DNA of 64,000 nt. Origin: Antiquaquibacter metalliresistens. Its GTDB lineage: Bacteria > Actinomycetota > Actinomycetes > Actinomycetales > Microbacteriaceae. The notes beneath the pieces are model-generated. The model saw only the letters and a list, made by a program, of their open reading frames with translations. It did no database searches and was not told the DNA's origin. A program made the translations under genes and the position numbers. The stretch spans positions 124,001 to 188,000 of the forward strand of contig NZ_JARGEM010000006.1 in NCBI RefSeq assembly GCF_029211225.1, read 5' to 3'. Every line of letters starts with the position of its first letter. Position 1 is the first letter of the stretch. Shown piece after piece: positions 1-64,000 of the stretch.

Positions 1-1
1 C

Positions 2-820
2 TGCGACCAGACCGCCCGGTGCGCGCGCTGCGAGGGACCATTGACGCAGAAGTCCGCGCGGGCGCAGCCCTCATGCGCGTGGTGCGGAGCCCTCGCGGTG
101 GATTGGCGCTGCAGTAATTGCGAAGGAACGCGGTTGCGCTTCGTGGGCACCGGAGCCACCCGCACCGCCGAAGACCTCGGCCGCGCCTTCCCCGGCGTGC
201 GGGTGATCATCGCCGACGGGGAGCGGCCCGTCCTCTCGGTCGGCGCGGAGCCAGCGCTCGTGATCGCCACCCGCGGCGCGGAGCCGATCGCCGCCGGCGG
301 CTATCGCGCCGTGCTGCTGCTCGACGGCGAGCGCATGGTCGCCCGCGAGAGCCTCAGGGTCGGTGAGGACTGCCTGCGCTGGTGGTCGAACGCGATCGCC
401 CTCGCCGCACCCCGCGCCACGACCGTGCTCGTGGGGGTCGGCGGTGCGCTCGCCTCCGCACTCGTGACCTGGAACCACGCGGAGTACGCCCGCAACGAGC
501 TCGCCGACCGGCGTCGGCTTCGCTTTCCGCCCGCCGTACGCGTGGCGACCCTCACCGGCACGCTCGAATCGGTCGCCCGCGCCGTCGCCGCGACCTCGGT
601 GCCCGAGTCGGACGTGCTCGGTCCCGTCGACATCGGCGACTCCACCGTGCGCACGATCCTGCGCTTCGACTACGGCCACGGCCCGGAGATCGCCGCCGAC
701 CTTCGCGCCGAGGTGATCCGCGCTGCGACGTCGCGCCGCCGCGCTCCCGGCCAGCGCGGGCCGAGCGCGCCGACGCTGCGCACGCGGCTCGACGACGTGG
801 AGCCGTTCCTCGAGTCCTGA
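2..820 (+). CDS. priA: Primosomal protein N' (PriA), 3' portion, cut by window edge
   Basis: This is the C-terminal part of the replication-restart protein PriA. The frame is open from base 2, so the start lies outside the window; the TTG at 41 is internal. The visible protein begins with the cysteine-rich zinc module of the family (CDQTARCARCEG, then CAWCGALAVDWRCSNCEG). The C-terminal domain follows, including AEYARNELADRRRLRFPP, which matches the RxxxxxPP region near the PriA C-terminus. In actinobacteria PriA is usually annotated as a probable primosomal protein lacking helicase motifs; that part is not visible here. fmt and rsmB follow directly, as in other actinobacteria. It is unrelated to the HisA/TrpF isomerase that is also named PriA. 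Confidence 0.88.
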   Translation, partial: CDQTARCARCEGPLTQKSARAQPSCAWCGALAVDWRCSNCEGTRLRFVGTGATRTAEDLGRAFPGVRVIIADGERPVLSVGAEPALVIATRGAEPIAAGGYRAVLLLDGERMVARESLRVGEDCLRWWSNAIALAAPRATTVLVGVGGALASALVTWNHAEYARNELADRRRLRFPPAVRVATLTGTLESVARAVAATSVPESDVLGPVDIGDSTVRTILRFDYGHGPEIAADLRAEVIRAATSRRRAPGQRGPSAPTLRTRLDDVEPFLES

Positions 821-850
821 GTGCGACCCGCGGCGGGGGAGAATAGTCGG

Positions 851-1768
851 ATGACCGCCCTCCGCCTCGTCTTCGCCGGCAGCCCAGCGGCGGCGGTTCC
901 CAGCCTCCGCGTCCTCGCCGCGAGCGGACACGCTATCGCCGCGGTGATCACCCGCACGGACTCCCCGCAGGGCCGCCGCGGCGTGCTCACCCCGACGCCC
1001 GTGGCCGAGGTCGCCGAGGCCCTCGGCATCCCGACGATCAAGGCCAACCGCTTGGCGGGGGATGCCACCGACGCCGTCACCGCGCTGCAACCCGATCTCG
1101 GGGTGATCGTCGCGTACGGCGGCCTCGTGCGCGAGCCCCTGCTGTCCACCCCGCGCCTGGGCTGGATCAACCTGCACTTCTCGCTGCTGCCACGGTGGCG
1201 GGGTGCCGCACCCGTGCAGCGCGCGATCATGGCCGGCGACGAGCAGACCGGAGCGACCGTGTTCCAGCTCGTCGAGGAGCTCGACGCGGGCGACGTCTAC
1301 GGTCGCATCGCCGAGCCCATCGGGCGGTTGCAGACCGCGGGCGGCCTGCTCGGTGAGCTCGCGGCATCCGGCGCCGAGCTCTTGCTCAAGGTCGTGGATG
1401 CCCTCGCCGACGGCACCGCGAAGGCCGAGCCGCAGCGCGGCGAGGTGACCCTCGCGCCCAAGCTGAGCCTCGCCGACGGCGAGATCGACTGGAACCAGCC
1501 GGCCGAGCGCGTGCACGACCTCATCCGCGGGGTCACCCCGGAGCCGGGCGCGTTCACGGACGCCGACGGCGCGCGACTCAAGGTGCTCGCGGCGGCGATC
1601 GCCAGGGATGCGCCGCCGCTGGACCCGGGCATGTTCGCGCTCGTCGGCAAGCGCGTGCTCGCGGGCACGACGACGCATCCGATCGAGCTCATCCAGGTGC
1701 ATCCGGCCGGGCGCAAGGCGATGGATGCCGCCAGCTGGTGGCGCGGACGACCGGCGGTCGCCCAGTGA
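851..1768 (+). CDS. fmt: Methionyl-tRNA formyltransferase
   Basis: Transfers the formyl group of 10-formyl-tetrahydrofolate to Met-tRNA(fMet), producing the initiator tRNA in the cytoplasm. The protein has 305 residues. The formyltransferase core (residues 1-200) has the catalytic motif NLHFSLLPRWRGAAP with Asn107 and His109, followed by TGATVFQLVEELDAGDVYG carrying the catalytic Asp. The C-terminal beta-barrel (about 205-305) is present. I chose the ATG at 851 because MTALRLVFAGSP matches the family N-terminus; a GTG at 821 would add ten unlikely residues right after the priA stop. The 3' end overlaps the start of rsmB by four bases (GTGA). Confidence 0.95.
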   Translation: MTALRLVFAGSPAAAVPSLRVLAASGHAIAAVITRTDSPQGRRGVLTPTPVAEVAEALGIPTIKANRLAGDATDAVTALQPDLGVIVAYGGLVREPLLSTPRLGWINLHFSLLPRWRGAAPVQRAIMAGDEQTGATVFQLVEELDAGDVYGRIAEPIGRLQTAGGLLGELAASGAELLLKVVDALADGTAKAEPQRGEVTLAPKLSLADGEIDWNQPAERVHDLIRGVTPEPGAFTDADGARLKVLAAAIARDAPPLDPGMFALVGKRVLAGTTTHPIELIQVHPAGRKAMDAASWWRGRPAVAQ

Positions 1769-3117
1769 GCGTGCAGCCCGCGCGCCGGATCGCCCTCGAC
1801 GTGATCCTCGCGGTGCGCGACTCGGATGCCTATGCCAATCTGCTGCTGCCGGTGCGGCTCGGCAGGGCGAAGCTCTCGGACGCCGACGCGGGGCTCGCTA
1901 CGGAGCTCACCTACGGCACGCTGCGCATGCAGGGCTACTACGACCGCGTGATCGCGCTGGCCGCGAACCGGCCCGTCGAGCAGATCGATGCGCCCGTGCT
2001 CGACGTGCTGCGCCTGGCGTGCCACCAGATCCTCTCGATGCGCATTCCCGCGCACGCCGCCGTCGACGAGTCGGTCGAGCTCGTGCGTTCGGTCGCCTCG
2101 CGCTCCGCGGTCGGGTTCGCCAACGGGGTGCTGCGCACGATCACCCGCACCGATGCCGACACGTGGCGTGAACGGGTGCTCGCGACGGCGGGCTCCGGCG
2201 AGGAGCGCCTCGCGATCGAGTACTCGCACCCCCTGTGGGTCACGCGCGCTTTCCGCCAGGTGCTCGTCGCTGAGGGCCGGGAGGCCGAGCTCGAGCCGCT
2301 GCTGGTCGCCGACAACGTCGCCCCGCGCGTGAGCCTCACCGCCCTGCCCGGCTTCGCCGCGCCGGAGGGCTACACCACCGAGTTCTCGCCCGTGGGCATG
2401 GTGCTCGACGGCGGCGACCCGCTGCGCATCCCGGGCGTACGCGAGGGCCGCGTGCGGGTGCAAGACGAGGGTTCCGCCCTCGCGGCCCTCGCGCTCAGCC
2501 GCGCGCGGCCGATCGTGCCGGGGGAGCGCTGGCTCGACCTGTGTGCCGGCCCGGGAGGCAAGGCCGCGCTGCTGGCCGCGGAGGCCGCGATCGGCGGCGC
2601 CACGCTGACCGCCAATGAACTCGTCCCCGCCCGCGCCGAGCTCGTGCGCAAGGCCCTCGCGGTGTTCGACGCCCCGCCCGAGGTGCTCGAGAGCGACGGC
2701 ACGACGATCGGCGAGCGGTTCCCGGCGGCGTTCGACCGCATCCTGCTCGACGCCCCCTGCACCGGACTCGGCGCGCTGCGTCGCCGCCCCGAGGCGCGCT
2801 GGCGCAAGCAGCCGAGCGACGTCGCGGGGCTCGGCGCGCTCCAGGCGAAGCTGCTGGGCTCCGCCCTCGATGCGCTCAAACCCGGGGGAGTGCTCGCCTA
2901 CGTCACGTGCTCGCCGCACGCCGCCGAGACGAAGGCGATCGTGGCATCCACGCTGCGCACCCGCACCGATGTCGAGCGGCTCGACACGCCCGCGGTGCTG
3001 CAGTCGATCGTGAAGACGCCGCTCGACCTGCCCGAGGCCAGCCACGTGCAGTTGTGGCCGCACCGCCACGGCACCGACGCGATGTTCATCCAGCTGCTGA
3101 CTAAGGTCGAGGCATGA
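1765..3117 (+). CDS. rsmB: 16S rRNA (cytosine-5)-methyltransferase RsmB/Fmu
   Basis: SAM-dependent m5C methyltransferase of 16S rRNA (C967 in E. coli numbering), about 450 residues. The N-terminal NusB-like RNA-binding domain covers roughly 1-140. The Rossmann methyltransferase domain follows, with the SAM loop LDLCAGPGGKAALLAAEA, the catalytic cysteine in DAPCTGLGALRRRPEARW (about Cys332) and the second conserved cysteine in YVTCSPHAAET (about Cys382). The GTG at 1765 overlaps the fmt stop as GTGA; an upstream GTG at 1738 would lie inside fmt. The stop overlaps the rpe ATG, so fmt-rsmB-rpe look translationally coupled. Confidence 0.93.
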   Translation: MSVQPARRIALDVILAVRDSDAYANLLLPVRLGRAKLSDADAGLATELTYGTLRMQGYYDRVIALAANRPVEQIDAPVLDVLRLACHQILSMRIPAHAAVDESVELVRSVASRSAVGFANGVLRTITRTDADTWRERVLATAGSGEERLAIEYSHPLWVTRAFRQVLVAEGREAELEPLLVADNVAPRVSLTALPGFAAPEGYTTEFSPVGMVLDGGDPLRIPGVREGRVRVQDEGSALAALALSRARPIVPGERWLDLCAGPGGKAALLAAEAAIGGATLTANELVPARAELVRKALAVFDAPPEVLESDGTTIGERFPAAFDRILLDAPCTGLGALRRRPEARWRKQPSDVAGLGALQAKLLGSALDALKPGGVLAYVTCSPHAAETKAIVASTLRTRTDVERLDTPAVLQSIVKTPLDLPEASHVQLWPHRHGTDAMFIQLLTKVEA

Positions 3118-3773
3118 CGGTGCGCATCAACCCCAGCATCCTGGCCGCGGACTTCGTCAACCTCGAGCGCGAGCTGGGTCGCATCGCGACCGCCGACCTC
3201 GTGCACGTCGACGTGATGGACAACCACTTCGTGCCGAACCTGACGTTCGGCCCGCAGATGGTCGGTCGCATCCAGGATGTCTCGGCCATCCCGCTCGACG
3301 TGCACCTCATGATCGACGACCCCGCCCGCTGGGCGCCGGGTTACGCCGAGCTCGGCGCCTACTCCGTGACCTTCCACGCGGAGGCGACGGATGACCCGGC
3401 CGCCGTCGCCCGCACCCTGCGCGCCATCGGGGCCCGCGCCGGCCTTGCCCTCAAGCCCGGCACCCCCGTGGAGCCCTACCTCGAGCTGCTGCCCGAGTTC
3501 GACCAGGTGCTCGTCATGACGGTCGAACCCGGCTTCGGCGGTCAGAAGTTCATGGCCGAGACGATGCCCAAGCTCGCGCTCTTGCGCGCGGCCGTCGGTG
3601 ACCGCGACCTCTGGCTGCAGGTCGATGGCGGCATCGACGAGCGCACGATCGTGATCGCGGCCGAGGCGGGGGCCGACACCTTCGTGGCAGGATCGGCGGT
3701 GTTCCGCGCCGACGATCCTGCCGTGCAGATCGAGCGACTGCGCGCGGTCGCGACCGAGCATTCGCATCTCTGA
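3114..3773 (+). CDS. rpe: Ribulose-phosphate 3-epimerase
   Basis: Interconverts ribulose-5-phosphate and xylulose-5-phosphate in the pentose phosphate pathway. The 219-residue TIM barrel has the normal length. Metal and catalytic residues are visible: INPSILAADF at the N-terminus, HVDVMDNHFVPNLTFG with Asp33, HLMI with the conserved His, MTVEPGFGGQKF, and VDGGIDERT with Asp171. It starts at ATG inside the rsmB stop (ATGA). The other pentose phosphate genes of this window sit 54-60 kb away on the opposite strand, so rpe is expressed with translation and replication genes instead. Confidence 0.95.
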   Translation: MTVRINPSILAADFVNLERELGRIATADLVHVDVMDNHFVPNLTFGPQMVGRIQDVSAIPLDVHLMIDDPARWAPGYAELGAYSVTFHAEATDDPAAVARTLRAIGARAGLALKPGTPVEPYLELLPEFDQVLVMTVEPGFGGQKFMAETMPKLALLRAAVGDRDLWLQVDGGIDERTIVIAAEAGADTFVAGSAVFRADDPAVQIERLRAVATEHSHL

Positions 3774-3786
3774 TTGACTGGTACGC

Positions 3787-4161
3787 ATGACTGATTCACC
3801 CAAGACCAAGCCCGAGATCGACTTCTTCGAGGGTCCCGCCCCGACCGAGCTCGTCATCCGTGACATCGAGGTCGGCACCGGTGCCGAGGCCAAGCCGGGC
3901 GACACGGTCGAGGTGCACTATGTGGGCGTCGACTTCGAGACCGGCGAGGAGTTCGACTCCTCGTGGGGCCGCGGCGAGTCGATCGCGTTCCCGCTCGCGG
4001 GCCTCATCAAGGGCTGGCAGGATGGCATCCCCGGCATGAAGGTCGGCGGCCGTCGCGAGCTCATCTGCCCGCCCGCGCTCGCCTACGGTCCCGCCGGCGG
4101 TGGGCACCGCCTCTCCGGTCGCACGCTCACCTTCGTGATCGACCTGCTCGACGTCAAGTAG
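3787..4161 (+). CDS. FKBP-type peptidyl-prolyl cis-trans isomerase
   Basis: A stand-alone 124-residue cytoplasmic FKBP that catalyses proline isomerisation in protein folding. It has no signal peptide. The canonical FKBP core is complete: DTVEVHYVGVDFETGEEFDSS, then FPLAGLIKGWQDGIPGMKVGG, then LAYGPAGGG and a final hydrophobic strand TLTFVIDLLDVK. Some active-site aromatics differ from human FKBP12; the WGRGESIAFPLAG form is typical of bacterial FkpB-like proteins. It sits 13 nt after rpe and is followed by a palindromic hairpin that separates it from the his-trp block. Confidence 0.92.
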   Translation: MTDSPKTKPEIDFFEGPAPTELVIRDIEVGTGAEAKPGDTVEVHYVGVDFETGEEFDSSWGRGESIAFPLAGLIKGWQDGIPGMKVGGRRELICPPALAYGPAGGGHRLSGRTLTFVIDLLDVK

Positions 4162-4169
4162 TTCACGTC

Positions 4170-4188
4170 GTCGAGCGACGTCGAGACC
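4170..4188 (+). repeat. Dispersed intergenic repeat, copy 1
   Basis: The 19-mer GTCGAGCGACGTCGAGACC matches, at 18 of 19 positions, a 19-mer at 56881-56899 (A instead of C at position 10). Both copies sit in short intergenic gaps and both form one arm of an inverted repeat. It looks like a member of a small palindromic repeat family. Confidence 0.55.
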
Positions 4189-4207
4189 GTGAACTCGACG
4201 TCGCTCG
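4172..4207 (+). terminator. Perfect 14-bp inverted repeat after the FKBP gene
   Basis: The arms 4172-4185 (CGAGCGACGTCGAG) and 4194-4207 are exact reverse complements around an 8-nt loop. No T-run follows, which is common for actinobacterial terminators. It lies 10 nt after the FKBP stop and upstream of hisE, so termination of the fmt-rpe-FKBP unit is the simplest reading. The left arm is also the dispersed repeat. Confidence 0.6.
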
Positions 4208-4240
4208 GCCGCCGTGACGTCGGCGGCCCTCGATCACCGG

Positions 4241-4246
4241 TACCGT
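4241..4246 (+). promoter_or_regulatory. Putative -10 of a leaderless hisE promoter
   Basis: TACCGT fits the actinobacterial TANNNT hexamer and ends 7 nt before the GTG at 4254, so transcription would start at or next to the first base of the start codon. No Shine-Dalgarno sequence precedes hisE. No clear -35 is visible. Confidence 0.45.
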
Positions 4247-4253
4247 TGTACCC

Positions 4254-4517
4254 GTGAAGACCTTCGACGATCTCTTCGCTGAGTTGAGCGAGAAGGCCGT
4301 GACGCGCCCAGAGGGCTCGGCCACCGTCGCCGAGCTCGACTCCGGCGTGCACGGCATCGGCAAGAAGATCGTTGAAGAGGCCGCCGAGGTGTGGATGGCG
4401 GCCGAGTACCAGTCCGACGAGGAGACCGCTGCCGAGATCTCGCAGCTGATCTACCACCTTCAGGTGCTCATGGTCGCGAAGGGGCTGACCCCCACGGATG
4501 TCTGGCGACATCTCTAG
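4254..4517 (+). CDS. hisE: Phosphoribosyl-ATP pyrophosphatase
   Basis: Second step of histidine synthesis: hydrolyses phosphoribosyl-ATP to phosphoribosyl-AMP and pyrophosphate. The 87-residue all-alpha MazG-like protein has the metal-binding helix [15 protein letters not shown] and the partner segment [18 protein letters not shown]. It is a separate HisE, not fused to HisI, as in other actinobacteria. The GTG start is supported by the -10-like TACCGT seven bases upstream and by [11 protein letters not shown] at the N-terminus. hisG follows after 39 nt. Confidence 0.94.
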
Positions 4518-4556
4518 AGAGACGTCGCCCATCCCACTTCGACCTGAGAGAGAACC

Positions 4557-5396
4557 ATGCTGAGAATCGCCATCCCGAACAAGGGATCGCTGAGCGAGAC
4601 CGCCGCCGAGATGCTGCTCGAGGCCGGATACACCGGCCGCCGCGACCCGCGCGCGCTGAGCGTGCGCGACGAGCGCAACGACGTCGAGTTCTTCTACCTG
4701 CGCCCGCGCGACATCGCCACCTACGTCGGCTCGGGCGCGCTCGACGTCGGCATCACCGGCCGCGACCTGCTGCTGGATTCCCGCAGCCCCGCCGTCGAGA
4801 TCTCCACCCTCGACTTCGGCGAGTCCACCTTCCGATTCGCGGGCCCGCCCGGGGCGTTCACGACCCTCGACGACCTCAAGGGCGTTCGCGTCGCCACGAG
4901 CTACCCGGCGCTCGTCGGCGACTTCCTCGCTCGCGAGGGCGTGCAGGTCATCATCGTGCCGCTCGACGGCGCCGTCGAGTCCGCCGTCAAGCTCGGGGTC
5001 GCGGATGCCGTCGCCGACGTGGTCTCGACCGGCTCCACGCTGCGCGCCCAGGGCCTGGAGATCTTCGGTCCCGTCATCCTGGACTCCACGGCCGTACTGA
5101 TCTCGTCGGGCGCCGACCACCCCGGGGTGGGCACACTGCAGCGTCGGTTGCACGGCGTGCTCGTCGCCCGGCAGTACGTGCTCATCGACTACGACGTGCG
5201 GCTTGCCGACCTGGAGCGCGCCACCGAGGTGACCCCTGGGATCGAGAGCCCGACGATCTCGCCACTGCACGACCCCGAGTGGGTCGCCGTGCGCGCGATG
5301 GTGCCGCGCGCCGACACCAACCACGTGATGGACGAGCTGTACGAGATCGGCGCGCGCGCGATCCTCGTGAGCGCGATCCACGCGGCACGGCTATGA
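4557..5396 (+). CDS. hisG: ATP phosphoribosyltransferase, long form
   Basis: First committed enzyme of histidine synthesis (ATP + PRPP to phosphoribosyl-ATP). At 279 residues it is the long form, with a C-terminal ACT-like regulatory domain (about 205-279, [17 protein letters not shown]...) through which histidine inhibits the enzyme, so no HisZ partner is needed. The N-terminal [14 protein letters not shown] and the PRPP-binding segment [16 protein letters not shown] (about 148-163) are clear. A GAGAGAGAA ribosome-binding sequence precedes the ATG at 4557. The stop overlaps the hisF ATG. Confidence 0.95.
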
Positions 5397-6145
5397 CCCT
5401 CGCCGTGCGCGTCATCCCGTGCCTCGACGTCGCCGCGGGCCGGGTGGTCAAGGGCGTCAACTTTCTGAACCTGCGGGATGCCGGCGACCCCGTCGAGCTC
5501 GCCGCGAAGTACTACGAGCAGGGCGCCGACGAGATCACCTTCCTCGACGTGACCGCCACGGTCGACGAGCGCGCGACGATGTACGACGTCGTGCGGGCGA
5601 CCGCCGAGCAGGTGTTCATTCCGTTGACGGTCGGCGGCGGCGTGCGCAGCGCCGATGATGTGGCACGGCTGCAAGCGCACGGCGCCGACAAGGTCGGCGT
5701 GAACTCGGCGGCCATCGCGCGACCCCAGTTGCTCGACGAGATCGCCGACCGGTTCGGCGCGCAGGCTCTCGTGCTCTCGCTCGACGTCAAGCGTCGCGGG
5801 GATGGCTGGGTGGTCACGACCCACGGTGGTCGCACCGAGACCGACCTCGACGCGCTCGACTGGGCGCGCGAGGCGATCGAACGCGGTGCGGGGGAGTTGC
5901 TCGTCAACTCGATCGACGCCGACGGCACCAAGCGCGGCTTCGATCTGGAGCTCATCGCCGCGATGCGCGAGCTGAGCTCCGTGCCGGTGATCGCCAGCGG
6001 TGGCGCCGGCGCGGTCGGCGACTTCGCGCCCGCGGTCGCGGCCGGCGCCGATGCGGTGCTCGCGGCATCCGTCTTCCACAATGGAGAACTCACGGTCGGC
6101 GACGTCAAGCTCGCGCTGGCCGAGGCAGGAATGGTGGTGCGATGA
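5393..6145 (+). CDS. hisF: Imidazole glycerol phosphate synthase, cyclase subunit
   Basis: The cyclase half of the HisF-HisH complex; it turns PRFAR plus ammonia into imidazole glycerol phosphate and AICAR. It is a 250-residue beta/alpha barrel with both catalytic aspartates visible: Asp12 in [16 protein letters not shown] and Asp131 in LSLDVKRRG. The phosphate-binding loops VGGGVRS and IASGGAG are present. The ATG lies inside the hisG stop (ATGA), so translation is coupled. The glutaminase partner hisH and hisA/priA are not in this window. Confidence 0.95.
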
Positions 6146-6486
6146 ACGAGACGGATGCCCAGGCCGTCGTCGAGCGCGCGCGCTTCGCCGACAACGGCCT
6201 GCTGCCGGCGATCGTGCAGCAGTGGGACACCGGGGAGGTGCTCATGCTCGGCTATCAGGACGCGGAAGCGCTGCGGCGCACCCTCACGGGCGGCCGTGTG
6301 ACGTTCTGGAGCCGTAGCCGCCAGGAGTACTGGCGCAAGGGCGACACGAGCGGCAACATCCAGGTGCTGAAGTCTGCCGCGCTCGACTGCGACGGCGACA
6401 CGGTGCTGCTGAAGGTCGAGCAGCACGGTCCCGCGTGCCACACCGGCGCGCACTCCTGTTTCGATGTGGGGCCGATCGATGTCTAG
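6142..6486 (+). CDS. hisI: Phosphoribosyl-AMP cyclohydrolase
   Basis: Third step of histidine synthesis: opens the adenine ring of phosphoribosyl-AMP. A 114-residue metal-dependent enzyme with the expected signature residues: [18 protein letters not shown], the zinc/magnesium ligand segment [13 protein letters not shown], and [13 protein letters not shown] with two cysteines. It overlaps hisF by four bases and trpE by eight, so it physically joins the his and trp genes. Confidence 0.95.
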
Positions 6487-8002
6487 TACCACCACGCCCG
6501 AGGACTTCACCGACCGCTTGCAGGCCGGTCACCGCGTCATCCCCGTGATCCGGGAGATCTTCGCCGACGGCGAGACGCCGATCGGCGTGTACCGCAAGCT
6601 CGCCGCCGGTCGGCCCGGCACCTTCCTGCTCGAATCGGCGGAGCAGGGCGGCATCTGGTCGCGCTTCTCGTTCGTCGGTGTCTCGAGCTTCGGCGTGCTC
6701 ACCCAGCACGGGGATCTGGCGACCTGGATCGACTACGGTCTGCCGGTGGAGCGGGCGCTCGGCGCCGATCACCCGACGGCGCCGCTCGAGGCGCTCGCGC
6801 ACCTCTATGCCCGCTGGAGCACGCCGCGCGTCGAGGGGCACCCGCCGCTCACCGGCGGTCTGGTCGGCTTCATCGGCTGGGAGGCGATCCGCCAGATCGA
6901 GCACCTGCCCGATTCGCCGCCGGCCGACTTCGATGTGCCGGGCCAGGCGCTCGGTTTCGTCTCCGAGCTGGTCGTACTCGACCACCGACGTGGCACGGTG
7001 CTGCTGATCGCCGCGGCCCTGGGCGATGGCCTCGAGGAGCGCGACGTGTTGTGGGGTGACGCACAGCGACGACTCGACGCCATGCAGGAGGCGCTCTCGC
7101 AGCCGACGCAGGCGTGGCTCGCCGAGGTCGACCTCACGATCGTCGCCGACCCGATCTCGCGCGTGGAGCCGGCAGAGTACGCGGAGGCGATCGAACGCTC
7201 GAAGCAGTACATCCGCGATGGTGACGTCTTCCAGGTCGTCATCTCGCAGCGCTTCGACCTGGCGGTCACGGCGGAGCCGATCGACGTGTACCGGGTGTTG
7301 CGCACCCTCAACCCCTCGCCGTACATGTACCTGCTCACGCTCGTGGATCCGTCCGGCGAGCCGTACTCGATCGTGGGGTCGAGCCCGGAGGCGCTCGCGA
7401 AGGTTTCCGAGGGGCATGTGACGATGCATCCGATCGCCGGCTCGCGTCCGCGCGGGGACACCCCCGAGCGTGACGGGGAGCTCGCGGACGAGCTCCTGGC
7501 GGACGCGAAGGAGCAGGCAGAGCACCTCATGCTCGTCGATCTCGCGCGCAACGACCTGCTCAAGGTGTGCGTACCGGGCACGGTCGAGGTCACCGAGTTC
7601 ATGCAGGTGGAGCGCTTCAGCCACATCATGCACCTGGTCTCCACGGTCGAGGGCGAGCTGCGATCGGATGCCGGCGCCGTCGACGTCTTCCGCGCTACCT
7701 TCCCGGCTGGCACGCTCTCGGGCGCGCCGAAGCCACGGGCGCTCGAGATCATCGACGAACTGGAGCCCGCGCAGCGGGGCGTCTACGGGGGAGTCGTCGG
7801 CTACTTCGACTTCGCCGGGGATGCCGACCTCGCGATCGCGATCCGCACTGCGACGATCGTCGACGGCGTCGCGCACGTACAGGCCGGTGCGGGGCTCGTC
7901 GCCGATTCCGACCCGGCGGCGGAGCACGAGGAGTCGCGCAACAAGGCCGCCGCCCCGTTGCGCGCCGTCGCCGTCGCCAATGCCATGCGTCGTATCCAGT
8001 GA
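6479..8002 (+). CDS. trpE: Anthranilate synthase component I
   Basis: Converts chorismate to anthranilate, the first step of tryptophan synthesis, together with a TrpG glutaminase not encoded here. It has 507 residues. The feedback site LLESAEQGGIWSRFSFVG (about 49-66) should bind tryptophan. The chorismate-binding domain has GDVFQVVISQRF, NPSPYMYLL, PIAGSRPRG, DLARNDLLKV, FPAGTLSGAPKPRA and GGVVGYFDFAGDADLAIAIR. I prefer ATG 6479 ([10 protein letters not shown]) over GTG 6464; both lie inside hisI. No leader peptide or attenuator precedes it, because it overlaps hisI. Confidence 0.94.
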   Translation: MSSTTTPEDFTDRLQAGHRVIPVIREIFADGETPIGVYRKLAAGRPGTFLLESAEQGGIWSRFSFVGVSSFGVLTQHGDLATWIDYGLPVERALGADHPTAPLEALAHLYARWSTPRVEGHPPLTGGLVGFIGWEAIRQIEHLPDSPPADFDVPGQALGFVSELVVLDHRRGTVLLIAAALGDGLEERDVLWGDAQRRLDAMQEALSQPTQAWLAEVDLTIVADPISRVEPAEYAEAIERSKQYIRDGDVFQVVISQRFDLAVTAEPIDVYRVLRTLNPSPYMYLLTLVDPSGEPYSIVGSSPEALAKVSEGHVTMHPIAGSRPRGDTPERDGELADELLADAKEQAEHLMLVDLARNDLLKVCVPGTVEVTEFMQVERFSHIMHLVSTVEGELRSDAGAVDVFRATFPAGTLSGAPKPRALEIIDELEPAQRGVYGGVVGYFDFAGDADLAIAIRTATIVDGVAHVQAGAGLVADSDPAAEHEESRNKAAAPLRAVAVANAMRRIQ

Positions 8003-8565
8003 CTCCCGCACGATTGCGCCTCACACTCGTGCTGGCAGGGCTCGCGCTCGGCGCGGCCGTGCTGCTGGCCTGGACGCAGAACTGGGTGGCGGTGACGCTC
8101 GTCGATGGCACGGTGCTGTCGGTCGCCGGCCAAGCGGCCGCACCCGTGCTCTCGACGCTCGGCATCGCCGTGCTGGCCCTGAGCGCCGCCCTGACGATCG
8201 CCGGGCCGATCCTGCGACGGGTGCTCGGCGTGCTCCAGGCGTTGATCGGTGCGGCGGTCGTCTCCGCGGCGACGACCGCGCTGGTTGACCCGATCGCGGC
8301 ATCCGCTTCGACGATCACCGCAGCGACCGCCGTCGCCGGCCATGATTCGGTGACGGCGCTCGTCGCCTCTGCGGCTGCCTCGGTCTGGCCGTGGTTCGCC
8401 GCCGTCGCGGGCGTGCTGCTGCTCGCGGTCGGCATCGCGGTGCTGATCACCGCACGGCGTTGGCCGCGCGCGAGCCGCAAGTACGATGCCGAGCGCACCG
8501 CCGACACCTCGAACGCGGGAGCGTGGGACGCGTTGAGCGAGGGCGACGATCCCACGTCCCGCTAG
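7999..8565 (+). CDS. Trp biosynthesis-associated membrane protein (Trp_oprn_chp family)
   Basis: A 188-residue integral membrane protein of unknown biochemical role, found next to trpE/trpC in actinobacteria. About four hydrophobic segments are visible: LTLVLAGLALGAAVLLAW near the N-terminus, VLSTLGIAVLALSAALTIAG, a third around VLQALIGAAVVSAATTAL, and WPWFAAVAGVLLLAVGIAVL near the C-terminus. A charged cytoplasmic tail follows. The GTG start overlaps the trpE stop (GTGA), indicating coupled translation. Its position is the main functional clue; involvement in tryptophan metabolism is unproven. Confidence 0.85.
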   Translation: MTPARLRLTLVLAGLALGAAVLLAWTQNWVAVTLVDGTVLSVAGQAAAPVLSTLGIAVLALSAALTIAGPILRRVLGVLQALIGAAVVSAATTALVDPIAASASTITAATAVAGHDSVTALVASAAASVWPWFAAVAGVLLLAVGIAVLITARRWPRASRKYDAERTADTSNAGAWDALSEGDDPTSR

Positions 8566-8568
8566 AAT
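8563..8568 (+). promoter_or_regulatory. Putative -10 (TAGAAT) overlapping the previous stop codon
   Basis: The TAG stop of the Trp-associated membrane protein gene is the first half of TAGAAT, a good TANNNT hexamer. It would start a transcript about 30 nt upstream of the small membrane protein at 8607, which has a good ribosome-binding site (CAGGAG). This would be an internal promoter for trpCBA. Confidence 0.4.
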
Positions 8569-8606
8569 CGAAGCGAACCATCCGCCGAAGAAACCCAGGA
8601 GTACCG

Positions 8607-8837
8607 ATGAGCGCTGAGACCGAACCCGGCCACGGAAACTCTCCGGCCGCCTGGACGGCGGTCACGATCATGCTCGTGGCGTTCATCATCGGCACGTTCG
8701 CGTTCTGGTTCGATGTGCAGTGGCTCGTGTGGGCCGCGGCCGGCCTGCTCGTCGTCGGCTTCTTCGTGGGAGTGCTGCTCGCTCGCGTCGGCTACGGCGT
8801 CGGTGGCGACAAGCTGAAGCCCAAGGCGCACAACTAG
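8607..8837 (+). CDS. HGxxPAAW-motif small membrane protein
   Basis: A 76-residue actinobacterial membrane protein. It carries the family motif GHGNSPAAW at residues 8-16, followed by two transmembrane helices (about 16-35 and 41-60) and a basic C-terminal tail ending KLKPKAHN. Function is unknown; family members sit between the Trp-associated membrane protein and trpC, as here. The ATG at 8607 is preceded by CAGGAGTACC. An internal TAGAAT promoter lies upstream. Confidence 0.85.
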   Translation: MSAETEPGHGNSPAAWTAVTIMLVAFIIGTFAFWFDVQWLVWAAAGLLVVGFFVGVLLARVGYGVGGDKLKPKAHN

Positions 8838-8838
8838 C

Positions 8839-9612
8839 GTGCTCACCGACCTCGTCACCGGAGCGCTCGCCGACGCTTCGGAGCGTCGCGCTGCGCTCAG
8901 TCTCGCCGCCGTCGAGACCGCCGCTCTCGCCGCCGTGCCTGCCCTGGATGCCCTCGCAGCGCTCGCGCCCCGCGACCGCGTGCACATCATCGCCGAGATC
9001 AAGCGCGCCAGCCCCTCGCGGGGTGCCCTTGCCGAGATCGCCGATCCTGCATCGCTTGCCGTCTCCTACGAGTCCGGGGGTGCGAGCGCGATCAGCGTGC
9101 TGACCGAATCGCGACGGTTCGGCGGCTCGCTCGACGACCTGCGCGCGGTGCGCGCCGTCGCGTCGGTGCCGCTGCTGCGTAAGGACTTCATCGCCGATCC
9201 CTATCAGGTGTTCGAGGCCCGCGCTGCGGGGGCCGACCTGGTGCTGCTGATAGTCGCGGCTCTCGATCAGCCCACGCTGGCGTCCCTGTTCGCCCTGATC
9301 ACCGAACTCGGCATGACGCCGCTCGTCGAGGCGCACTCGGCCGACGAGGTCGCCCGCGCCGTCGACCTCGGCGCCGGGCTCATCGGCGTGAACGCTCGCG
9401 ATCTCAGCACCTTCGAGCTCGATCAGGATCTGTTCGGGCGACTCGCCGATTCCATTCCGAGCGGCGTCATCCGGGTCGCGGAGTCGGCCGTGAAGTCGGC
9501 GGCGGATGTCGCGCACTACCGCCGCGCGGGTGCCGATGTCGTGCTCGTCGGCGAGGCCCTGGTGACCGGCGGCGATCCGGCGGCGACCCTGCGCGAGTTC
9601 TTGGGAGCATGA
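8839..9612 (+). CDS. trpC: Indole-3-glycerol-phosphate synthase
   Basis: Ring-closes carboxyphenylamino-deoxyribulose phosphate to indole-glycerol phosphate. It is a single-domain 257-residue TIM barrel, not fused to TrpF. Diagnostic motifs are [13 protein letters not shown] with the catalytic Lys, [27 protein letters not shown] with the second catalytic Lys, [12 protein letters not shown] and VAESAVKS. It starts at GTG one base after the preceding stop; trpB begins within its last codons. Lack of trpF nearby fits the bifunctional HisA/TrpF (PriA) enzyme of actinobacteria. Confidence 0.95.
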
Positions 9613-10817
9613 TGACCGACCTGCGCAATGAACTCGGGCCGTACTTCGGCGACTTCGGTGGCCGCTACGTGCCCGAGTCGCTCATCGCCGCCCTCGACGA
9701 GCTGGATGCCGCGTACACGGCCGCCAAGACCGACCCGCTCTTCCAGGCCGAACTCGCCCAGCTGCACGCCACCTACACGGGTCGGCCCAGCATCATCACC
9801 GAGGTGCCGAGGTTCGCCGAGCATGCCGGCGGCGCGCGCATCATCCTCAAGCGCGAGGACCTCAACCACACCGGCTCGCACAAGATCAACAACGTGCTCG
9901 GCCAGGCCCTCCTGGCGCGTCGACTGGGCAAGACCCGTCTGATCGCCGAGACGGGCGCGGGCCAGCACGGCGTCGCGACCGCCACCGCCGCGGCGCTCTT
10001 CGGCATGGAGTGCGTGGTCTACATGGGCGAGGTCGACACCGAGCGTCAGGCGCTCAACGTCGCGCGCATGCGCCTGCTCGGCGCGGAGGTCGTCGCCGTG
10101 ACCACCGGCTCGCGCACGCTCAAAGACGCGATCAACGACGCGCTGCGCGACTGGGTGGCCAGCGTCGACACCACGCACTACGTGCTCGGCACGGTCGCTG
10201 GACCGCATCCCTTCCCGGTGATGGTGCGCGACTTCCACAAGATCATCGGCGAGGAGGCCCGCGCGCAGGTGCTCGAGCTCACCGGTGCGCTCCCGGACGC
10301 CGTCACGGCGTGCGTGGGCGGCGGCAGCAACGCCATGGGCATCTTCCACGCCTTCCTCGACGACCCCACGGTCGCGCTCTACGGCTACGAGGCCGCCGGC
10401 GAGGGGCACCTCACCGAGCGGCACGCCGCGACCATCACGCGCGGGCGCCCTGGCGTGCTGCACGGCGCGCGCTCCTACATGCTGCAGGACGAGGACGGCC
10501 AGACCATCGAATCGCACTCGATATCCGCCGGTCTGGACTACCCGGGCGTCGGTCCCGAGCACGCGTGGCTGCACGACATCGGTCGCGCGAGCTACCTGCC
10601 GATCACCGATGACGAGGCGATGCAGGCGCTGCGGCTGCTCTCGCGCACGGAGGGCATCATCCCGGCGATCGAGTCGGCGCACGCGCTCGCGGGCACGATG
10701 AAGCTCGGCCGCGAGCTCGGGCCGGACTCGACGATCCTCGTGAACCTCTCCGGTCGTGGTGACAAGGACATGGAGACCGCCGCGAAGTACTTCGAGCTCT
10801 TGGACGGCCAGGCGTGA
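9609..10817 (+). CDS. trpB: Tryptophan synthase beta chain
   Basis: PLP-dependent enzyme that joins indole to L-serine in the alpha2-beta2 tryptophan synthase. It has 402 residues. The PLP lysine lies in [17 protein letters not shown] (about Lys92). The phosphate-binding loop [13 protein letters not shown], the catalytic glutamate in AETGAGQHG and the C-terminal [12 protein letters not shown] are present. Two tandem ATGs (9609 and 9612) are possible starts; the first overlaps trpC. It overlaps trpA by four bases, the usual stoichiometric coupling of alpha and beta chains. Confidence 0.96.
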
Positions 10818-11599
10818 GCCGCGTCGCCGAGGTCATCGCCGAGCGCAAGGCCGCCGGGTCCGGCGCGCTCGTCGGCTACCTGCCGGTCGGCTTTCCCGAC
10901 CTTGCCACGAGTGTGGATGCCGCGGTCGCGATCATCGACGCCGGCGTCGACATCCTCGAGCTGGGCCTGCCCTACTCCGATCCGGTCATGGACGGCACCG
11001 TCATCCAGCGCGCCACCCAGGCATCCCTCGCCGCGGGATTCAAGCTCGCGCACGGTTTCGACGCCGTGAAAGCGATCACGGCCCGCGTGGACGCGCCCGT
11101 GCTGGTGATGACGTACTGGAACCCGGTGCTGCAGTACGGCGTCGACCGGTTCGCCGACGATCTCGTCGCCGCGGGCGGCGCGGGGCTCATCACCCCCGAC
11201 CTCGTGCCGGACGAGGCAGGGGAGTGGATCGCCGCCTCCGAGCGCACCGGGCTCGACCGCGTGTTTCTCGCGGCCCCCAGCTCCTCCGACGCCCGCCTGG
11301 CCCGCACGGTGGAGCTCAGCCGCGGCTTCGTCTACGCCGTCTCGACCATGGGCATCACCGGCGCCCGCACCGAGATGGACAGCGCGGCGCGCGACCTCGT
11401 CGCCCGCTTGCGTTCGGTGGGCGCGACGAGCACGTGCGTCGGTCTCGGCATCTCGACCGCCGAGCAGGTGCGCGATGTGCTGAGCTACGCGGATGGCGCG
11501 ATCGTGGGTTCCGCGCTCGTCACGGCGCTCGCGGACGGCGGTGTCGACGCGGTCGCCCGCACGGCGGAGGCCCTCGCCGCCGGTACTAGACTCGCCTAG
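10814..11599 (+). CDS. trpA: Tryptophan synthase alpha chain
   Basis: Cleaves indole-glycerol phosphate to indole, which is channelled to TrpB. The 261-residue TIM barrel has the catalytic Glu49 and Asp60 in [15 protein letters not shown]. Also visible are [32 protein letters not shown] and [11 protein letters not shown]. It starts with GTG overlapping the trpB stop. A TAGACT -10-like sequence near its 3' end probably begins the lgt transcript. Confidence 0.95.
11587..11592 (+). promoter_or_regulatory. Putative -10 (TAGACT) for lgt
   Basis: TAGACT lies in the last codons of trpA and would start transcription near 11599, giving lgt a leader of about 28 nt that includes GAAAGGTG. No clear -35 is visible. 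Confidence 0.35.
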
Positions 11600-11627
11600 T
11601 TCGCGTGTCCTCTGAAAGGTGACTGGC

Positions 11628-12692
11628 TTGTCGTTCCTGCCGCTCAGCATCCCCAGCCCGCCCGAAGACTGGCAGATCCCGGTGCGGATCCCGATCGGGC
11701 AGTGGCTGCCGTTCCTCGGCGAGAACACCGTCTTCCAGGTCCACACCTACGCGCTGTGCATTCTGCTCGGCATCGTGCTCGCCACGATCTGGGTCAACCA
11801 GCGGCTCAAGGCACGCGGCGCCGAGTCAGGTGTCGTGCTCGACGTGATCATCTGGGCGATCCCGCTCGGGCTCGTCGGGGCGCGGTTGTGGCACGTCTTC
11901 ACCCACCCGAACGACTACTTCTTCGAGGGGGCGGACCCCTGGGAGATCATCCGCATCTGGAACGGCGGCAACGCCATCTTCGGCTCCCTGGTCGGTGGCG
12001 CGGTCGGTGCCTGGATCGGCTGCCGCATCGCCGGACTTCGGTTCTGGACCTTCGCCGACGCGCTCGCACCGGCAATGCTGCTTGCGCAGGCGCTCGGCCG
12101 TCTCGGCAACTACTTCAACCACGAGCTCTTCGGCCAGCCGACCGACCTGCCGTGGGGCCTCGAGATCGAGTCCACCAACCCCGCGTTCCCCGCCGGGCTG
12201 CCCGAGGGCACGCTGTTCCACCCCACGTTCCTGTACGAGATGATCTGGAACGTCGTCGGCATCGTCTTCCTGCTCGCCCTCGAGCGCGCGTGGCACTTCG
12301 AGAAGCGGTCCATTCTCGGCGTCACCCTGCCCGTGCCGGTGGGCGCGCGGGTGCCGCGCCTGCAGTGGGGCAAGGTCTGGGCGCTGTACATGATCTGGTA
12401 CGGCCTCGGTCGCGCGTGGTTCGAGTCGATCCGCGTGGATCCGAGCGAGGTGTTCCTGGGCATCCGCAGCAACATCTGGGGGGCGTTCGCGGCGATCGCG
12501 CTCGGTATCGTGCTCTACCTCGTGCAGCGGCGGCGGCATCCCGGCATCGAGCCCGGACCCTACCTGCCGGGCCGGGCGCCCGAGGGTACGGTAGACTCCG
12601 TTGAAACCTACTCGGACACTGACGAACCCGACGATGATGTCGAAGGCGCCGAGAAGCTCGCCACAAGCGGAGCAGGTACCAAGAAGCCCTGA
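11628..12692 (+). CDS. lgt: Prolipoprotein diacylglyceryl transferase
   Basis: Integral membrane enzyme that attaches diacylglycerol to the lipobox cysteine of prolipoproteins. It has about 354 residues and seven expected membrane helices. The Lgt signature GRLGNYFNHELFGQPTDLPW is at about 155-175, with the conserved Arg and Asn. The early HTYALCILLGIVLATIW segment holds the conserved His of the HxYGL-like region. The acidic C-terminal tail is long, as in actinobacteria. I favour TTG 11628, correctly spaced from GAAAGGTG; GTG 11619 would lie inside that ribosome-binding site. trpA-lgt-gltB is a common actinobacterial order. Confidence 0.92.
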   Translation: MSFLPLSIPSPPEDWQIPVRIPIGQWLPFLGENTVFQVHTYALCILLGIVLATIWVNQRLKARGAESGVVLDVIIWAIPLGLVGARLWHVFTHPNDYFFEGADPWEIIRIWNGGNAIFGSLVGGAVGAWIGCRIAGLRFWTFADALAPAMLLAQALGRLGNYFNHELFGQPTDLPWGLEIESTNPAFPAGLPEGTLFHPTFLYEMIWNVVGIVFLLALERAWHFEKRSILGVTLPVPVGARVPRLQWGKVWALYMIWYGLGRAWFESIRVDPSEVFLGIRSNIWGAFAAIALGIVLYLVQRRRHPGIEPGPYLPGRAPEGTVDSVETYSDTDEPDDDVEGAEKLATSGAGTKKP

Positions 12693-12696
12693 TCGA

Positions 12697-12721
12697 CTGG
12701 GCCGCACCCACCTGGGCCGCA
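12697..12721 (+). repeat. Short tandem direct repeat between lgt and gltB
   Basis: CTGGGCCGCA occurs twice (12697-12706 and 12712-12721) with a 15-nt period, in the 69-nt gap between lgt and gltB. It could be two half-sites for a regulator of glutamate synthase, but the motif is GC-rich and might be chance. Confidence 0.3.
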
Positions 12722-12761
12722 GACGTCCCACCACACCAGCACCATCGTGAGGACGGTATCC

Positions 12762-17337
<4,576 letters not shown>

Positions 17338-17345
<8 letters not shown>

Positions 17346-18795
17346 TCCCAAGGGATTCCTCAAGGTGCAGGAGCGCGAGCTTCCGCCCCGCCGCCCCGTG
17401 GCGCTGCGGCTCATGGACTGGAAAGAGGTCTATGAGGCGCAGGACCCGACGCAGTTGCGCCGCCAGGCCGGCCGTTGCATGGACTGCGGCGTGCCGTTCT
17501 GCCACCAGGGCTGTCCGCTCGGCAACCTGATCCCCGAGTGGAACGACCTGATGTGGCGCGGCGAGGGCGCGCAGGCCATCGAGCGTCTGCACGCCACGAA
17601 CAACTTCCCGGAGTTCACCGGCCGCTTGTGCCCCGCACCGTGCGAGAGCTCCTGCGTGCTCGGCATCAACCAGCCGGCGGTCACGATCAAGCAGATCGAG
17701 GTCTCGATCATCGACGAGGCCTACGCCAACGGTCTGGTCACCCCGCACCCGCCCGAGCGGCTCACCGGCAAGACGGTGGCCGTGGTCGGGTCCGGGCCGG
17801 CCGGGCTGGCGGCCGCGCAGCAGCTGACGCGCGCGGGGCACACGGTCGCGGTGTTCGAACGCGATGACCGGATCGGGGGGTTGCTGCGGTACGGCATCCC
17901 CGATTTCAAGATGGAGAAGAAGCACCTCGAGGCGCGTCTGAGCCAGATGCAGGCCGAGGGCACCCGATTCCGCGCTGGCGTGAACGTGGGCGTCGACATC
18001 ACCTGGGACGAACTGCGCGCGCGCTACGACGCGGTGATCGTCGCGACCGGTGCGACCGTGCCACGCGACCTCGCGATTCCCGGGCGCGACCTGCCCGGCG
18101 TGCACTTCGCGATGGAATACCTGGTGCAGGCCAACCGGGCTGGTGCGGGCGACGCCCTGCACGACCAGATCAGCGCGGAGGGCAAGCACGTCGTCGTGCT
18201 CGGCGGCGGCGACACCGGTGCGGACTGCATCGGCACCGCGCACCGCCAGGGCGCGCTCTCGGTGACGAACCTCGCGATCGGCGTGCAGCCGCCGTCGGAG
18301 CGCCCCGACCACCAGCCCTGGCCGATGGCGCCGACGCTGTTCGAGGTGTCGAGCGCGCACGAGGAGGGCGGCGAGCGGGTGTACCTCGCCTCCACCGTCG
18401 AGTTCCTTGCCAACGACGCCGGCGAGCTGCGCGCGATCCGCGTTGCCGAGACCGAGTACCTCGACGGACGGCGCGTGCCGAAGTCGGGCACCGAGCGCGA
18501 GATCCCCGCGGACCTCGTGCTGCTCGCGCTCGGGTTCACCGGGCCCGAGTCGGAGACGCTCACGGAGCAGTTGCCCGTGCCGTTCGACGAGCGCGGCACG
18601 ATCGAGCGCGACGCGCAGTACGAGACCAGCGAGTCCGGCGTCTTCGTGGCCGGGGATGCCGGACGCGGGCAGTCGCTCATCGTCTGGGCCATCGCGGAGG
18701 GTCGAGCCGCGGCATCCGCCGTCGACCGCTTCCTCGAGGGCGAGACCCGCCTGCCGTTCCCGGTGCGCCCCACCGATCGCGCGATCGCCATCTAG
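17338..18795 (+). CDS. gltD: Glutamate synthase small subunit
   Basis: Beta subunit of GOGAT that passes electrons from NADPH through FAD and two 4Fe-4S clusters to GltB. The 485-residue protein begins with a cluster-binding region ([19 protein letters not shown], Cys47/50/55/59, then [15 protein letters not shown]). An FAD Rossmann motif follows ([15 protein letters not shown]), then the NADPH motif [12 protein letters not shown] and the C-terminal FAD segment [13 protein letters not shown]. The GTG start within the gltB end has a GGAGGTG ribosome-binding site. Its TAG stop is part of the probable pyk -10. Confidence 0.96.
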
Positions 18796-18798
18796 TCT
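18793..18798 (+). promoter_or_regulatory. Putative pyk -10 (TAGTCT) containing the gltD stop codon
   Basis: TAGTCT begins with the gltD TAG stop. Transcription would start near 18805, giving pyk a leader of about 35 nt with the ribosome-binding site AAGGAAG at 18831-18837. Confidence 0.45.
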
Positions 18799-18839
18799 TC
18801 TTCCGACCCACCACCACTGCCACCACCAGTAAGGAAGTC

Positions 18840-20297
18840 ATGAGACGAGCCAAGATCGTCGCCACCCTCGGGCCGGCGACGTCGAGCTACGAGAACATCA
18901 GGGCGATCATCGATGCAGGTGTCGATGTCGCTCGCATGAACCTCAGTCACGGCAGCTATGCCGTGCACGAGGAGGTCTATGCGAACGTGCGGAAGGCCGC
19001 GGACGACTCCGGTCGCGCGGTCGCCGTCATGGTCGATCTGCAGGGCCCGAAGATCCGGCTCGGCAAGTTCGCCGACGGGCCGCACGAGCTCGAGGTGGGT
19101 GACATCTTCAAGATCACCACCGACGACGTCCTCGGCACGAAGGAGCTCGTCGGCACCACGTTCAAAGGTCTGCCCGGGGATGTCTCACCCGGCGACTTCC
19201 TGCTCATCGACGACGGCAAGGTGAAGGTCAAGGTCGTCTCGGTCGATGGTCCCGTGGTCACGACCGAGGTGATCGTCGCCGGTCCGGTCTCCAACAACAA
19301 GGGCATCAACCTGCCCGGCGTCGCCGTCAACGTGCCTGCGCTCTCCGAGAAGGACGAAGACGATCTGCGCTGGGGCCTCAAGCTCGGTGCCGACCTCATC
19401 GCCCTCTCGTTCGTGCGCAACGCCGAGGACATCGTGCGCGTGCACGAGATCATGGCCGAAGAAGGCCGCAAGGTGCCGGTGATCGCGAAGATCGAGAAGC
19501 CGCAGGCGGTCGACCACCTCGAGGACATCATCAACGCCTTCGACGCCATCATGGTGGCTCGTGGCGACCTCGGCGTCGAGCTCCCGCTCGAAGCGGTGCC
19601 GATCGTGCAGAAGCACACCATCGAACTGGCCCGGCGCATGGCGAAGCCGGTGATCGTCGCAACCCAGATGCTGGAGTCGATGATCTCCTCGCCCGTGCCC
19701 ACTCGCGCTGAGACTTCCGACGTCGCCAACGCCATCCTCGACGGTGCCGACGCGGTGATGCTCTCGGGCGAGACCAGCGTCGGCCAGTATCCGGTCGTCA
19801 CGGTGCAGACCATGGCGCGCATCGTCGCGTCCACCGAGGCGCACGGCCTCGATCGCATTCCGCCGCTCGGCACGAAGCCGCGCACGCAGGGCGGGGCGCT
19901 CACGCTCGCGGCCGCCGAGGTCGCCGACTTCGTCGACGCCAAGTTCGTCTGCGTCTTCACCGAGTCCGGTGACTCGGCGCGACGGATGTCCCGACTGCGG
20001 TTCCGGATCCCGATGCGGGCGTTCGCGACCGACGAGGCGATCAGACGACGCATGGCGCTGATCTGGGGCATCGAGTCCTTCGTCGTCGATCGTGTGACGC
20101 ACACGGACGCGATGTACCGACAGGTGGACGAGGTGCTGCTGCGCGAGGGCCTCGCCGAGGTCGGCGACAAGGTCGTGGTGATCTCGGGATCGCCTCCCGG
20201 CATCCCCGGCTCCACCAACGACCTGCGCGTGCACGTGATGGGCGACGCCATCAACGCCGTCGCGCCGGTCTGGCAGTCGGGACAGCACGCCGACTGA
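18840..20297 (+). CDS. pyk: Pyruvate kinase
   Basis: Last step of glycolysis: PEP + ADP to pyruvate + ATP. It is 485 residues, full length. The N-terminal RRAKIVATLGPATSS, the substrate segment ARMNLSHGSY, the catalytic IAKIEKPQAVDHL, the ARGDLGVELPLE loop and MLSGETSVGQYPV (from about residue 307) are all present. The C-terminal effector domain is complete. It has its own probable promoter inside the gltD stop. The adjacent PPSR-ppsA unit encodes the opposing reaction, so the locus is a PEP/pyruvate switch. Confidence 0.96.
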   Translation: MRRAKIVATLGPATSSYENIRAIIDAGVDVARMNLSHGSYAVHEEVYANVRKAADDSGRAVAVMVDLQGPKIRLGKFADGPHELEVGDIFKITTDDVLGTKELVGTTFKGLPGDVSPGDFLLIDDGKVKVKVVSVDGPVVTTEVIVAGPVSNNKGINLPGVAVNVPALSEKDEDDLRWGLKLGADLIALSFVRNAEDIVRVHEIMAEEGRKVPVIAKIEKPQAVDHLEDIINAFDAIMVARGDLGVELPLEAVPIVQKHTIELARRMAKPVIVATQMLESMISSPVPTRAETSDVANAILDGADAVMLSGETSVGQYPVVTVQTMARIVASTEAHGLDRIPPLGTKPRTQGGALTLAAAEVADFVDAKFVCVFTESGDSARRMSRLRFRIPMRAFATDEAIRRRMALIWGIESFVVDRVTHTDAMYRQVDEVLLREGLAEVGDKVVVISGSPPGIPGSTNDLRVHVMGDAINAVAPVWQSGQHAD

Positions 20298-20309
20298 GGT
20301 CGGATCCAT

Positions 20310-20323
20310 AGTCCTTTGGTCCC
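20310..20323 (-). promoter_or_regulatory. DosR/DevR-like box upstream of PPSR-ppsA
   Basis: Read on the minus strand the site is GGGACCAAAGGACT, which matches the DosR core consensus GGGACTWWAGTCCC at 10 of 14 positions by my count. Its centre is about 42 bp upstream of the start point predicted from TAGTCT at 20347-20352, where class II activators bind. Two similar sites occur at 34723 and 42714. DosR binding itself is inference. Confidence 0.4.
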
Positions 20324-20325
20324 TG

Positions 20326-20341
20326 CCGGGCGCACGCCCGG
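20326..20341 (+). terminator. Short GC hairpin after pyk
   Basis: CCGGGC / GCCCGG arms around a GCAC loop, 28 nt after the pyk stop. It could end the pyk transcript, although it has no T-run and only six base pairs. Confidence 0.4.
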
Positions 20342-20346
20342 TCCCA

Positions 20347-20352
20347 TAGTCT
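20347..20352 (+). promoter_or_regulatory. Putative -10 (TAGTCT) for PPSR-ppsA
   Basis: TAGTCT predicts a start near 20359, inside the inverted repeat at 20351-20385. A related TAGTCC lies at 20309-20314 within the DosR-like box. Confidence 0.4.
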
Positions 20353-20385
20353 TCGCTGGACACCACGATGCGGTGTCCAGCGAAG
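20351..20385 (+). promoter_or_regulatory. Perfect 14-bp inverted repeat at the 5' end of the PPSR transcript
   Basis: CTTCGCTGGACACC (20351-20364) and its exact reverse complement (20372-20385) flank a 7-nt loop. The right arm ends at the first G of the ribosome-binding sequence GGAGGG (20385-20390). It could be a transcription-factor operator over the start point or an mRNA hairpin beside the ribosome-binding site. Confidence 0.5.
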
Positions 20386-20393
20386 GAGGGGAC

Positions 20394-21212
20394 GTGCAGG
20401 ATCGGTCTCCTCGGGTTGTCTTCTTCGTCTCCGACAGCACCGGGATCACCGCGGAGACGCTCGGCAACGCGCTGCTGTCGAACTTTCCGGAGTTCGGATT
20501 CGTTCGACGCACGCTCCCATTCGTGGACAGCGTCGATCGCGCCCGCGAGGTCGTGCGCGAGATCGACGACGCCACGGGGGGCCCGGCCGCACCCCTGGTG
20601 TTCACGACGGTGAGAACCGGCGCCGTGCAACAGGCGGTGCAGTCGTCCAGGGCCATCACGATCGACCTGCTACACGGTCATCTCGCCGAGCTCGAGCACA
20701 TCCTCGACACGCGGGCCTCGGAGCATCCCGGGCAATATCACGGCATCGGGGATGCCGCGCGATACCACGAGCGCATGCGCGCCGTCGAATACGCGCTCGA
20801 GCACGACGATGGGCAGAGTCTGCGCTCGCTCGACGAGGCCGACGTCATCATCATCGCCCCATCGCGGTGCGGCAAGACCCCGACCACGATGTACCTGGCG
20901 CTCCAGTACGGTCTGCTCGTTGCGAACTACCCGCTGACCGACGACGACCTGCCCGCGCAGGGACTTCCACGGCCCATCGCGCCGCACGCCCAGCGCTGCT
21001 TCGGGCTGATCACGACGCCGCAGCGGCTCAGCCAGGTGCGCCAGGAGCGGCGGCCCGGCTCGCGATACGCCTCGCTCGAGCAGTGCACCGCCGAGCTGCG
21101 GCATGCGGAGGACCTCTATCGACGGCTCCGCGTCCCGTATCTGAACTCCTCGACCAAGAGCGTCGAGGAGATGGCGGCCGTGATGCTGCACACCATGAAC
21201 CTGCGGGCCTAA
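20394..21212 (+). CDS. ppsR: PEP synthase regulatory protein (PPSR/DUF299 kinase-phosphorylase)
   Basis: Bifunctional ADP-dependent kinase and phosphate-dependent phosphorylase. It inactivates its partner by phosphorylating a threonine next to the catalytic histidine and reactivates it by phosphorolysis. It has 272 residues. The N-terminal [21 protein letters not shown] and the P-loop-like [17 protein letters not shown] (from about residue 157) are family features; the loop has RCGK where many homologues have RTSK. I chose GTG 20394 because GGAGGG lies just upstream; a start at 20316 would place a palindrome in the coding region. ppsA follows after 29 nt, which identifies the target. Confidence 0.9.
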
Positions 21213-21241
21213 CGCCGGCAACACCAGAGAGGAGCACGCTG

Positions 21242-23644
21242 ATGCAGAACATCCTGTGGTTCGAAGAGATCGGCATGGAGGACCTGCCCCAAGTGGGCGG
21301 CAAGAACGCCTCGCTCGGCGAGATGGTCTCGAAGCTCGCGGGCACCGGAGTGCGCGTTCCCGGCGGTTTCGCGACGACCGCGGACGCCTATCGGGGCTTC
21401 CTCGCACTCGACGGGCTCGATCAGCGCATCTGGTCGGCGCTGGACGCACTCGACATCGAGGATGTCGCCGAGCTCGCCCGCGTCGGCGCGGACATCCGCT
21501 CGTGGATCGAGGCTCAGCCGCTGCCTGCGGACCTCGAGCGCGACGTGCGCGCTGCCTACGCGAAGCTCATCGCGGGAGACGCCGATCCGGAGTCGGTCAC
21601 GTGGGCCGTGCGTTCGAGCGCCACCGCCGAGGATCTGCCGGATGCCTCATTCGCCGGCCAGCAGGAGACCTACCTCAACATCGGCGGTGTCGAGAACATC
21701 CTCGGCGCCATTCGCAGCGTCTACGCGTCGCTCTACAACGATCGCGCCATCACCTACCGCGTGCACCACGGCTTCGACCATCGCGATGTCGCGCTCTCGG
21801 CCGGGGTGCAGCGGATGGTGCGCTCCGACGTCGGGGCATCCGGCGTGATGTTCACCGTGGACACCGAGTCCGGGTTCGCCGGTGCCGTGTTCATCACGAG
21901 CGCCTACGGACTGGGCGAAGCCGTGGTGCAGGGCTCGGTGAACCCCGACGAGTTCTACGTCTACAAGGAGGCGCTGCGTGCCGGACGGCCGTCGATCCTC
22001 AAGCGCTCGGTGGGGGAGAAGGCGATTGCCCTCCGCTACGCCTCCGGCACGGGCGTCGTCGGTTCGACGGAGTTCACCGACGTGCCCGAGGAGGACCGCC
22101 GGCGGTTCTCGATCACCGACGACGAGGTTCAGGAGCTCGGTAGGCATGCCCTCACCATCGAGGAGCACTACGCGCGGGCGATGGACATCGAGTGGGCGAA
22201 GGACGGTGTCGACGGGCTGCTCTACATTCTGCAGGCGCGACCGGAGACGGTCGTCTCCCGCGAGAGCGGCACCGTGATGCGCCGCTCGGTGCTGCAGGAG
22301 CACGGGCCGGTCGCGGTCACCGGTCGCGCGATCGGTCAACGCATCGGGGCGGGCCCCGTGCGCGTGCTCACGTCGATCGCCCAGATGGACCGCTTTCAGC
22401 CCGGTGACGTGCTCGTGGCGGACATGACGGATCCGGATTGGGAGCCGATCATGAAGCGGGCGAGCGCCATCGTGACCGATCGCGGTGGGCGCACGTGTCA
22501 CGCGGCGATCATCGCGCGTGAGCTCGGCATCCCGGCCGTCGTGGGCACCGGCACCGCGACGCAGGTGCTGGCGGACGGGTCACCGGTCACCGTCTCCTGC
22601 GCCGAAGGCGACGACGGCGTGGTCTACCAGGGGATGCTGCGCTACGTCGAAGAGGAAACTCGGCTCGACGAGATGCCCGAGTCGCCCGTGAAGATCATGA
22701 TGAACGTCGCGACGCCGGAGCAGGCTTTCGGCCTCGCCAAGCTGCCGAACAACGGGGTCGGACTCGCGCGGCTGGAGTTCATCATCAACCAGCAGATCGG
22801 CATCCACCCGCAGGCACTGCTCGACTTCGATGCCCTTCCCGAGCCGCTCAAGCACGACGTGGCAGACCGGATCGCCGCGTATCCCTCGCCGAGGGAGTTC
22901 TTCATCCGCCGTGTCGCCGAGGGGGTGTCGATGATCGCGGCGGCGTTCGCGCCGCAGCCGGTGATCGTGCGGCTGAGCGACTTCAAGTCCAACGAGTACG
23001 CGAACCTGATCGGCGGCGATCGATACGAACCCCGCGAAGAGAACCCGATGATCGGATACCGCGGCGCGTCGCGATACATCTCCCCGGGTTTCCGGGAGTG
23101 CTTCGATCTGGAGTGCGCCGCCCTGCGGTTCGTGCGTGAGGAGATGGGGCTCACGAACGTCGAGATCATGGTGCCGTTCGTGCGCACAGTGAAGGAGGGC
23201 GCCGCGGTGCTCGACCTGCTCGCCGAAAACGGTCTGCGGCGGGGGGAGAACGGTCTCAAGGTGATCATGATGTGCGAACTGCCCAGCAACGCGGTGCTCG
23301 CGGACGACTTCCTCGAGCACTTCGACGGGTTCTCCATCGGGTCCAACGACATGACCCAGCTCACACTCGGTCTGGACCGGGACTCCGCGCTGGTCGCCCA
23401 GACCTTCGACGAGCGCGACCCGGCGGTGCTGCGGATGTTCTCGATGGCCATCGAGGCATGCCTGCGCAAGGGCAAGTACATCGGCATCTGTGGCCAGGGT
23501 CCGAGCGACTACCCCGACCTTGCGGAGTGGCTCGTGCGCGAGGGCATCCAATCGATGTCGCTCAACCCCGACAGCGTCGTGGCGACCTGGTTGCGGCTGG
23601 CAGGCATGAGCGACTCCACACCGCGAGCGGGTGCTGGGGCATGA
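21242..23644 (+). CDS. ppsA: Phosphoenolpyruvate synthase
   Basis: Makes PEP, AMP and phosphate from pyruvate, ATP and water for gluconeogenesis. It has 800 residues, shorter than pyruvate-phosphate dikinase (about 870-900). The order is N-terminal ATP-grasp domain ([32 protein letters not shown]), swivelling His domain with [20 protein letters not shown] (His420; Thr418 the expected PPSR target), and PEP-utilising barrel ([33 protein letters not shown]). GGRTCHAA rather than GGMTSHAA favours PEP synthase over dikinase. AGAGAGGAG precedes the ATG. It overlaps the next gene by four bases. Confidence 0.93.
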
Positions 23645-23871
23645 GCGAACCGAGACCTCCGCTCGCCGACATCCCCCCCGGCCGGTACCGCCACTTCAAA
23701 GGCTCGACCTACGTCGTCGTCGGGATGGCACGCCACAGCGAGACCGAGGAGCCGTTCGTGGTGTACCACCCCGAGGGCTCCGGGGAACTGTGGGTGCGTC
23801 CCGCCGCGATGTGGACCGAGACCGTGCACCGCGACGACTACGACGGTCCGAGATTCACGGCGCTGCCCTGA
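23641..23871 (+). CDS. DUF1653 domain protein
   Basis: A 76-residue protein that is almost entirely one DUF1653 domain: [32 protein letters not shown] and [13 protein letters not shown]. The family is small, all-beta and cytoplasmic, of unknown function. It overlaps the ppsA stop by four bases, so it is the last gene of the PPSR-ppsA operon; a strong hairpin follows 12 nt later. Confidence 0.85.
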
Positions 23872-23883
23872 GCAGCCACCCGA

Positions 23884-23929
23884 ACGTTCGAAAGGGACGC
23901 CCCCTGACGGAGACGTCCCTTTCGAACGT
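23884..23929 (+). terminator. Bidirectional 16-bp hairpin terminator
   Basis: Arms 23884-23899 and 23914-23929 are exact reverse complements (ACGTTCGAAAGGGACG on the left) around a 14-nt loop. It lies between the plus-strand DUF1653 gene and the minus-strand tRNA-Leu gene, and can serve both. The right arm includes the base encoding the tRNA discriminator. Confidence 0.75.
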
Positions 23930-24011
23930 GCCGGATGTGGGACTTGAACCCACACACCCTTCCGGGCGGAGCATTTTGAGTGCCCTGCGTCTGCCATTCC
24001 GCCAATCCGGC
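23929..24011 (-). tRNA. tRNA-Leu, anticodon CAA
   Basis: The minus strand folds into an 83-nt class II tRNA. The acceptor GCCGGAT pairs with ATCCGGC. The D-arm (TGGCGGAATGGCAGACGC) and the T-arm (GTGGGTTCAAGTCCCAC) are standard. The seven-base anticodon loop CTCAAAA gives anticodon CAA (23978-23976), reading UUG. The variable arm is the long one expected for leucine. The discriminator is A and CCA is not encoded. UUG is a rare leucine codon in this GC-rich sequence. Confidence 0.95.
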
Positions 24012-24020
24012 TCTCCCACG

Positions 24021-24026
24021 AGCGTA
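24021..24026 (-). promoter_or_regulatory. Putative tRNA-Leu -10 (TACGCT)
   Basis: On the minus strand TACGCT ends 9 nt before the first tRNA base. It shares the 53-nt divergent gap with the pdtaR promoter. No clear -35 is visible. Confidence 0.35.
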
Positions 24027-24051
24027 TCGCAGGTGGCCGGGCCGAATACCG

Positions 24052-24057
24052 TAGGCT
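24052..24057 (+). promoter_or_regulatory. Putative -10 (TAGGCT) of a leaderless pdtaR transcript
   Basis: TAGGCT ends 7 nt before the GTG at 24065, and no ribosome-binding sequence is present. This predicts a transcript that begins at the start codon. Confidence 0.45.
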
Positions 24058-24064
24058 CTAACCC

Positions 24065-24670
24065 GTGAATGATCAGGATGCTGCAACCTCGGCCCCACGC
24101 CGCGTCGTCGTCGCGGAGGACGAGTCGCTCATCCGCATGGACATCGTCGAGATCCTGCGAGACAACGGTTTCGAGGTGGTCGGCGAGGCCGCGGATGGCG
24201 AGACCGCCGTCGCCCTCGCGACGGAGCTTCGCCCCGACCTCGTGATCATGGACGTGAAGATGCCCCAGCTCGACGGCATCTCGGCGGCGGAGCGTCTGAG
24301 CAAGAACCACATCGCGCCGGTCGTGCTGCTCACCGCGTTCAGCCAGAAGGAGCTCGTCGAGCGGGCCTCGGAGGCCGGTGCACTCGCCTACGTGGTCAAG
24401 CCGTTCACGCCCAACGACCTGCTGCCGGCCATCGAGATTGCGCTGAGCCGCTACACCCAGATCATCACGCTCGAGGCCGAGGTCGCCGACCTCGTCGAAC
24501 GGTTCGAGACCCGCAAGCTCGTCGACCGCGCCAAGGGCCTGCTCAACGAGAAGATGGGCCTGACCGAGCCGGAGGCTTTCCGCTGGATTCAGAAGGCATC
24601 CATGGATCGCCGCCTGACCATGCACGACGTCGCCCAGGCGATCATCGAGCAGCTCTCCGCCAAGAAGTAG
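24065..24670 (+). CDS. pdtaR: ANTAR-domain response regulator (PdtaR type)
   Basis: A 201-residue response regulator that binds RNA, not DNA. The receiver domain (about 13-130) has the acidic pocket AEDE (Glu18/Asp19), phospho-acceptor Asp63 in DLVIMDVKMPQLDG, and the conserved Thr and Lys in LLTAF and YVVKPF. A coiled linker leads to an ANTAR domain (about 135-195; RKLVDRAKGLLNEKMGLTEPEAFRWIQKASM), which binds tandem hairpins in mRNA for antitermination. It is the orthologue type of M. tuberculosis Rv1626. The cognate kinase PdtaS is not in the window. The start is the leaderless GTG. Confidence 0.92.
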   Translation: MNDQDAATSAPRRVVVAEDESLIRMDIVEILRDNGFEVVGEAADGETAVALATELRPDLVIMDVKMPQLDGISAAERLSKNHIAPVVLLTAFSQKELVERASEAGALAYVVKPFTPNDLLPAIEIALSRYTQIITLEAEVADLVERFETRKLVDRAKGLLNEKMGLTEPEAFRWIQKASMDRRLTMHDVAQAIIEQLSAKK

Positions 24671-24678
24671 TCATCCGG

Positions 24679-25410
24679 ATGCCCGGCTCGGTGGTCATCA
24701 CCGGTGGCGGCCGCGGCGTGGGCAAGGCCATCGCCGAGACGCTGCTCGCGCGCGGCCTCGCGGTCGTCGTGCTCGATCTCGAGGCGCCGGACTGGACGCA
24801 TCCGCTGCTGACCGCCGTCACCGGCGACGCGGCGGACCCCACCGATGTCGCGCGCGCCGCGACTGCCGCCGTGCAGGCCGCTCCGCTCGTCGGGTGGGTG
24901 AACAACGCGGCGGTGTTCGACGACGCGTTCCTGCATTCCGACCCGGCCGGGGTGTTGGAGGTGATCGCCGCCAACCTCGTTCCGGCCGTCGTGGGTTCGG
25001 CGGAGGCCGTGAACCGGTTCCTCGCCGCAGGCAGCTCCGGATCGATCGTCAACGTCTCATCGCATCAGGCGCAGCGCGCGGTCGCCGGAGCTCTGCCGTA
25101 CTCGACGGCGAAGGCCGCGATCGAGGGACTGACCCGCGCGACCGCCGTCGACTACGCCCGCGACCGGATCCGCGTGAACGCCGTCGCCCTGGGCTCGATC
25201 GTCACGGAACGCTTCGACGGCGACGCAGCCATCACGGGCGCCGTGCATCCCGTGGGCCGCATGGGTGCCGCGAGCGAGGTCGGCGACGTCGTCGCCTGGC
25301 TGCTCTCGAACGCCGCCACGTTCGTCACGGGCACGGTGATCCCGGTCGACGGCGGGCGCGCCGCCTGGGGACGCGACCCCGAGGAGAAGTGGCCGACGTC
25401 AGTCGAGTAG
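24679..25410 (+). CDS. Short-chain dehydrogenase/reductase
   Basis: A 243-residue classical SDR, cytoplasmic, using NAD(P)H. The cofactor motif is VVITGGGRGVGKAIAE (about 5-20). The structural motif is WVNNAAVFDD, the catalytic Ser lies in IVNVSSHQA, and YSTAK gives Tyr141 and Lys145. The C-terminal FVTGTVIPVDGGRA is typical. The acidic residue DLEAPD after the second strand suggests NAD(H) preference. The substrate is unknown. It follows pdtaR by 8 nt without its own ribosome-binding site and converges on the thioesterase gene 20 nt downstream. Confidence 0.88.
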   Translation: MPGSVVITGGGRGVGKAIAETLLARGLAVVVLDLEAPDWTHPLLTAVTGDAADPTDVARAATAAVQAAPLVGWVNNAAVFDDAFLHSDPAGVLEVIAANLVPAVVGSAEAVNRFLAAGSSGSIVNVSSHQAQRAVAGALPYSTAKAAIEGLTRATAVDYARDRIRVNAVALGSIVTERFDGDAAITGAVHPVGRMGAASEVGDVVAWLLSNAATFVTGTVIPVDGGRAAWGRDPEEKWPTSVE

Positions 25411-25430
25411 CGACCGCAGTCGCAGAGGAT

Positions 25431-25859
25431 TCAGGCGTCGCGCAGGATGTTCGTCATGCGCACGGTCGAGAGCCGCCGGCCCTCTTCGTCCCGGATGACG
25501 ATCTCGTGGGTCGCGAGCGTGCGGCCCAGCACGAGCGCGTCGCACGTCGCCGTCACGACTCCGTGGTCGATCGAGCGGCTGTGGGTGGCGTTGATCTCGA
25601 TGCCCATCGCGATGCGACCCGGGCCGGCGTGGATCGCCGAGGAGATCGAGCCGAGCGATTCGCCGAGCACGACGTGCGCTCCGCCGTGCAGGATGCCGAT
25701 CACCTGGGTGTTGCCGAGCACGGGCATGGTCGCCACCGAGTGCTCGGCGGAAAGCTCGAGGTACTCGATGCCCATCTTGGCGGTCAGCGCGCCGCCGTTC
25801 GAGGCGACGAGACGCTCGTAGAGGTTCGGATCGAGGTCCGCGGGGTACTTCGTGGGCAT
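25431..25859 (-). CDS. PaaI-family hotdog thioesterase
   Basis: A 142-residue hotdog-fold acyl-CoA thioesterase. Typical PaaI/4-hydroxybenzoyl-CoA thioesterase segments are MGIEYLELSAEHSVATMPV, the active-site helix ILHGGAHVVLGESLGS (HGG with the conserved Glu/Ser) and INATHSRSIDHGVVTATCDAL. Acyl specificity cannot be told. The ATG at 25859 follows a GGAGAG ribosome-binding sequence; a GTG at 25871 would precede that sequence and is less likely. It is transcribed divergently from polA across 47 bp. Confidence 0.88.
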   Translation of the reverse strand: MPTKYPADLDPNLYERLVASNGGALTAKMGIEYLELSAEHSVATMPVLGNTQVIGILHGGAHVVLGESLGSISSAIHAGPGRIAMGIEINATHSRSIDHGVVTATCDALVLGRTLATHEIVIRDEEGRRLSTVRMTNILRDA

Positions 25860-25894
25860 CGTTCTCTCCACCTCGATGTGTCGGATGTCACGGC

Positions 25895-25900
25895 TAGGCT
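25895..25900 (+). promoter_or_regulatory. Putative -10 (TAGGCT) of a leaderless polA transcript
   Basis: TAGGCT ends 6 nt before the polA GTG at 25907, with no ribosome-binding sequence, again predicting leaderless expression. Confidence 0.45.
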
Positions 25901-25906
25901 GGCCGG

Positions 25907-28564
25907 GTGCCGGACTCGCAAAAGCCTACTCTGCTCGTGATCGACGGCCATTCGCTGGCCTTCCGTGCGTTCTATGCGCTGCCCGTCGACAGTTTCACGA
26001 CCCGCGACGGACAGCACACCAACGCCATTCACGGGTTCCTGTCGATGCTCATCCTGCTGCTGCAGAACGAGAAGCCCACGCACCTCGCGGTCGCGTTCGA
26101 CATCTCGCGCTACTCGTTCCGCACCCGCGAGTACGCCGAGTACAAGGGCACCCGCAGCGAGACGCCGCCCGAGTTCGTGGGGCAGGTGCCGCTGCTCGAG
26201 GAGGCACTCAAGGCCATGGGCGTCGCCACCATCACGAAGGAGGACTTCGAGGCCGACGACATCCTCGCGACCCTCGCGACGCAGGGCCACGATCAGGGCT
26301 TCGACGTGCTCGTCGTCTCGGGCGATCGGGATGCCATCCAGATGGTTCGCCCCGGCGTCACGCTGCTGTACCCGAACGCCCGCGGCGTCTCCGAGCTCAA
26401 GCGGTATGACGAGGACGCGGTGCGCGAGCGTTACGGCATCGAGCCCGCGCAGTATCCGGACGTCGCAGCGCTCGTGGGGGAGACCTCGGACAACCTCATC
26501 GGCATCGACAAGGTCGGCGAGAAGACCGCGGTGAAGTGGATCACCCAGTACGGCAGCCTCGACGAGGTGCTCGCGCACGCCGACGAGATCACCGGCGTGG
26601 TCGGGCAGAACCTGCGCGACCAGATGGACCGCGCCATCCGCAACCGCAAGCTCAACCGGCTCGTCACCGACGTGCCGCTGCCGCTCGGGCCCACCGACCT
26701 CGAACGCAAGCCGATGGACGTCGCCGCGGTGCGCGACGTCTTCGAGCGCCTGCAGTTCAAGACGCTCCTGGAGCGCGTGCTGAAGATCGCCGCCGCGGAG
26801 CTGGGGGAGGATGCCGTCGCGGCGTCGGCACCGGCCGCCGCCGGCATCCCCGTGATCCGCACCATGATCGACGAGGAGCTCGCGAAGTGGATCGCGACCC
26901 AGTCCTCGAACGGCGTCAACGCGCTCGGGTTGCGGGTCGAGAGCGCGAACGGCGAAGTCACCGGTTTCGGCCTCGCCGCCGCCGATGAGACCGCGTTCGT
27001 GCCGTGGGCACCCGGTCGACCCGACTACGTCGCGCTCGAGGAGTGGCTGCGCAGCGATGCGCCGAAGGTCATGACGTCGGCGAAGGCCCAACTGAAGATC
27101 GCGCGCGATTCCGGGCTCGACATCGGCGGCATCGCCTACGACACGATGCTCGCGGGCTGGTTGCTGCGTCCCGGTTCCAAGCCGGACACCCTCGAATCGC
27201 AGGTCGAGTACTACCTCGGCGAGACGCTGCAGCAGTCCGACCCCAATCAGCTCGTGCCCGAGACCGAGCCGGCGAGTCCGGCCACCGAGGCGTGGTACTC
27301 GCTGCGGCTCTCGGCCTACCTCTCCGAGAAGCTCGACGCCGGGTCGCTCGACGTGCTCGAGCAGATCGAGATGCCCCTCGTCCCGGTGTTCGCGACGATG
27401 GAGCGCACCGGCATCACCGTCAACCGCGGCATCCTCGCCCGGCTGACCGCCGATCTCACCGCGAAGGCCACCGAGGTCGCCAAGCAGGCCTTCGCCGAGA
27501 TCGGCCGGGAGATCAATCTCGGCAGCCCCAAGCAGCTGCAGGAGGTGCTGTTCGACCAGCTCGGCATGCCGAAGACCCGCTCCAACAAGACCGGCTTCTC
27601 GACGGATGCCGCGAGCCTGGCCGACCTGCAGGAGCAGGCCCCGCATCCCTTCCTCGACCTGCTGCTGCAACACCGCGATGCGACCAAGCTGCTGCAGATC
27701 ATCGCCTCGATCGACAAGGCGGTCGATGTCACGGGCCGCGTGCACACCACGTACGAGCAGGCCGGTTCCGCAACCGGGCGCATCGCCTCGAACGACCCGA
27801 ATCTGCAGAACGTGCCGGTGAAGACCGAGGTGGGTCGCGAGATCCGCTCCGCGTTCGAGGCGGGCGAGGGTTTCGAGACGCTCTTGACCGCCGACTACTC
27901 GCAGATCGAGATGCGCATCATGGCGCACCTGTCGAAGGACGAGGGGCTCATCGAAGCCTTCAACTCGGGTGAGGACCTGCACCGCTTCGTCGGCGCACGC
28001 ATCTTCGGTGTTGCCCCCGAAGACGTGACCCCCTTCATGCGCACGAAGGTCAAGGCCATGTCGTACGGCCTCGCGTACGGGCTCAGCGCGTTCGGGCTCT
28101 CGAAGCAGCTGCGCATCGAGACCAGCGAGGCCAAGGAGCTCATGGCGGACTACTTCGCCCGATTCGGTGCCGTGCGCGACTATCTGCGCAACGTGGTCGA
28201 GCAGGCGCGGGTCGACGGGTACACGACGACGATCTTCGGCCGCCGCCGCCCGTTCGCCGACCTGTCATCGAACAACCGCGTGCTGCGTGAGAACGCGGCC
28301 CGGCAGGCGCTCAACTCGCCGATCCAGGGTTCGGCCGCCGACATCCTCAAGCGCGCGATGATCGAGATCGACCGCGACATGGTCGGCATGGACTCCCGAA
28401 TGCTGCTGCAGGTGCACGACGAACTCGTGTTCGAGGTGGCGCCCGGCGAACTCGATGCGCTCACCACGATCGTGCGCGAGCGCATGGCGGGTGCCGCATC
28501 GTTGAGTGTTCCACTCGACGTGCAGATCGGCACGGGTCCAAACTGGGATGCTGCGGCACACTGA
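25907..28564 (+). CDS. polA: DNA polymerase I
   Basis: Repair and Okazaki-fragment-processing polymerase, 885 residues. The 5'-nuclease domain (about 1-290) is intact: LLVIDGHSLAFRAFYAL, FRTREYAEYKGTR, FEADDILATLA, SGDRDAIQMV. The middle 3'-5' exonuclease-like domain (about 300-480) lacks the DxE catalytic motif: ALGLRVESANGEVTGFGLA stands where an active enzyme has DTET. The polymerase domain has motif A DYSQIEMRIMAHLS (Asp663), motif B RTKVKAMSYGLAYG and motif C QVHDELVFE (Asp838/Glu839). Loss of proofreading is usual in actinobacterial PolA. The start is GTG, probably leaderless. Confidence 0.95.
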   Translation: MPDSQKPTLLVIDGHSLAFRAFYALPVDSFTTRDGQHTNAIHGFLSMLILLLQNEKPTHLAVAFDISRYSFRTREYAEYKGTRSETPPEFVGQVPLLEEALKAMGVATITKEDFEADDILATLATQGHDQGFDVLVVSGDRDAIQMVRPGVTLLYPNARGVSELKRYDEDAVRERYGIEPAQYPDVAALVGETSDNLIGIDKVGEKTAVKWITQYGSLDEVLAHADEITGVVGQNLRDQMDRAIRNRKLNRLVTDVPLPLGPTDLERKPMDVAAVRDVFERLQFKTLLERVLKIAAAELGEDAVAASAPAAAGIPVIRTMIDEELAKWIATQSSNGVNALGLRVESANGEVTGFGLAAADETAFVPWAPGRPDYVALEEWLRSDAPKVMTSAKAQLKIARDSGLDIGGIAYDTMLAGWLLRPGSKPDTLESQVEYYLGETLQQSDPNQLVPETEPASPATEAWYSLRLSAYLSEKLDAGSLDVLEQIEMPLVPVFATMERTGITVNRGILARLTADLTAKATEVAKQAFAEIGREINLGSPKQLQEVLFDQLGMPKTRSNKTGFSTDAASLADLQEQAPHPFLDLLLQHRDATKLLQIIASIDKAVDVTGRVHTTYEQAGSATGRIASNDPNLQNVPVKTEVGREIRSAFEAGEGFETLLTADYSQIEMRIMAHLSKDEGLIEAFNSGEDLHRFVGARIFGVAPEDVTPFMRTKVKAMSYGLAYGLSAFGLSKQLRIETSEAKELMADYFARFGAVRDYLRNVVEQARVDGYTTTIFGRRRPFADLSSNNRVLRENAARQALNSPIQGSAADILKRAMIEIDRDMVGMDSRMLLQVHDELVFEVAPGELDALTTIVRERMAGAASLSVPLDVQIGTGPNWDAAAH

Positions 28565-28596
28565 ACCACGCCGCATCGATCAGTCAGGAGCACCAC

Positions 28597-28866
28597 ATGG
28601 CCGAACGCACCGTCGCCGTCGCCTCGAGCATCGGCCTGCACGCGCGACCCGCGTCGCTGTTCGCGCAGGCCGCGGCCCGCACCGGCGTGCTCGTCACGCT
28701 CACGGCGCCGTCGGGTCGCAGCGTGAACGCGGCCAGTATCCTCGGCGTGCTCTCGCTGGGGATCGGGCACGGCGAGACCGTGACCATCGCGGCCGAGGGC
28801 GACGGCGCCGACGCCGCGCTCGATGAGCTCGCCGCGCTGTTGGCGCGGGATCTCGAGAACGAGTAG
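28597..28866 (+). CDS. ptsH: HPr phosphocarrier protein
   Basis: General phosphocarrier of the sugar phosphotransferase system, 89 residues. The PEP-derived phosphate goes to His15 in SSIGLHARPASLF. The regulatory serine region VNAASILGVLSLGI has Ser47 at the position of HPr Ser46. CAGGAG precedes the ATG by a normal distance. No EI or EII gene is adjacent; it sits alone between polA and the DUF885 gene. Because PEP is the phosphate donor, it depends on the pyk/ppsA balance encoded upstream. Confidence 0.93.
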   Translation: MAERTVAVASSIGLHARPASLFAQAAARTGVLVTLTAPSGRSVNAASILGVLSLGIGHGETVTIAAEGDGADAALDELAALLARDLENE

Positions 28867-28874
28867 CCCGAGAC

Positions 28875-28880
28875 TAGGCT
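28875..28880 (+). promoter_or_regulatory. Putative -10 (TAGGCT) of a leaderless DUF885 operon
   Basis: TAGGCT ends 7 nt before the ATG at 28888; there is no ribosome-binding sequence. It would begin the four-gene DUF885 to mgtA operon. Confidence 0.45.
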
Positions 28881-28887
28881 CGACCAC

Positions 28888-30567
28888 ATGACTGACACAC
28901 CCTCGAGAAAGCCGACCGCGATCGACGAGATCGCCGAGAACTGGGTCACCACGATGGTCGACCTCGACCCCGACGTGGCCATCTGGGTCGGGCTCGAGGG
29001 CCGCATCGGCGAGATCGGCGACACCTCACCGGCCGGCCACGAACGGTACATCGCGGAGGCGAAGAAGGTCATCGCCGCGCTCGAAGCCGCCGCACCCGTC
29101 GACGACGTGGACGCGGTGACGAAGGCCGACATCGTCTCCGAGCTCGGCCTCGAGGTGCGCGCCTCGGAGGCGAAGCTGTTCGAGCGCGATCTCAACGTCA
29201 TCGCCTCGCCGGCACAGGGCATCCGCGACATTTTCGACCTCATGCCCCACGCGAACGAACACGACTGGTCGCTGATCGCCAAGCGCCTCGGCAACGTTCC
29301 CGGCGCAATCGACGGATACATCGAGACGTTGCGCAAGGGCATCGCCGATGGCGTAGTGCCCGCCCGTCGGCAGGTCGCGGAGGTCGCACAGCAGGCGCGC
29401 AAGCACGGCGATCCGCTCGGCTTCTTCTTCGACTTCACCGGTGCTGCGACGCTCGAGGACGGCGGCGCGGTGCCGGAGTCGCTCGGCGCGGACCTACGCA
29501 AGGGGGCCGAGGCATCCGCCGACGCCTATGCGCGGCTCGCCGAGTTCCTCGAGACCGAGCTCGCCCCTGTCGCGACCGAGCAGGATGCGATCGGTCGCGA
29601 GCTGTACGAGCTGCGTTCGCAGCACTTCCTCGGCGCGAAGATCGACCTCGACGAGACCTACGAGTGGGGCCGCGAGGAGCTCCAGCGCATGATCGACGAG
29701 CAGACCCGCATCGCGAACGAGATCAAGCCGGGCGCGAGCGTGGAGGAAGCCATCGCCTTCCTCGAGCAGGATCCGTCACGCAAGCTGCACGGCACGAAGG
29801 CCCTGCAGGAGTGGATGCAGCAGCTCAGCGACCGTGCCATCGCCGAGCTCTCCCGCGATCACTTCGACATCCCGGAGCCGGTGAAGGCCCTCGAGTGCAT
29901 GATCGCTCCGACCCAGGAGGGCGGCATCTACTACACCGGCCCCAGCGACGACTTCTCGCGCGCCGGCCGCATGTGGTGGAGCGTGCCGGAGGGTGTGACC
30001 GAATTCGACACCTGGCGGGAGACCACCACGGTCTACCACGAGGGCGTGCCCGGCCATCACCTGCAGATCGGCCAGGCGGTCTACAACCGCGCCACGCTCA
30101 ACACCTGGCGCCGGCAGTTCGGCGGCACGAGCGGCCACGCCGAGGGCTGGGCGCTGTACGCCGAGCGCCTCATGGAGGAGCTCGGCTACCTCGCCGACCC
30201 CGCGGACCGGCTCGGCATGCTCGACGGCCAGCGCATGCGTGCGGCGCGTGTCGTGCTCGACATCGGCGTGCACCTCGGCAAGCCCAACCTCGAGGGCACG
30301 GCCGTCTGGGATGCCGACTATGCCCTCGAGTTCATGCGCAAGAACGTCAACATGAACGACTCGTTCATCCGGTTCGAGGTCAATCGCTACCTGGGTTGGC
30401 CGGGTCAGGCACCGTCGTACAAGGTGGGGCAGCGCATCTGGGAGCAGATCAGGGATGCCGCGCAGACCCGCGAGGGCTCGGCCTTCTCGTTCAAGCACTT
30501 CCACAAGCGTGCCCTCGATCTCGGCGGGGTCGGACTCGACACCCTCAAGTCCGCCCTGCTGAAGTGA
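28888..30567 (+). CDS. DUF885 family putative zinc metallopeptidase
   Basis: A 559-residue cytoplasmic protein of the DUF885 family, which shares the zincin fold and is often annotated as a peptidase-like protein. The metal site is visible as YHEGVPGHHLQIG with His384, Glu385 and His390/391, and GTSGHAEGWALYAERLM probably supplies the third ligand region. The C-terminal FIRFEVNRYLGWPGQAPSYKVG is highly characteristic. No signal peptide is seen, unlike many secreted family members. Substrate unknown. The next gene overlaps its stop (GTGA). Confidence 0.85.
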   Translation: MTDTPSRKPTAIDEIAENWVTTMVDLDPDVAIWVGLEGRIGEIGDTSPAGHERYIAEAKKVIAALEAAAPVDDVDAVTKADIVSELGLEVRASEAKLFERDLNVIASPAQGIRDIFDLMPHANEHDWSLIAKRLGNVPGAIDGYIETLRKGIADGVVPARRQVAEVAQQARKHGDPLGFFFDFTGAATLEDGGAVPESLGADLRKGAEASADAYARLAEFLETELAPVATEQDAIGRELYELRSQHFLGAKIDLDETYEWGREELQRMIDEQTRIANEIKPGASVEEAIAFLEQDPSRKLHGTKALQEWMQQLSDRAIAELSRDHFDIPEPVKALECMIAPTQEGGIYYTGPSDDFSRAGRMWWSVPEGVTEFDTWRETTTVYHEGVPGHHLQIGQAVYNRATLNTWRRQFGGTSGHAEGWALYAERLMEELGYLADPADRLGMLDGQRMRAARVVLDIGVHLGKPNLEGTAVWDADYALEFMRKNVNMNDSFIRFEVNRYLGWPGQAPSYKVGQRIWEQIRDAAQTREGSAFSFKHFHKRALDLGGVGLDTLKSALLK

Positions 30568-31172
30568 GCTCGACGGTTGCCGAGCGTTCGCCGTGGGAGG
30601 CGGCGCTCGGCGATCGCTTCGCCCTGCTTCACCCTCGGCTCTCCGAGTACCTCTCTCGCATCCCCGACGGTTTCGTCGGTCGCGGCGATGGAGTGTTCGA
30701 TCACGTTGGTACCCCGCGTCGCTGGTTGTGGCCGGTTCTTGCGATCCTCGCGCGCCAAGGTGTGCTGTTTGCGGTGTGGGAGCGCTCCGTGCCATTCACG
30801 GTGATCAATCGGCCGCGAGGAGCATGGGTGGATGCGGTGCGCATCTTCCGCTTTCGCTCGGGAACGCGCGTGATGGTCGACTCGATCACATCGGCCCGCG
30901 GGCTCGTCATCGATGCTCTGGGCTTCGGGGGTGCGATCCGCGCGGCGCTCGTGCCGGATGTCGTGGATGGCGCCCTCGTGCTGCGTTCGACGGCCGCCGG
31001 CATCCGCATCGGACGATTGCGCGTGCGTCTTCCGGGACCCACCGTGCGGCTCACCGAGCAGTTCGATGACACCGTCTCGCGCCAGCGGGTCCGGCTCGAA
31101 CTGCGGGTGCCCCTGATCGGTCGAATCTACGAGTACTCGGGCACGTTTCAGTACGAGGTGGTCCCCGAATGA
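30564..31172 (+). CDS. DUF4166 domain protein
   Basis: A 202-residue protein matching DUF4166 over most of its length: FALLHPRLSEYLSRIP, GVFDHVGTPRRWLWPVL, the basic RIFRFRSGTRVMVDSI and the C-terminal LIGRIYEYSGTFQYEV. There is one moderately hydrophobic stretch (WLWPVLAILARQGVLFAV) that could touch the membrane. Its biochemical role is unknown. DUF4166 genes are often next to, or fused with, the epimerase type encoded by the following gene, with which it overlaps by four bases. The GTG start overlaps the DUF885 stop. Confidence 0.8.
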   Translation: MSSTVAERSPWEAALGDRFALLHPRLSEYLSRIPDGFVGRGDGVFDHVGTPRRWLWPVLAILARQGVLFAVWERSVPFTVINRPRGAWVDAVRIFRFRSGTRVMVDSITSARGLVIDALGFGGAIRAALVPDVVDGALVLRSTAAGIRIGRLRVRLPGPTVRLTEQFDDTVSRQRVRLELRVPLIGRIYEYSGTFQYEVVPE

Positions 31173-32164
31173 ACGACCGGATCGTGATCGCCGGGGCTTC
31201 GGGCTTCATGGGCACCTACCTGGCCGAGCAGTTCCGGGCCCAAGGCTGCGTAGTGCTGACGATCGGCCGCACCGGCGGCGACGCGATCTGGGGCGATGGG
31301 CCGGGCATCCGTGCGCTGATCGACGGTGCGGACCTGCTGATCAACCTCGCCGGTCGCAGCGTGGACTGTCGCTATGACGCTCCGCATCGCGAGGAGATCC
31401 TGCGCTCGCGCGTCGAGACCACACGGGAGCTGGCGCGGGCGTTGACCGAGTGTGTCGCGCCGCCGTCGCTGTGGATCAACTCTTCGACGGCAACGATCTA
31501 CCGGCACGCCGAGGATCGCCCCATGACGGAGTCGACGGGCGAACTCGGTGAAGGCTTCTCGGTGAGCGTCGCGCGTGCGTGGGAGGAGGCGTTCTTCGAG
31601 CGGGAGCTGCCGGGGGTGCGACGGGTGGCACTTCGAACGGCGATCGTGCTGGGAAACGGCAGTGCCCTCACGCCGCTCATCCGGCTCGCGAGGCTCGGGT
31701 TCGGCGGCCCGCAACTGGACGGGCGATGGATACGCACCTCGGCACGGCGGGCCGCAGGCACCTTCCACGAGTTCGGTGCTCGCGGCGGGCGCCAGCGCTT
31801 CAGTTGGGTGCACCTGGCCGATGTGCTCGGCGTGGTGCGCTTTCTGCGGGCGCACCCGGAGCTGGAGGGCGTCGTCAACCTCTCGGCCCCGAACCCGACC
31901 GACAACGCCGGGTTCATGCGGGCGGTGCGGCGCGTGCTCGGCGTGCCCTTCGGCATCCCGACGCCCCGGTTCGTGTTGGAGCTCGGTGCGATGGTGATCC
32001 GCACCGAGACCGAACTGGTGCTCAAGAGCCGCTGGGTGCTGCCCGAGCGACTGCTTGCGGCCGGCTACCGATTCGAGTACCCGGATCTCGAGCCGGCGCT
32101 GCGTCAGATCGTGAACGCGGGCGCACGGCGCCCACGACCCAGTGCCCTGGTGGTGGGCGCATGA
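31169..32164 (+). CDS. TIGR01777-type NAD-dependent epimerase (DUF1731)
   Basis: A 331-residue extended SDR of the YfcH/TIGR01777 family. The Rossmann motif is RIVIAGASGFMGTYLAEQF. LLINLAGRSVDCRY, WINSSTATIYRHAEDRPMTE and LRTAIVLG are diagnostic. The C-terminal DUF1731 domain covers about 275-325 (RFVLELGAMVIRTETELVLKSRWVLPERLLAAGY). The classical YxxxK is not present; FSVSVARAWEEAF occupies that place, as usual in this family. The substrate is unknown. An insertion WIRTSARRAAGTFHEFGARGG precedes the HLADV segment. It overlaps both neighbours by four bases. Confidence 0.87.
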   Translation: MNDRIVIAGASGFMGTYLAEQFRAQGCVVLTIGRTGGDAIWGDGPGIRALIDGADLLINLAGRSVDCRYDAPHREEILRSRVETTRELARALTECVAPPSLWINSSTATIYRHAEDRPMTESTGELGEGFSVSVARAWEEAFFERELPGVRRVALRTAIVLGNGSALTPLIRLARLGFGGPQLDGRWIRTSARRAAGTFHEFGARGGRQRFSWVHLADVLGVVRFLRAHPELEGVVNLSAPNPTDNAGFMRAVRRVLGVPFGIPTPRFVLELGAMVIRTETELVLKSRWVLPERLLAAGYRFEYPDLEPALRQIVNAGARRPRPSALVVGA

Positions 32165-34713
32165 GGGGCGTACGAAGGCGCTTGCGCCTCACCCTCGGAG
32201 CGGACGAGGCGTTCTGGGCGCGTGATCGCGCCGGCGTCATCGCCGACCTCGGCGCCACGGAGGCGGGCCTGAGCGACGAGCAGGCCGCCGTCGCCCTGCA
32301 GGCGCAGCGCTTGATGATGCGCGAGCGCCACCCGCACGGGTTCGCGCCCTGGCTGCGACTGCTGGTGGGGCAGTTCAGCAGTCCGATCATCCTCATCCTC
32401 GTGGCGGCGACGATCATCTCGATTATCGCGGGGGATGTGCTCGACGGCGTGATCATCCTGGTCATCATCCTTGCGAGCGGCCTCCTGGGTTACTGGCAGG
32501 AGTTCCGGGCGAACGAGGATGTCGCGGCACTCCTGAAGACCGTCGAGGTCACCGTTCCGGTGCTGCGCTCGGGGCGCGAGGTGGAGGTCCCGGTGCGCGA
32601 GGTGGTGCATGGGGATGTCGTGGTGCTACGCGCGGGTGGGATCGTGCCCGCGGACTGCCGACTGCTCGACTGCGACGAACTGCTGGTCGACGAGTCCGCG
32701 CTGACGGGGGAGTCCTTCCCGGTCGAGAAGCGCCCGGATGCCGTCGTGCCCGAGCAGTGCGAGCTCGGCGACCGACTGAACGCCGCATTCCTCGGCACTC
32801 ATGTGGTCAGCGGGAGCGGTCGCGCGGTCGCGGTGCGCACGGGGGCTCGCACGCAGTTCGGAGCGGTGTCGCATGAGCTGCAGACACGTCGCGTGGTCAC
32901 CGCCTTCACCCGGGGCACGACCCGATTCGGCCTGATGCTCGTGCGCCTTATGCTCGTGCTCACCGTCTTCATCTTCGTCGTCAACTGGGCGCTCGGGCGC
33001 CCGCTGATCGACTCGCTGCTCTTCTCGCTCGCCCTGGCCGTCGGCCTCACGCCGCAGATGCTGCCGGCGATCGTCTCCCTGAGCCTGTCCACGGGTGCCC
33101 GCCGCATGGCCAGGCAGCGCGTGATCGTCAAGCGTCTCGACTCGATCGAGGATCTCGGCTCCCTCACCGTGCTGTGCACCGACAAGACGGGCACGATCAC
33201 GGATGGTGCAGCGGTGCTCTCCTCCGCTCTCGATCCGGATGGCGCCGAGAGCGAGGAGGTGCTCTCACTCGCGAGTCTCAATGCCGGTCTGCAGGAGGCC
33301 TTTCCGAATCCGCTCGACACCGCGATCCTCGATCGGCGGCGTCCGCCCCAGTCGGCCACGCTGCTCTCCGAGAACCCCTACGACTTCACCCGCCGTCGGC
33401 TGACGGTGCTGGCCGCGGTCGGCGACGACCGTCTGCTGATCAGCAAGGGCGCGTTCGAGGGGATGCTCGACATCTGCACGACCGTGCGCATCGCCGGCGG
33501 CACCCAGGCCATCGACGCGCACCGGGATGCGCTGCGAACCAGGTTCCAGACCCTCAGCGAGCAAGGATTCCGGGTGCTCGGGCTGGCGACCAGGTCGATG
33601 CCCGAGAACGTCTCGGAGATCGACCTGAACGCGGAGACGCAGCTCGAGTTCCGTGGCTTTCTGGCCTTCCACGACCCGGTGAAGCCGGACGCCGCGGCCG
33701 CGATCGCCGAGCTGGAGTCCTTCGGGGTCGCGGTGGTCGTCATCACCGGCGACAACCACGTCGTGGCCGGAGCCATCGCGGCATCCGCCGGTCTCGATGC
33801 GAGCACCATCGTGACCGGTGCCGACATCGACGCGCTCGACGATGCCGCGCTCGCGCAGCGCGTGGTCGGTGTGAGCGTGTTCGCGGAAGTGGCGCCGTTG
33901 CACAAACGCCGGATCGTCGCGGCCATCCGCAGCAACGGCGAGACCGTGGCCTATCTCGGCGATGGGATCAACGACGCACCGGCGCTGCACGCCGCCGATG
34001 TCGGCATCTCGGTCAACACCGCTGTCGATGTGGCGAAGGAAGCCGCGACCGTCGTGCTGCTCGACAAGAGCCTCACCGCGATCACCGCCGGCGTCACCCT
34101 CGGCCGGGAGACCTTCGCCAACACGCTCAAGTACGTGCGCGTCACCACGAGCGCGAACTTCGGCAACATGATCTCGATGGCGGCCGCCAGCCTCTTCCTG
34201 CCGTTCCTGCCACTGCTGCCCCGCCAGATCCTGCTGCTGAACTTCCTCAGCGACTTTCCCGCAACGACGATCGCGGCGGACCGGGTGGACCCGGAACACC
34301 TGCAGCGTCCAGGCACGTGGGACGTTCGCGGCATCCGCAACTTCATGATCATCTTCGGTTCGATCTCGACCGCGTTCGATCTGGCCACCTTCGCGGTGCT
34401 CATCTGGGGTTTCGGGGCGGATGACACGCTCTTCCGCAGCGCGTGGTTCATCGAGTCGACGCTCACCGAGATCGTCGTGCTCATGTCGCTGCGCACCGCG
34501 CGGCCGATTCTGCGATCCAGGCCGGGGATCGGCCTGCTGATCTCCAGTCTGCTCGTCGCGATCATCACGGTGGCGCTTCCGTACATTCCGCCCGTCGCGG
34601 ACCTGCTCGGGCTCGCTCCGGTCGCGCTGCCGGTCGTGCTCACGCTGTTGGGCCTGACCGCTGCCTACCTGCTTGCCAATGAGCTGCTGAAGAAGCGATT
34701 CCTCGAGCGCTGA
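32161..34713 (+). CDS. mgtA: Mg2+-translocating type P-type ATPase (P3B/MgtA-like)
   Basis: An 850-residue cation-pumping ATPase in the cytoplasmic membrane. The N-terminal domain with HGFAPWLRLLVGQF precedes helices M1-M2; the actuator domain has LLVDESALTGESFPVEK. The phosphorylation motif is CTDKTGTIT with Asp341; ITGDNHVVAG and YLGDGINDAPALHAADVGIS form the hinge. The membrane motif GLTPQMLPAIV has Gln where Salmonella MgtA has Glu (PEML), and TGTIT replaces TGTLT. Overall similarity is to magnesium importers, but these changes make the transported ion less certain. ATG overlaps the epimerase stop. Confidence 0.85.
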   Translation: MRGVRRRLRLTLGADEAFWARDRAGVIADLGATEAGLSDEQAAVALQAQRLMMRERHPHGFAPWLRLLVGQFSSPIILILVAATIISIIAGDVLDGVIILVIILASGLLGYWQEFRANEDVAALLKTVEVTVPVLRSGREVEVPVREVVHGDVVVLRAGGIVPADCRLLDCDELLVDESALTGESFPVEKRPDAVVPEQCELGDRLNAAFLGTHVVSGSGRAVAVRTGARTQFGAVSHELQTRRVVTAFTRGTTRFGLMLVRLMLVLTVFIFVVNWALGRPLIDSLLFSLALAVGLTPQMLPAIVSLSLSTGARRMARQRVIVKRLDSIEDLGSLTVLCTDKTGTITDGAAVLSSALDPDGAESEEVLSLASLNAGLQEAFPNPLDTAILDRRRPPQSATLLSENPYDFTRRRLTVLAAVGDDRLLISKGAFEGMLDICTTVRIAGGTQAIDAHRDALRTRFQTLSEQGFRVLGLATRSMPENVSEIDLNAETQLEFRGFLAFHDPVKPDAAAAIAELESFGVAVVVITGDNHVVAGAIAASAGLDASTIVTGADIDALDDAALAQRVVGVSVFAEVAPLHKRRIVAAIRSNGETVAYLGDGINDAPALHAADVGISVNTAVDVAKEAATVVLLDKSLTAITAGVTLGRETFANTLKYVRVTTSANFGNMISMAAASLFLPFLPLLPRQILLLNFLSDFPATTIAADRVDPEHLQRPGTWDVRGIRNFMIIFGSISTAFDLATFAVLIWGFGADDTLFRSAWFIESTLTEIVVLMSLRTARPILRSRPGIGLLISSLLVAIITVALPYIPPVADLLGLAPVALPVVLTLLGLTAAYLLANELLKKRFLER

Positions 34714-34722
34714 TCCGATCGA

Positions 34723-34736
34723 GGGACCTTCGCCCT
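34723..34736 (+). promoter_or_regulatory. DosR/DevR-like box upstream of the debranching enzyme gene
   Basis: GGGACCTTCGCCCT matches GGGACTWWAGTCCC at 10 of 14 positions by my count. A CACGAT at 34759-34764 could be the -10, placing the site centre about 42 bp before the start point. Inference only. Confidence 0.4.
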
Positions 34737-34773
34737 GGTGTCAACGTGGCCGCGCGCGCACGATGGAGGCATC

Positions 34774-36894
34774 ATGGCAGGTTGGAACGAGGACACGCTC
34801 GCGGGCACCGCGGGACCGGATGCGGTGACGATCATCGAGGGCGCCGCATTCTGCGTCTCGCACGCGGACGGCGACATGGAGGCCGGTCGTCCGCACGGGC
34901 TGTTCATGTACGACACGCGCCTCGTCTCCACGTGGACGACGCGGATCAACGGTCACCCCATCGAGGTGCTCTCGGCGATGGTGCGCGAGCCGTACCACGC
35001 GACGCTGCTGGGTCGGGTGCATCACGGCGACGCCGAGCCGGATGGATCGCTGCTGGTGCGACGGGAACGCTGGGTGGGGGTTGGCCTGCGCGAGCGCATC
35101 GCACTCACGAACTCCTCGCCGGTGCCGGTCGAGGTGCTGCTCGAGGTGACGGTGGAGACCGACTTCGCGGACGTCTTCGACGTGAAGGCTTCCCGCCCGA
35201 TGCAGGCGCACACCCCCGAGGGTGCCACGGTGCTGCACGGCCTTGCCTTCGAAGGCGGTGCGGAGCACGAGTTCCGTGGGGTGATCGTCGAGTCCCCAGG
35301 TGCGGCCGTCGAGGGTCAGAGCCTGCTCCATCGCACCCGTCTCGGTGCGCATGAGACCTGGACGACGACATTCTCTGCGGTCCCCACCCGCTCCGGGGTG
35401 CCCATCGTGGCCCGCTCCGACGAGGAGCAGCCGCAGCACGAACGCGAGATCGAGCGCAGGTTCATGGCGTGGCACGAGGATGCGCCGTCACCGACGGTCG
35501 AGAACGATGCCATCGAGACGGCCATCCGGCGCGGTCAGTCGGATCTCGGCTCGCTGCGGATCTTCGACCCGGCGCACCCGGATCGGCAGGTGATCGCCGC
35601 CGGCGCCCCCTGGTTCATGGCGCTGTTCGGTCGCGACTCGATCCTCACCTCGATCATGTCGCTCGCGGTGGATCCGAGCCTGGCGCTCGGCACCTTGCGC
35701 ACGCTCGGCGACCTGCAGGGCAGCATCCACGATCCACGCACCGAGGAGCAGCCGGGCAAGATCCTGCACGAGGTGCGCCTCGGCGCGAGCGTCAATGCGG
35801 CCCTCGGCGGCCGAACGACCTACTTCGGCACGGTCGATGCCACACCGCTGTTCGTCGTGGCGCTGGGGGAGCTGGCCGAGTGGGGCGCTTCCACGGCCGA
35901 CATCGCGGCGCTGCTCCCGCACGCCGATCTCGCGCTGCGCTGGATGACCACGCACGGCGACGCGGACCGCGACGGTTTCATCGAGTACCAGCGCAGCGAT
36001 GAGCTCGGACTGCACAACCAGGGCTGGAAGGACTCCTGGGACGCCATCTCGTTCGCAGACGGCACGCTCGCCGAGCCGCCGATCGCGCTGTGCGAGGTGC
36101 AGGGATATGCCTACGCCGCGTTTCGGGCGCGCGCGGGGCTGGCCCGAGCCGTCGGGGACGCGGAGACCGCGGAGCGTTGGGATCGCGCGGCCGCGACGTT
36201 GAAGGAGCGCTTCAACGAGCAGTTCTGGATGGCCGACCGCCAGTATTTCGCCATCGCGCTCGATCGCGACAAGCGCCAGGTCGATGCCTGCGCCTCCAAC
36301 ATGGGCCATTGCCTGTGGAGCGGCATCGTCGACGACGACAAGGCGCCGCACGTGGCCGAGCGGCTGCTCTCGGACCAGATGTTCGGGGGCTGGGGTGTGC
36401 GAACCCTCGCGACCGACATGGCCCGATACAACCCGGCGAGCTACCACAACGGGTCGGTCTGGCCGCATGACAACGCGATCATCGCCGCGGGCCTGATGCG
36501 CTACGGATTCGTCGAGGCGGCACAACGCGTGGCGCTCGCGATCTTCGACGCGTCCGAGCACTTCGGCGCCAGGCTTCCCGAGCTCTTCTGCGGCTTCTCG
36601 CGCGAGAGCTACGAGCGGCCAGTGCCCTACCCGAACGCGTGCTCGCCCCAGGCATGGGCGGCCGCGGCGCCGATTTCGCTGGTTCGCACCCTATTGCGGC
36701 TCGAAGCCGATGTGCCCAACCGCCAGGTGTGGCTCGCCCCCGCACTTCCCGCGTCGTTCGGTGGCGTCCAGATCGACAATGTGCGGCTCGCCGGGGCTCG
36801 GGTGCGAGTGGAGGTCGCTGGGGGGATGACGCGGCTCTCCGGCCTGCCGGAAGGCATCAGCGTGCACGCCGTACCCCGGTACGGGGAGCGATAG
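34774..36894 (+). CDS. Glycogen-debranching-like amylo-alpha-1,6-glucosidase
   Basis: A 706-residue cytoplasmic enzyme. The N-terminal beta-sandwich (about 1-210) carries VTIIEGAAFCVSHADGD, GLFMYDTRLVSTW and IALTNSSPVPVEV, typical of the bacterial GDE_N_bis domain. The C-terminal (alpha/alpha)6 barrel (about 270-690) has GAPWFMALFGRDSILTS, DGFIEYQRSDELGLHNQGWKDS, and NGSVWPHDNAIIAAGL, the acidic residues of which are likely catalytic. The family is annotated as amylo-alpha-1,6-glucosidase/glycogen debranching; the true glucan is unproven. ATG 34774 follows GGAGG. A GT4 glycosyltransferase gene follows 4 nt later. Confidence 0.85.
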   Translation: MAGWNEDTLAGTAGPDAVTIIEGAAFCVSHADGDMEAGRPHGLFMYDTRLVSTWTTRINGHPIEVLSAMVREPYHATLLGRVHHGDAEPDGSLLVRRERWVGVGLRERIALTNSSPVPVEVLLEVTVETDFADVFDVKASRPMQAHTPEGATVLHGLAFEGGAEHEFRGVIVESPGAAVEGQSLLHRTRLGAHETWTTTFSAVPTRSGVPIVARSDEEQPQHEREIERRFMAWHEDAPSPTVENDAIETAIRRGQSDLGSLRIFDPAHPDRQVIAAGAPWFMALFGRDSILTSIMSLAVDPSLALGTLRTLGDLQGSIHDPRTEEQPGKILHEVRLGASVNAALGGRTTYFGTVDATPLFVVALGELAEWGASTADIAALLPHADLALRWMTTHGDADRDGFIEYQRSDELGLHNQGWKDSWDAISFADGTLAEPPIALCEVQGYAYAAFRARAGLARAVGDAETAERWDRAAATLKERFNEQFWMADRQYFAIALDRDKRQVDACASNMGHCLWSGIVDDDKAPHVAERLLSDQMFGGWGVRTLATDMARYNPASYHNGSVWPHDNAIIAAGLMRYGFVEAAQRVALAIFDASEHFGARLPELFCGFSRESYERPVPYPNACSPQAWAAAAPISLVRTLLRLEADVPNRQVWLAPALPASFGGVQIDNVRLAGARVRVEVAGGMTRLSGLPEGISVHAVPRYGER

Positions 36895-36898
36895 CGCC

Positions 36899-37909
36899 AT
36901 GCGCATCGGATTGATCGCCCCGCCGTGGCTCGCGATCCCGCCCGGAGCGTACGGCGGGATCGAGTACATGATCGAGGCGCTCGCGGTCGCGCTGCAGCGC
37001 GCCGGGCACGATGTGGTGCTCGCGGCATCGGGGGACAGCACCTGCCCGGTGCCCCGGCTCTCGGCGTTCCCCCCGTCGGACCCGCAGACGATGGGGCAGA
37101 GCCTGGCCGAGTTGCGGCACGTCACGCGGGCGTACCGCGAGCTGCACGACGTCGAGGTGATTCACGACCACAGCCTCATCGGCCCGCACTTGCGCGAGCG
37201 CCCGCAGGGCGTACCCGTGGTGACCACCGCCCACGGCCCCTTCACCCCGGCGATCCTCGACACCTTCACCGCCCTTCCTCGCGACGTCTCGGTGGTGGCG
37301 ATCTCGCGGCACCAGGCCTCCACGGCGTCCGGGGTGCCGATCGCGCGCGTCATCCATCACGGCATCGACGTGAGCACGATTGCGTTCGGTCCGGGCGCCG
37401 GCGGCTACGCGTGCTTCGTCGGACGGATGAGCCCGGACAAGGGCGTCGCGAGGGCGATCGATGCGGCCCGCCGGGTCGGAATGCCCCTGCGGATCGCCGC
37501 GAAGATGCGCGAACCGCTGGAACGGGAGTACTTCGAGGCCTGGGTGAGGCCGCAGCTCGGACCGGCGGTGGAGTTCCTGGGCGAGTTGACCCGGTCGGAG
37601 AAGGCGCAGCTGCTCGGTGGTGCGATCGCGCTCATCAACCCGATCGCCTGGGACGAGCCCTTCGGCCTTGTGATGATCGAGGCCCTCGCCGCAGGCACGC
37701 CGGTGGTCGCGACCCCGCGCGGATCCGCTCCCGAGATTATCGACTCCGGCCGCACCGGCTTCATCTGCAGCACCCCGGAGGAGTTCGATGCCGCGCTCGC
37801 ACGCGTCGCGGAGCTCGATCGGCGGGACTGCCGAAGGGAAGCGGAGGGGCGCTTCAGCGCGACCCGGATGGCGCGTGACTACGTCGAGCTCTACCGACAG
37901 CTCGCCTGA
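36899..37909 (+). CDS. GT4-family glycosyltransferase
   Basis: A 336-residue GT-B fold retaining glycosyltransferase. The N-terminal domain starts RIGLIAPPWLAIPPGAYGG with the glycine-rich acceptor loop. The C-terminal domain has the nucleotide-sugar-binding FVGRMSPDKGVARAIDAA and the EX7E segment EPFGLVMIEALAAGTPVVAT. No membrane helix or signal peptide is seen. It forms a two-gene unit with the debranching-like hydrolase, so both probably act on the same alpha-glucan or glycoside. Donor and acceptor cannot be named from sequence. Confidence 0.87.
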   Translation: MRIGLIAPPWLAIPPGAYGGIEYMIEALAVALQRAGHDVVLAASGDSTCPVPRLSAFPPSDPQTMGQSLAELRHVTRAYRELHDVEVIHDHSLIGPHLRERPQGVPVVTTAHGPFTPAILDTFTALPRDVSVVAISRHQASTASGVPIARVIHHGIDVSTIAFGPGAGGYACFVGRMSPDKGVARAIDAARRVGMPLRIAAKMREPLEREYFEAWVRPQLGPAVEFLGELTRSEKAQLLGGAIALINPIAWDEPFGLVMIEALAAGTPVVATPRGSAPEIIDSGRTGFICSTPEEFDAALARVAELDRRDCRREAEGRFSATRMARDYVELYRQLA

Positions 37910-37932
37910 ATGCGCGCGCGGCGCCACTGGCC

Positions 37933-37975
37933 CTGGAACGTGTGAAGCGCTAAGCTGGAACGTCGCAATTGCGAC
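37933..37975 (+). promoter_or_regulatory. rpsA promoter region with -10, direct repeat and palindrome
   Basis: TAAGCT (37951-37956) is a good -10. CTGGAACGT occurs at 37933-37941 and again at 37955-37963, a 22-bp period. The perfect 14-bp palindrome GTCGCAATTGCGAC (37962-37975) begins where transcription should start. The rpsA leader would be about 94 nt and lacks an obvious ribosome-binding sequence near the ATG. Confidence 0.45.
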
Positions 37976-38056
37976 TTCTATCCGCCTGCCATCGGCGAAC
38001 ACACCAAGCACCACCAGCCATGGCCTGATTCTGTCCCCATCCGGAGCAACTACTAC

Positions 38057-39523
38057 ATGACAATCGCAACGACCGCCACGGCCCCCAAGCAGATCGCGAT
38101 CAACGACATCGGATCCGCTGACGACTTCCTGGCCGCGGTCGAGAAGACGCTGAAGTTCTTCAACGACGGAGACCTCATCGAAGGTACCGTCGTCAAGATC
38201 GACCGGGACGAGGTTCTCCTCGATGTCGGTTACAAGACCGAGGGTGTCATCCCCTCCCGCGAGCTCTCCATCAAGCACGACGTGGACCCCACCGAGGTCG
38301 TCCAGGTCGGTGACACGGTCGAGGCCCTCGTTCTCCAGAAGGAGGACAAGGAAGGCCGGCTCATCCTCTCCAAGAAGCGCGCACAGTACGAGCGCGCCTG
38401 GGGCGATGTCGAGAAGATCAAGGATGCCGATGGCGTCGTCACCGGTTCGGTGATCGAGGTCGTCAAGGGCGGTCTCATCGTCGACATCGGCCTGCGAGGC
38501 TTCCTGCCCGCATCGCTCATCGAGCTGCGCCGTGTTCGCGACCTCACGCCGTACCTCGGCCAGGAGATCGAGGCGAAGATCCTCGAGCTCGACAAGAACC
38601 GCAACAACGTCGTGCTGTCGCGCCGCGCGCTGCTCGAGCAGACGCAGAGCGAGAGCCGCACGACCTTCCTCAACAACCTCGCCAAGGGCCAGGTTCGCAA
38701 GGGTGTCGTCTCGTCGATCGTCAACTTCGGTGCGTTCGTCGACCTCGGCGGTGTGGACGGTCTCGTGCACGTCTCTGAACTGTCGTGGAAGCACATCGAG
38801 CACGCCTCCGAGGTGGTCGAGGTCGGCCAGGAGGTCACCGTCGAGATCCTCGAGGTCGACCTCGAGCGCGAGCGCGTGTCGCTCTCGCTCAAGGCGACCC
38901 AGGAGGACCCGTGGCAGGTCTTCGCCCGCACCCACGCCATCGGCCAGGTCGCGCCCGGCAAGGTCACCAAGCTCGTTCCGTTCGGCGCGTTCGTTCGCGT
39001 CGCGGAGGGCATCGAGGGCCTCGTGCACATCTCCGAGCTCTCCGGCAAGCACGTCGAGCTCGCCGAGCAGGTCGTGTCGGTCGGCGACGAGGTCTTCGTC
39101 AAGGTCATCGACATCGACCTCGAGCGTCGCCGCATCTCGCTCTCGCTGAAGCAGGCGAACGAGGGCGTGGACCCCGAGGGCACCGAGTTCGACCCGGCGC
39201 TCTACGGCATGCTCACCGAGTACGACGACCAGGGCAACTACAAGTACCCGGATGGCTTCGACCCGGAGACCAACGAGTGGAAGGAAGGCTTCGAGGAGCA
39301 GCGCGCCAAGTGGGAGGCCGACTACGCGGCCGCCCAGGCCCGCTGGGAGCAGCACAAGAAGCAGGTCGCCGCGGCCGCGCTCCAGGAGGACATGCCCTCG
39401 ACGGGCGTGCCCGCCGGTGCGTCGTCGTTCTCGAGCGACGAGGCGTCCAGCACGGGCGGCACCCTCGCCGACGATGAGGCGCTTGCGGCGCTCCGCGAGA
39501 AGCTCGCGAGCAACAACTCCTAG
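38057..39523 (+). CDS. rpsA: 30S ribosomal protein S1
   Basis: mRNA-binding ribosomal protein with four S1 domains and 488 residues, the actinobacterial form (the E. coli protein has six). Domain starts are visible as GDLIEGTVVKIDRDEVLLDVG (~38), VVTGSVIEVVKGGLIVDIG (~125), GQVRKGVVSSIVNFGAFVDL (~210) and GQVAPGKVTKLVPFGAFVRV (~297). The C-terminus is rich in Trp/Glu, then Ser/Ala-rich and flexible. Like other S1 proteins it may regulate its own translation through its leader. A strong bidirectional hairpin follows. Confidence 0.96.
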   Translation: MTIATTATAPKQIAINDIGSADDFLAAVEKTLKFFNDGDLIEGTVVKIDRDEVLLDVGYKTEGVIPSRELSIKHDVDPTEVVQVGDTVEALVLQKEDKEGRLILSKKRAQYERAWGDVEKIKDADGVVTGSVIEVVKGGLIVDIGLRGFLPASLIELRRVRDLTPYLGQEIEAKILELDKNRNNVVLSRRALLEQTQSESRTTFLNNLAKGQVRKGVVSSIVNFGAFVDLGGVDGLVHVSELSWKHIEHASEVVEVGQEVTVEILEVDLERERVSLSLKATQEDPWQVFARTHAIGQVAPGKVTKLVPFGAFVRVAEGIEGLVHISELSGKHVELAEQVVSVGDEVFVKVIDIDLERRRISLSLKQANEGVDPEGTEFDPALYGMLTEYDDQGNYKYPDGFDPETNEWKEGFEEQRAKWEADYAAAQARWEQHKKQVAAAALQEDMPSTGVPAGASSFSSDEASSTGGTLADDEALAALREKLASNNS

Positions 39524-39534
39524 TCACCCACGAA

Positions 39535-39566
39535 CGAACGGCCGGTCCCTCGGGGCCGGCCGTTCG
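39535..39566 (+). terminator. Bidirectional terminator between rpsA and DUF4126
   Basis: Arms CGAACGGCCGGTCC (39535-39548) and 39553-39566 pair over 14 bp with one G-U and a CTCG tetraloop. Additional outer CGAACG/CGTTCG pairing is possible. It sits 11 nt after rpsA and 8 nt after the end of the convergent DUF4126 gene. Confidence 0.8.
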
Positions 39567-39574
39567 TCGTTCGT

Positions 39575-40177
39575 TCACACCGAGGTGCTCGCGGCCTCTC
39601 GCCTCCGTCGACCGCGCCGACGCAGCAGCAGCACGAAGCCGACCACCACGCCGCCGAGCGCCACGATCACCAGCACCGGGATCAACAGCGCGAGGAAGCT
39701 CAGGATGACGCTGCCGACGTCTTCGGCGGTGCTCACGACCGGCGCCGCGGCCCCCACGGTGACCGCATTGAGCGCGGGACGGGAGGCCATCTTGGTCACG
39801 TGCGTCACGAGCGCGAGCACGACACCGACGGCCACCGGCACCCACGCCGACGACGTGAAGAACGAGGCCGGATCGGTGACGACCGCGGTCTGCGAGGCGG
39901 CTCCCGTGCCGAAGGCGATGCCACCGGCGGCCGGTCGCACGATGGTCTGCAGCCAATCGTTCACCGAGTCCACGACCGGGATCTTGTCGGCGACGATCTC
40001 GATCACGAGCAGCACGCCGAGGATGCCGAGTACCCACTCGTTCTCCAGCCACGCCCACCCCGCCGGCAGCACGACAAAGTCGAGGAAGCGGCCGGCGAGA
40101 CCCAGGATCAGCAGCGGGATGTAGGCGTTCAGTCCGGCCGCCACGGCCAGCCCGGATCCGGTGAGCACCTCGAGCAT
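39575..40177 (-). CDS. DUF4126 membrane protein
   Basis: A 200-residue integral membrane protein of the DUF4126 family, function unknown. The N-terminal GSGLAVAAGLNAYIPLLILGLAGRF is the family hallmark. Several hydrophobic segments follow (ILGVLLVIEIVADKIP, VPVAVGVVLALVTHV, SFLALLIPVLVIVALGGVVVG region), then a strongly basic C-terminal tail (RRRGRRRREAA), which should stay in the cytoplasm. Its ATG has the strong ribosome-binding sequence AGGAGGG. It is transcribed divergently from coaE. Confidence 0.85.
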   Translation of the reverse strand: MLEVLTGSGLAVAAGLNAYIPLLILGLAGRFLDFVVLPAGWAWLENEWVLGILGVLLVIEIVADKIPVVDSVNDWLQTIVRPAAGGIAFGTGAASQTAVVTDPASFFTSSAWVPVAVGVVLALVTHVTKMASRPALNAVTVGAAAPVVSTAEDVGSVILSFLALLIPVLVIVALGGVVVGFVLLLRRRGRRRREAASTSV

Positions 40178-40205
40178 CGTCGCATCCCTCCTGCTGTTGC
40201 AGCCG

Positions 40206-40215
40206 AGGCTAGCAT
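40206..40215. promoter_or_regulatory. Overlapping divergent -10 elements (DUF4126 / coaE)
   Basis: TAGCAT (40210-40215, plus) ends 6 nt before the coaE ATG, so coaE is probably leaderless. TAGCCT (40211 to 40206, minus) would start the DUF4126 transcript with a leader of about 22 nt containing AGGAGGG. The two hexamers share the bases at 40210-40211, within a CTAG palindrome. Confidence 0.45.
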
Positions 40216-40221
40216 TGCAGG

Positions 40222-40827
40222 ATGATCCAGATCGCCCTCACCGGAGGCATCGCTTCAGGCAAATCGGTGGTGGGCAATCGGCTGGTCGAGCACGGCGCGG
40301 TGCTCATCGACGCGGACACCATCGCGCGCGAGGTCGTGCGCCCCGGCACCCCCGGGCTCGCCCGGATCGTGGAGGAGTTCGGCGCCGGCGTGCTCGCCGC
40401 GGACGGCACGCTCGATCGGCCGGCGCTCGCGGCGATCGTGTTCGCGGACCCGACGCGCCGCGCCGCACTCAACGCGATCACGCATCCGCTCATCGCCGCG
40501 CGGTCGCGAGAGCTCGTCGCCGCCGCTGCGAAGGACGCGGTCGTGGTGCACGACATCCCGCTCCTGGCCGAAGGCACTCGCAAGGGCGACGGGTTCGACC
40601 TCGTGGTCGTGGTGCACGCGCCGGTCGAGACGCGCCTGCGCCGAATGATGGACGACCGGGGGATGACGCGGCAGGAGGCCCAGCAGCGCATCGACGCGCA
40701 GGCTTCCGACGCCGACCGCCTCGCCCTCGCGGACGTCGTGATCGAGAACGACGGCGAACTCGCCGACACCTTCCACCAGGTGGACGAGCTGTGGGCGAGC
40801 CTGCAGCGCAGGCGCGACGCGGTCTAG
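40222..40827 (+). CDS. coaE: Dephospho-CoA kinase
   Basis: Last step of coenzyme A synthesis: phosphorylates the 3'-hydroxyl of dephospho-CoA. It has 201 residues. The P-loop is ALTGGIASGKSVV (Gly/Lys/Ser at about 8-15), followed by VLIDADTIAREVV, the lid region RLRRMMDDRGMTRQEAQQRIDAQ and DVVIENDGEL. Some actinobacterial CoaE proteins carry an extra C-terminal UPF0157 domain; this one does not. Its TAG stop interlocks with the stop of the convergent phosphoribosyltransferase gene. uvrB follows farther downstream, as is common. Confidence 0.95.
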   Translation: MIQIALTGGIASGKSVVGNRLVEHGAVLIDADTIAREVVRPGTPGLARIVEEFGAGVLAADGTLDRPALAAIVFADPTRRAALNAITHPLIAARSRELVAAAAKDAVVVHDIPLLAEGTRKGDGFDLVVVVHAPVETRLRRMMDDRGMTRQEAQQRIDAQASDADRLALADVVIENDGELADTFHQVDELWASLQRRRDAV

Positions 40828-41471
40828 CGTTCGCCGCTCGCCGAGGCGGCGTCGAGCAGGGCGATCACGTCCTCTTCAGTCGTGGGGGAGAAGTCGCGGT
40901 AGTGCGCGCCGACCGCCCAGAACTGATCGGGTATCGCCAGGCAGACCACCTCATCCGCGTCGTCGATGCTCGAGAGCGCATCCGCCGGGCCCACCGGCAC
41001 CGCGAGCACCACGCGCGCGGCGCCGAGCGCGCGCGCAACCTGGCAGGCCGCCCGTGCCGTCGCACCCGTGGCGATGCCGTCGTCCACGATGATCGCGGTG
41101 CGGCCATGGAGGTCCAAGCGTTCCCGGCCCAGGCGGAACCGTCGAGTGCGGGCCACCAACGTCGCGCGCTCCCGTTCCTCGACCTCGCGCAGCGCCGTCT
41201 CGTCCACCCCGAGGCCCGAGATGAGGCGACGATCGAGCACTCGAACCTCGCCTTCGCCGATCGCGCCCATCGCGACCTCAGGCTGGAACGGAACCCCGAG
41301 CTTTCTGACGACGATGACGTCGAGCGGCAGCCCCAGCACCCGCGCGACCTGCGCCGCCACCGGCACGCCGCCTCGCGGCAGGCCGAGCACCACCGCGTCC
41401 GTGCCCCGGAATCGTTCGAGGCTCCCGGCCAGCCGACGCCCCGCGTCGATCCGATCCTCGTAGACGACCAT
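40824..41471 (-). CDS. Phosphoribosyltransferase-domain protein
   Basis: A 215-residue type I phosphoribosyltransferase-fold protein. The PRPP-binding motif is AIIVDDGIATGATARAA (about 127-143). The flanking VLGLPRGGVPVAAQVARVL and VIVVRKLGVPFQPEVAMGAIGEG are typical of the family found in Mycobacterium next to stress genes (Rv0571c/Rv2030c type), not of purine or pyrimidine salvage enzymes. The true substrate is unknown. It lies 2 nt after the baeRF gene in one operon and ends within the coaE stop (shared CTAG). Confidence 0.83.
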   Translation of the reverse strand: MVVYEDRIDAGRRLAGSLERFRGTDAVVLGLPRGGVPVAAQVARVLGLPLDVIVVRKLGVPFQPEVAMGAIGEGEVRVLDRRLISGLGVDETALREVEERERATLVARTRRFRLGRERLDLHGRTAIIVDDGIATGATARAACQVARALGAARVVLAVPVGPADALSSIDDADEVVCLAIPDQFWAVGAHYRDFSPTTEEDVIALLDAASASGER

Positions 41472-41473
41472 GA

Positions 41474-42652
41474 CTATCCCGTGAGGCCTCGCCCGGGTAC
41501 GCCCGGCGCCGTGCCCGTCGTGTAGCGCAGGATCGCGGCGACGGCTCCGCCGCCGGGCACGGGCACCGCGGTGCTCGGCACGAGCAGGGCCCCCGTCAGC
41601 AGCGCGCGCCTGACGACCTCGTCGACGATGCAGTAGTTGCCGGCATCGTCCTGCTGTGCCGGGGCGATCGTGCCATCGCGCTCGTCCATTACGCCCGGCA
41701 CGTCGGCATCGCCGTCGAAGAACAGCGTGCGGATCGCGCCCTCCGTCGCCGACCGCGCGACCTCGCTCAGGTCGGTGGCCGTGCGCCCGGCGCCGACGTT
41801 CTCCTCGTAGTCGGCCGCCAGGTGCTCCGCCTCCCGCGCGCGAAGCGCGGCGACGTGCGGGCGCCCGCCTGCGGCGAGATCGTGGTCGGACGTTCGCTCC
41901 GGGTTCCCGTCGACGGTGGTCGGCACCAGACCGGGTCGGGTCGATGCGGACCGGAAGATCGACGCGAGCGGCTCCGCAGCCGCGATCACGAGGGGCCAGT
42001 CGGGCACGCCCGGGTCATCGTTGAGTGCTCGATCGATCGCTCGGCTGTACTCGAGCATGCGCAGTTTCGGATCCTCCGACGTCTGAAGGTGCGCATAGGT
42101 CTGGCGATCGTTCGTGAGATCGAGTGCGGTGGCACTGCGAAGGTCGGCCGGCATATCGGGGACCTCGAGGGACGACGCGGAATCGTCAGCGCCGACCGCC
42201 ACCAACCGCACGGAGTCCTGGGCGAGCGCGAGCACCAGGAACGCGTCCGCCGCGTGCACCGCAGCGAGCAGCGGGGTCAGGTGGAACCGGTCGGCCACGT
42301 GCGCGGACGCCGACACGGTCACCGGCAGCGGATGCGCGACGAGTCGCGTCGCACTCGCGAGCACGACGAGCCCATGCCACTGGTGCCGCCAGGCCGCAGG
42401 ATCCTCGAGCAGTCCGGTGACGGATGCGACCACGGCGCCCACCACGGACTCGTCTGCGCCCGCTGCCTCCAGTTGGGTCACGGCATCCCGGAGCACGTCC
42501 TTCAATCCGATGCGGGCGAGATCGGCATCCGCGCCCAGCGGACTCGCCGGAACGTAGAGCGAGACGCAACCCGCTTCACGAACCCGCGCCAGCGCCTCGA
42601 TGCTCTGCGGATCCATTCCCTGCAGCCACCGGGGTGGCATCGTGGTCGACAT
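41474..42652 (-). CDS. baeRF-type (bacterial eRF1-like) protein, Rv2629-like
   Basis: A 392-residue protein resembling the bacterial archaeo-eukaryotic release-factor family (baeRF), whose members include M. tuberculosis Rv2629. N-terminal VSLYVPASPLGADADLARIGLK, central VRLVAVGADDSASSLEVPDMP and C-terminal TDLSEVARSATEGAIRTLFFDGDAD, DEVVRRALLTGALLVPSTAVP and GGGAVAAILRYTTG are consistent with that fold. Function is unknown; ribosome-associated stress roles are proposed for the family. The ATG at 42652 follows GGGAGC; a long upstream extension lacks family similarity. It is the first gene of a unit with the phosphoribosyltransferase, downstream of a DosR-like box. Confidence 0.78.
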   Translation of the reverse strand: MSTTMPPRWLQGMDPQSIEALARVREAGCVSLYVPASPLGADADLARIGLKDVLRDAVTQLEAAGADESVVGAVVASVTGLLEDPAAWRHQWHGLVVLASATRLVAHPLPVTVSASAHVADRFHLTPLLAAVHAADAFLVLALAQDSVRLVAVGADDSASSLEVPDMPADLRSATALDLTNDRQTYAHLQTSEDPKLRMLEYSRAIDRALNDDPGVPDWPLVIAAAEPLASIFRSASTRPGLVPTTVDGNPERTSDHDLAAGGRPHVAALRAREAEHLAADYEENVGAGRTATDLSEVARSATEGAIRTLFFDGDADVPGVMDERDGTIAPAQQDDAGNYCIVDEVVRRALLTGALLVPSTAVPVPGGGAVAAILRYTTGTAPGVPGRGLTG

Positions 42653-42683
42653 CGGCGTGCTCCCATCGAGATGATTGCGTCCG

Positions 42684-42689
42684 ACGGTA
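42684..42689 (-). promoter_or_regulatory. Putative -10 (TACCGT) for baeRF-phosphoribosyltransferase
   Basis: On the minus strand TACCGT predicts a start near 42677, about 43 bp after the centre of the DosR-like box and 25 nt before the ATG. Confidence 0.35.
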
Positions 42690-42713
42690 GAACGGGTCGT
42701 GCATGCCCGACCA

Positions 42714-42727
42714 GGGCACAAGGTCCC
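42714..42727 (-). promoter_or_regulatory. DosR/DevR-like box upstream of the baeRF unit
   Basis: On the minus strand GGGACCTTGTGCCC matches GGGACTWWAGTCCC at 10 of 14 positions by my count, with perfect GGGAC and CCC ends. It lies in the 128-bp divergent gap shared with uvrB. Confidence 0.45.
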
Positions 42728-42767
42728 GCCCAGAGCGAACACCCGACGGGCTGTCAGCGGCCCTGCC

Positions 42768-42773
42768 TAAGCT
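42768..42773 (+). promoter_or_regulatory. Putative -10 (TAAGCT) of a leaderless uvrB transcript
   Basis: TAAGCT ends 7 nt before ATG 42781. No ribosome-binding sequence is present. The hexamer is identical to the rpsA -10. Confidence 0.45.
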
Positions 42774-42780
42774 GATGGAC

Positions 42781-44844
42781 ATGCAACCCACTCGTTCCGT
42801 GCGCCCGTTCGAGGTGATCAGCGAGTACGCGCCGAGCGGCGATCAGCCGCAGGCCATCAAGGAGCTCGCGCAGCGCATCAACGCGGGCGAGACCGACGTC
42901 GTGCTGCTCGGCGCCACCGGCACCGGCAAGTCCGCGACGACGGCGTGGCTCATCGAGCAGGTTCAGCGGCCGACCCTCGTGCTCTCGCACAACAAGACGC
43001 TCGCGGCGCAGCTCGCGAACGAATTCCGCGATCTGATGCCCAACAACGCGGTCGAGTACTTCGTGAGCTACTACGACTACTACCAGCCCGAAGCGTACGT
43101 TCCGCAGACCGACACCTTCATCGAGAAGGACTCGTCCATCAACGCCGAGGTCGAGCGCCTACGGCACTCCACCACGAACGCGCTGCTCAGTCGACGCGAC
43201 GTCGTGGTTGTCTCCACCGTCTCCTGCATCTACGGACTCGGTGCCGCCGAGTCGTACCTCGAGGCGATGATCGCCCTGCAGGTGGGCATGCGCATCGATC
43301 GCGAGGCCCTCATCCGCCGTTTCGTGGAGATGCAGTACAAGCGCAACGACTACGACTTCTCGCGCGGCAGCTTCCGGGTGCGCGGCGACACCATCGAGAT
43401 CATCCCGGTCTACGAAGAGCTGGCGATCCGCATCGAGATGTTCGGCGACGAGATCGAGGCGCTCTACGCCCTGCATCCGCTCACCGGCGACGTGGTGCGA
43501 CAGATGGATGCCGTCTCGGTGTTCCCGGGCACCCACTACGCCGCGAGCCCGCAGACCATCCAGCGCGCGATCGTGTCGATCCAGGAGGAGCTCGCCGAGC
43601 GCCTGCAGGAGCTCGAGCGCCAGGGCAAGCTGCTCGAGGCGCAGCGGCTGCGCATGCGCACGACCTTTGACATCGAGATGATGCAGCAGATCGGCTTCTG
43701 CAACGGCATCGAGAACTATTCGCGGCACATGGACGGGCGCGCGCCGGGGGAGGCCCCGCACTGTCTGCTCGACTACTTCCCCGAGGACTTCCTGGTCGTC
43801 ATCGACGAATCGCACGTCACGGTGCCGCAGATCGGTGCGATGTACGAGGGGGATGCCTCGCGCAAGCGCACCCTCGTCGAGCACGGGTTCCGGCTGCCGA
43901 GCGCACTCGACAACCGTCCGCTGAAGTGGGAGGAGTTCCTCGAGCGCGTCGGCCAGAAGGTCTACCTCTCGGCGACGCCCGGCAAGTACGAGATGGGGAT
44001 CACCGACTCGGTGGTCGAGCAGGTCATCCGGCCGACCGGTCTCGTCGACCCGGCCATCATCGTCAAGCCCTCCAAGGGACAGATCGACGACCTGCTCGAG
44101 CAGATCCGGCTGCGCGTCGACCGCAACGAGCGTGTGCTCGTCACCACGCTGACCAAGAAGATGGCTGAGGAGCTCACCGAGTTCCTGGGGGAGCACGGCG
44201 TGCGCGTGCGCTACCTGCACTCCGACGTGGACACGCTGCGCCGCGTGGAGCTGCTCACCGAGCTTCGACAGGGCGTCTACGACGTGCTCGTCGGCATCAA
44301 CCTGCTGCGCGAGGGCCTCGACCTGCCCGAGGTGTCGCTCGTGGCGATCCTCGACGCCGACAAGGAGGGGTTCCTGCGCTCGGGCACCTCCCTCATCCAG
44401 ACCATCGGCCGCGCCGCCCGCAACGTCTCCGGCGAGGTGCACATGTACGCGGACGTGATCACCGACTCGATGGCCGCGGCGATCGAGGAGACCGACCGTC
44501 GCCGCGAGAAGCAGGTCGCGTACAACACGGAGCGCGGCATCGACCCGCAGCCGCTGCGCAAGAAGATCGCGGACATCACCGATCAGCTCATGCGCGAGGC
44601 GGCGAACACCGCGGAGCTTCTCGACGGTCGCAAGGGCAAGCGCGCCCCCACCCCGAATCTCAAGCGCGAGGGACTGGCCGCTGAGGGCGGCACGAACCTC
44701 GAGGAGATCATCGCGGACCTCAACGCGCAGATGCTCCAGGCCGCCGGGGAGCTCAAGTTCGAGCTCGCGGCTCGGCTGCGCGACGAGGTCGCCGACCTCA
44801 AGAAGGAGCTGCGGCAGATGGAGCAGGCGGGTCATCTGCGCTGA
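42781..44844 (+). CDS. uvrB: Excinuclease ABC subunit B
   Basis: Damage-verifying helicase-like subunit of nucleotide excision repair, 687 residues. Walker A GATGTGKS is at about 43-50. The beta-hairpin region [16 protein letters not shown], the DEAD-like motif [17 protein letters not shown], the helicase motifs [20 protein letters not shown] and QTIGRAARN and the C-terminal UVR domain ([18 protein letters not shown]) are all present. ATG 42781 is preferred because of the leaderless -10; ATG 42775 is close behind. uvrA and uvrC follow within 7 kb. Confidence 0.96.
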
Positions 44845-44860
44845 GACCGCGCGCAGGCGT

Positions 44861-44933
44861 TAGCATCGAGCCGTCGCCCGGACCACTGCGGAGCAGTCTC
44901 CGCCTCCTGAGCGGCCAGGAAGTCCGAGCTGAC
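44861..44933 (+). promoter_or_regulatory. Structured leader of the MFS gene
   Basis: TAGCAT (44861-44866) is a likely -10, giving a leader of about 60 nt. The leader contains GCGGAG-CAGT-CTCCGC (44888-44903) and an alternative ACTGC-GGA-GCAGT (44885-44897) that cannot form together with it. TCCT (44905-44908) can pair with AGGA (44917-44920), part of the ribosome-binding sequence. It might be a regulatory leader. Confidence 0.35.
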
Positions 44934-46190
44934 ATGTCGTCGACTCCCGCACGCTCCGCATTCGCCGCCGTGCTCTCACCATACGCATCGCTGCTGCGCC
45001 CGCCCGGGCGGAAGGCACTCGTGGTCTCCGCCTGGTTCGGCAGATTCCCGAAGTCCAGTCTCGGTCTCGGCCTCATCCTGATGGTCGCACTCCTGGGGGA
45101 GAGCTACGCCCTGGCCGGGGCCGTCTCGGCGGTCTTCGTGTTCTCGCTCGCCATGAGCGGGCCGCAGTGGTCGCGCGCGATGGACCGCTTCGGGCAGGCG
45201 CGTGTGCTGCGTGTCGCCGCGGTCGCCTTGGTCGTCTCCTCCGGATTGCTGCTCACGGCGATCCTCACCGGTTGGGCCGTCTGGACCTGGTTCGTGTTCG
45301 CCGCGCTGAGCGGGTTGAGCGTGGTCGACATGGGCTCCGCGGTGCGCTCGAGGTGGGCATCCACACTCCCGCGGGACCAACGCGCGCCGGCGTTCGCACT
45401 GGAGACCATCAACGACGAGCTCGTGTTCGTCATCTCCCCGCCGGTCGTGACCGTGATCGCGGCACTCGTCCATCCCGCGCTCGGCTTCCTCGTCGGCCTG
45501 GCGATCGGTGTGGGCGGCTACCTCGTGTTCGCCACTCGCAGCGGCTCCGCCGTCGTGCCGGCAGCCGTCGGGCAACGGCGAGGGTTCTGGATGCCGCCCC
45601 GCATCCTCGGCGTCGTGCTCGCGTTCGTGGGCCTCGGCGCCGTCTTCGGCTCGTTCGACGTGGCGACCGTGGCGCTTGCGGAGCATGCCGGCGCCCCAGC
45701 GGCGACCGGTCTGCTCATCGGCCTGTTCGCGCTGGCGAGCGCCACCTCCGGCATCGTGCTCGGTTCACGGCAGCTGCCCGGTGACGCCCGCAGCCGCTTC
45801 CTCGCCACCGCCGCCGCGTTCGGCCTGGTCGTGCCTGGCCTGGTCTTCTCGAGCGACCTCCTCTGGGCCGCAGTGTTCGCGATGCTCGCCGGTGTCGTGA
45901 CGTCGCCCCTGCTGATCACCGGGCTCAGCCTCGTCGAAGAGCGGGCGGAGGTGGTGCGACTCACCGAGACGCTCGCCTATCCGACCGCAGGACTGGCGAT
46001 CGGAGGCACGTTCGGCGCGTTGTGTTGCGGCGCGGTCGTCGACCTCGCGGGTGCGCAGGCCGGATTCCTGGTGACCGCGGGCGCGGCGGGCTCGGCGGCG
46101 GTCGCGGCATTCGCCGGGGAGTGGGTGCTCGCCCTGGCGCAGCGGGGAAGCGCACGCTCGAACGCACCGTACGGTGCGACCTCGCCCTGA
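44934..46190 (+). CDS. Major facilitator superfamily transporter
   Basis: A 418-residue membrane protein with about twelve hydrophobic helices, such as [56 protein letters not shown] and [16 protein letters not shown]. The short motif [16 protein letters not shown] after helix 2-3 is a variant of the MFS loop. The overall pattern is of the drug-efflux/YbfB-like MFS class, but no substrate can be named. It is inserted between uvrB and uvrA on the same strand with its own promoter and a folded leader. Confidence 0.83.
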
Positions 46191-46222
46191 GCGAACGGCC
46201 GGGCCGATGTCGGTGGCCTCCG

Positions 46223-46228
46223 TAGAAT
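46223..46228 (+). promoter_or_regulatory. Putative -10 (TAGAAT) of a leaderless uvrA transcript
   Basis: TAGAAT ends 7 nt before the GTG at 46236 and contains the first bases of the ATG at 46227, which therefore cannot be the start on that transcript. Confidence 0.45.
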
Positions 46229-46235
46229 GGTGAGA

Positions 46236-49160
46236 GTGTCCATCACCGAGGTCGAGGAACTCGACGAGTCCAGCATGATCGCGGCGATCCAGGCACGGTC
46301 GTCGAGTCCGACCAGTTCGCTGAGCGTGCGCGGAGCGCGGGTGCACAACCTGCGCAACGTCGATCTCGAGATCCCGCGCGACTCGCTCGTCGTCTTCACC
46401 GGCCTCTCCGGTTCCGGCAAGTCCAGTCTCGCCTTCGACACGATCTTCGCGGAGGGGCAGCGCCGCTACGTCGAATCGCTGTCGGCCTACGCGCGGCAGT
46501 TCCTCGGGCAGGTCGACCGTCCCGACGTGGACTTCATCGAGGGCCTCAGTCCCGCGGTGTCCATCGACCAGAAGTCGACGAACCGCAATCCGCGCTCGAC
46601 GGTCGGCACGATCACCGAGATCTATGACTACATGCGCCTGCTCTGGGCGCGAATCGGTGTGCCGCACTGCCCGGTGTGCGGGGAGCGCATCGAGAAGCAG
46701 TCGGTGCAGCAGATCGCCGACCAGCTCATGACCCTCGAGACCGGTGTGCGATACCAGATCGTCAGCCCGGTGATCACGCAGAAGAAGGGCGAGTTCGTCG
46801 ACCTCTTCAAGGAGCTCGCGAGCAGCGGGTACTCGCGAGCGATCGTCGACGGCGAGCAGATTCAGCTCAGCGACCCGCCGACGCTCAAGAAGTCCTTCAA
46901 GCATGACATCTCGGTCGTCGTCGACCGCCTCGTCGCCAGCGACGACATCCTCACCCGACTCACGGACTCGCTCGAGACCGCGCTGCGTCTGACGGACGGC
47001 ATTGTCGCCATCAACTTCGTCGACGAAACGGGGGATGCCGCGTGGCGCACCTTCTCCGAGAAGCTCTCCTGCCCCAACGACCACCCGATCCAACTGACCG
47101 AGATCGAACCGCGCACCTTCTCGTTCAACGCCCCGTTCGGCGCGTGCCCGGAGTGCTCGGGCCTCGGCACGCGCATGTCGGTGGACGCCGACCTGCTCAT
47201 TGCCGACGACTCCGTGAGCATTGCCGATGGCGCCATCCTGCCCTGGACCAGCGCTGGCAAGGGGCTGTTCAACTACTTCGAGAAGCTGCTCGACGGACTC
47301 GCCCGCGACCTCGACTTCTCGCTCGACACCCCGTGGGGCGAGCTGCGCGACGACGTCAAAGAAGCGGTGCTGCGGGGCAACAACTTCCAGGTGACGGTGA
47401 AGTGGAAGAACCGCTACGGCCGTGAGATGAAGTACTCGACGGGCTTCGAGGGCGTCATCCCCTACATGGAGCGCAAGTACATCGAGGCGGAGACCGACAG
47501 CCAGCGCCAGCGGGTTGCCGAGTATCTTCGTGAGATCCCGTGCCCGGTGTGCGACGGCAAGCGGCTCAAGCCCGAGGTGCTCGCGGTCACGGTCGACGGT
47601 CAGAGCATCTCCGACGTCTGCGAGCTGAGCCTCGTCAAGTCCTACGAGTTCATGCAGCAGCTGGAGCTCTCCGACCGGGATGCCCGCATCGCCGCGCAGG
47701 TGCTGCGCGAGATCCGGCTGCGGCTGGAGTTCCTCATCGAGGTGGGGTTGAGCTACCTCGACCTCATGCGCGCCGCAGCGACCCTCAGCGGTGGCGAGGC
47801 CCAGCGCATCCGGCTGGCGACCCAGATCGGCTCGGGGCTGACGGGCGTGCTCTATGTGCTCGACGAGCCGTCCATCGGTCTGCACCAGCGCGACAACCGT
47901 CGGCTCATCGAGACCCTCGTCAAGCTCAAGAACCTCGGCAACACGCTGATCGTGGTCGAGCACGACGAGGACACGATCCGCACCGCGGACTGGATCGTCG
48001 ACATCGGCCCCGGCGCGGGCGAGCACGGCGGTGAGGTCGTGCACTCCGGTTCGTACCAGGCGCTGCTGCGCAACGAGCGGTCGATCACCGGCGACTACCT
48101 CTCCGGCCGCAAGGCGATCGAGACGCCGAAGACGCGCCGCACGGTCGATCCGGCACGCAAGATCACCGTCGTCGGCGCGCGCGCGAACAACCTGCGCAAC
48201 GTCGACGTGGAGTTCCCGCTCGGCGTGGTCACGGCCGTCACCGGTGTCAGCGGATCCGGCAAGTCCAGTCTGGTGAACGACATCCTCTACAAGGTGCTCG
48301 CGAACGAGCTCAATGGCGCGCGCCAGATCCCGGGCAAGCACACGCGGGTCACCGGACTCGACGACCTCGACAAGGTCGTGCACGTCGACCAGGCGCCGAT
48401 CGGGCGCACGCCGCGCTCCAACCCCGCGACCTACACCGGCGTGTTCGACAAGATCCGCACCCTGTTCTCCGAGACTGCGGACGCCAAGGCTCGTGGCTAC
48501 CTGCCGGGGCGTTTCTCCTTCAACGTCAAGGGCGGGCGCTGCGAGAACTGCTCGGGCGACGGCACGATCAAGATCGAGATGAACTTCCTGCCCGACGTCT
48601 ACGTCGCGTGCGAGGTGTGCGGGGGAGCGCGCTACAACCGCGACACCCTCGCCGTGAAGTACAAGGGCAAGAACATCGCCGAGGTGCTCGACATGTCGAT
48701 CAGCGAGGCGGCCGAGTTCTTCGAGGCGATCTCCAGCATCCATCGCTATCTCAAGACCCTGGAAGAGGTCGGACTCGGGTACGTGCGACTCGGTCAGAGC
48801 GCCACCACCCTCTCGGGCGGTGAGGCCCAGCGGGTCAAGCTCGCGACGGAGTTGCAGCGCCGTTCGATGGGGCGCAGCGTCTACGTGCTCGACGAGCCGA
48901 CGACGGGTCTGCACTTCGAAGACGTGCGCAAGCTCCTGATCGTGCTGAACGGCCTCGCCGACAAGGGCAACACCGTGATCGTGATCGAGCACAACCTCGA
49001 CGTGATCAAGTCCGCGGACTGGATCGTCGACCTCGGTCCCGAGGGCGGCGCCGGCGGCGGTCAGGTGATCGCGACGGGCACGCCGGAGCAGCTCGCCGAG
49101 GTCGCCGACAGCTTCACCGGGTTCTTCCTCAAGGAGACCCTGGAGGGCGCTCGCGTCTAG
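46236..49160 (+). CDS. uvrA: Excinuclease ABC subunit A
   Basis: DNA-damage-sensing ATPase of nucleotide excision repair, about 974 residues from GTG 46236. Two ABC modules are visible: Walker [21 protein letters not shown] and [17 protein letters not shown]; signatures [19 protein letters not shown] and [18 protein letters not shown]; and D-loops [15 protein letters not shown] and [15 protein letters not shown]. Zinc cysteines appear in CPVCG (first), CPVCDGKRL, and [16 protein letters not shown] with CEVCGG. The start is uncertain: ATG 46227 overlaps the -10, while GTG 46236 fits leaderless transcription; ATG 46275 is also possible. Confidence 0.95.
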
Positions 49161-49172
49161 CGAGCCGAAGCC

Positions 49173-51059
49173 ATGGCCCAGACCGTGAGCTGGCGCCCGA
49201 AGGCGGGCGAGATTCCGCAGCAGGCGGGCGTCTACCGCTTCCGTGACGCGAATGCGCGCGTGCTCTACGTTGGCAAGGCCAAGAACCTCCGATCCCGGCT
49301 GAGCAACTACTTCGCGCCGCTCGCGACACTGCACGAGCGCACCCGGCGCATGGTGCTGACCGCGGCATCCGTGGAATGGACCGTCGTCGGCAACGACTTC
49401 GAGGCCCTGCAACTCGAGTACACCTGGATCAAGGAGTTCGACCCGCCGTTCAACGTGCAGTACAAGGACGACAAGTCCTATCCCTACCTGGCGATCACGC
49501 TCGGCGACGACGTGCCGCGGGTGCTGGTGACCCGCAACCGTGGCATCCCGAACGCGCGGTACTTCGGGCCGTACAGTCGGGCCTGGGCCATCCGCGACAC
49601 GGTCGACGTGCTGCTGAAGGCGTTCCCGATGCGCTCCTGTTCGGACGGCGTGTACCGACGCGCCCAGCAGACCGGGCGTCCGTGCCTGCTCGGCGACATC
49701 GGCAAGTGCGCCGCGCCGTGCGTCGGGCGGGTCACCCCCGAAGAGCACAAGTCGATCGCCGTCGACTTCGCGAGTTTCATGAGCGGCAACGACTCCACCT
49801 TCGTGGCCCGCATCACCAAGCGCATGAAGGATGCCGCTGCCGACCAGGACTACGAGGCCGCCGCGCGCTATCGCGACCAGATCGCCGCCATGGAGACGGC
49901 ACTGGCCAAGAACGCCGTCGTGCTCGACGAGACGGTCGATGCCGACCTCTTCGGCATCGCGCACGACGAGCTCGCCGCCGCCGTGCAGCAGTTCGTGGTG
50001 CGCGGCGGTCGCATCCGCGGTGTGCGCGCCTGGGTGGTCGACAAGGAGCTCGACCTGGAGCTGCCGGATCTCGTCGAGTCGGTGCTGCAGAAGGCCTACG
50101 ACGACGCCGTGCCGCCCCGGGACGTGTTCGTGCCCGCGGTTCCGGATGATGCCCCGGCACTCGAACGCTGGCTGGGGGAGCTGCGCGGTCCAGGGTCGCG
50201 CGTGCGGCTCGCGGTGGCCAAGCGCGGTGACAAGGCCGCCCTCGCCCAGACCGTGGCGCAGAACGCCACGCAGGCGCTCATCCTGTACAAGTCGCGGCGC
50301 AGTGCCGACTTCGTCGCCCGGTCGCAGGCCCTCGCCGACATCCAGGAGGCACTCGGCATGGACGAGGCGCCGCTGCGGATGGAGTGCTTCGACGTCTCGC
50401 ACCTCAGCGGAACGAACATCGTCGCCTCGATGGTCGTGTTCGAGGACGGGCTGCCGCGCAAGGATCACTACCGTCGGTTCGCGATCCCCGAGTCCAGCGA
50501 CGACACCGAGTCGATCTACCAGGTGCTCACCCGCCGCCTGGCCTACCTCCGGGAGCCGGTGATCGAGTCCGAGGACGGCACGGACCGGCGCAAGAAGTTC
50601 GCCTATCCGCCGCAACTGCTGATCGTCGACGGGGGACAGCCGCAGGTCGCCGCGGCGAAACGCGCGCTCGACGAGGCCGGCATCACCGGCATCCAGCTCG
50701 CCGGCATCGCCAAACGGCTCGAGGAGATCTGGTTGCCCGACGCCGACTACCCGGTGATCCTGCCGCGCAACTCCGACGCGCTGTTCCTCATCCAGCGGAT
50801 CCGTGACGAGGCCCACCGCTTCGCGATCGGATATCAGCGCCAGAAGCGTCGCAAGGACATCGCGACGGTGCTCGCCGAAATTCCGGGACTCGGCCCGTCG
50901 CGCATCAAGGAGCTGCTCAAGCACTTCGGCTCCGTCGCGCGCCTGCGCCAGGCGGATGCCGCGGCCATCGCCGAGGTGCGCGGCATCGGTCCCGCGCTCG
51001 CACGAACCATCATCGAGCGGCTCGACGAATCCGCCAGAGGCTCCGCGCAACCCCGGTAG
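49173..51059 (+). CDS. uvrC: Excinuclease ABC subunit C
   Basis: Dual-incision nuclease of nucleotide excision repair, 628 residues. The GIY-YIG nuclease (about 10-95) has [21 protein letters not shown] cysteine-containing region ([26 protein letters not shown]) and the UVR domain ([21 protein letters not shown]) come next. The RNase H-like C-terminal endonuclease has [19 protein letters not shown] and [15 protein letters not shown], and tandem helix-hairpin-helix motifs end the protein ([31 protein letters not shown]). It starts 12 nt after uvrA. Its TAG stop begins the probable rapZ -10. Confidence 0.96.
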
Positions 51060-51062
51060 TCT
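51057..51062 (+). promoter_or_regulatory. Putative rapZ -10 (TAGTCT) containing the uvrC stop codon
   Basis: TAGTCT starts with the uvrC TAG stop and ends 9 nt before the rapZ ATG, leaving at most a couple of untranslated bases. No ribosome-binding sequence is seen. Confidence 0.4.
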
Positions 51063-51071
51063 TGGTGCACC

Positions 51072-51947
51072 ATGCCAGCGGAACGTGACAGCCAGGAGAT
51101 GCTCATCGTCACCGGCATGTCCGGCGCGGGCCGCTCGACGGTCGGCAACGCGCTCGAGGACCTCGGCTGGTACGTCGTCGACAACCTCCCGCCGCAGATG
51201 CTGCGCCCGTTCGTCGAGCTCGCACAGCGTGCCGGCAGCGCCCTGCCCCGCATCGCGGCGGTCGTGGACGTGCGCGGCGGCAGGGTGTTCGCCGACCTCG
51301 CCGAGGAGCTCGATCGGCTTCGCGAGGACATCCGCTTGCGCGTGCTCTTCCTGGAGGCGACCGACGCCGTGCTCGTGCGGCGCTTCGAGCAGGTGCGGCG
51401 ACCGCATCCGCTGCAGGGAGACGGCACGACGCTCGACGGCATCGCGGCAGAGCGCGCGCGCATGGGCGAGGTGCGCGCGAACAGCGACCTCATCGTCGAC
51501 ACCTCGGACCTCAACATCCATCAGCTCGCGAATCAGATCTCGGATCTCTTCACGTCCGACGAGCGGGCCGGGCTGCGCATCACGGTGGAGAGCTTCGGCT
51601 TCAAGTACGGACTCCCGGCGGACGCCGACCTCGTCGCGGACTGCCGCTTTCTGCCCAACCCGTTCTGGATCAGCGAGCTCAAGAATCTCACCGGTCTCGA
51701 CGACGCCGTGCGGGAGTACGTGCTCGGACTGCCCGGCGCCGAGCAGTTCCTCGACGATTATGCGCGTACGCTCGAACCGGTCTTCGCGGGATTCCAGCGC
51801 GAGAACAAGCGACACGCGACCATCGCGCTCGGCTGCACCGGCGGCAAGCACCGCTCGGTCGCCATGGCCGAAGCGCTCGCCGCCAGGCTGCGCGAGCTGC
51901 CGGACGTCGCCGTGAGCATCAAACACCGCGACCTGGGTCGCGAATGA
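51072..51947 (+). CDS. rapZ: RapZ/YvcJ-family nucleotide-binding protein
   Basis: A 291-residue P-loop ATPase/GTPase. Walker A is [18 protein letters not shown] (about 14-25), followed by [15 protein letters not shown]. The C-terminal domain, which in E. coli RapZ binds small RNA, has the signature [20 protein letters not shown] and ends KHRDLGRE. In actinobacteria the role is not settled; family members sense a nucleotide or GlcN6P-related signal. It lies between uvrC and whiA. The yvcK gene that usually separates rapZ and whiA is absent here. Confidence 0.93.
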
Positions 51948-51993
51948 CGGCGGCGCCCATGTGGCGCCCAAGACGTGAGAGGAAGGACCGCGC

Positions 51994-52971
51994 GTGGCAC
52001 TCACCGCCGAGGTCAAGGAAGAACTCGCTGGCGTTCAGGCCGGCCGCACGAGCGTGCGCGCAGCGGAGCTCGCGACGATCCTGCGGTTCTCCGGGGGACT
52101 GCATGTGATCTCGGGTCGAATCGCCGTCGAGTCCGAGCTCGAGACCGAGAAGCTCGCCCGGCGCGTGCGCAAGGACATCGCGGAGCTCTACGGGGTGCGC
52201 GCCGACGTGAGCCTCGTGTCGGCATCCGGCCAGCGGCGCGCCACGCACTATCTCGTTCGAGTGCTCGACGGCGGCGAGACCCTCGCGCGTCAGACCGGAC
52301 TGCTGGATGCCCGGCGCCGACCGATCCGCGGCCTGCCCAACCGGCTAACCACCGGCGGCATCGAAGAGCTCTCCGCGGTCTGGCGCGGAGCCTTCCTCGC
52401 CGCGGGCACCCTCACCGATCCGGGACGCTCGGCCGCCCTCGAGGTGACCTGCCCGGGCAACGAGGCCGCGATGGCCCTCGTGGGCGCCGCCGGACGCCTC
52501 AAGATCTCGGCGAAGGCACGGGAGGTGCGCGGCGTGCACCGCGTCGTCGTGCGCGACGGCGAGGGCATCGCCGCGATGCTCGTGCTCATGGGCGCCGAGC
52601 ACACCGTTCAGGCCTGGAACGACCTGCGCCAGCGCCGCGAAGTGCGCGCGACGGCGAACCGGTTGGTCAACTTCGACGACGCCAACCTGCGACGCTCGGC
52701 GCAGGCCGCGGTGGCCGCCTGCGCACGCGTGGAGCGCGCGCTCGAGATCCTCGCCGACGACGTGCCGGAGCACCTGCGCTACGCGGGGGAGCTGCGGCTG
52801 CGGTTCCGCGACTCCAGCCTCGATGAGCTCGGCCACCACGCCGATCCGCCGATGACGAAGGATGCGGTGGCCGGTCGCATCCGTCGCCTGCTCGCGATGG
52901 CCGACAAGAAGGCCTCCGATCTGGGTATTCCCGGCACGGATGCGAACCTTCCGCCGGACCTGGAGGAATAG
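51994..52971 (+). CDS. whiA: Sporulation/division regulator WhiA
   Basis: A 325-residue DNA-binding protein with a catalytically dead LAGLIDADG-like N-terminal domain (about 1-190: [46 protein letters not shown]) and a C-terminal helix-turn-helix (about 220-310: [41 protein letters not shown]). In Streptomyces it controls division genes with WhiB. This organism group does not sporulate, so control of cell division is the likelier role. A strong ribosome-binding site, GAGAGGAAGG, precedes the GTG at 51994. Confidence 0.95.
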
Positions 52972-52999
52972 AGCACTCCAGTGCCCCGGTTCACGTAGT

Positions 53000-53005
53000 T
53001 AGACT
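53000..53005 (+). promoter_or_regulatory. Putative sodA -10 (TAGACT) with structured leader
   Basis: TAGACT predicts a start near 53012 and a leader of about 57 nt. The leader can fold CCCCG (53016-53020) with CGGGG (53044-53048), with an inner CGAC/GTCG hairpin, before the ribosome-binding sequence AGGAGA. Confidence 0.4.
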
Positions 53006-53068
53006 GGAACGGTCTCCCCGGCTCGACGTTCTGTCGCAGTTCTCGGGGCAAATCGCTAGGAGAAATCG

Positions 53069-53695
53069 ATGGCTGACTACACCCTCCCCGAACTTCCGTA
53101 CGACTACTCGGCGCTCGCACCGCACATCAGCGCGACGATCATGGAGCTGCACCACAGCAAGCACCACCAGGCCTACGTGACCGGCGCGAACGCGGCGCTG
53201 GCCGCCCTCGCCGAGGCCCGCGACAAGGGCGACCTCGCGAACGTCAACAAGCTCGAGAAGGACCTCTCCTTCAACCTCGGTGGCCACGTCAACCACTCCA
53301 TCTTCTGGACCAACATGTCCCCGGATGGCGGCGACAAGCCCACCGGTGACCTCGCCTCGGCGATCGACGACCAGTTCGGCTCGTTCGACAAGTTCACCGC
53401 GCACTTCACCGCGACCGCCATGGGTGTGCAGGGCTCCGGCTGGTCGGTGCTCGCCTACGACTCCATCGGTCAGAAGCTCATCATCGTGCAGTTCTTCGAC
53501 CAGCAGGGCAACCTCCCGGCCGGTATCGTGCCGCTGCTCATGCTCGACGTGTGGGAGCACGCGTACTACCTCGACTACAAGAACGTGCGCGCCGACTATG
53601 TGAAGGCGTTCTGGAACATCGTCGACTGGGGCAACGTGCAGCGTCGCTTCACCGTGGCCCGCGAGAAGACCGACGGCCTGCTGCTACTGTCATAG
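53069..53695 (+). CDS. sodA: Superoxide dismutase, Mn/Fe type
   Basis: Converts superoxide to hydrogen peroxide and oxygen in the cytoplasm; 208 residues. The four metal ligands can be placed: His28 in [13 protein letters not shown], the second His in [10 protein letters not shown], and the Asp and His of [27 protein letters not shown] and [10 protein letters not shown] favour manganese, but the metal preference of actinobacterial enzymes is often mixed. No signal peptide is present. It has its own promoter, a folded leader and a strong terminator, so it is monocistronic. Confidence 0.95.
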
Positions 53696-53702
53696 CGGCA
53701 TC

Positions 53703-53730
53703 GTGGCCGGAGCCCGATGGCTCCGGCCAC
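53703..53730 (+). terminator. sodA terminator hairpin
   Basis: GTGGCCGGAGCC (53703-53714) and its perfect reverse complement (53719-53730) form a 12-bp stem with a CGAT loop, 8 nt after the sodA stop. Confidence 0.8.
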
Positions 53731-53773
53731 ACTCGATCTCAACCCCTCGAAAAGCGCGTCGTGTGACGCCTGA

Positions 53774-54793
<1,020 letters not shown>

Positions 54794-54817
54794 CGCCGGC
54801 GCCTCGGCTCAGACACC

Positions 54818-56035
54818 ATGACGCTTCGCACGATCGGATCCCTCGGGGATCTCTCGGGCAAGACCGTGCTCGTCCGATGCGATCTGAACGTCCCGCTCAA
54901 GGACGGCAAGATCACCGACGACGGCCGGATCCGCGCCTCGCTTCCCACGCTCAACGCACTCATCCACGCGGGAGCACGACTCGTCGTGATTTCGCACCTC
55001 GGCCGCCCGGATGGCGCACCCGACGCGAAGTACAGCCTCGAGCCGGTGGCTCAGCGCATGTGCGAGCTGCTCGGCAAGCCTGTCGTGTTCGCGCACGACA
55101 CGGTCGGCTCGGCGGCTGCGGACGCGGTGGGCGAGCTCGAGCCCGGGGGAGTGGCCCTGCTGGAGAACCTCCGGTTCAACGCCGGGGAGACCTCCAAGGT
55201 CGACGCCGAGCGACGTGAGTTCGCGTCCAAGCTCGCGGCATTCGGCGATGCCTTCGTCTCCGACGGATTCGGCGTGGTGCACCGCAAGCAGGCGAGCGTG
55301 TACGAGCTCGCCGAGTTGCTGCCCAGCGCCGCCGGCCTGCTGGTGGAGACCGAGCTGGACGTGCTCGAGAAGCTCACGGTGCGCCCCGAGAAGCCGTACA
55401 CGGTCGTGCTCGGCGGTTCGAAGGTCTCCGACAAGCTCGCGGTGATCGACGCCCTGCTGCCACGCGTGGACACGCTGCTGATCGGCGGCGGGATGCTCTT
55501 CACGTTCCTCGTCGCGCTCGGTCACAAGGTGGGTGCGAGCCTGCTCGAACAGGACCAGGTGGAGACCGTCAAGGGCTACCTCGAGCGCGCGAAGCAGCTG
55601 GGCGTCGAGCTCGTGCTGCCGACGGACATCGTGGTGGCATCCAAGTTCGGTGCGGATGCCGAGGTGCGCGTCACGCCCGCCGACGCGATCGAGGACACCC
55701 CGTTCGGCGCCTCGGGCCTGGGGCTGGACATCGGACCGGATTCCGCGGCCGCCTTCGCTCAGGCGATCGGCCGCTCCAAGACGGTGTTCTGGAACGGACC
55801 GATGGGCGTGTTCGAGCTGGCGCCCTTCGCGGCCGGCACCAAGGCGGTCGCTGAGGCGCTCACCACCATGGACGGCTTCGGTGTCGTCGGCGGCGGCGAT
55901 TCGGCCGCCGCGGTGCGTGCCCTCGGGTTCCACGACGACCAGTTCGGGCACATCTCGACCGGCGGCGGCGCGAGCCTCGAGTTCCTCGAGGGCAAGCGCC
56001 TGCCAGGACTGGAGGTGCTCGGATGGCAACCGTGA
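54818..56035 (+). CDS. pgk: Phosphoglycerate kinase
   Basis: Substrate-level phosphorylation step of glycolysis; 405 residues. The N-terminal substrate domain shows [29 protein letters not shown] and [11 protein letters not shown]. The nucleotide domain shows [31 protein letters not shown] and the C-terminal [13 protein letters not shown] with [20 protein letters not shown]. The ATG lies 24 nt after gap without a clear ribosome-binding sequence. The 3' end overlaps tpiA by 13 bases. Confidence 0.96.
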
Positions 56036-56820
56036 AGCGCATCCCGTTGATCGCGGGCAATTGGAAGATGAACCTCGACCACCTGCAGGCGATCGCCTTC
56101 GTGCAGAAGCTCGCCTGGACGCTCAAGGACGCGAGGCACGACTACGGTGTCGACGGATCCGAGGTCGCGGTGTTCCCGCCGTTCACCGACCTCCGTTCGG
56201 TGCAGAACCTGGTCTCCGCGGACAAGCTCGACATCGTCTTCGGCGCACAGGACCTCTCCGAGCACGACTCGGGCGCGTACACCGGTGAGATCTCCGGCGC
56301 CTTCCTCAAGGCGCTCGAGTGCCGGTACGTGATCATCGGGCACTCCGAGCGTCGGCAGTACCACCACGAGACCGACGAGGAGCTCGGCCGAAAGGTGGCC
56401 GCCGCGATCAAGCACGGGCTCATCCCCGTGCTCTGCGTCGGTGAGACCGCGGACGATCTCGAGCAGCACGGCCCGAGTGCGGTGCCGGTCGCACAGCTGC
56501 GGGGCGCGCTCGAGAGCATCTCCGGCACGCCGGAGCTGGTGATCGCGTACGAACCCGTCTGGGCGATCGGTTCCGGTCAGGCGGCGACGCCTGAGCAAGC
56601 AGAGCAGGTCGCGGCACGACTGCGCGAGACGCTCGCCGAGCTTCTGGGAGACGAGGTGGCGGCTGCCACGCGCATCCTCTACGGCGGCTCGGTGAAGTCC
56701 GGGAACATCGCCGGATTCATGCGCCAGCCCAACGTGGACGGCGCACTGGTCGGGGGAGCGAGCCTGGATGTCACGGAGTTCGCGAGCATCGCCCGCTTCC
56801 AGAAGCACGTCGGCACCTGA
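56023..56820 (+). CDS. tpiA: Triosephosphate isomerase
   Basis: Interconverts dihydroxyacetone phosphate and glyceraldehyde-3-phosphate. The 265-residue TIM barrel has GNWKMNL (the active-site Lys), the catalytic His107 in [10 protein letters not shown], the catalytic Glu177 in [20 protein letters not shown] (with the hinged loop 6) and the phosphate-binding [10 protein letters not shown] and GALVGGASL. It is coupled to pgk by a 13-base overlap. It is followed by a palindromic intergenic repeat and the secG promoter. Confidence 0.96.
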
Positions 56821-56838
56821 TCACATCGCGGCGACGAA

Positions 56839-56899
56839 CTCGGCGTCGCTCGATCGACGAGGCCGAGCGTTTCACCGCTGGTCGAGCGAAGTCGAGACC
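56839..56899 (+). repeat. Dispersed intergenic repeat, copy 2, in an inverted repeat
   Basis: The 19-mer GTCGAGCGAAGTCGAGACC at 56881-56899 matches the copy at 4170 in 18 of 19 bases. An upstream arm, CTCGGCGTCGCTCG (56839-56852), pairs imperfectly (12 of 14) with 56883-56896 across a 30-nt loop. It probably ends the tpiA transcript and overlaps the -35 area of secG. Confidence 0.5.
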
Positions 56900-56909
56900 C
56901 GCACTGGGC

Positions 56910-56915
56910 TACACT
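56910..56915 (+). promoter_or_regulatory. Putative secG -10 (TACACT)
   Basis: TACACT predicts a start near 56922 and a 20-nt leader containing GAAAGG, correctly placed before the GTG at 56942. Confidence 0.45.
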
Positions 56916-56941
56916 GACTGAGGCTTTTCGAAAGGTTTGCT

Positions 56942-57196
56942 GTGCTTGTTGACATCCTCCAGGTCTTCCTGCAGGTGATCCTCGGGATCACGAGTCTGCT
57001 GCTGACCCTGCTGATCCTGCTCCACCGTGGTCGCGGTGGCGGCCTCTCCGACATGTTCGGCGGCGGCGTCACGTCAAACCTCGGAGCCTCCGGCGTCGCC
57101 GAGCGCAACCTCAACCGCTTCACCGTGATCCTCGCGGTCGTGTGGCTGGCCTGCATCGTCGCGCTCGGTCTCATCACCAAGTTCGACGGCGCGTAA
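56942..57196 (+). CDS. secG: Preprotein translocase subunit SecG
   Basis: Small accessory subunit of the SecYEG channel, 84 residues. It has two transmembrane helices (about 4-27 and 60-78). The conserved loop LLILLHRGRGGGLSDMFGGGV lies between them. The gap-pgk-tpiA-secG order is widespread in Gram-positive bacteria. A GAAAGG site precedes the GTG start. rbpA follows 10 nt downstream and is probably co-transcribed. Confidence 0.93.
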   Translation: MLVDILQVFLQVILGITSLLLTLLILLHRGRGGGLSDMFGGGVTSNLGASGVAERNLNRFTVILAVVWLACIVALGLITKFDGA

Positions 57197-57206
57197 GGGG
57201 TACTCG

Positions 57207-57566
57207 ATGGCTTCAGGAGGCAGTGCGATCCGCGGTTCCCGCGTCGGTGCGGGACCCATGGGCGAGCAGGACCGCGGTTACCGCGCGGACAGCATCGCCG
57301 TGTCCTATTGGGACGAACTCGGCAACGAGACCGTGCGCCACTTCGCGGCGAATCTCCCCGAAGAGGAGATCCCCGAGACCATCGATTCGCCCTCCACGGG
57401 CCTGCCCGCCGGCCGCGACAAGAATAACCCGCCGTCGGTCACCAAGCTGGAGCCCTACAAGACGCACCTCGCCTACGTGAAGGAGCGGCGCACCGAGGAT
57501 GAGGCTGCACAGCTGCTCGAAGAAGCGCTCGTGCAGTTGCGCACGCGGCGCGGCACGCTCGGCTGA
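57207..57566 (+). CDS. rbpA: RNA polymerase-binding protein RbpA
   Basis: Actinobacterial transcription activator that binds RNA polymerase and the principal sigma factor and helps open-complex formation. It has 119 residues. MASGGSAIRGSRVGAGPMGE is the N-terminal tail; a core domain with YWDELGNETVRHFAAN and IDSPSTGLPAGRDKNNPPS follows; the C-terminal sigma-interaction domain is KTHLAYVKERRTEDEAAQLL. Some homologues have cysteines in the core; none are present here. Its promoter activity is relevant to the TANNNT promoters seen throughout the window. Confidence 0.93.
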   Translation: MASGGSAIRGSRVGAGPMGEQDRGYRADSIAVSYWDELGNETVRHFAANLPEEEIPETIDSPSTGLPAGRDKNNPPSVTKLEPYKTHLAYVKERRTEDEAAQLLEEALVQLRTRRGTLG

Positions 57567-57593
57567 TCGCCGCGACATCCCGCTCTCGGGCGA

Positions 57594-58385
57594 CTAGCCG
57601 TCGTCGCGGGTCCAGAACTCGCCGGGGTGGATGAGGTTCTCCGGAACCTCCGCAGCGGCCTCGGCATCCACGAAGAACAAGGTCTTGCGACGGCCCTCGA
57701 CGCCTGCTGCCGGCACCTCGTTGATGCTCGCGCCGGCGAGCGTCAGCCCCAGCGCCGAGGCCTTGTCGACGCCCGCGACGACCATCCAGACGCGCGCTGA
57801 CGAGTTGATCGCGCGCAGCGTGAGGCTGATGCGCTCCGGCGGGGGCTTGGGCGAGTTGCGCACCGAGATCACGGTGTGCTCCGTGTCGCGGATGCCGCCG
57901 CGCTCGGGGAAGAGCGAGGCGATGTGTCCATCCGGGCCCATGCCGAGGAACGTGATGTCGAAGTGCGGCAGTTCGGCGTTGCGAGGGGCGTGCGCGGCGA
58001 GGGTCGCGGCATAGGCGGCGGAGGCGTCATCCAGCTCCAGTCCGCTGTCGGATGCCGCCATCGGGTGCACGCGTGCCGGGTCGAGCCCGACATGGTCCAG
58101 GAGGGCCGCCCTGGCCTGGGTCTCGTTGCGCTCCGGGTCACCCGTGGGCAGCCACCGCTCGTCGCCCCACCAGACGTTGACCCGGCTCCAGTCCACCAGG
58201 TCGCGGGCCGGCGAGTTGTTGATCGCCTCGAGCACGGCGGAGCCCATCGTGCCTCCGGTGAGCACGACCGAGGCCTCGTCGAACTCCTCGATCAGGTCGG
58301 TGGTCTTGGCGATGAATCGTGCCGCGACCGCCGCAGCCAGCGCGTTCTTGTCGTTGTGCACGATCACACGTCGTTCGTTGCTCAT
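57594..58385 (-). CDS. pgl: 6-Phosphogluconolactonase
   Basis: Hydrolyses 6-phosphogluconolactone, the product of Zwf. The 263-residue protein is of the NagB/DevB type: VVLTGGTMGSAVLEAI, WWGDERWLPTGDPERNETQ, ITFLGMGPDGHIASLFP and VWMVVAGVDKASAL. The ATG at 58385 overlaps the opcA stop by four bases. A longer upstream reading in this frame is only the antisense shadow of opcA. It is the last gene of the pentose phosphate operon and converges on rbpA. Confidence 0.94.
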   Translation of the reverse strand: MSNERRVIVHNDKNALAAAVAARFIAKTTDLIEEFDEASVVLTGGTMGSAVLEAINNSPARDLVDWSRVNVWWGDERWLPTGDPERNETQARAALLDHVGLDPARVHPMAASDSGLELDDASAAYAATLAAHAPRNAELPHFDITFLGMGPDGHIASLFPERGGIRDTEHTVISVRNSPKPPPERISLTLRAINSSARVWMVVAGVDKASALGLTLAGASINEVPAAGVEGRRKTLFFVDAEAAAEVPENLIHPGEFWTRDDG

Positions 58386-59338
58386 GATGCTCCCGTGATC
58401 TGCGGTCGGGGCAGCTTGCGCAGTCCCTGAGTCATGACCGCGCCGAACAGGTCGTCGGGGTCGAGTCGCCGCAGTTCCTCGGCAAGGCAGTCCCGCAGGT
58501 TGCGACGCGGCAGTGAGAGGTCGTGGATCGGCTGATTCGGCTGCACGAGGCGAGCGATTCCGGGCGTGGTGCGCTCCAGTTCGACGGTGCCCGACTTTCG
58601 CACCAGATGCACACCCTGGATGCCGCTGCTGCCGTGCGACGCCGGCGTGACCCCGAGCGTCACATCGACCCGCAACTGCAACTGCAGCCAGGCCGCGAGC
58701 AGGAACGTGGAGGGGGAGTCGGCGGCACCGCGCACTTCGATGCCGGTGACGCGCTCGTAGGGCGGCTGGTCGAGCACGGCGGCCAGTTGCGCGCGCCAGA
58801 GGGTGAGCCGGGTCCATGCGAAGTCCGTGTCGCCGGGGTGGTACGAGTTGGCGATCGTCTCGAGGGATCGCAACGGATCGGCGGTGGATGCGGCATCCGT
58901 GATCCGGCGCTGCGCTATGCGGCCGATCGCCGACTCGGAGACGACGTCGGGATGCTCGCGCGGCCACCATGCGACCACCGGAGCGTCGGGCAGCAGCAGT
59001 CCGGTGACGAGGCTCTCCTGATCGACGGCGGCGTCGCCGAAGGCGCGCACGACGACGACCTCGCTCGCACCGGCGTCGCCGCCGACGCGGATCTGCGCGT
59101 CGACGCGGGCCGCGACCGCAGGCTCGCTCTCCGGCGCCGTCGAGACCACGATCACGCGCATGGGGTGTTCGCGCGAGGCGTCGTTCGCGGCCTCGATCGC
59201 CAGCTCCTCCTCGCCGAGCGCCGTCGAGATCACGAGGGTCAGCACGCGACCGAGCGCGACGGCGCCGCCCTCCTCGCGGATCTTGACGAGGTTCTTGGAG
59301 ATCTGGCTCGTGGTGGTATCGGGCAGATCGACGATCAT
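58382..59338 (-). CDS. opcA: Glucose-6-phosphate dehydrogenase assembly protein OpcA
   Basis: Partner protein needed for full Zwf activity, also found in cyanobacteria; 318 residues. The typical segments are LVKIREEGGAVALGRVLTLV, the central PVVAWWPREHPDVVSESA, RITDAASTADPLRSLETIA and the tandem tryptophans in TDFAWTRLTLWRAQLAAVLD. No catalytic motif is expected. The ATG overlaps the zwf stop by four bases, which fits production of a stoichiometric partner. Confidence 0.94.
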   Translation of the reverse strand: MIVDLPDTTTSQISKNLVKIREEGGAVALGRVLTLVISTALGEEELAIEAANDASREHPMRVIVVSTAPESEPAVAARVDAQIRVGGDAGASEVVVVRAFGDAAVDQESLVTGLLLPDAPVVAWWPREHPDVVSESAIGRIAQRRITDAASTADPLRSLETIANSYHPGDTDFAWTRLTLWRAQLAAVLDQPPYERVTGIEVRGAADSPSTFLLAAWLQLQLRVDVTLGVTPASHGSSGIQGVHLVRKSGTVELERTTPGIARLVQPNQPIHDLSLPRRNLRDCLAEELRRLDPDDLFGAVMTQGLRKLPRPQITGAS

Positions 59339-60876
59339 GGACGCCTCCAGCTGCGGCCGTCACGGGCCATGAGGGCATCCGCGGATGCGGGACCCCAGGT
59401 GCCGGGACGATACTGCTCGGGCTGCCCCTGCTTGGCCCAGTACTCCTCGATCGGATCGAGGATCTTCCAACTCAACTCGACCTCCTCGTGACGCGGGAAC
59501 AACGGCGGGTCGCCGAGCAGCACGTCGAGGATGAGTCGCTCATAGGCCTCCGGGCTCGCCTCGGTGAAGGCGTGGCCGTAGCCGAAGTCCATCGTCACGT
59601 CACGCACCTGCATGCCGGCACCGGGCACCTTCGAACCGAAGCGGATCGTCACGCCCTCGTCGGGCTGCACCCGAATGACGAGTGCGTTCTGGCCGAGGTC
59701 GGAGGTCTGGCTCTCCGCGAACAGGTACTGCGGTGCGCGCTTGAAGACGACCGCGATCTCGGTCACGCGTCGGCCGAGGCGCTTGCCGGTTCGCAGATAG
59801 AACGGCACTCCGGCCCAGCGACGGGTGCCGATGTCGAGGCGGATCGCGGCGTAGGTCTCCGTCGTGGAGAGGGGGTTCATGCCCTCCTCCTCGAGAAAGC
59901 CCAGCACCCGCTCGCCGCCCGACCAACCGCCCGCGTACTGCCCGCGGGCGGTGTGCTTGCCGAGATCCTTCGGCAGCCGCACCGCGGAGAGCACCTTCTC
60001 CTTCTCGGCGCGCAGATCACCGGCGTCGAAGGAGACGGGCTCCTCCATCGCCGTCAACGCCAGCAGTTGCAGCAGGTGGTTCTGGATGACGTCACGGGCG
60101 GCACCGATGCCGTCGTAGTAGCCGGCGCGACCGCCGACGCCCACGTCCTCCGCCATGGTGATCTGCACATGGTCGACGTAGTTCGCGTTCCAGATGGGCT
60201 CGTAGAGCTGGTTGGCGAAGCGCAGCGCGAGAATGTTCTGCACCGTCTCCTTGCCCAGATAGTGGTCGATGCGGAAGACGCTGTCCGGAGGGAACACCGA
60301 TTCGACGACGGCGTTCAGTTCGCGCGCGGTCTTGAGGTCCGAGCCGAACGGCTTTTCGATCACCACGCGACGCCATTGCCCGTCCGCGGGCTCCGCGAGT
60401 CCCGAGTTGCGCAACTGCTCCGTCACGAGCGGGAACGACTTGGGCGGGATCGAGAGGTAGAACGCGTGATTGCCCATCGTCCCGCGCTGCACGTCGAGCT
60501 CCTCGAGGGTCGACTTCAGGCGTTCGAAGGCTTCGGGCTCATCGAACTCGCCCTGCACGAAACGGATACCCTCCGACAGCTGCATCCAGACGTCCTCGTC
60601 GAACGGCGTGCGGGCGTACTGTTTGACCGCATCGTGCACGACCTGGGCGAAGTCCTGGTCCTCCCATTCCCGGCGGGCGAAGCCCACGAGGGCGAACCCC
60701 GGCGGCAGCAACCCGCGATTGGCGAGGTCGTAGACGGCCGGCATGAGCTTCTTGCGCGACAGATCGCCGGTCACACCGAAGATCACGAGCGCGCTCGGAC
60801 CGGCGATCCGGTTCAGCCGTCGATCGGTGGGCAGGCGCAGCGGGTTGAACTGAGCCGAGATCTCCACGGGTGCCAT
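59335..60876 (-). CDS. zwf: Glucose-6-phosphate dehydrogenase
   Basis: First oxidative step of the pentose phosphate pathway, making NADPH. It has 513 residues. The NADP motif is ALVIFGVTGDLSRKKLMPA. The substrate motif RIDHYLGKETVQN starts at about residue 202, with the active His nearby. VIEKPFGSDLKTARELN and the C-terminal segment LLGDPPLFPRHEEVELSW are typical. It lies 10 nt after pgi and is coupled to opcA. NADPH made here can supply GltBD. Confidence 0.96.
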   Translation of the reverse strand: MAPVEISAQFNPLRLPTDRRLNRIAGPSALVIFGVTGDLSRKKLMPAVYDLANRGLLPPGFALVGFARREWEDQDFAQVVHDAVKQYARTPFDEDVWMQLSEGIRFVQGEFDEPEAFERLKSTLEELDVQRGTMGNHAFYLSIPPKSFPLVTEQLRNSGLAEPADGQWRRVVIEKPFGSDLKTARELNAVVESVFPPDSVFRIDHYLGKETVQNILALRFANQLYEPIWNANYVDHVQITMAEDVGVGGRAGYYDGIGAARDVIQNHLLQLLALTAMEEPVSFDAGDLRAEKEKVLSAVRLPKDLGKHTARGQYAGGWSGGERVLGFLEEEGMNPLSTTETYAAIRLDIGTRRWAGVPFYLRTGKRLGRRVTEIAVVFKRAPQYLFAESQTSDLGQNALVIRVQPDEGVTIRFGSKVPGAGMQVRDVTMDFGYGHAFTEASPEAYERLILDVLLGDPPLFPRHEEVELSWKILDPIEEYWAKQGQPEQYRPGTWGPASADALMARDGRSWRRP

Positions 60877-60886
60877 CGAGGCCCTC

Positions 60887-62470
60887 TCAGCGCAGGGCGT
60901 CGATCACGACGGGCAGGGACGCCGCATCGCGCACGGTGAGGCTCAGCACCGGCCGGCCGTGCGCCGCCAGGACGCTCGCATCGCCATCGGCCTGTGCCCG
61001 GATCAACTGACCGAAGGTGAACGGACGGTCCGGGATCTGCAGATCGGTCGGCTCGTCCAGCGTGAGCTGGAGGAAGACGCCGACCGCGGGGCCGCCCTTG
61101 TGGAACTGCCCGGTCGAGTGCAGGAACCGTGGTCCCCAGCCGAACGTGACCGGGCGCCCCGTGCGCGCGGCGACGGCGTCGCGCAGTTGCACCAGCTCGG
61201 GATGGGCGACACGGTCGACGTAGGCCTGGATCGCCACGTAGCCGTCGGGCCCGAGCGTCGCCAGCAATGCGTCGATCGCACCGGGGAGATCGGATGCACC
61301 GCCCACGACGTCGGCGGTACCGCGCACCTCGACCCCACCGGCCACGAACGCGGGATCCGCACGCGGCGCCGGGTGGTCGATGATCTCGCGCGTCGCGACC
61401 TTCGCGGACTCCACGTCGGGCTGGTCGAACGGATTGATGCCCAGGAGCCGTCCCGCGACGACGACCGCGTACTCCCAGGTCAGCAGCTGCGAGCCGAGCG
61501 TGCCGGTGATCTCTATCTCACCGGGCGCCACGTGGCGGGTGTCCTCCCAGTCGCCGACCAGACGGATGATCTGGAGGTCCGGCAGATCGAGCGAGAGCTC
61601 CGGAGAGTCGACATCGAGCACCACCGGGAGCACGCCCTTGCCGAGCTTGCCGGTGGACTCGGCGATGAGCTGCTCCGCCCAGTCGCCGAAGCCGAGGATG
61701 TGCGTGCCGTCCGGCACGATACCGAGCTTGCCCTTCAACGCCATCGCCGCGCCGAGCACGAGGCCCGCGTTGTCGGGGGAGTCGATCGCGAGTTCGAGCG
61801 ACATGGTCTCGGCCTCGTCGAGCAGCTCCTCGAGGTCGACGCCGGCTAGGCCGGAGGGCACCAGGCCGAACGCGGTGAGCGCCGAGTAACGCCCGCCGAC
61901 GTTCGGGTCGGCGTTGAACACGCGGTACCCGGCGGCACGGGCCGACTGATCGAGCGGCGAACCCGGATCGGTGACGATCACGATGCGGTCGAGCGGGTCG
62001 ATGCCCGCCTCGCGGAAATACTGCTCGTAGATCCGCTTCTGGCTGTCGGTCTCCACCGTCGAACCGGACTTCGAGGAGATCACGACGGCGGTGGTGGCGA
62101 GCCGGTCGTTCAGCGCGGCGAGCACCTGGCCGGGATCCGTGGAGTCCAGCACGGTCAGCTCGACGCCGTAGGTGCGGGTGATCACCTCAGGGGCCAGCGA
62201 CGATCCACCCATGCCACCCAGCACGATGTGGTCGACGCCCTGGTCGCGCAGCGAGTCCCGCAGCGCGTAGATGTCGTCGACCAGGGGGCGGGAGACGGAG
62301 ACGGCCTCCACCCAGCCGAGGCGGATCGAGGCCTCGGCCTCGGCATCCGCACCCCACAGCGAGGCGTCGCTGCCCGTGATGCGGCTCGCGACCAGGTCCG
62401 AGACAAGCTGCGGCACGACGCGGCGGACCGCGTGCTCGACATCGCTGCCGAGGGCGAGCTTGACGCTCAC
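60887..62470 (-). CDS. pgi: Glucose-6-phosphate isomerase (actinobacterial type)
   Basis: Interconverts glucose-6-phosphate and fructose-6-phosphate; about 527 residues. It has an SIS-domain architecture: [38 protein letters not shown] and [14 protein letters not shown] are good matches to the family. The sequence is of the diverged type usually found between tal and zwf in actinobacteria. It starts at GTG 62470 inside the tal stop (GTGA); the reading frame extends upstream but only antisense to tal. Activity is inferred from context and similarity. Confidence 0.88.
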
Positions 62471-63582
62471 TTGGCTGCCTCGAGCGCGGCGGAGACGGTG
62501 TCGAGCAGCTCGTTCCACGAGACGATGAACTTCTCCACGCCCTCCGACTCCAGCAAGGCCGTCACCTCGTCGTAGGAGATGCCGAGCGCGGCGATCGCGT
62601 CCAACTCGGCGCGTGCCGAGTCGTAGGCGCCGGTCACGGCGTCGCCGCGGATCTCACCGTGGTCGAAGGTGGCCTCGAGCGTCTTCTCGGGCATCGTGTT
62701 CACGGTGTCGGGCACCGCGAGCTCGACCACGTACAGGGTGTCGGGCAGCGAGGGGTCCTTGACACCGGTGGAGGCCCAGAGCGGACGCTGGGTGTGCGCT
62801 CCCTCAGCGAGCAGCGCCTTCGCGCGATCCGTGGCGAACGCCTCCGCGTACACCTGGTAGGCGAGACGGGCGTTGGCGACCCCGGCCTTGCTCTTGAGGG
62901 CCCTCGCCTCGTCGGTGCCGATCGCGTCGAGACGCTTGTCGATCTCGGTGTCGACGCGCGAGACGAAGAACGAGGCGACCGAGCGGATCGTCGAGAGGTC
63001 GATACCGGCCGCCTTGGCCTTCTCCAGCCCCGCGAGATAGGCCTCGATGACCGCGCGGTGGCGGTCCAGGCTGAAGATCAGCGTCACGTTCACGCTGATC
63101 CCGGCGCCGATGGTCTCGGTGATCGCCTCAAGGCCCTCGACGGTCGCCGGGATCTTGATCATCGCGTTCGCACGGTCGACCTTGGCCCACAGCTGCTTGG
63201 CCTGCGCGATCGTGCCGGCGGCGTCGTGTGCGAGACCGGGCTCCACCTCGATGGAGACCCGACCGTCGCGACCGCCGGTGGCGTCGTAGACGGGCCGGAA
63301 GATGTCGCACGCCGCGGAGACGTCGTCCGTGGTGATCTCGAACACCGCATCGGTCACGGTCGTGCCGGCCGCTGCGAGCGTGGTGACCTGCGCATCGTAG
63401 GCGTCGCCCTTCGCCAGCGCCGTCGCGAAGATGGTGGGGTTGGTCGTCACGCCGACGACGTTGCGGTCGGCGATGAGCTTCTGCAGGCCGCCCGAGTCGA
63501 TGCGTTCACGGGAGAGGTCGTCGAGCCAGATGCTCACGCCGAGCTCGGAGAGCGCGGCCGTCGGGGTGGTGTCGGTGCTCAT
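62467..63582 (-). CDS. tal: Transaldolase
   Basis: Transfers a dihydroxyacetone unit between sugar phosphates in the non-oxidative pentose phosphate pathway. The 371-residue protein is of the longer actinobacterial/cyanobacterial class. [13 protein letters not shown] and [13 protein letters not shown] are at the N-terminus; the Schiff-base lysine is Lys143 in [28 protein letters not shown] and [18 protein letters not shown] follow. ATG 63582 is preceded by GAGAGAAGAAGC. It is coupled to pgi by a four-base overlap. Confidence 0.95.
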
Positions 63583-63608
63583 GGTGCTTCTTCTCTCTTT
63601 CGGCACGC

Positions 63609-64000
63609 TTACTGCGCGGCCAGCGATTCCTTGGCGGCGGCCACGGTGGCCTCGGTGGTGATCCCGAACTCGCGGAACAGGGTCTTGTAGTCGGCGGATG
63701 CACCGAAGTGCTCGATCGAGACGCTGCGGCCCCGCTCGCCGACGTAGCGCTCCCAGCCGAGACGCAGCCCGGCCTCGACCGAGACCCGGGCGGTGATGGC
63801 GGCGGGGAGCACGGACTCGCGGTACGCGGCATCCTGCTCCTCGAACCACTCGAGGCACGGGGCGGAAACGACGCGGGCCTGGATGCCCTCGGCCGCGAGC
63901 TGCTCACGGGCCTCCACGGCCAGCTGCACCTCCGAGCCGGTGGCGATGATGATCACGTCGGGCGAACCGTTCGGCGCATCGACGAGCACGTATGCGCCCT
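63609..64000 (-). CDS. tkt: Transketolase, C-terminal part, cut by window edge
   Basis: Only the last 130 or so residues lie in the window; the gene continues beyond base 64000 (its 5' part). The visible sequence is the C-terminal transketolase domain: [52 protein letters not shown] and [21 protein letters not shown]. The enzyme moves two-carbon units using thiamine diphosphate. It heads the tkt-tal-pgi-zwf-opcA-pgl operon. A 26-nt gap separates it from tal. Confidence 0.93.

Follow-up and report, generated by a model that had tools for sequence, protein, structure and literature searches.

The genome of Antiquaquibacter metalliresistens very probably has an oxygen-response regulon of the DosR/OsdR type, to judge from its sequence, with two of its operators lying in the 64,000-nucleotide stretch analyzed here (the window): one before a baeRF-phosphoribosyltransferase (PRTase) operon (site 3) and one before a glycogen debranching gene (site 2). 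These two boxes look like real switches because DosR, its sensor and matching promoters are all present. What was computed directly comprises the genes for regulator and sensor, the motif with its promoter placement and -10 spacing, the way it follows DosR within the genus, and the conservation of site 3.

The DosR regulator and its candidate promoters

The original prediction of a hypoxia regulon presupposes a DosR-like regulator, and phmmer and domain matches place a DosR/DosS pair in the genome. The best PDB match of the DosR orthologue (L010:10948-11595) is DevR (3c3w; phmmer, 2.1e-67), followed by VraR (2.7e-38), and its DNA-binding helices are similar to those of DevR. The adjacent kinase (L010:9356-10951) has two GAF domains, HisKA_3 and HATPase, a tandem-GAF architecture of the DosS/DosT/OsdK type; its GAF matches include 2vzw and the DevS entries 2w3d, 2y79 and 4ynr, and its kinase end matches DosT/DevS. 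Also present is the histidine aligned in HHPNM/YHPPM, presumably the heme ligand. Besides this kinase, the neighbors of dosR are a universal stress protein (USP) gene and cydAB.

Exact matches to the motif GGGACCWWNGNCCC number seven in the genome, against one for the reversed control, and only four of the seven are promoter-placed (start codon 40-115 bp downstream). When one mismatch is tolerated, the count (58, in which three palindromic places are counted on both strands) is not above that of the reversed control (64). The total was therefore rejected as evidence, and placement alone separates signal from noise. Promoter placement is found for 25 of the 58, as compared with 2.3% for 60 permuted patterns (about 1.3 of 58 expected by chance) and 0.9% for window positions, and 37 of the 58 lie outside genes. 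Good matches are thus strongly biased to promoters, rather than being as common inside genes as between them, an outcome that the original prediction had recognized as damaging to it.

A weight matrix was built from 22 training sites outside the window, which were picked by the pattern itself; they score 12.5-22.4 bits and have C at position 6 in 19 of 22 cases. In the 22 corresponding promoters the -10 element lies at offsets 37-42 from the box start, with A at offset 38 in 14 and T at offset 42 in 13 of the aligned sequences, and the box sits over the -35 region at a fixed -10 spacing, as is characteristic of DosR/OsdR. Boxes start 46-51 bp before the start codon at 10 of the 25 promoter-placed sites, a distance from which we infer leaderless starts, and thus predict leaderless messages, at such promoters.

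The near-palindrome lies upstream of several operons that include stress and respiratory genes, again as in DosR/OsdR regulons. Genes to be expected in such a regulon do carry a box, namely those for Hsp20, cytochrome bd, alcohol dehydrogenases and, by one marginal match, a nitroreductase; Hsp20, USP and nitroreductase targets are shared with the M. tuberculosis DosR regulon. Boxes also precede lactate dehydrogenase genes. Of the USP genes, one is preceded at 72 bp by a one-mismatch box (C34:8171) that falls within the neighboring upstream gene; next to the USP gene linked to dosRS, the box is oriented toward cydA. No link to oxygen is evident for some genes downstream of the 25 promoter-placed boxes (M24 peptidase, MFS transporter, small unknown proteins). 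A search for promoter and terminator patterns found none beyond an orphan exact box in L013.

Three boxes in the window

The original prediction named three boxes, which lie among the following features (gene names here are based on Pfam; some at other loci were assigned by eye).

20310..20323, minus strand: site 1, weak candidate box GGGACCAAAGGACT, on the strand opposite to ppsR; matrix rank 9
20347..20352, plus strand: -10-like TAGTCT at offsets 37-42 from site 1; 0.13% of window positions score as high
20394..21212, plus strand: PEP synthase regulatory protein (kinase/pyrophosphorylase), ppsR (PF03618)
21242..23644, plus strand: PEP synthase (PPDK_N, PEP-utilizers and PEP-utilizers_C on ORF 20867-23644); start ATG
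34723..34736, plus strand: site 2, predicted DosR-type box GGGACCTTCGCCCT, with the ATG 51 bp downstream; matrix rank 2, rank 1 with the -10 included
34759..34764, plus strand: putative -10 CACGAT, falling one base before the conserved position, with a score that 1.1% of positions attain
34774..36894, plus strand: glycogen debranching-type enzyme (GDE_N_bis, MGH1-like, GDE_C)
36899..37909, plus strand: GT4-family glycosyltransferase, immediately after the debranching gene
40824..41471, minus strand: phosphoribosyltransferase, next gene of the baeRF operon (PF00156)
41474..42652, minus strand: baeRF-family protein (bacterial archaeo-eukaryotic release factor; baeRF_family11/8/3)
42684..42689, minus strand: putative -10 TACCGT for baeRF, one base beyond the usual position; score reached by 23% of positions
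42714..42727, minus strand: site 3, predicted DosR-type box GGGACCTTGTGCCC before baeRF; matrix rank 1 of the window

All three 14-mers are present at these places and on these strands with GGGACC and two A/T bases in common, and each does match the mycobacterial core GGGACTWWAGTCCC at 10 of 14 positions, on either strand. We rejected this resemblance as evidence, since 16 distinct places in the window score equally (9 inside our own gene calls, 7 outside) and six Markov sequences gave as many strand hits or more (36-72, against 32 in the window); no place in the window matches at 11 of 14. The shared form GGGACCWWNNNNCY, a pattern composed after the sites were known, occurs 3 times in the window against 0.51 expected, and 3 of 100 shuffles reach that number.

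The predicted intergenic placement holds for all three sites with the starts used here (ppsR GTG 20394, debranching enzyme ATG 34774, baeRF ATG 42652, uvrB ATG about 42781); longer alternative ORFs would overlap site 3 (uvrB from 42703) and site 1 (ppsR from TTG 20316). Gene calls came from our own codon-position scorer with a simple choice of start, and distances to start codons are approximate. Each box had also been said to face its gene, which is true of sites 2 and 3 but not of site 1, where the GGGACC strand is opposite to ppsR. Relative to the -10 spacing of the training promoters, site 1 has TAGTCT (shift 0, plus strand), site 2 CACGAT (shift -1) and site 3 TACCGT (shift +1), the last with a weak score.

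A chance origin of all three sites, as GGGACC words without relation to one another in GC-rich DNA, would fit the 16 places that score as well, the one-mismatch pattern being as common genome-wide as its reverse, and a score at site 1 under the training range. We nevertheless consider chance a very unlikely explanation: the matrix, though trained elsewhere, ranks site 3 first and site 2 second among about 128,000 position-strand pairs (site 1, the third predicted box, is only ninth), promoter placement far exceeds that of the permuted patterns, and an identical site 3 precedes the same operon in another genus.

The case for a DosR-type operator is strongest at site 3, which we predict with strong confidence from its score and conservation. 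The same 14-mer lies before baeRF-PRTase in a genome of another genus (G036), and GTGACCTTCGGCCC occupies this position in a genus mate (G072), so that conservation, which the original prediction called for, is found here. The PRTase motif follows baeRF at 3 of 25 homologue loci, and a box at no more than one mismatch is present at the same three; none of the 22 baeRF loci without the PRTase motif has such a box, and at three of these (L057, L060 and L062) a reversed box with two mismatches occurs. The order baeRF then PRTase occurs in 2 of 27 genus genomes. In G081 the 14-mer of site 3 recurs near dosRS, 93 bp upstream of a gene for a zinc alcohol dehydrogenase. In the window, divergent uvrB likewise lies downstream of site 3.

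Site 2 is likely a DosR-type operator as well, and its predicted start point is so near the ATG that the debranching message may be leaderless. No counterpart was found in the debranching homologues examined, close orthologues being few or absent; the subfamily (E <= 1e-120) occurs in 1 of 27 genus genomes, and no box at up to one mismatch lies within 350 bp upstream at 20 other homologue loci. These and our own make up 21 of 28 match rows, the others being L074, where the match begins inside the protein, and the short fragments L082, L083 and L086-L089. Two-mismatch boxes occur at L090 (-288), L091 (-172, reversed) and L080 (-238). Among 80 of 572 debranching relatives, a set in which the upstream sequence of two loci is shorter than 350 bp and several genomes recur, no matrix score above 11 was found within 350 bp, and 10 of the 80 score 8.6-10.9. 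The lack of a counterpart would agree with site 3 being the sole working operator and site 2 a chance match in a promoter. We regard this as unlikely, given that site 2 scores 16.5, inside the training range, and lies on the correct strand at a promoter-like distance from its ATG with a -10 score that few positions reach, and that so few promoter-placed matches are expected by chance.

Site 1 remains unproven as a member operator, and its reading as a weak reversed box is plausible, falling a little short of probable. It scores 9.4 bits, below every training site (minimum 12.5), and 4.0 in the gene orientation (rank 81), although its TAGTCT stands at the regulon -10 spacing. The ppsR gene occurs in 2 of 27 genus genomes, and close orthologues are few or absent; in 6 other ppsR homologues no box at up to two mismatches lies within 350 bp, and the highest matrix score upstream is 11.0, at -341 of one locus. 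Because sites 1 and 2 have no counterpart in the homologues examined, and site 1 is low-scoring and reversed, the proposed extension of joint control to PEP synthesis is unproven. For these two sites, this is the lack of conservation that the original prediction itself would count as a refutation, few close orthologues as there were to compare.

Dependence on DosR across the genus

Within the genus, motif counts against control are 49 versus 20 in 13 genomes with a DosR match and 3 versus 25 in 14 without (Fisher p 5e-8); boxes are nearly absent from the latter. Five of the 13 show no excess (G061 1/3, G072 1/2, G075 2/5, G077 0/3, G080 1/1), nor do four sampled genomes from outside the genus but within the family, which were excluded from the Fisher test (G001 0/1, with DosR; G002 0/2; G003 1/8; G004 0/1). 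In the dosR stretches of 12 DosR-containing genus mates, the matrix at 16 bits or more finds 35 matches, 2 inside genes and 21 promoter-placed, with at least one match in 10 of the 12. Ten hand-chosen downstream proteins comprise two each, by Pfam, of cytochrome bd subunit I, USP, phosphoketolase, alcohol dehydrogenase and pyridoxamine-oxidase-like proteins.

These counts bear on whether the motif, though real, is read by another regulator of the NarL/FixJ family. The genome has eight HisKA_3 kinase matches, and two order relatives scored as lacking DosR show some excess (G094 8 versus 4, G099 5 versus 2), though the seven DosR-lacking order genomes pooled show none (23 versus 20). We think another reader highly improbable, because motif counts track DosR within the genus, boxes surround dosRS and precede cytochrome bd and USP genes, and the commonest box form occurs in a region bound by OsdR (PMC5069765).

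DosR thus remains the preferred reader, and the system resembles OsdR/OsdK of Streptomyces coelicolor in having a DosR orthologue beside kinase and USP genes and a near-palindromic box. According to the same paper (PMC5069765), OsdR bound the SCO5978/5979 region, with a predicted site CGGGACCTTCGGCCCT; one predicted site contains GGGACCTTCGGCCC, found twice in this genome; and predicted targets include USP, alcohol dehydrogenase, nitroreductase, pyridoxamine oxidase and pyruvate phosphate dikinase genes. Unlike the Streptomyces consensus AGGGCCGATCGGCCCT, in which the N of GGGNCC is C and the center reads GA/TC, the form here is GGGACCTTCGNCCCT. The boxes at cytochrome bd, Hsp20 and lactate dehydrogenase genes here may be a further difference. 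The regulator and sensor domains and the box over the -35 are shared with DosR/DevR of M. tuberculosis, whose core GGGACTWWAGTCCC differs from the prevailing C at position 6 here. Rv2629 is presumably baeRF-like and Rv0571c presumably a phosphoribosyltransferase, as the original prediction also had it. Both appear as DosR regulon units with a motif in Table 1 of PMC2275270, and PMC3029386 and PMC5360333 describe a DosR box that overlaps the -35.

A predicted low-oxygen program

We predict that low oxygen, or NO/CO, would cause the GAF-domain kinase to phosphorylate DosR; NO and CO are also signals for known DosS sensors. DosR would then bind the near-palindrome GGGACC(T/A)(T/A)CGNCCCT, which takes the place of a -35 box and is centered some 43 bp upstream of the start point, and bring polymerase to the -10. 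Binding, oxygen dependence and induction at these promoters are all predictions. One tentative extension, somewhat less likely than not, is that genes rare in the genus (debranching, ppsR, baeRF-PRTase) were captured by a resident, patchily kept DosR switch, yielding a strain-specific, often leaderless low-oxygen program. It would unite the breakdown of glycogen and the formation of PEP with cytochrome bd and an operon of the release-factor type, and baeRF-PRTase would be a module under DosR control that different genera share.

Among the papers searched, none combined DosR with Microbacteriaceae or with Micrococcales, and the regulon may therefore be undescribed in this lineage; for DevR with Microbacterium, nothing on the regulator was found among the matches listed. 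The 14 of 27 genus genomes that lack a DosR match provide a natural contrast in which DosR targets could be sought outside a pathogen, and the boxed baeRF-PRTase operon, present in three genomes, provides a handle on the role of these release-factor-like proteins under oxygen shortage.

The regulator and its motif

A DosR-like regulator was sought in the genome of Antiquaquibacter metalliresistens (3.07 Mb, 34 contigs; the window is C31:124001-188000) and was found on contig C1. The best solved relative of this response regulator is M. tuberculosis DevR (3c3w, 2.1e-67; next VraR, 2.7e-38), and its DNA-binding helices closely resemble those of DevR. The gene is preceded by one for a kinase with GAF-GAF-HisKA_3-HATPase domains; its GAF domain has hits to 2vzw and DevS structures, its end to DosT and DevS. 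Adjoining this dosRS pair are genes for a tandem universal stress protein, cydA, cydB and a pyridoxamine-oxidase-like protein, with an ABC transporter occupying the CydDC position. Together with the motif, these genes predict the presence of a DosR/OsdR-type regulon, a kind known in Mycobacterium and Streptomyces; word searches of a literature collection for DosR with the Microbacteriaceae or Micrococcales lineage returned no paper. The box form in this genome, GGGACCTTCGNCCCT, differs from both the Mycobacterium core GGGACTWWAGTCCC and the Streptomyces consensus AGGGCCGATCGGCCCT, yet GGGACCTTCGGCCC is part of one predicted S. coelicolor site (PMC5069765).

Exact GGGACCWWNGNCCC occurs seven times in the genome versus once for the control, the motif read backwards; all seven matches lie outside gene calls and four are promoter-placed (correctly oriented, with a start codon 40-115 bp downstream). 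With one mismatch allowed the count equals that of the control (58 versus 64) and is therefore uninformative, leaving placement as the informative measure: 37/58 matches lie outside genes and 25/58 are promoter-placed, versus 2.3% for 60 permuted patterns and 0.9% for window positions, in DNA chosen partly for containing matches, a bias larger on counts than on placement. The original prediction would have been refuted by equally good hits being as frequent inside genes as between them, which is not the pattern found. The motif is real.

It also follows DosR across the genus. Among 27 genus genomes, the 13 with DosR (a match at E <= 1e-45) contain 49 exact motifs versus 20 control matches and the 14 without it 3 versus 25 (Fisher p 5e-8); without our own genome the counts are 42/19 and 3/25 (p 2e-7). 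The excess is absent in 5 of the 13 DosR-positive genomes. The rest of the order (19 genomes) displays the same trend more weakly, with 118/36 in 12 DosR-positive and 23/20 in seven DosR-negative genomes (p 0.004), and no excess was seen in four family genomes of other genera, one with DosR, that were excluded from both tests (0/1, 0/2, 1/8, 0/1). Stretches around dosR in all 12 DosR-positive genus mates hold 35 matrix matches of at least 16 bits, two within genes and 21 promoter-placed. At least one match is present in 10 of these stretches, the two without being contigs of 5.5 and 9.8 kb. Ten downstream proteins, hand-chosen from the stretches for Pfam analysis, comprise two each of cytochrome bd subunit I, universal stress protein, phosphoketolase, alcohol dehydrogenase and pyridoxamine-oxidase-like protein.

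Promoter architecture and boxed genes

When the 22 promoter-placed sites that lie outside the window are aligned on their boxes, another conserved element shows up at offsets 37-42 (A at 38 in 14/22, T at 42 in 13/22), which is the -10. This places the box centre about 43 bp upstream of the start point, overlapping the -35, as is likewise reported in excerpts on DevR promoters (PMC3029386, PMC5360333). Because the box starts 46-51 bp before the start codon in 10 of 25 promoter-placed sites, the message is expected to begin at or next to the start codon, and we infer leaderless transcription at such promoters.

The genes behind the 25 boxes include those for cytochrome bd subunit I, two zinc alcohol dehydrogenases, lactate dehydrogenase, Hsp20, OsmC, flavodoxin, a FUR-family regulator, a VKOR protein, a multicopper oxidase, a beta-CASP metallohydrolase and a protein with a nitroreductase match exactly at the Pfam cut-off. 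Others have no evident link (an M24 peptidase, an MFS transporter, a GDSL/GAF protein and small unknown proteins). At the start of the window's contig (C31:1-20000), the multicopper oxidase gene sits with phosphoketolase and metal P-type ATPase-like genes near a transposase-like fragment (ATPase and transposase identities read by eye); this stretch has two exact boxes, as well as one with a single mismatch, ahead of the oxidase gene. A further exact box (C29:369618-369631) sits in the gap of a convergent gene pair. No gene follows it directly on its strand, and it runs antisense to a DUF998 gene, itself boxed. It could possibly drive an antisense or small RNA; a terminator pattern was looked for nearby and none was found.

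The three window sites

20310-20323, minus strand: site 1, near ppsR-ppsA
34723-34736, plus strand: site 2, before debranching enzyme-GT4
42714-42727, minus strand: site 3, before the baeRF-phosphoribosyltransferase operon, with divergent uvrB on the other side
20352-20384: hairpin directly before the ppsR ribosome-binding site

The original prediction had these three 14-mers as DosR boxes in joint control of the adjoining units, and their positions, strands and 10/14 matches to GGGACTWWAGTCCC all hold. Matches of at least 10/14 occur at 16 distinct window places, nine within gene calls, and Markov sequence yields as many or more; an 11/14 match is found nowhere in the window. Taken alone, this resemblance is weak evidence for DosR sites. 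The shared GGGACCWWNNNNCY, a pattern defined once the sites were known, is observed three times versus 0.51 expected in the window. Sites 2 and 3 face their genes as claimed; site 1 does not, its GGGACC being on the minus strand and ppsR and ppsA on the plus strand.

A matrix trained on the 22 promoter-placed sites, none from the window (training scores 12.5 to 22.4), puts site 3 (19.3) at the top of all window positions and strands, followed by site 2 (16.5). Ranks 3 to 8 (14.0 to 10.1) are taken by five places within genes and a sixth at the window edge. Site 1 comes ninth (9.4) when read on the strand opposite its genes; in their orientation it drops to 81st (4.0). When box and -10 are scored together, site 2 is first, site 3 second by virtue of its box, its -10 being weak, and site 1, read in the direction of its genes, 11th; there TAGTCT stands at exactly the expected spacing, with a -10 score attained by 0.13% of positions. 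Reversed boxes do exist (11 intergenic matches in reverse 40-115 bp before a start, seven of which are placed forward as well), so a weak operator at site 1 is a possibility. The nearby hairpin is a perfect 13-bp stem with a 7-nt loop (-24.6 kcal/mol, z -4.7). It could be what remains of a pyk terminator, or a structure in the leader; transcription starting where TAGTCT would place it would truncate the left arm.

Homologues of baeRF occur in 15/60 family and 11/27 genus genomes, own genome counted in both. The phosphoribosyltransferase gene, sought by motif, adjoins baeRF in 3 of 25 loci: our own, one in another genus (G036, by Pfam; 37% identity) and one in a DosR-positive genus mate (G072, by ORFs; 45%). 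A box precedes the operon in each of the three. It reads GGGACCTTGTGCCC in our genome and in G036, whose promoter has otherwise diverged, and GTGACCTTCGGCCC in G072; none of the other 22 baeRF loci has one at up to one mismatch. Site 3 is conserved with this gene pair, and its 14-mer recurs in another genus mate, G081, whose dosR stretch has it 93 bp upstream of an alcohol dehydrogenase gene. Past the phosphoribosyltransferase, the G036 operon also holds an erythromycin-esterase family gene and then a cation ATPase, and two DosR-type boxes lie near this row (G036:C1:97000-110000). From its sequence we predict with high confidence that site 3 is an operator.

Site 2 is a fair prediction as an operator. 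Its conservation was not borne out, with no counterpart at up to one mismatch in 20 other debranching-enzyme loci and no matrix score above 11 at 80 named loci (of 572 relatives). Among the genus genomes ours alone has this subfamily (E <= 1e-120), and several genus mates have distant homologues (about 37-40% identity); the closest named-genome relatives among the matches listed are Cryobacterium and Agromyces (56-58%).

PEP metabolism

For site 1, conservation likewise failed to appear: ppsR is present in 2/27 genus genomes, and no box lies upstream of six other ppsR homologues. An order relative (G102), with 36 exact motif matches and no control matches genome-wide, has a boxed cluster of about 50 kb (in C4:336500-396200) in which Pfam identifies dosRS-like genes, Hsp20 and a PPDK-family gene, and in which many universal stress protein and nitrate-reductase-like genes were recognised by eye. 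In S. coelicolor, OsdR is reported to bind the region that separates a universal stress protein gene from one for pyruvate phosphate dikinase (PMC5069765). By analogy with these two cases, control of PEP metabolism by DosR is plausible in general, site 1 being a weak candidate for it here.
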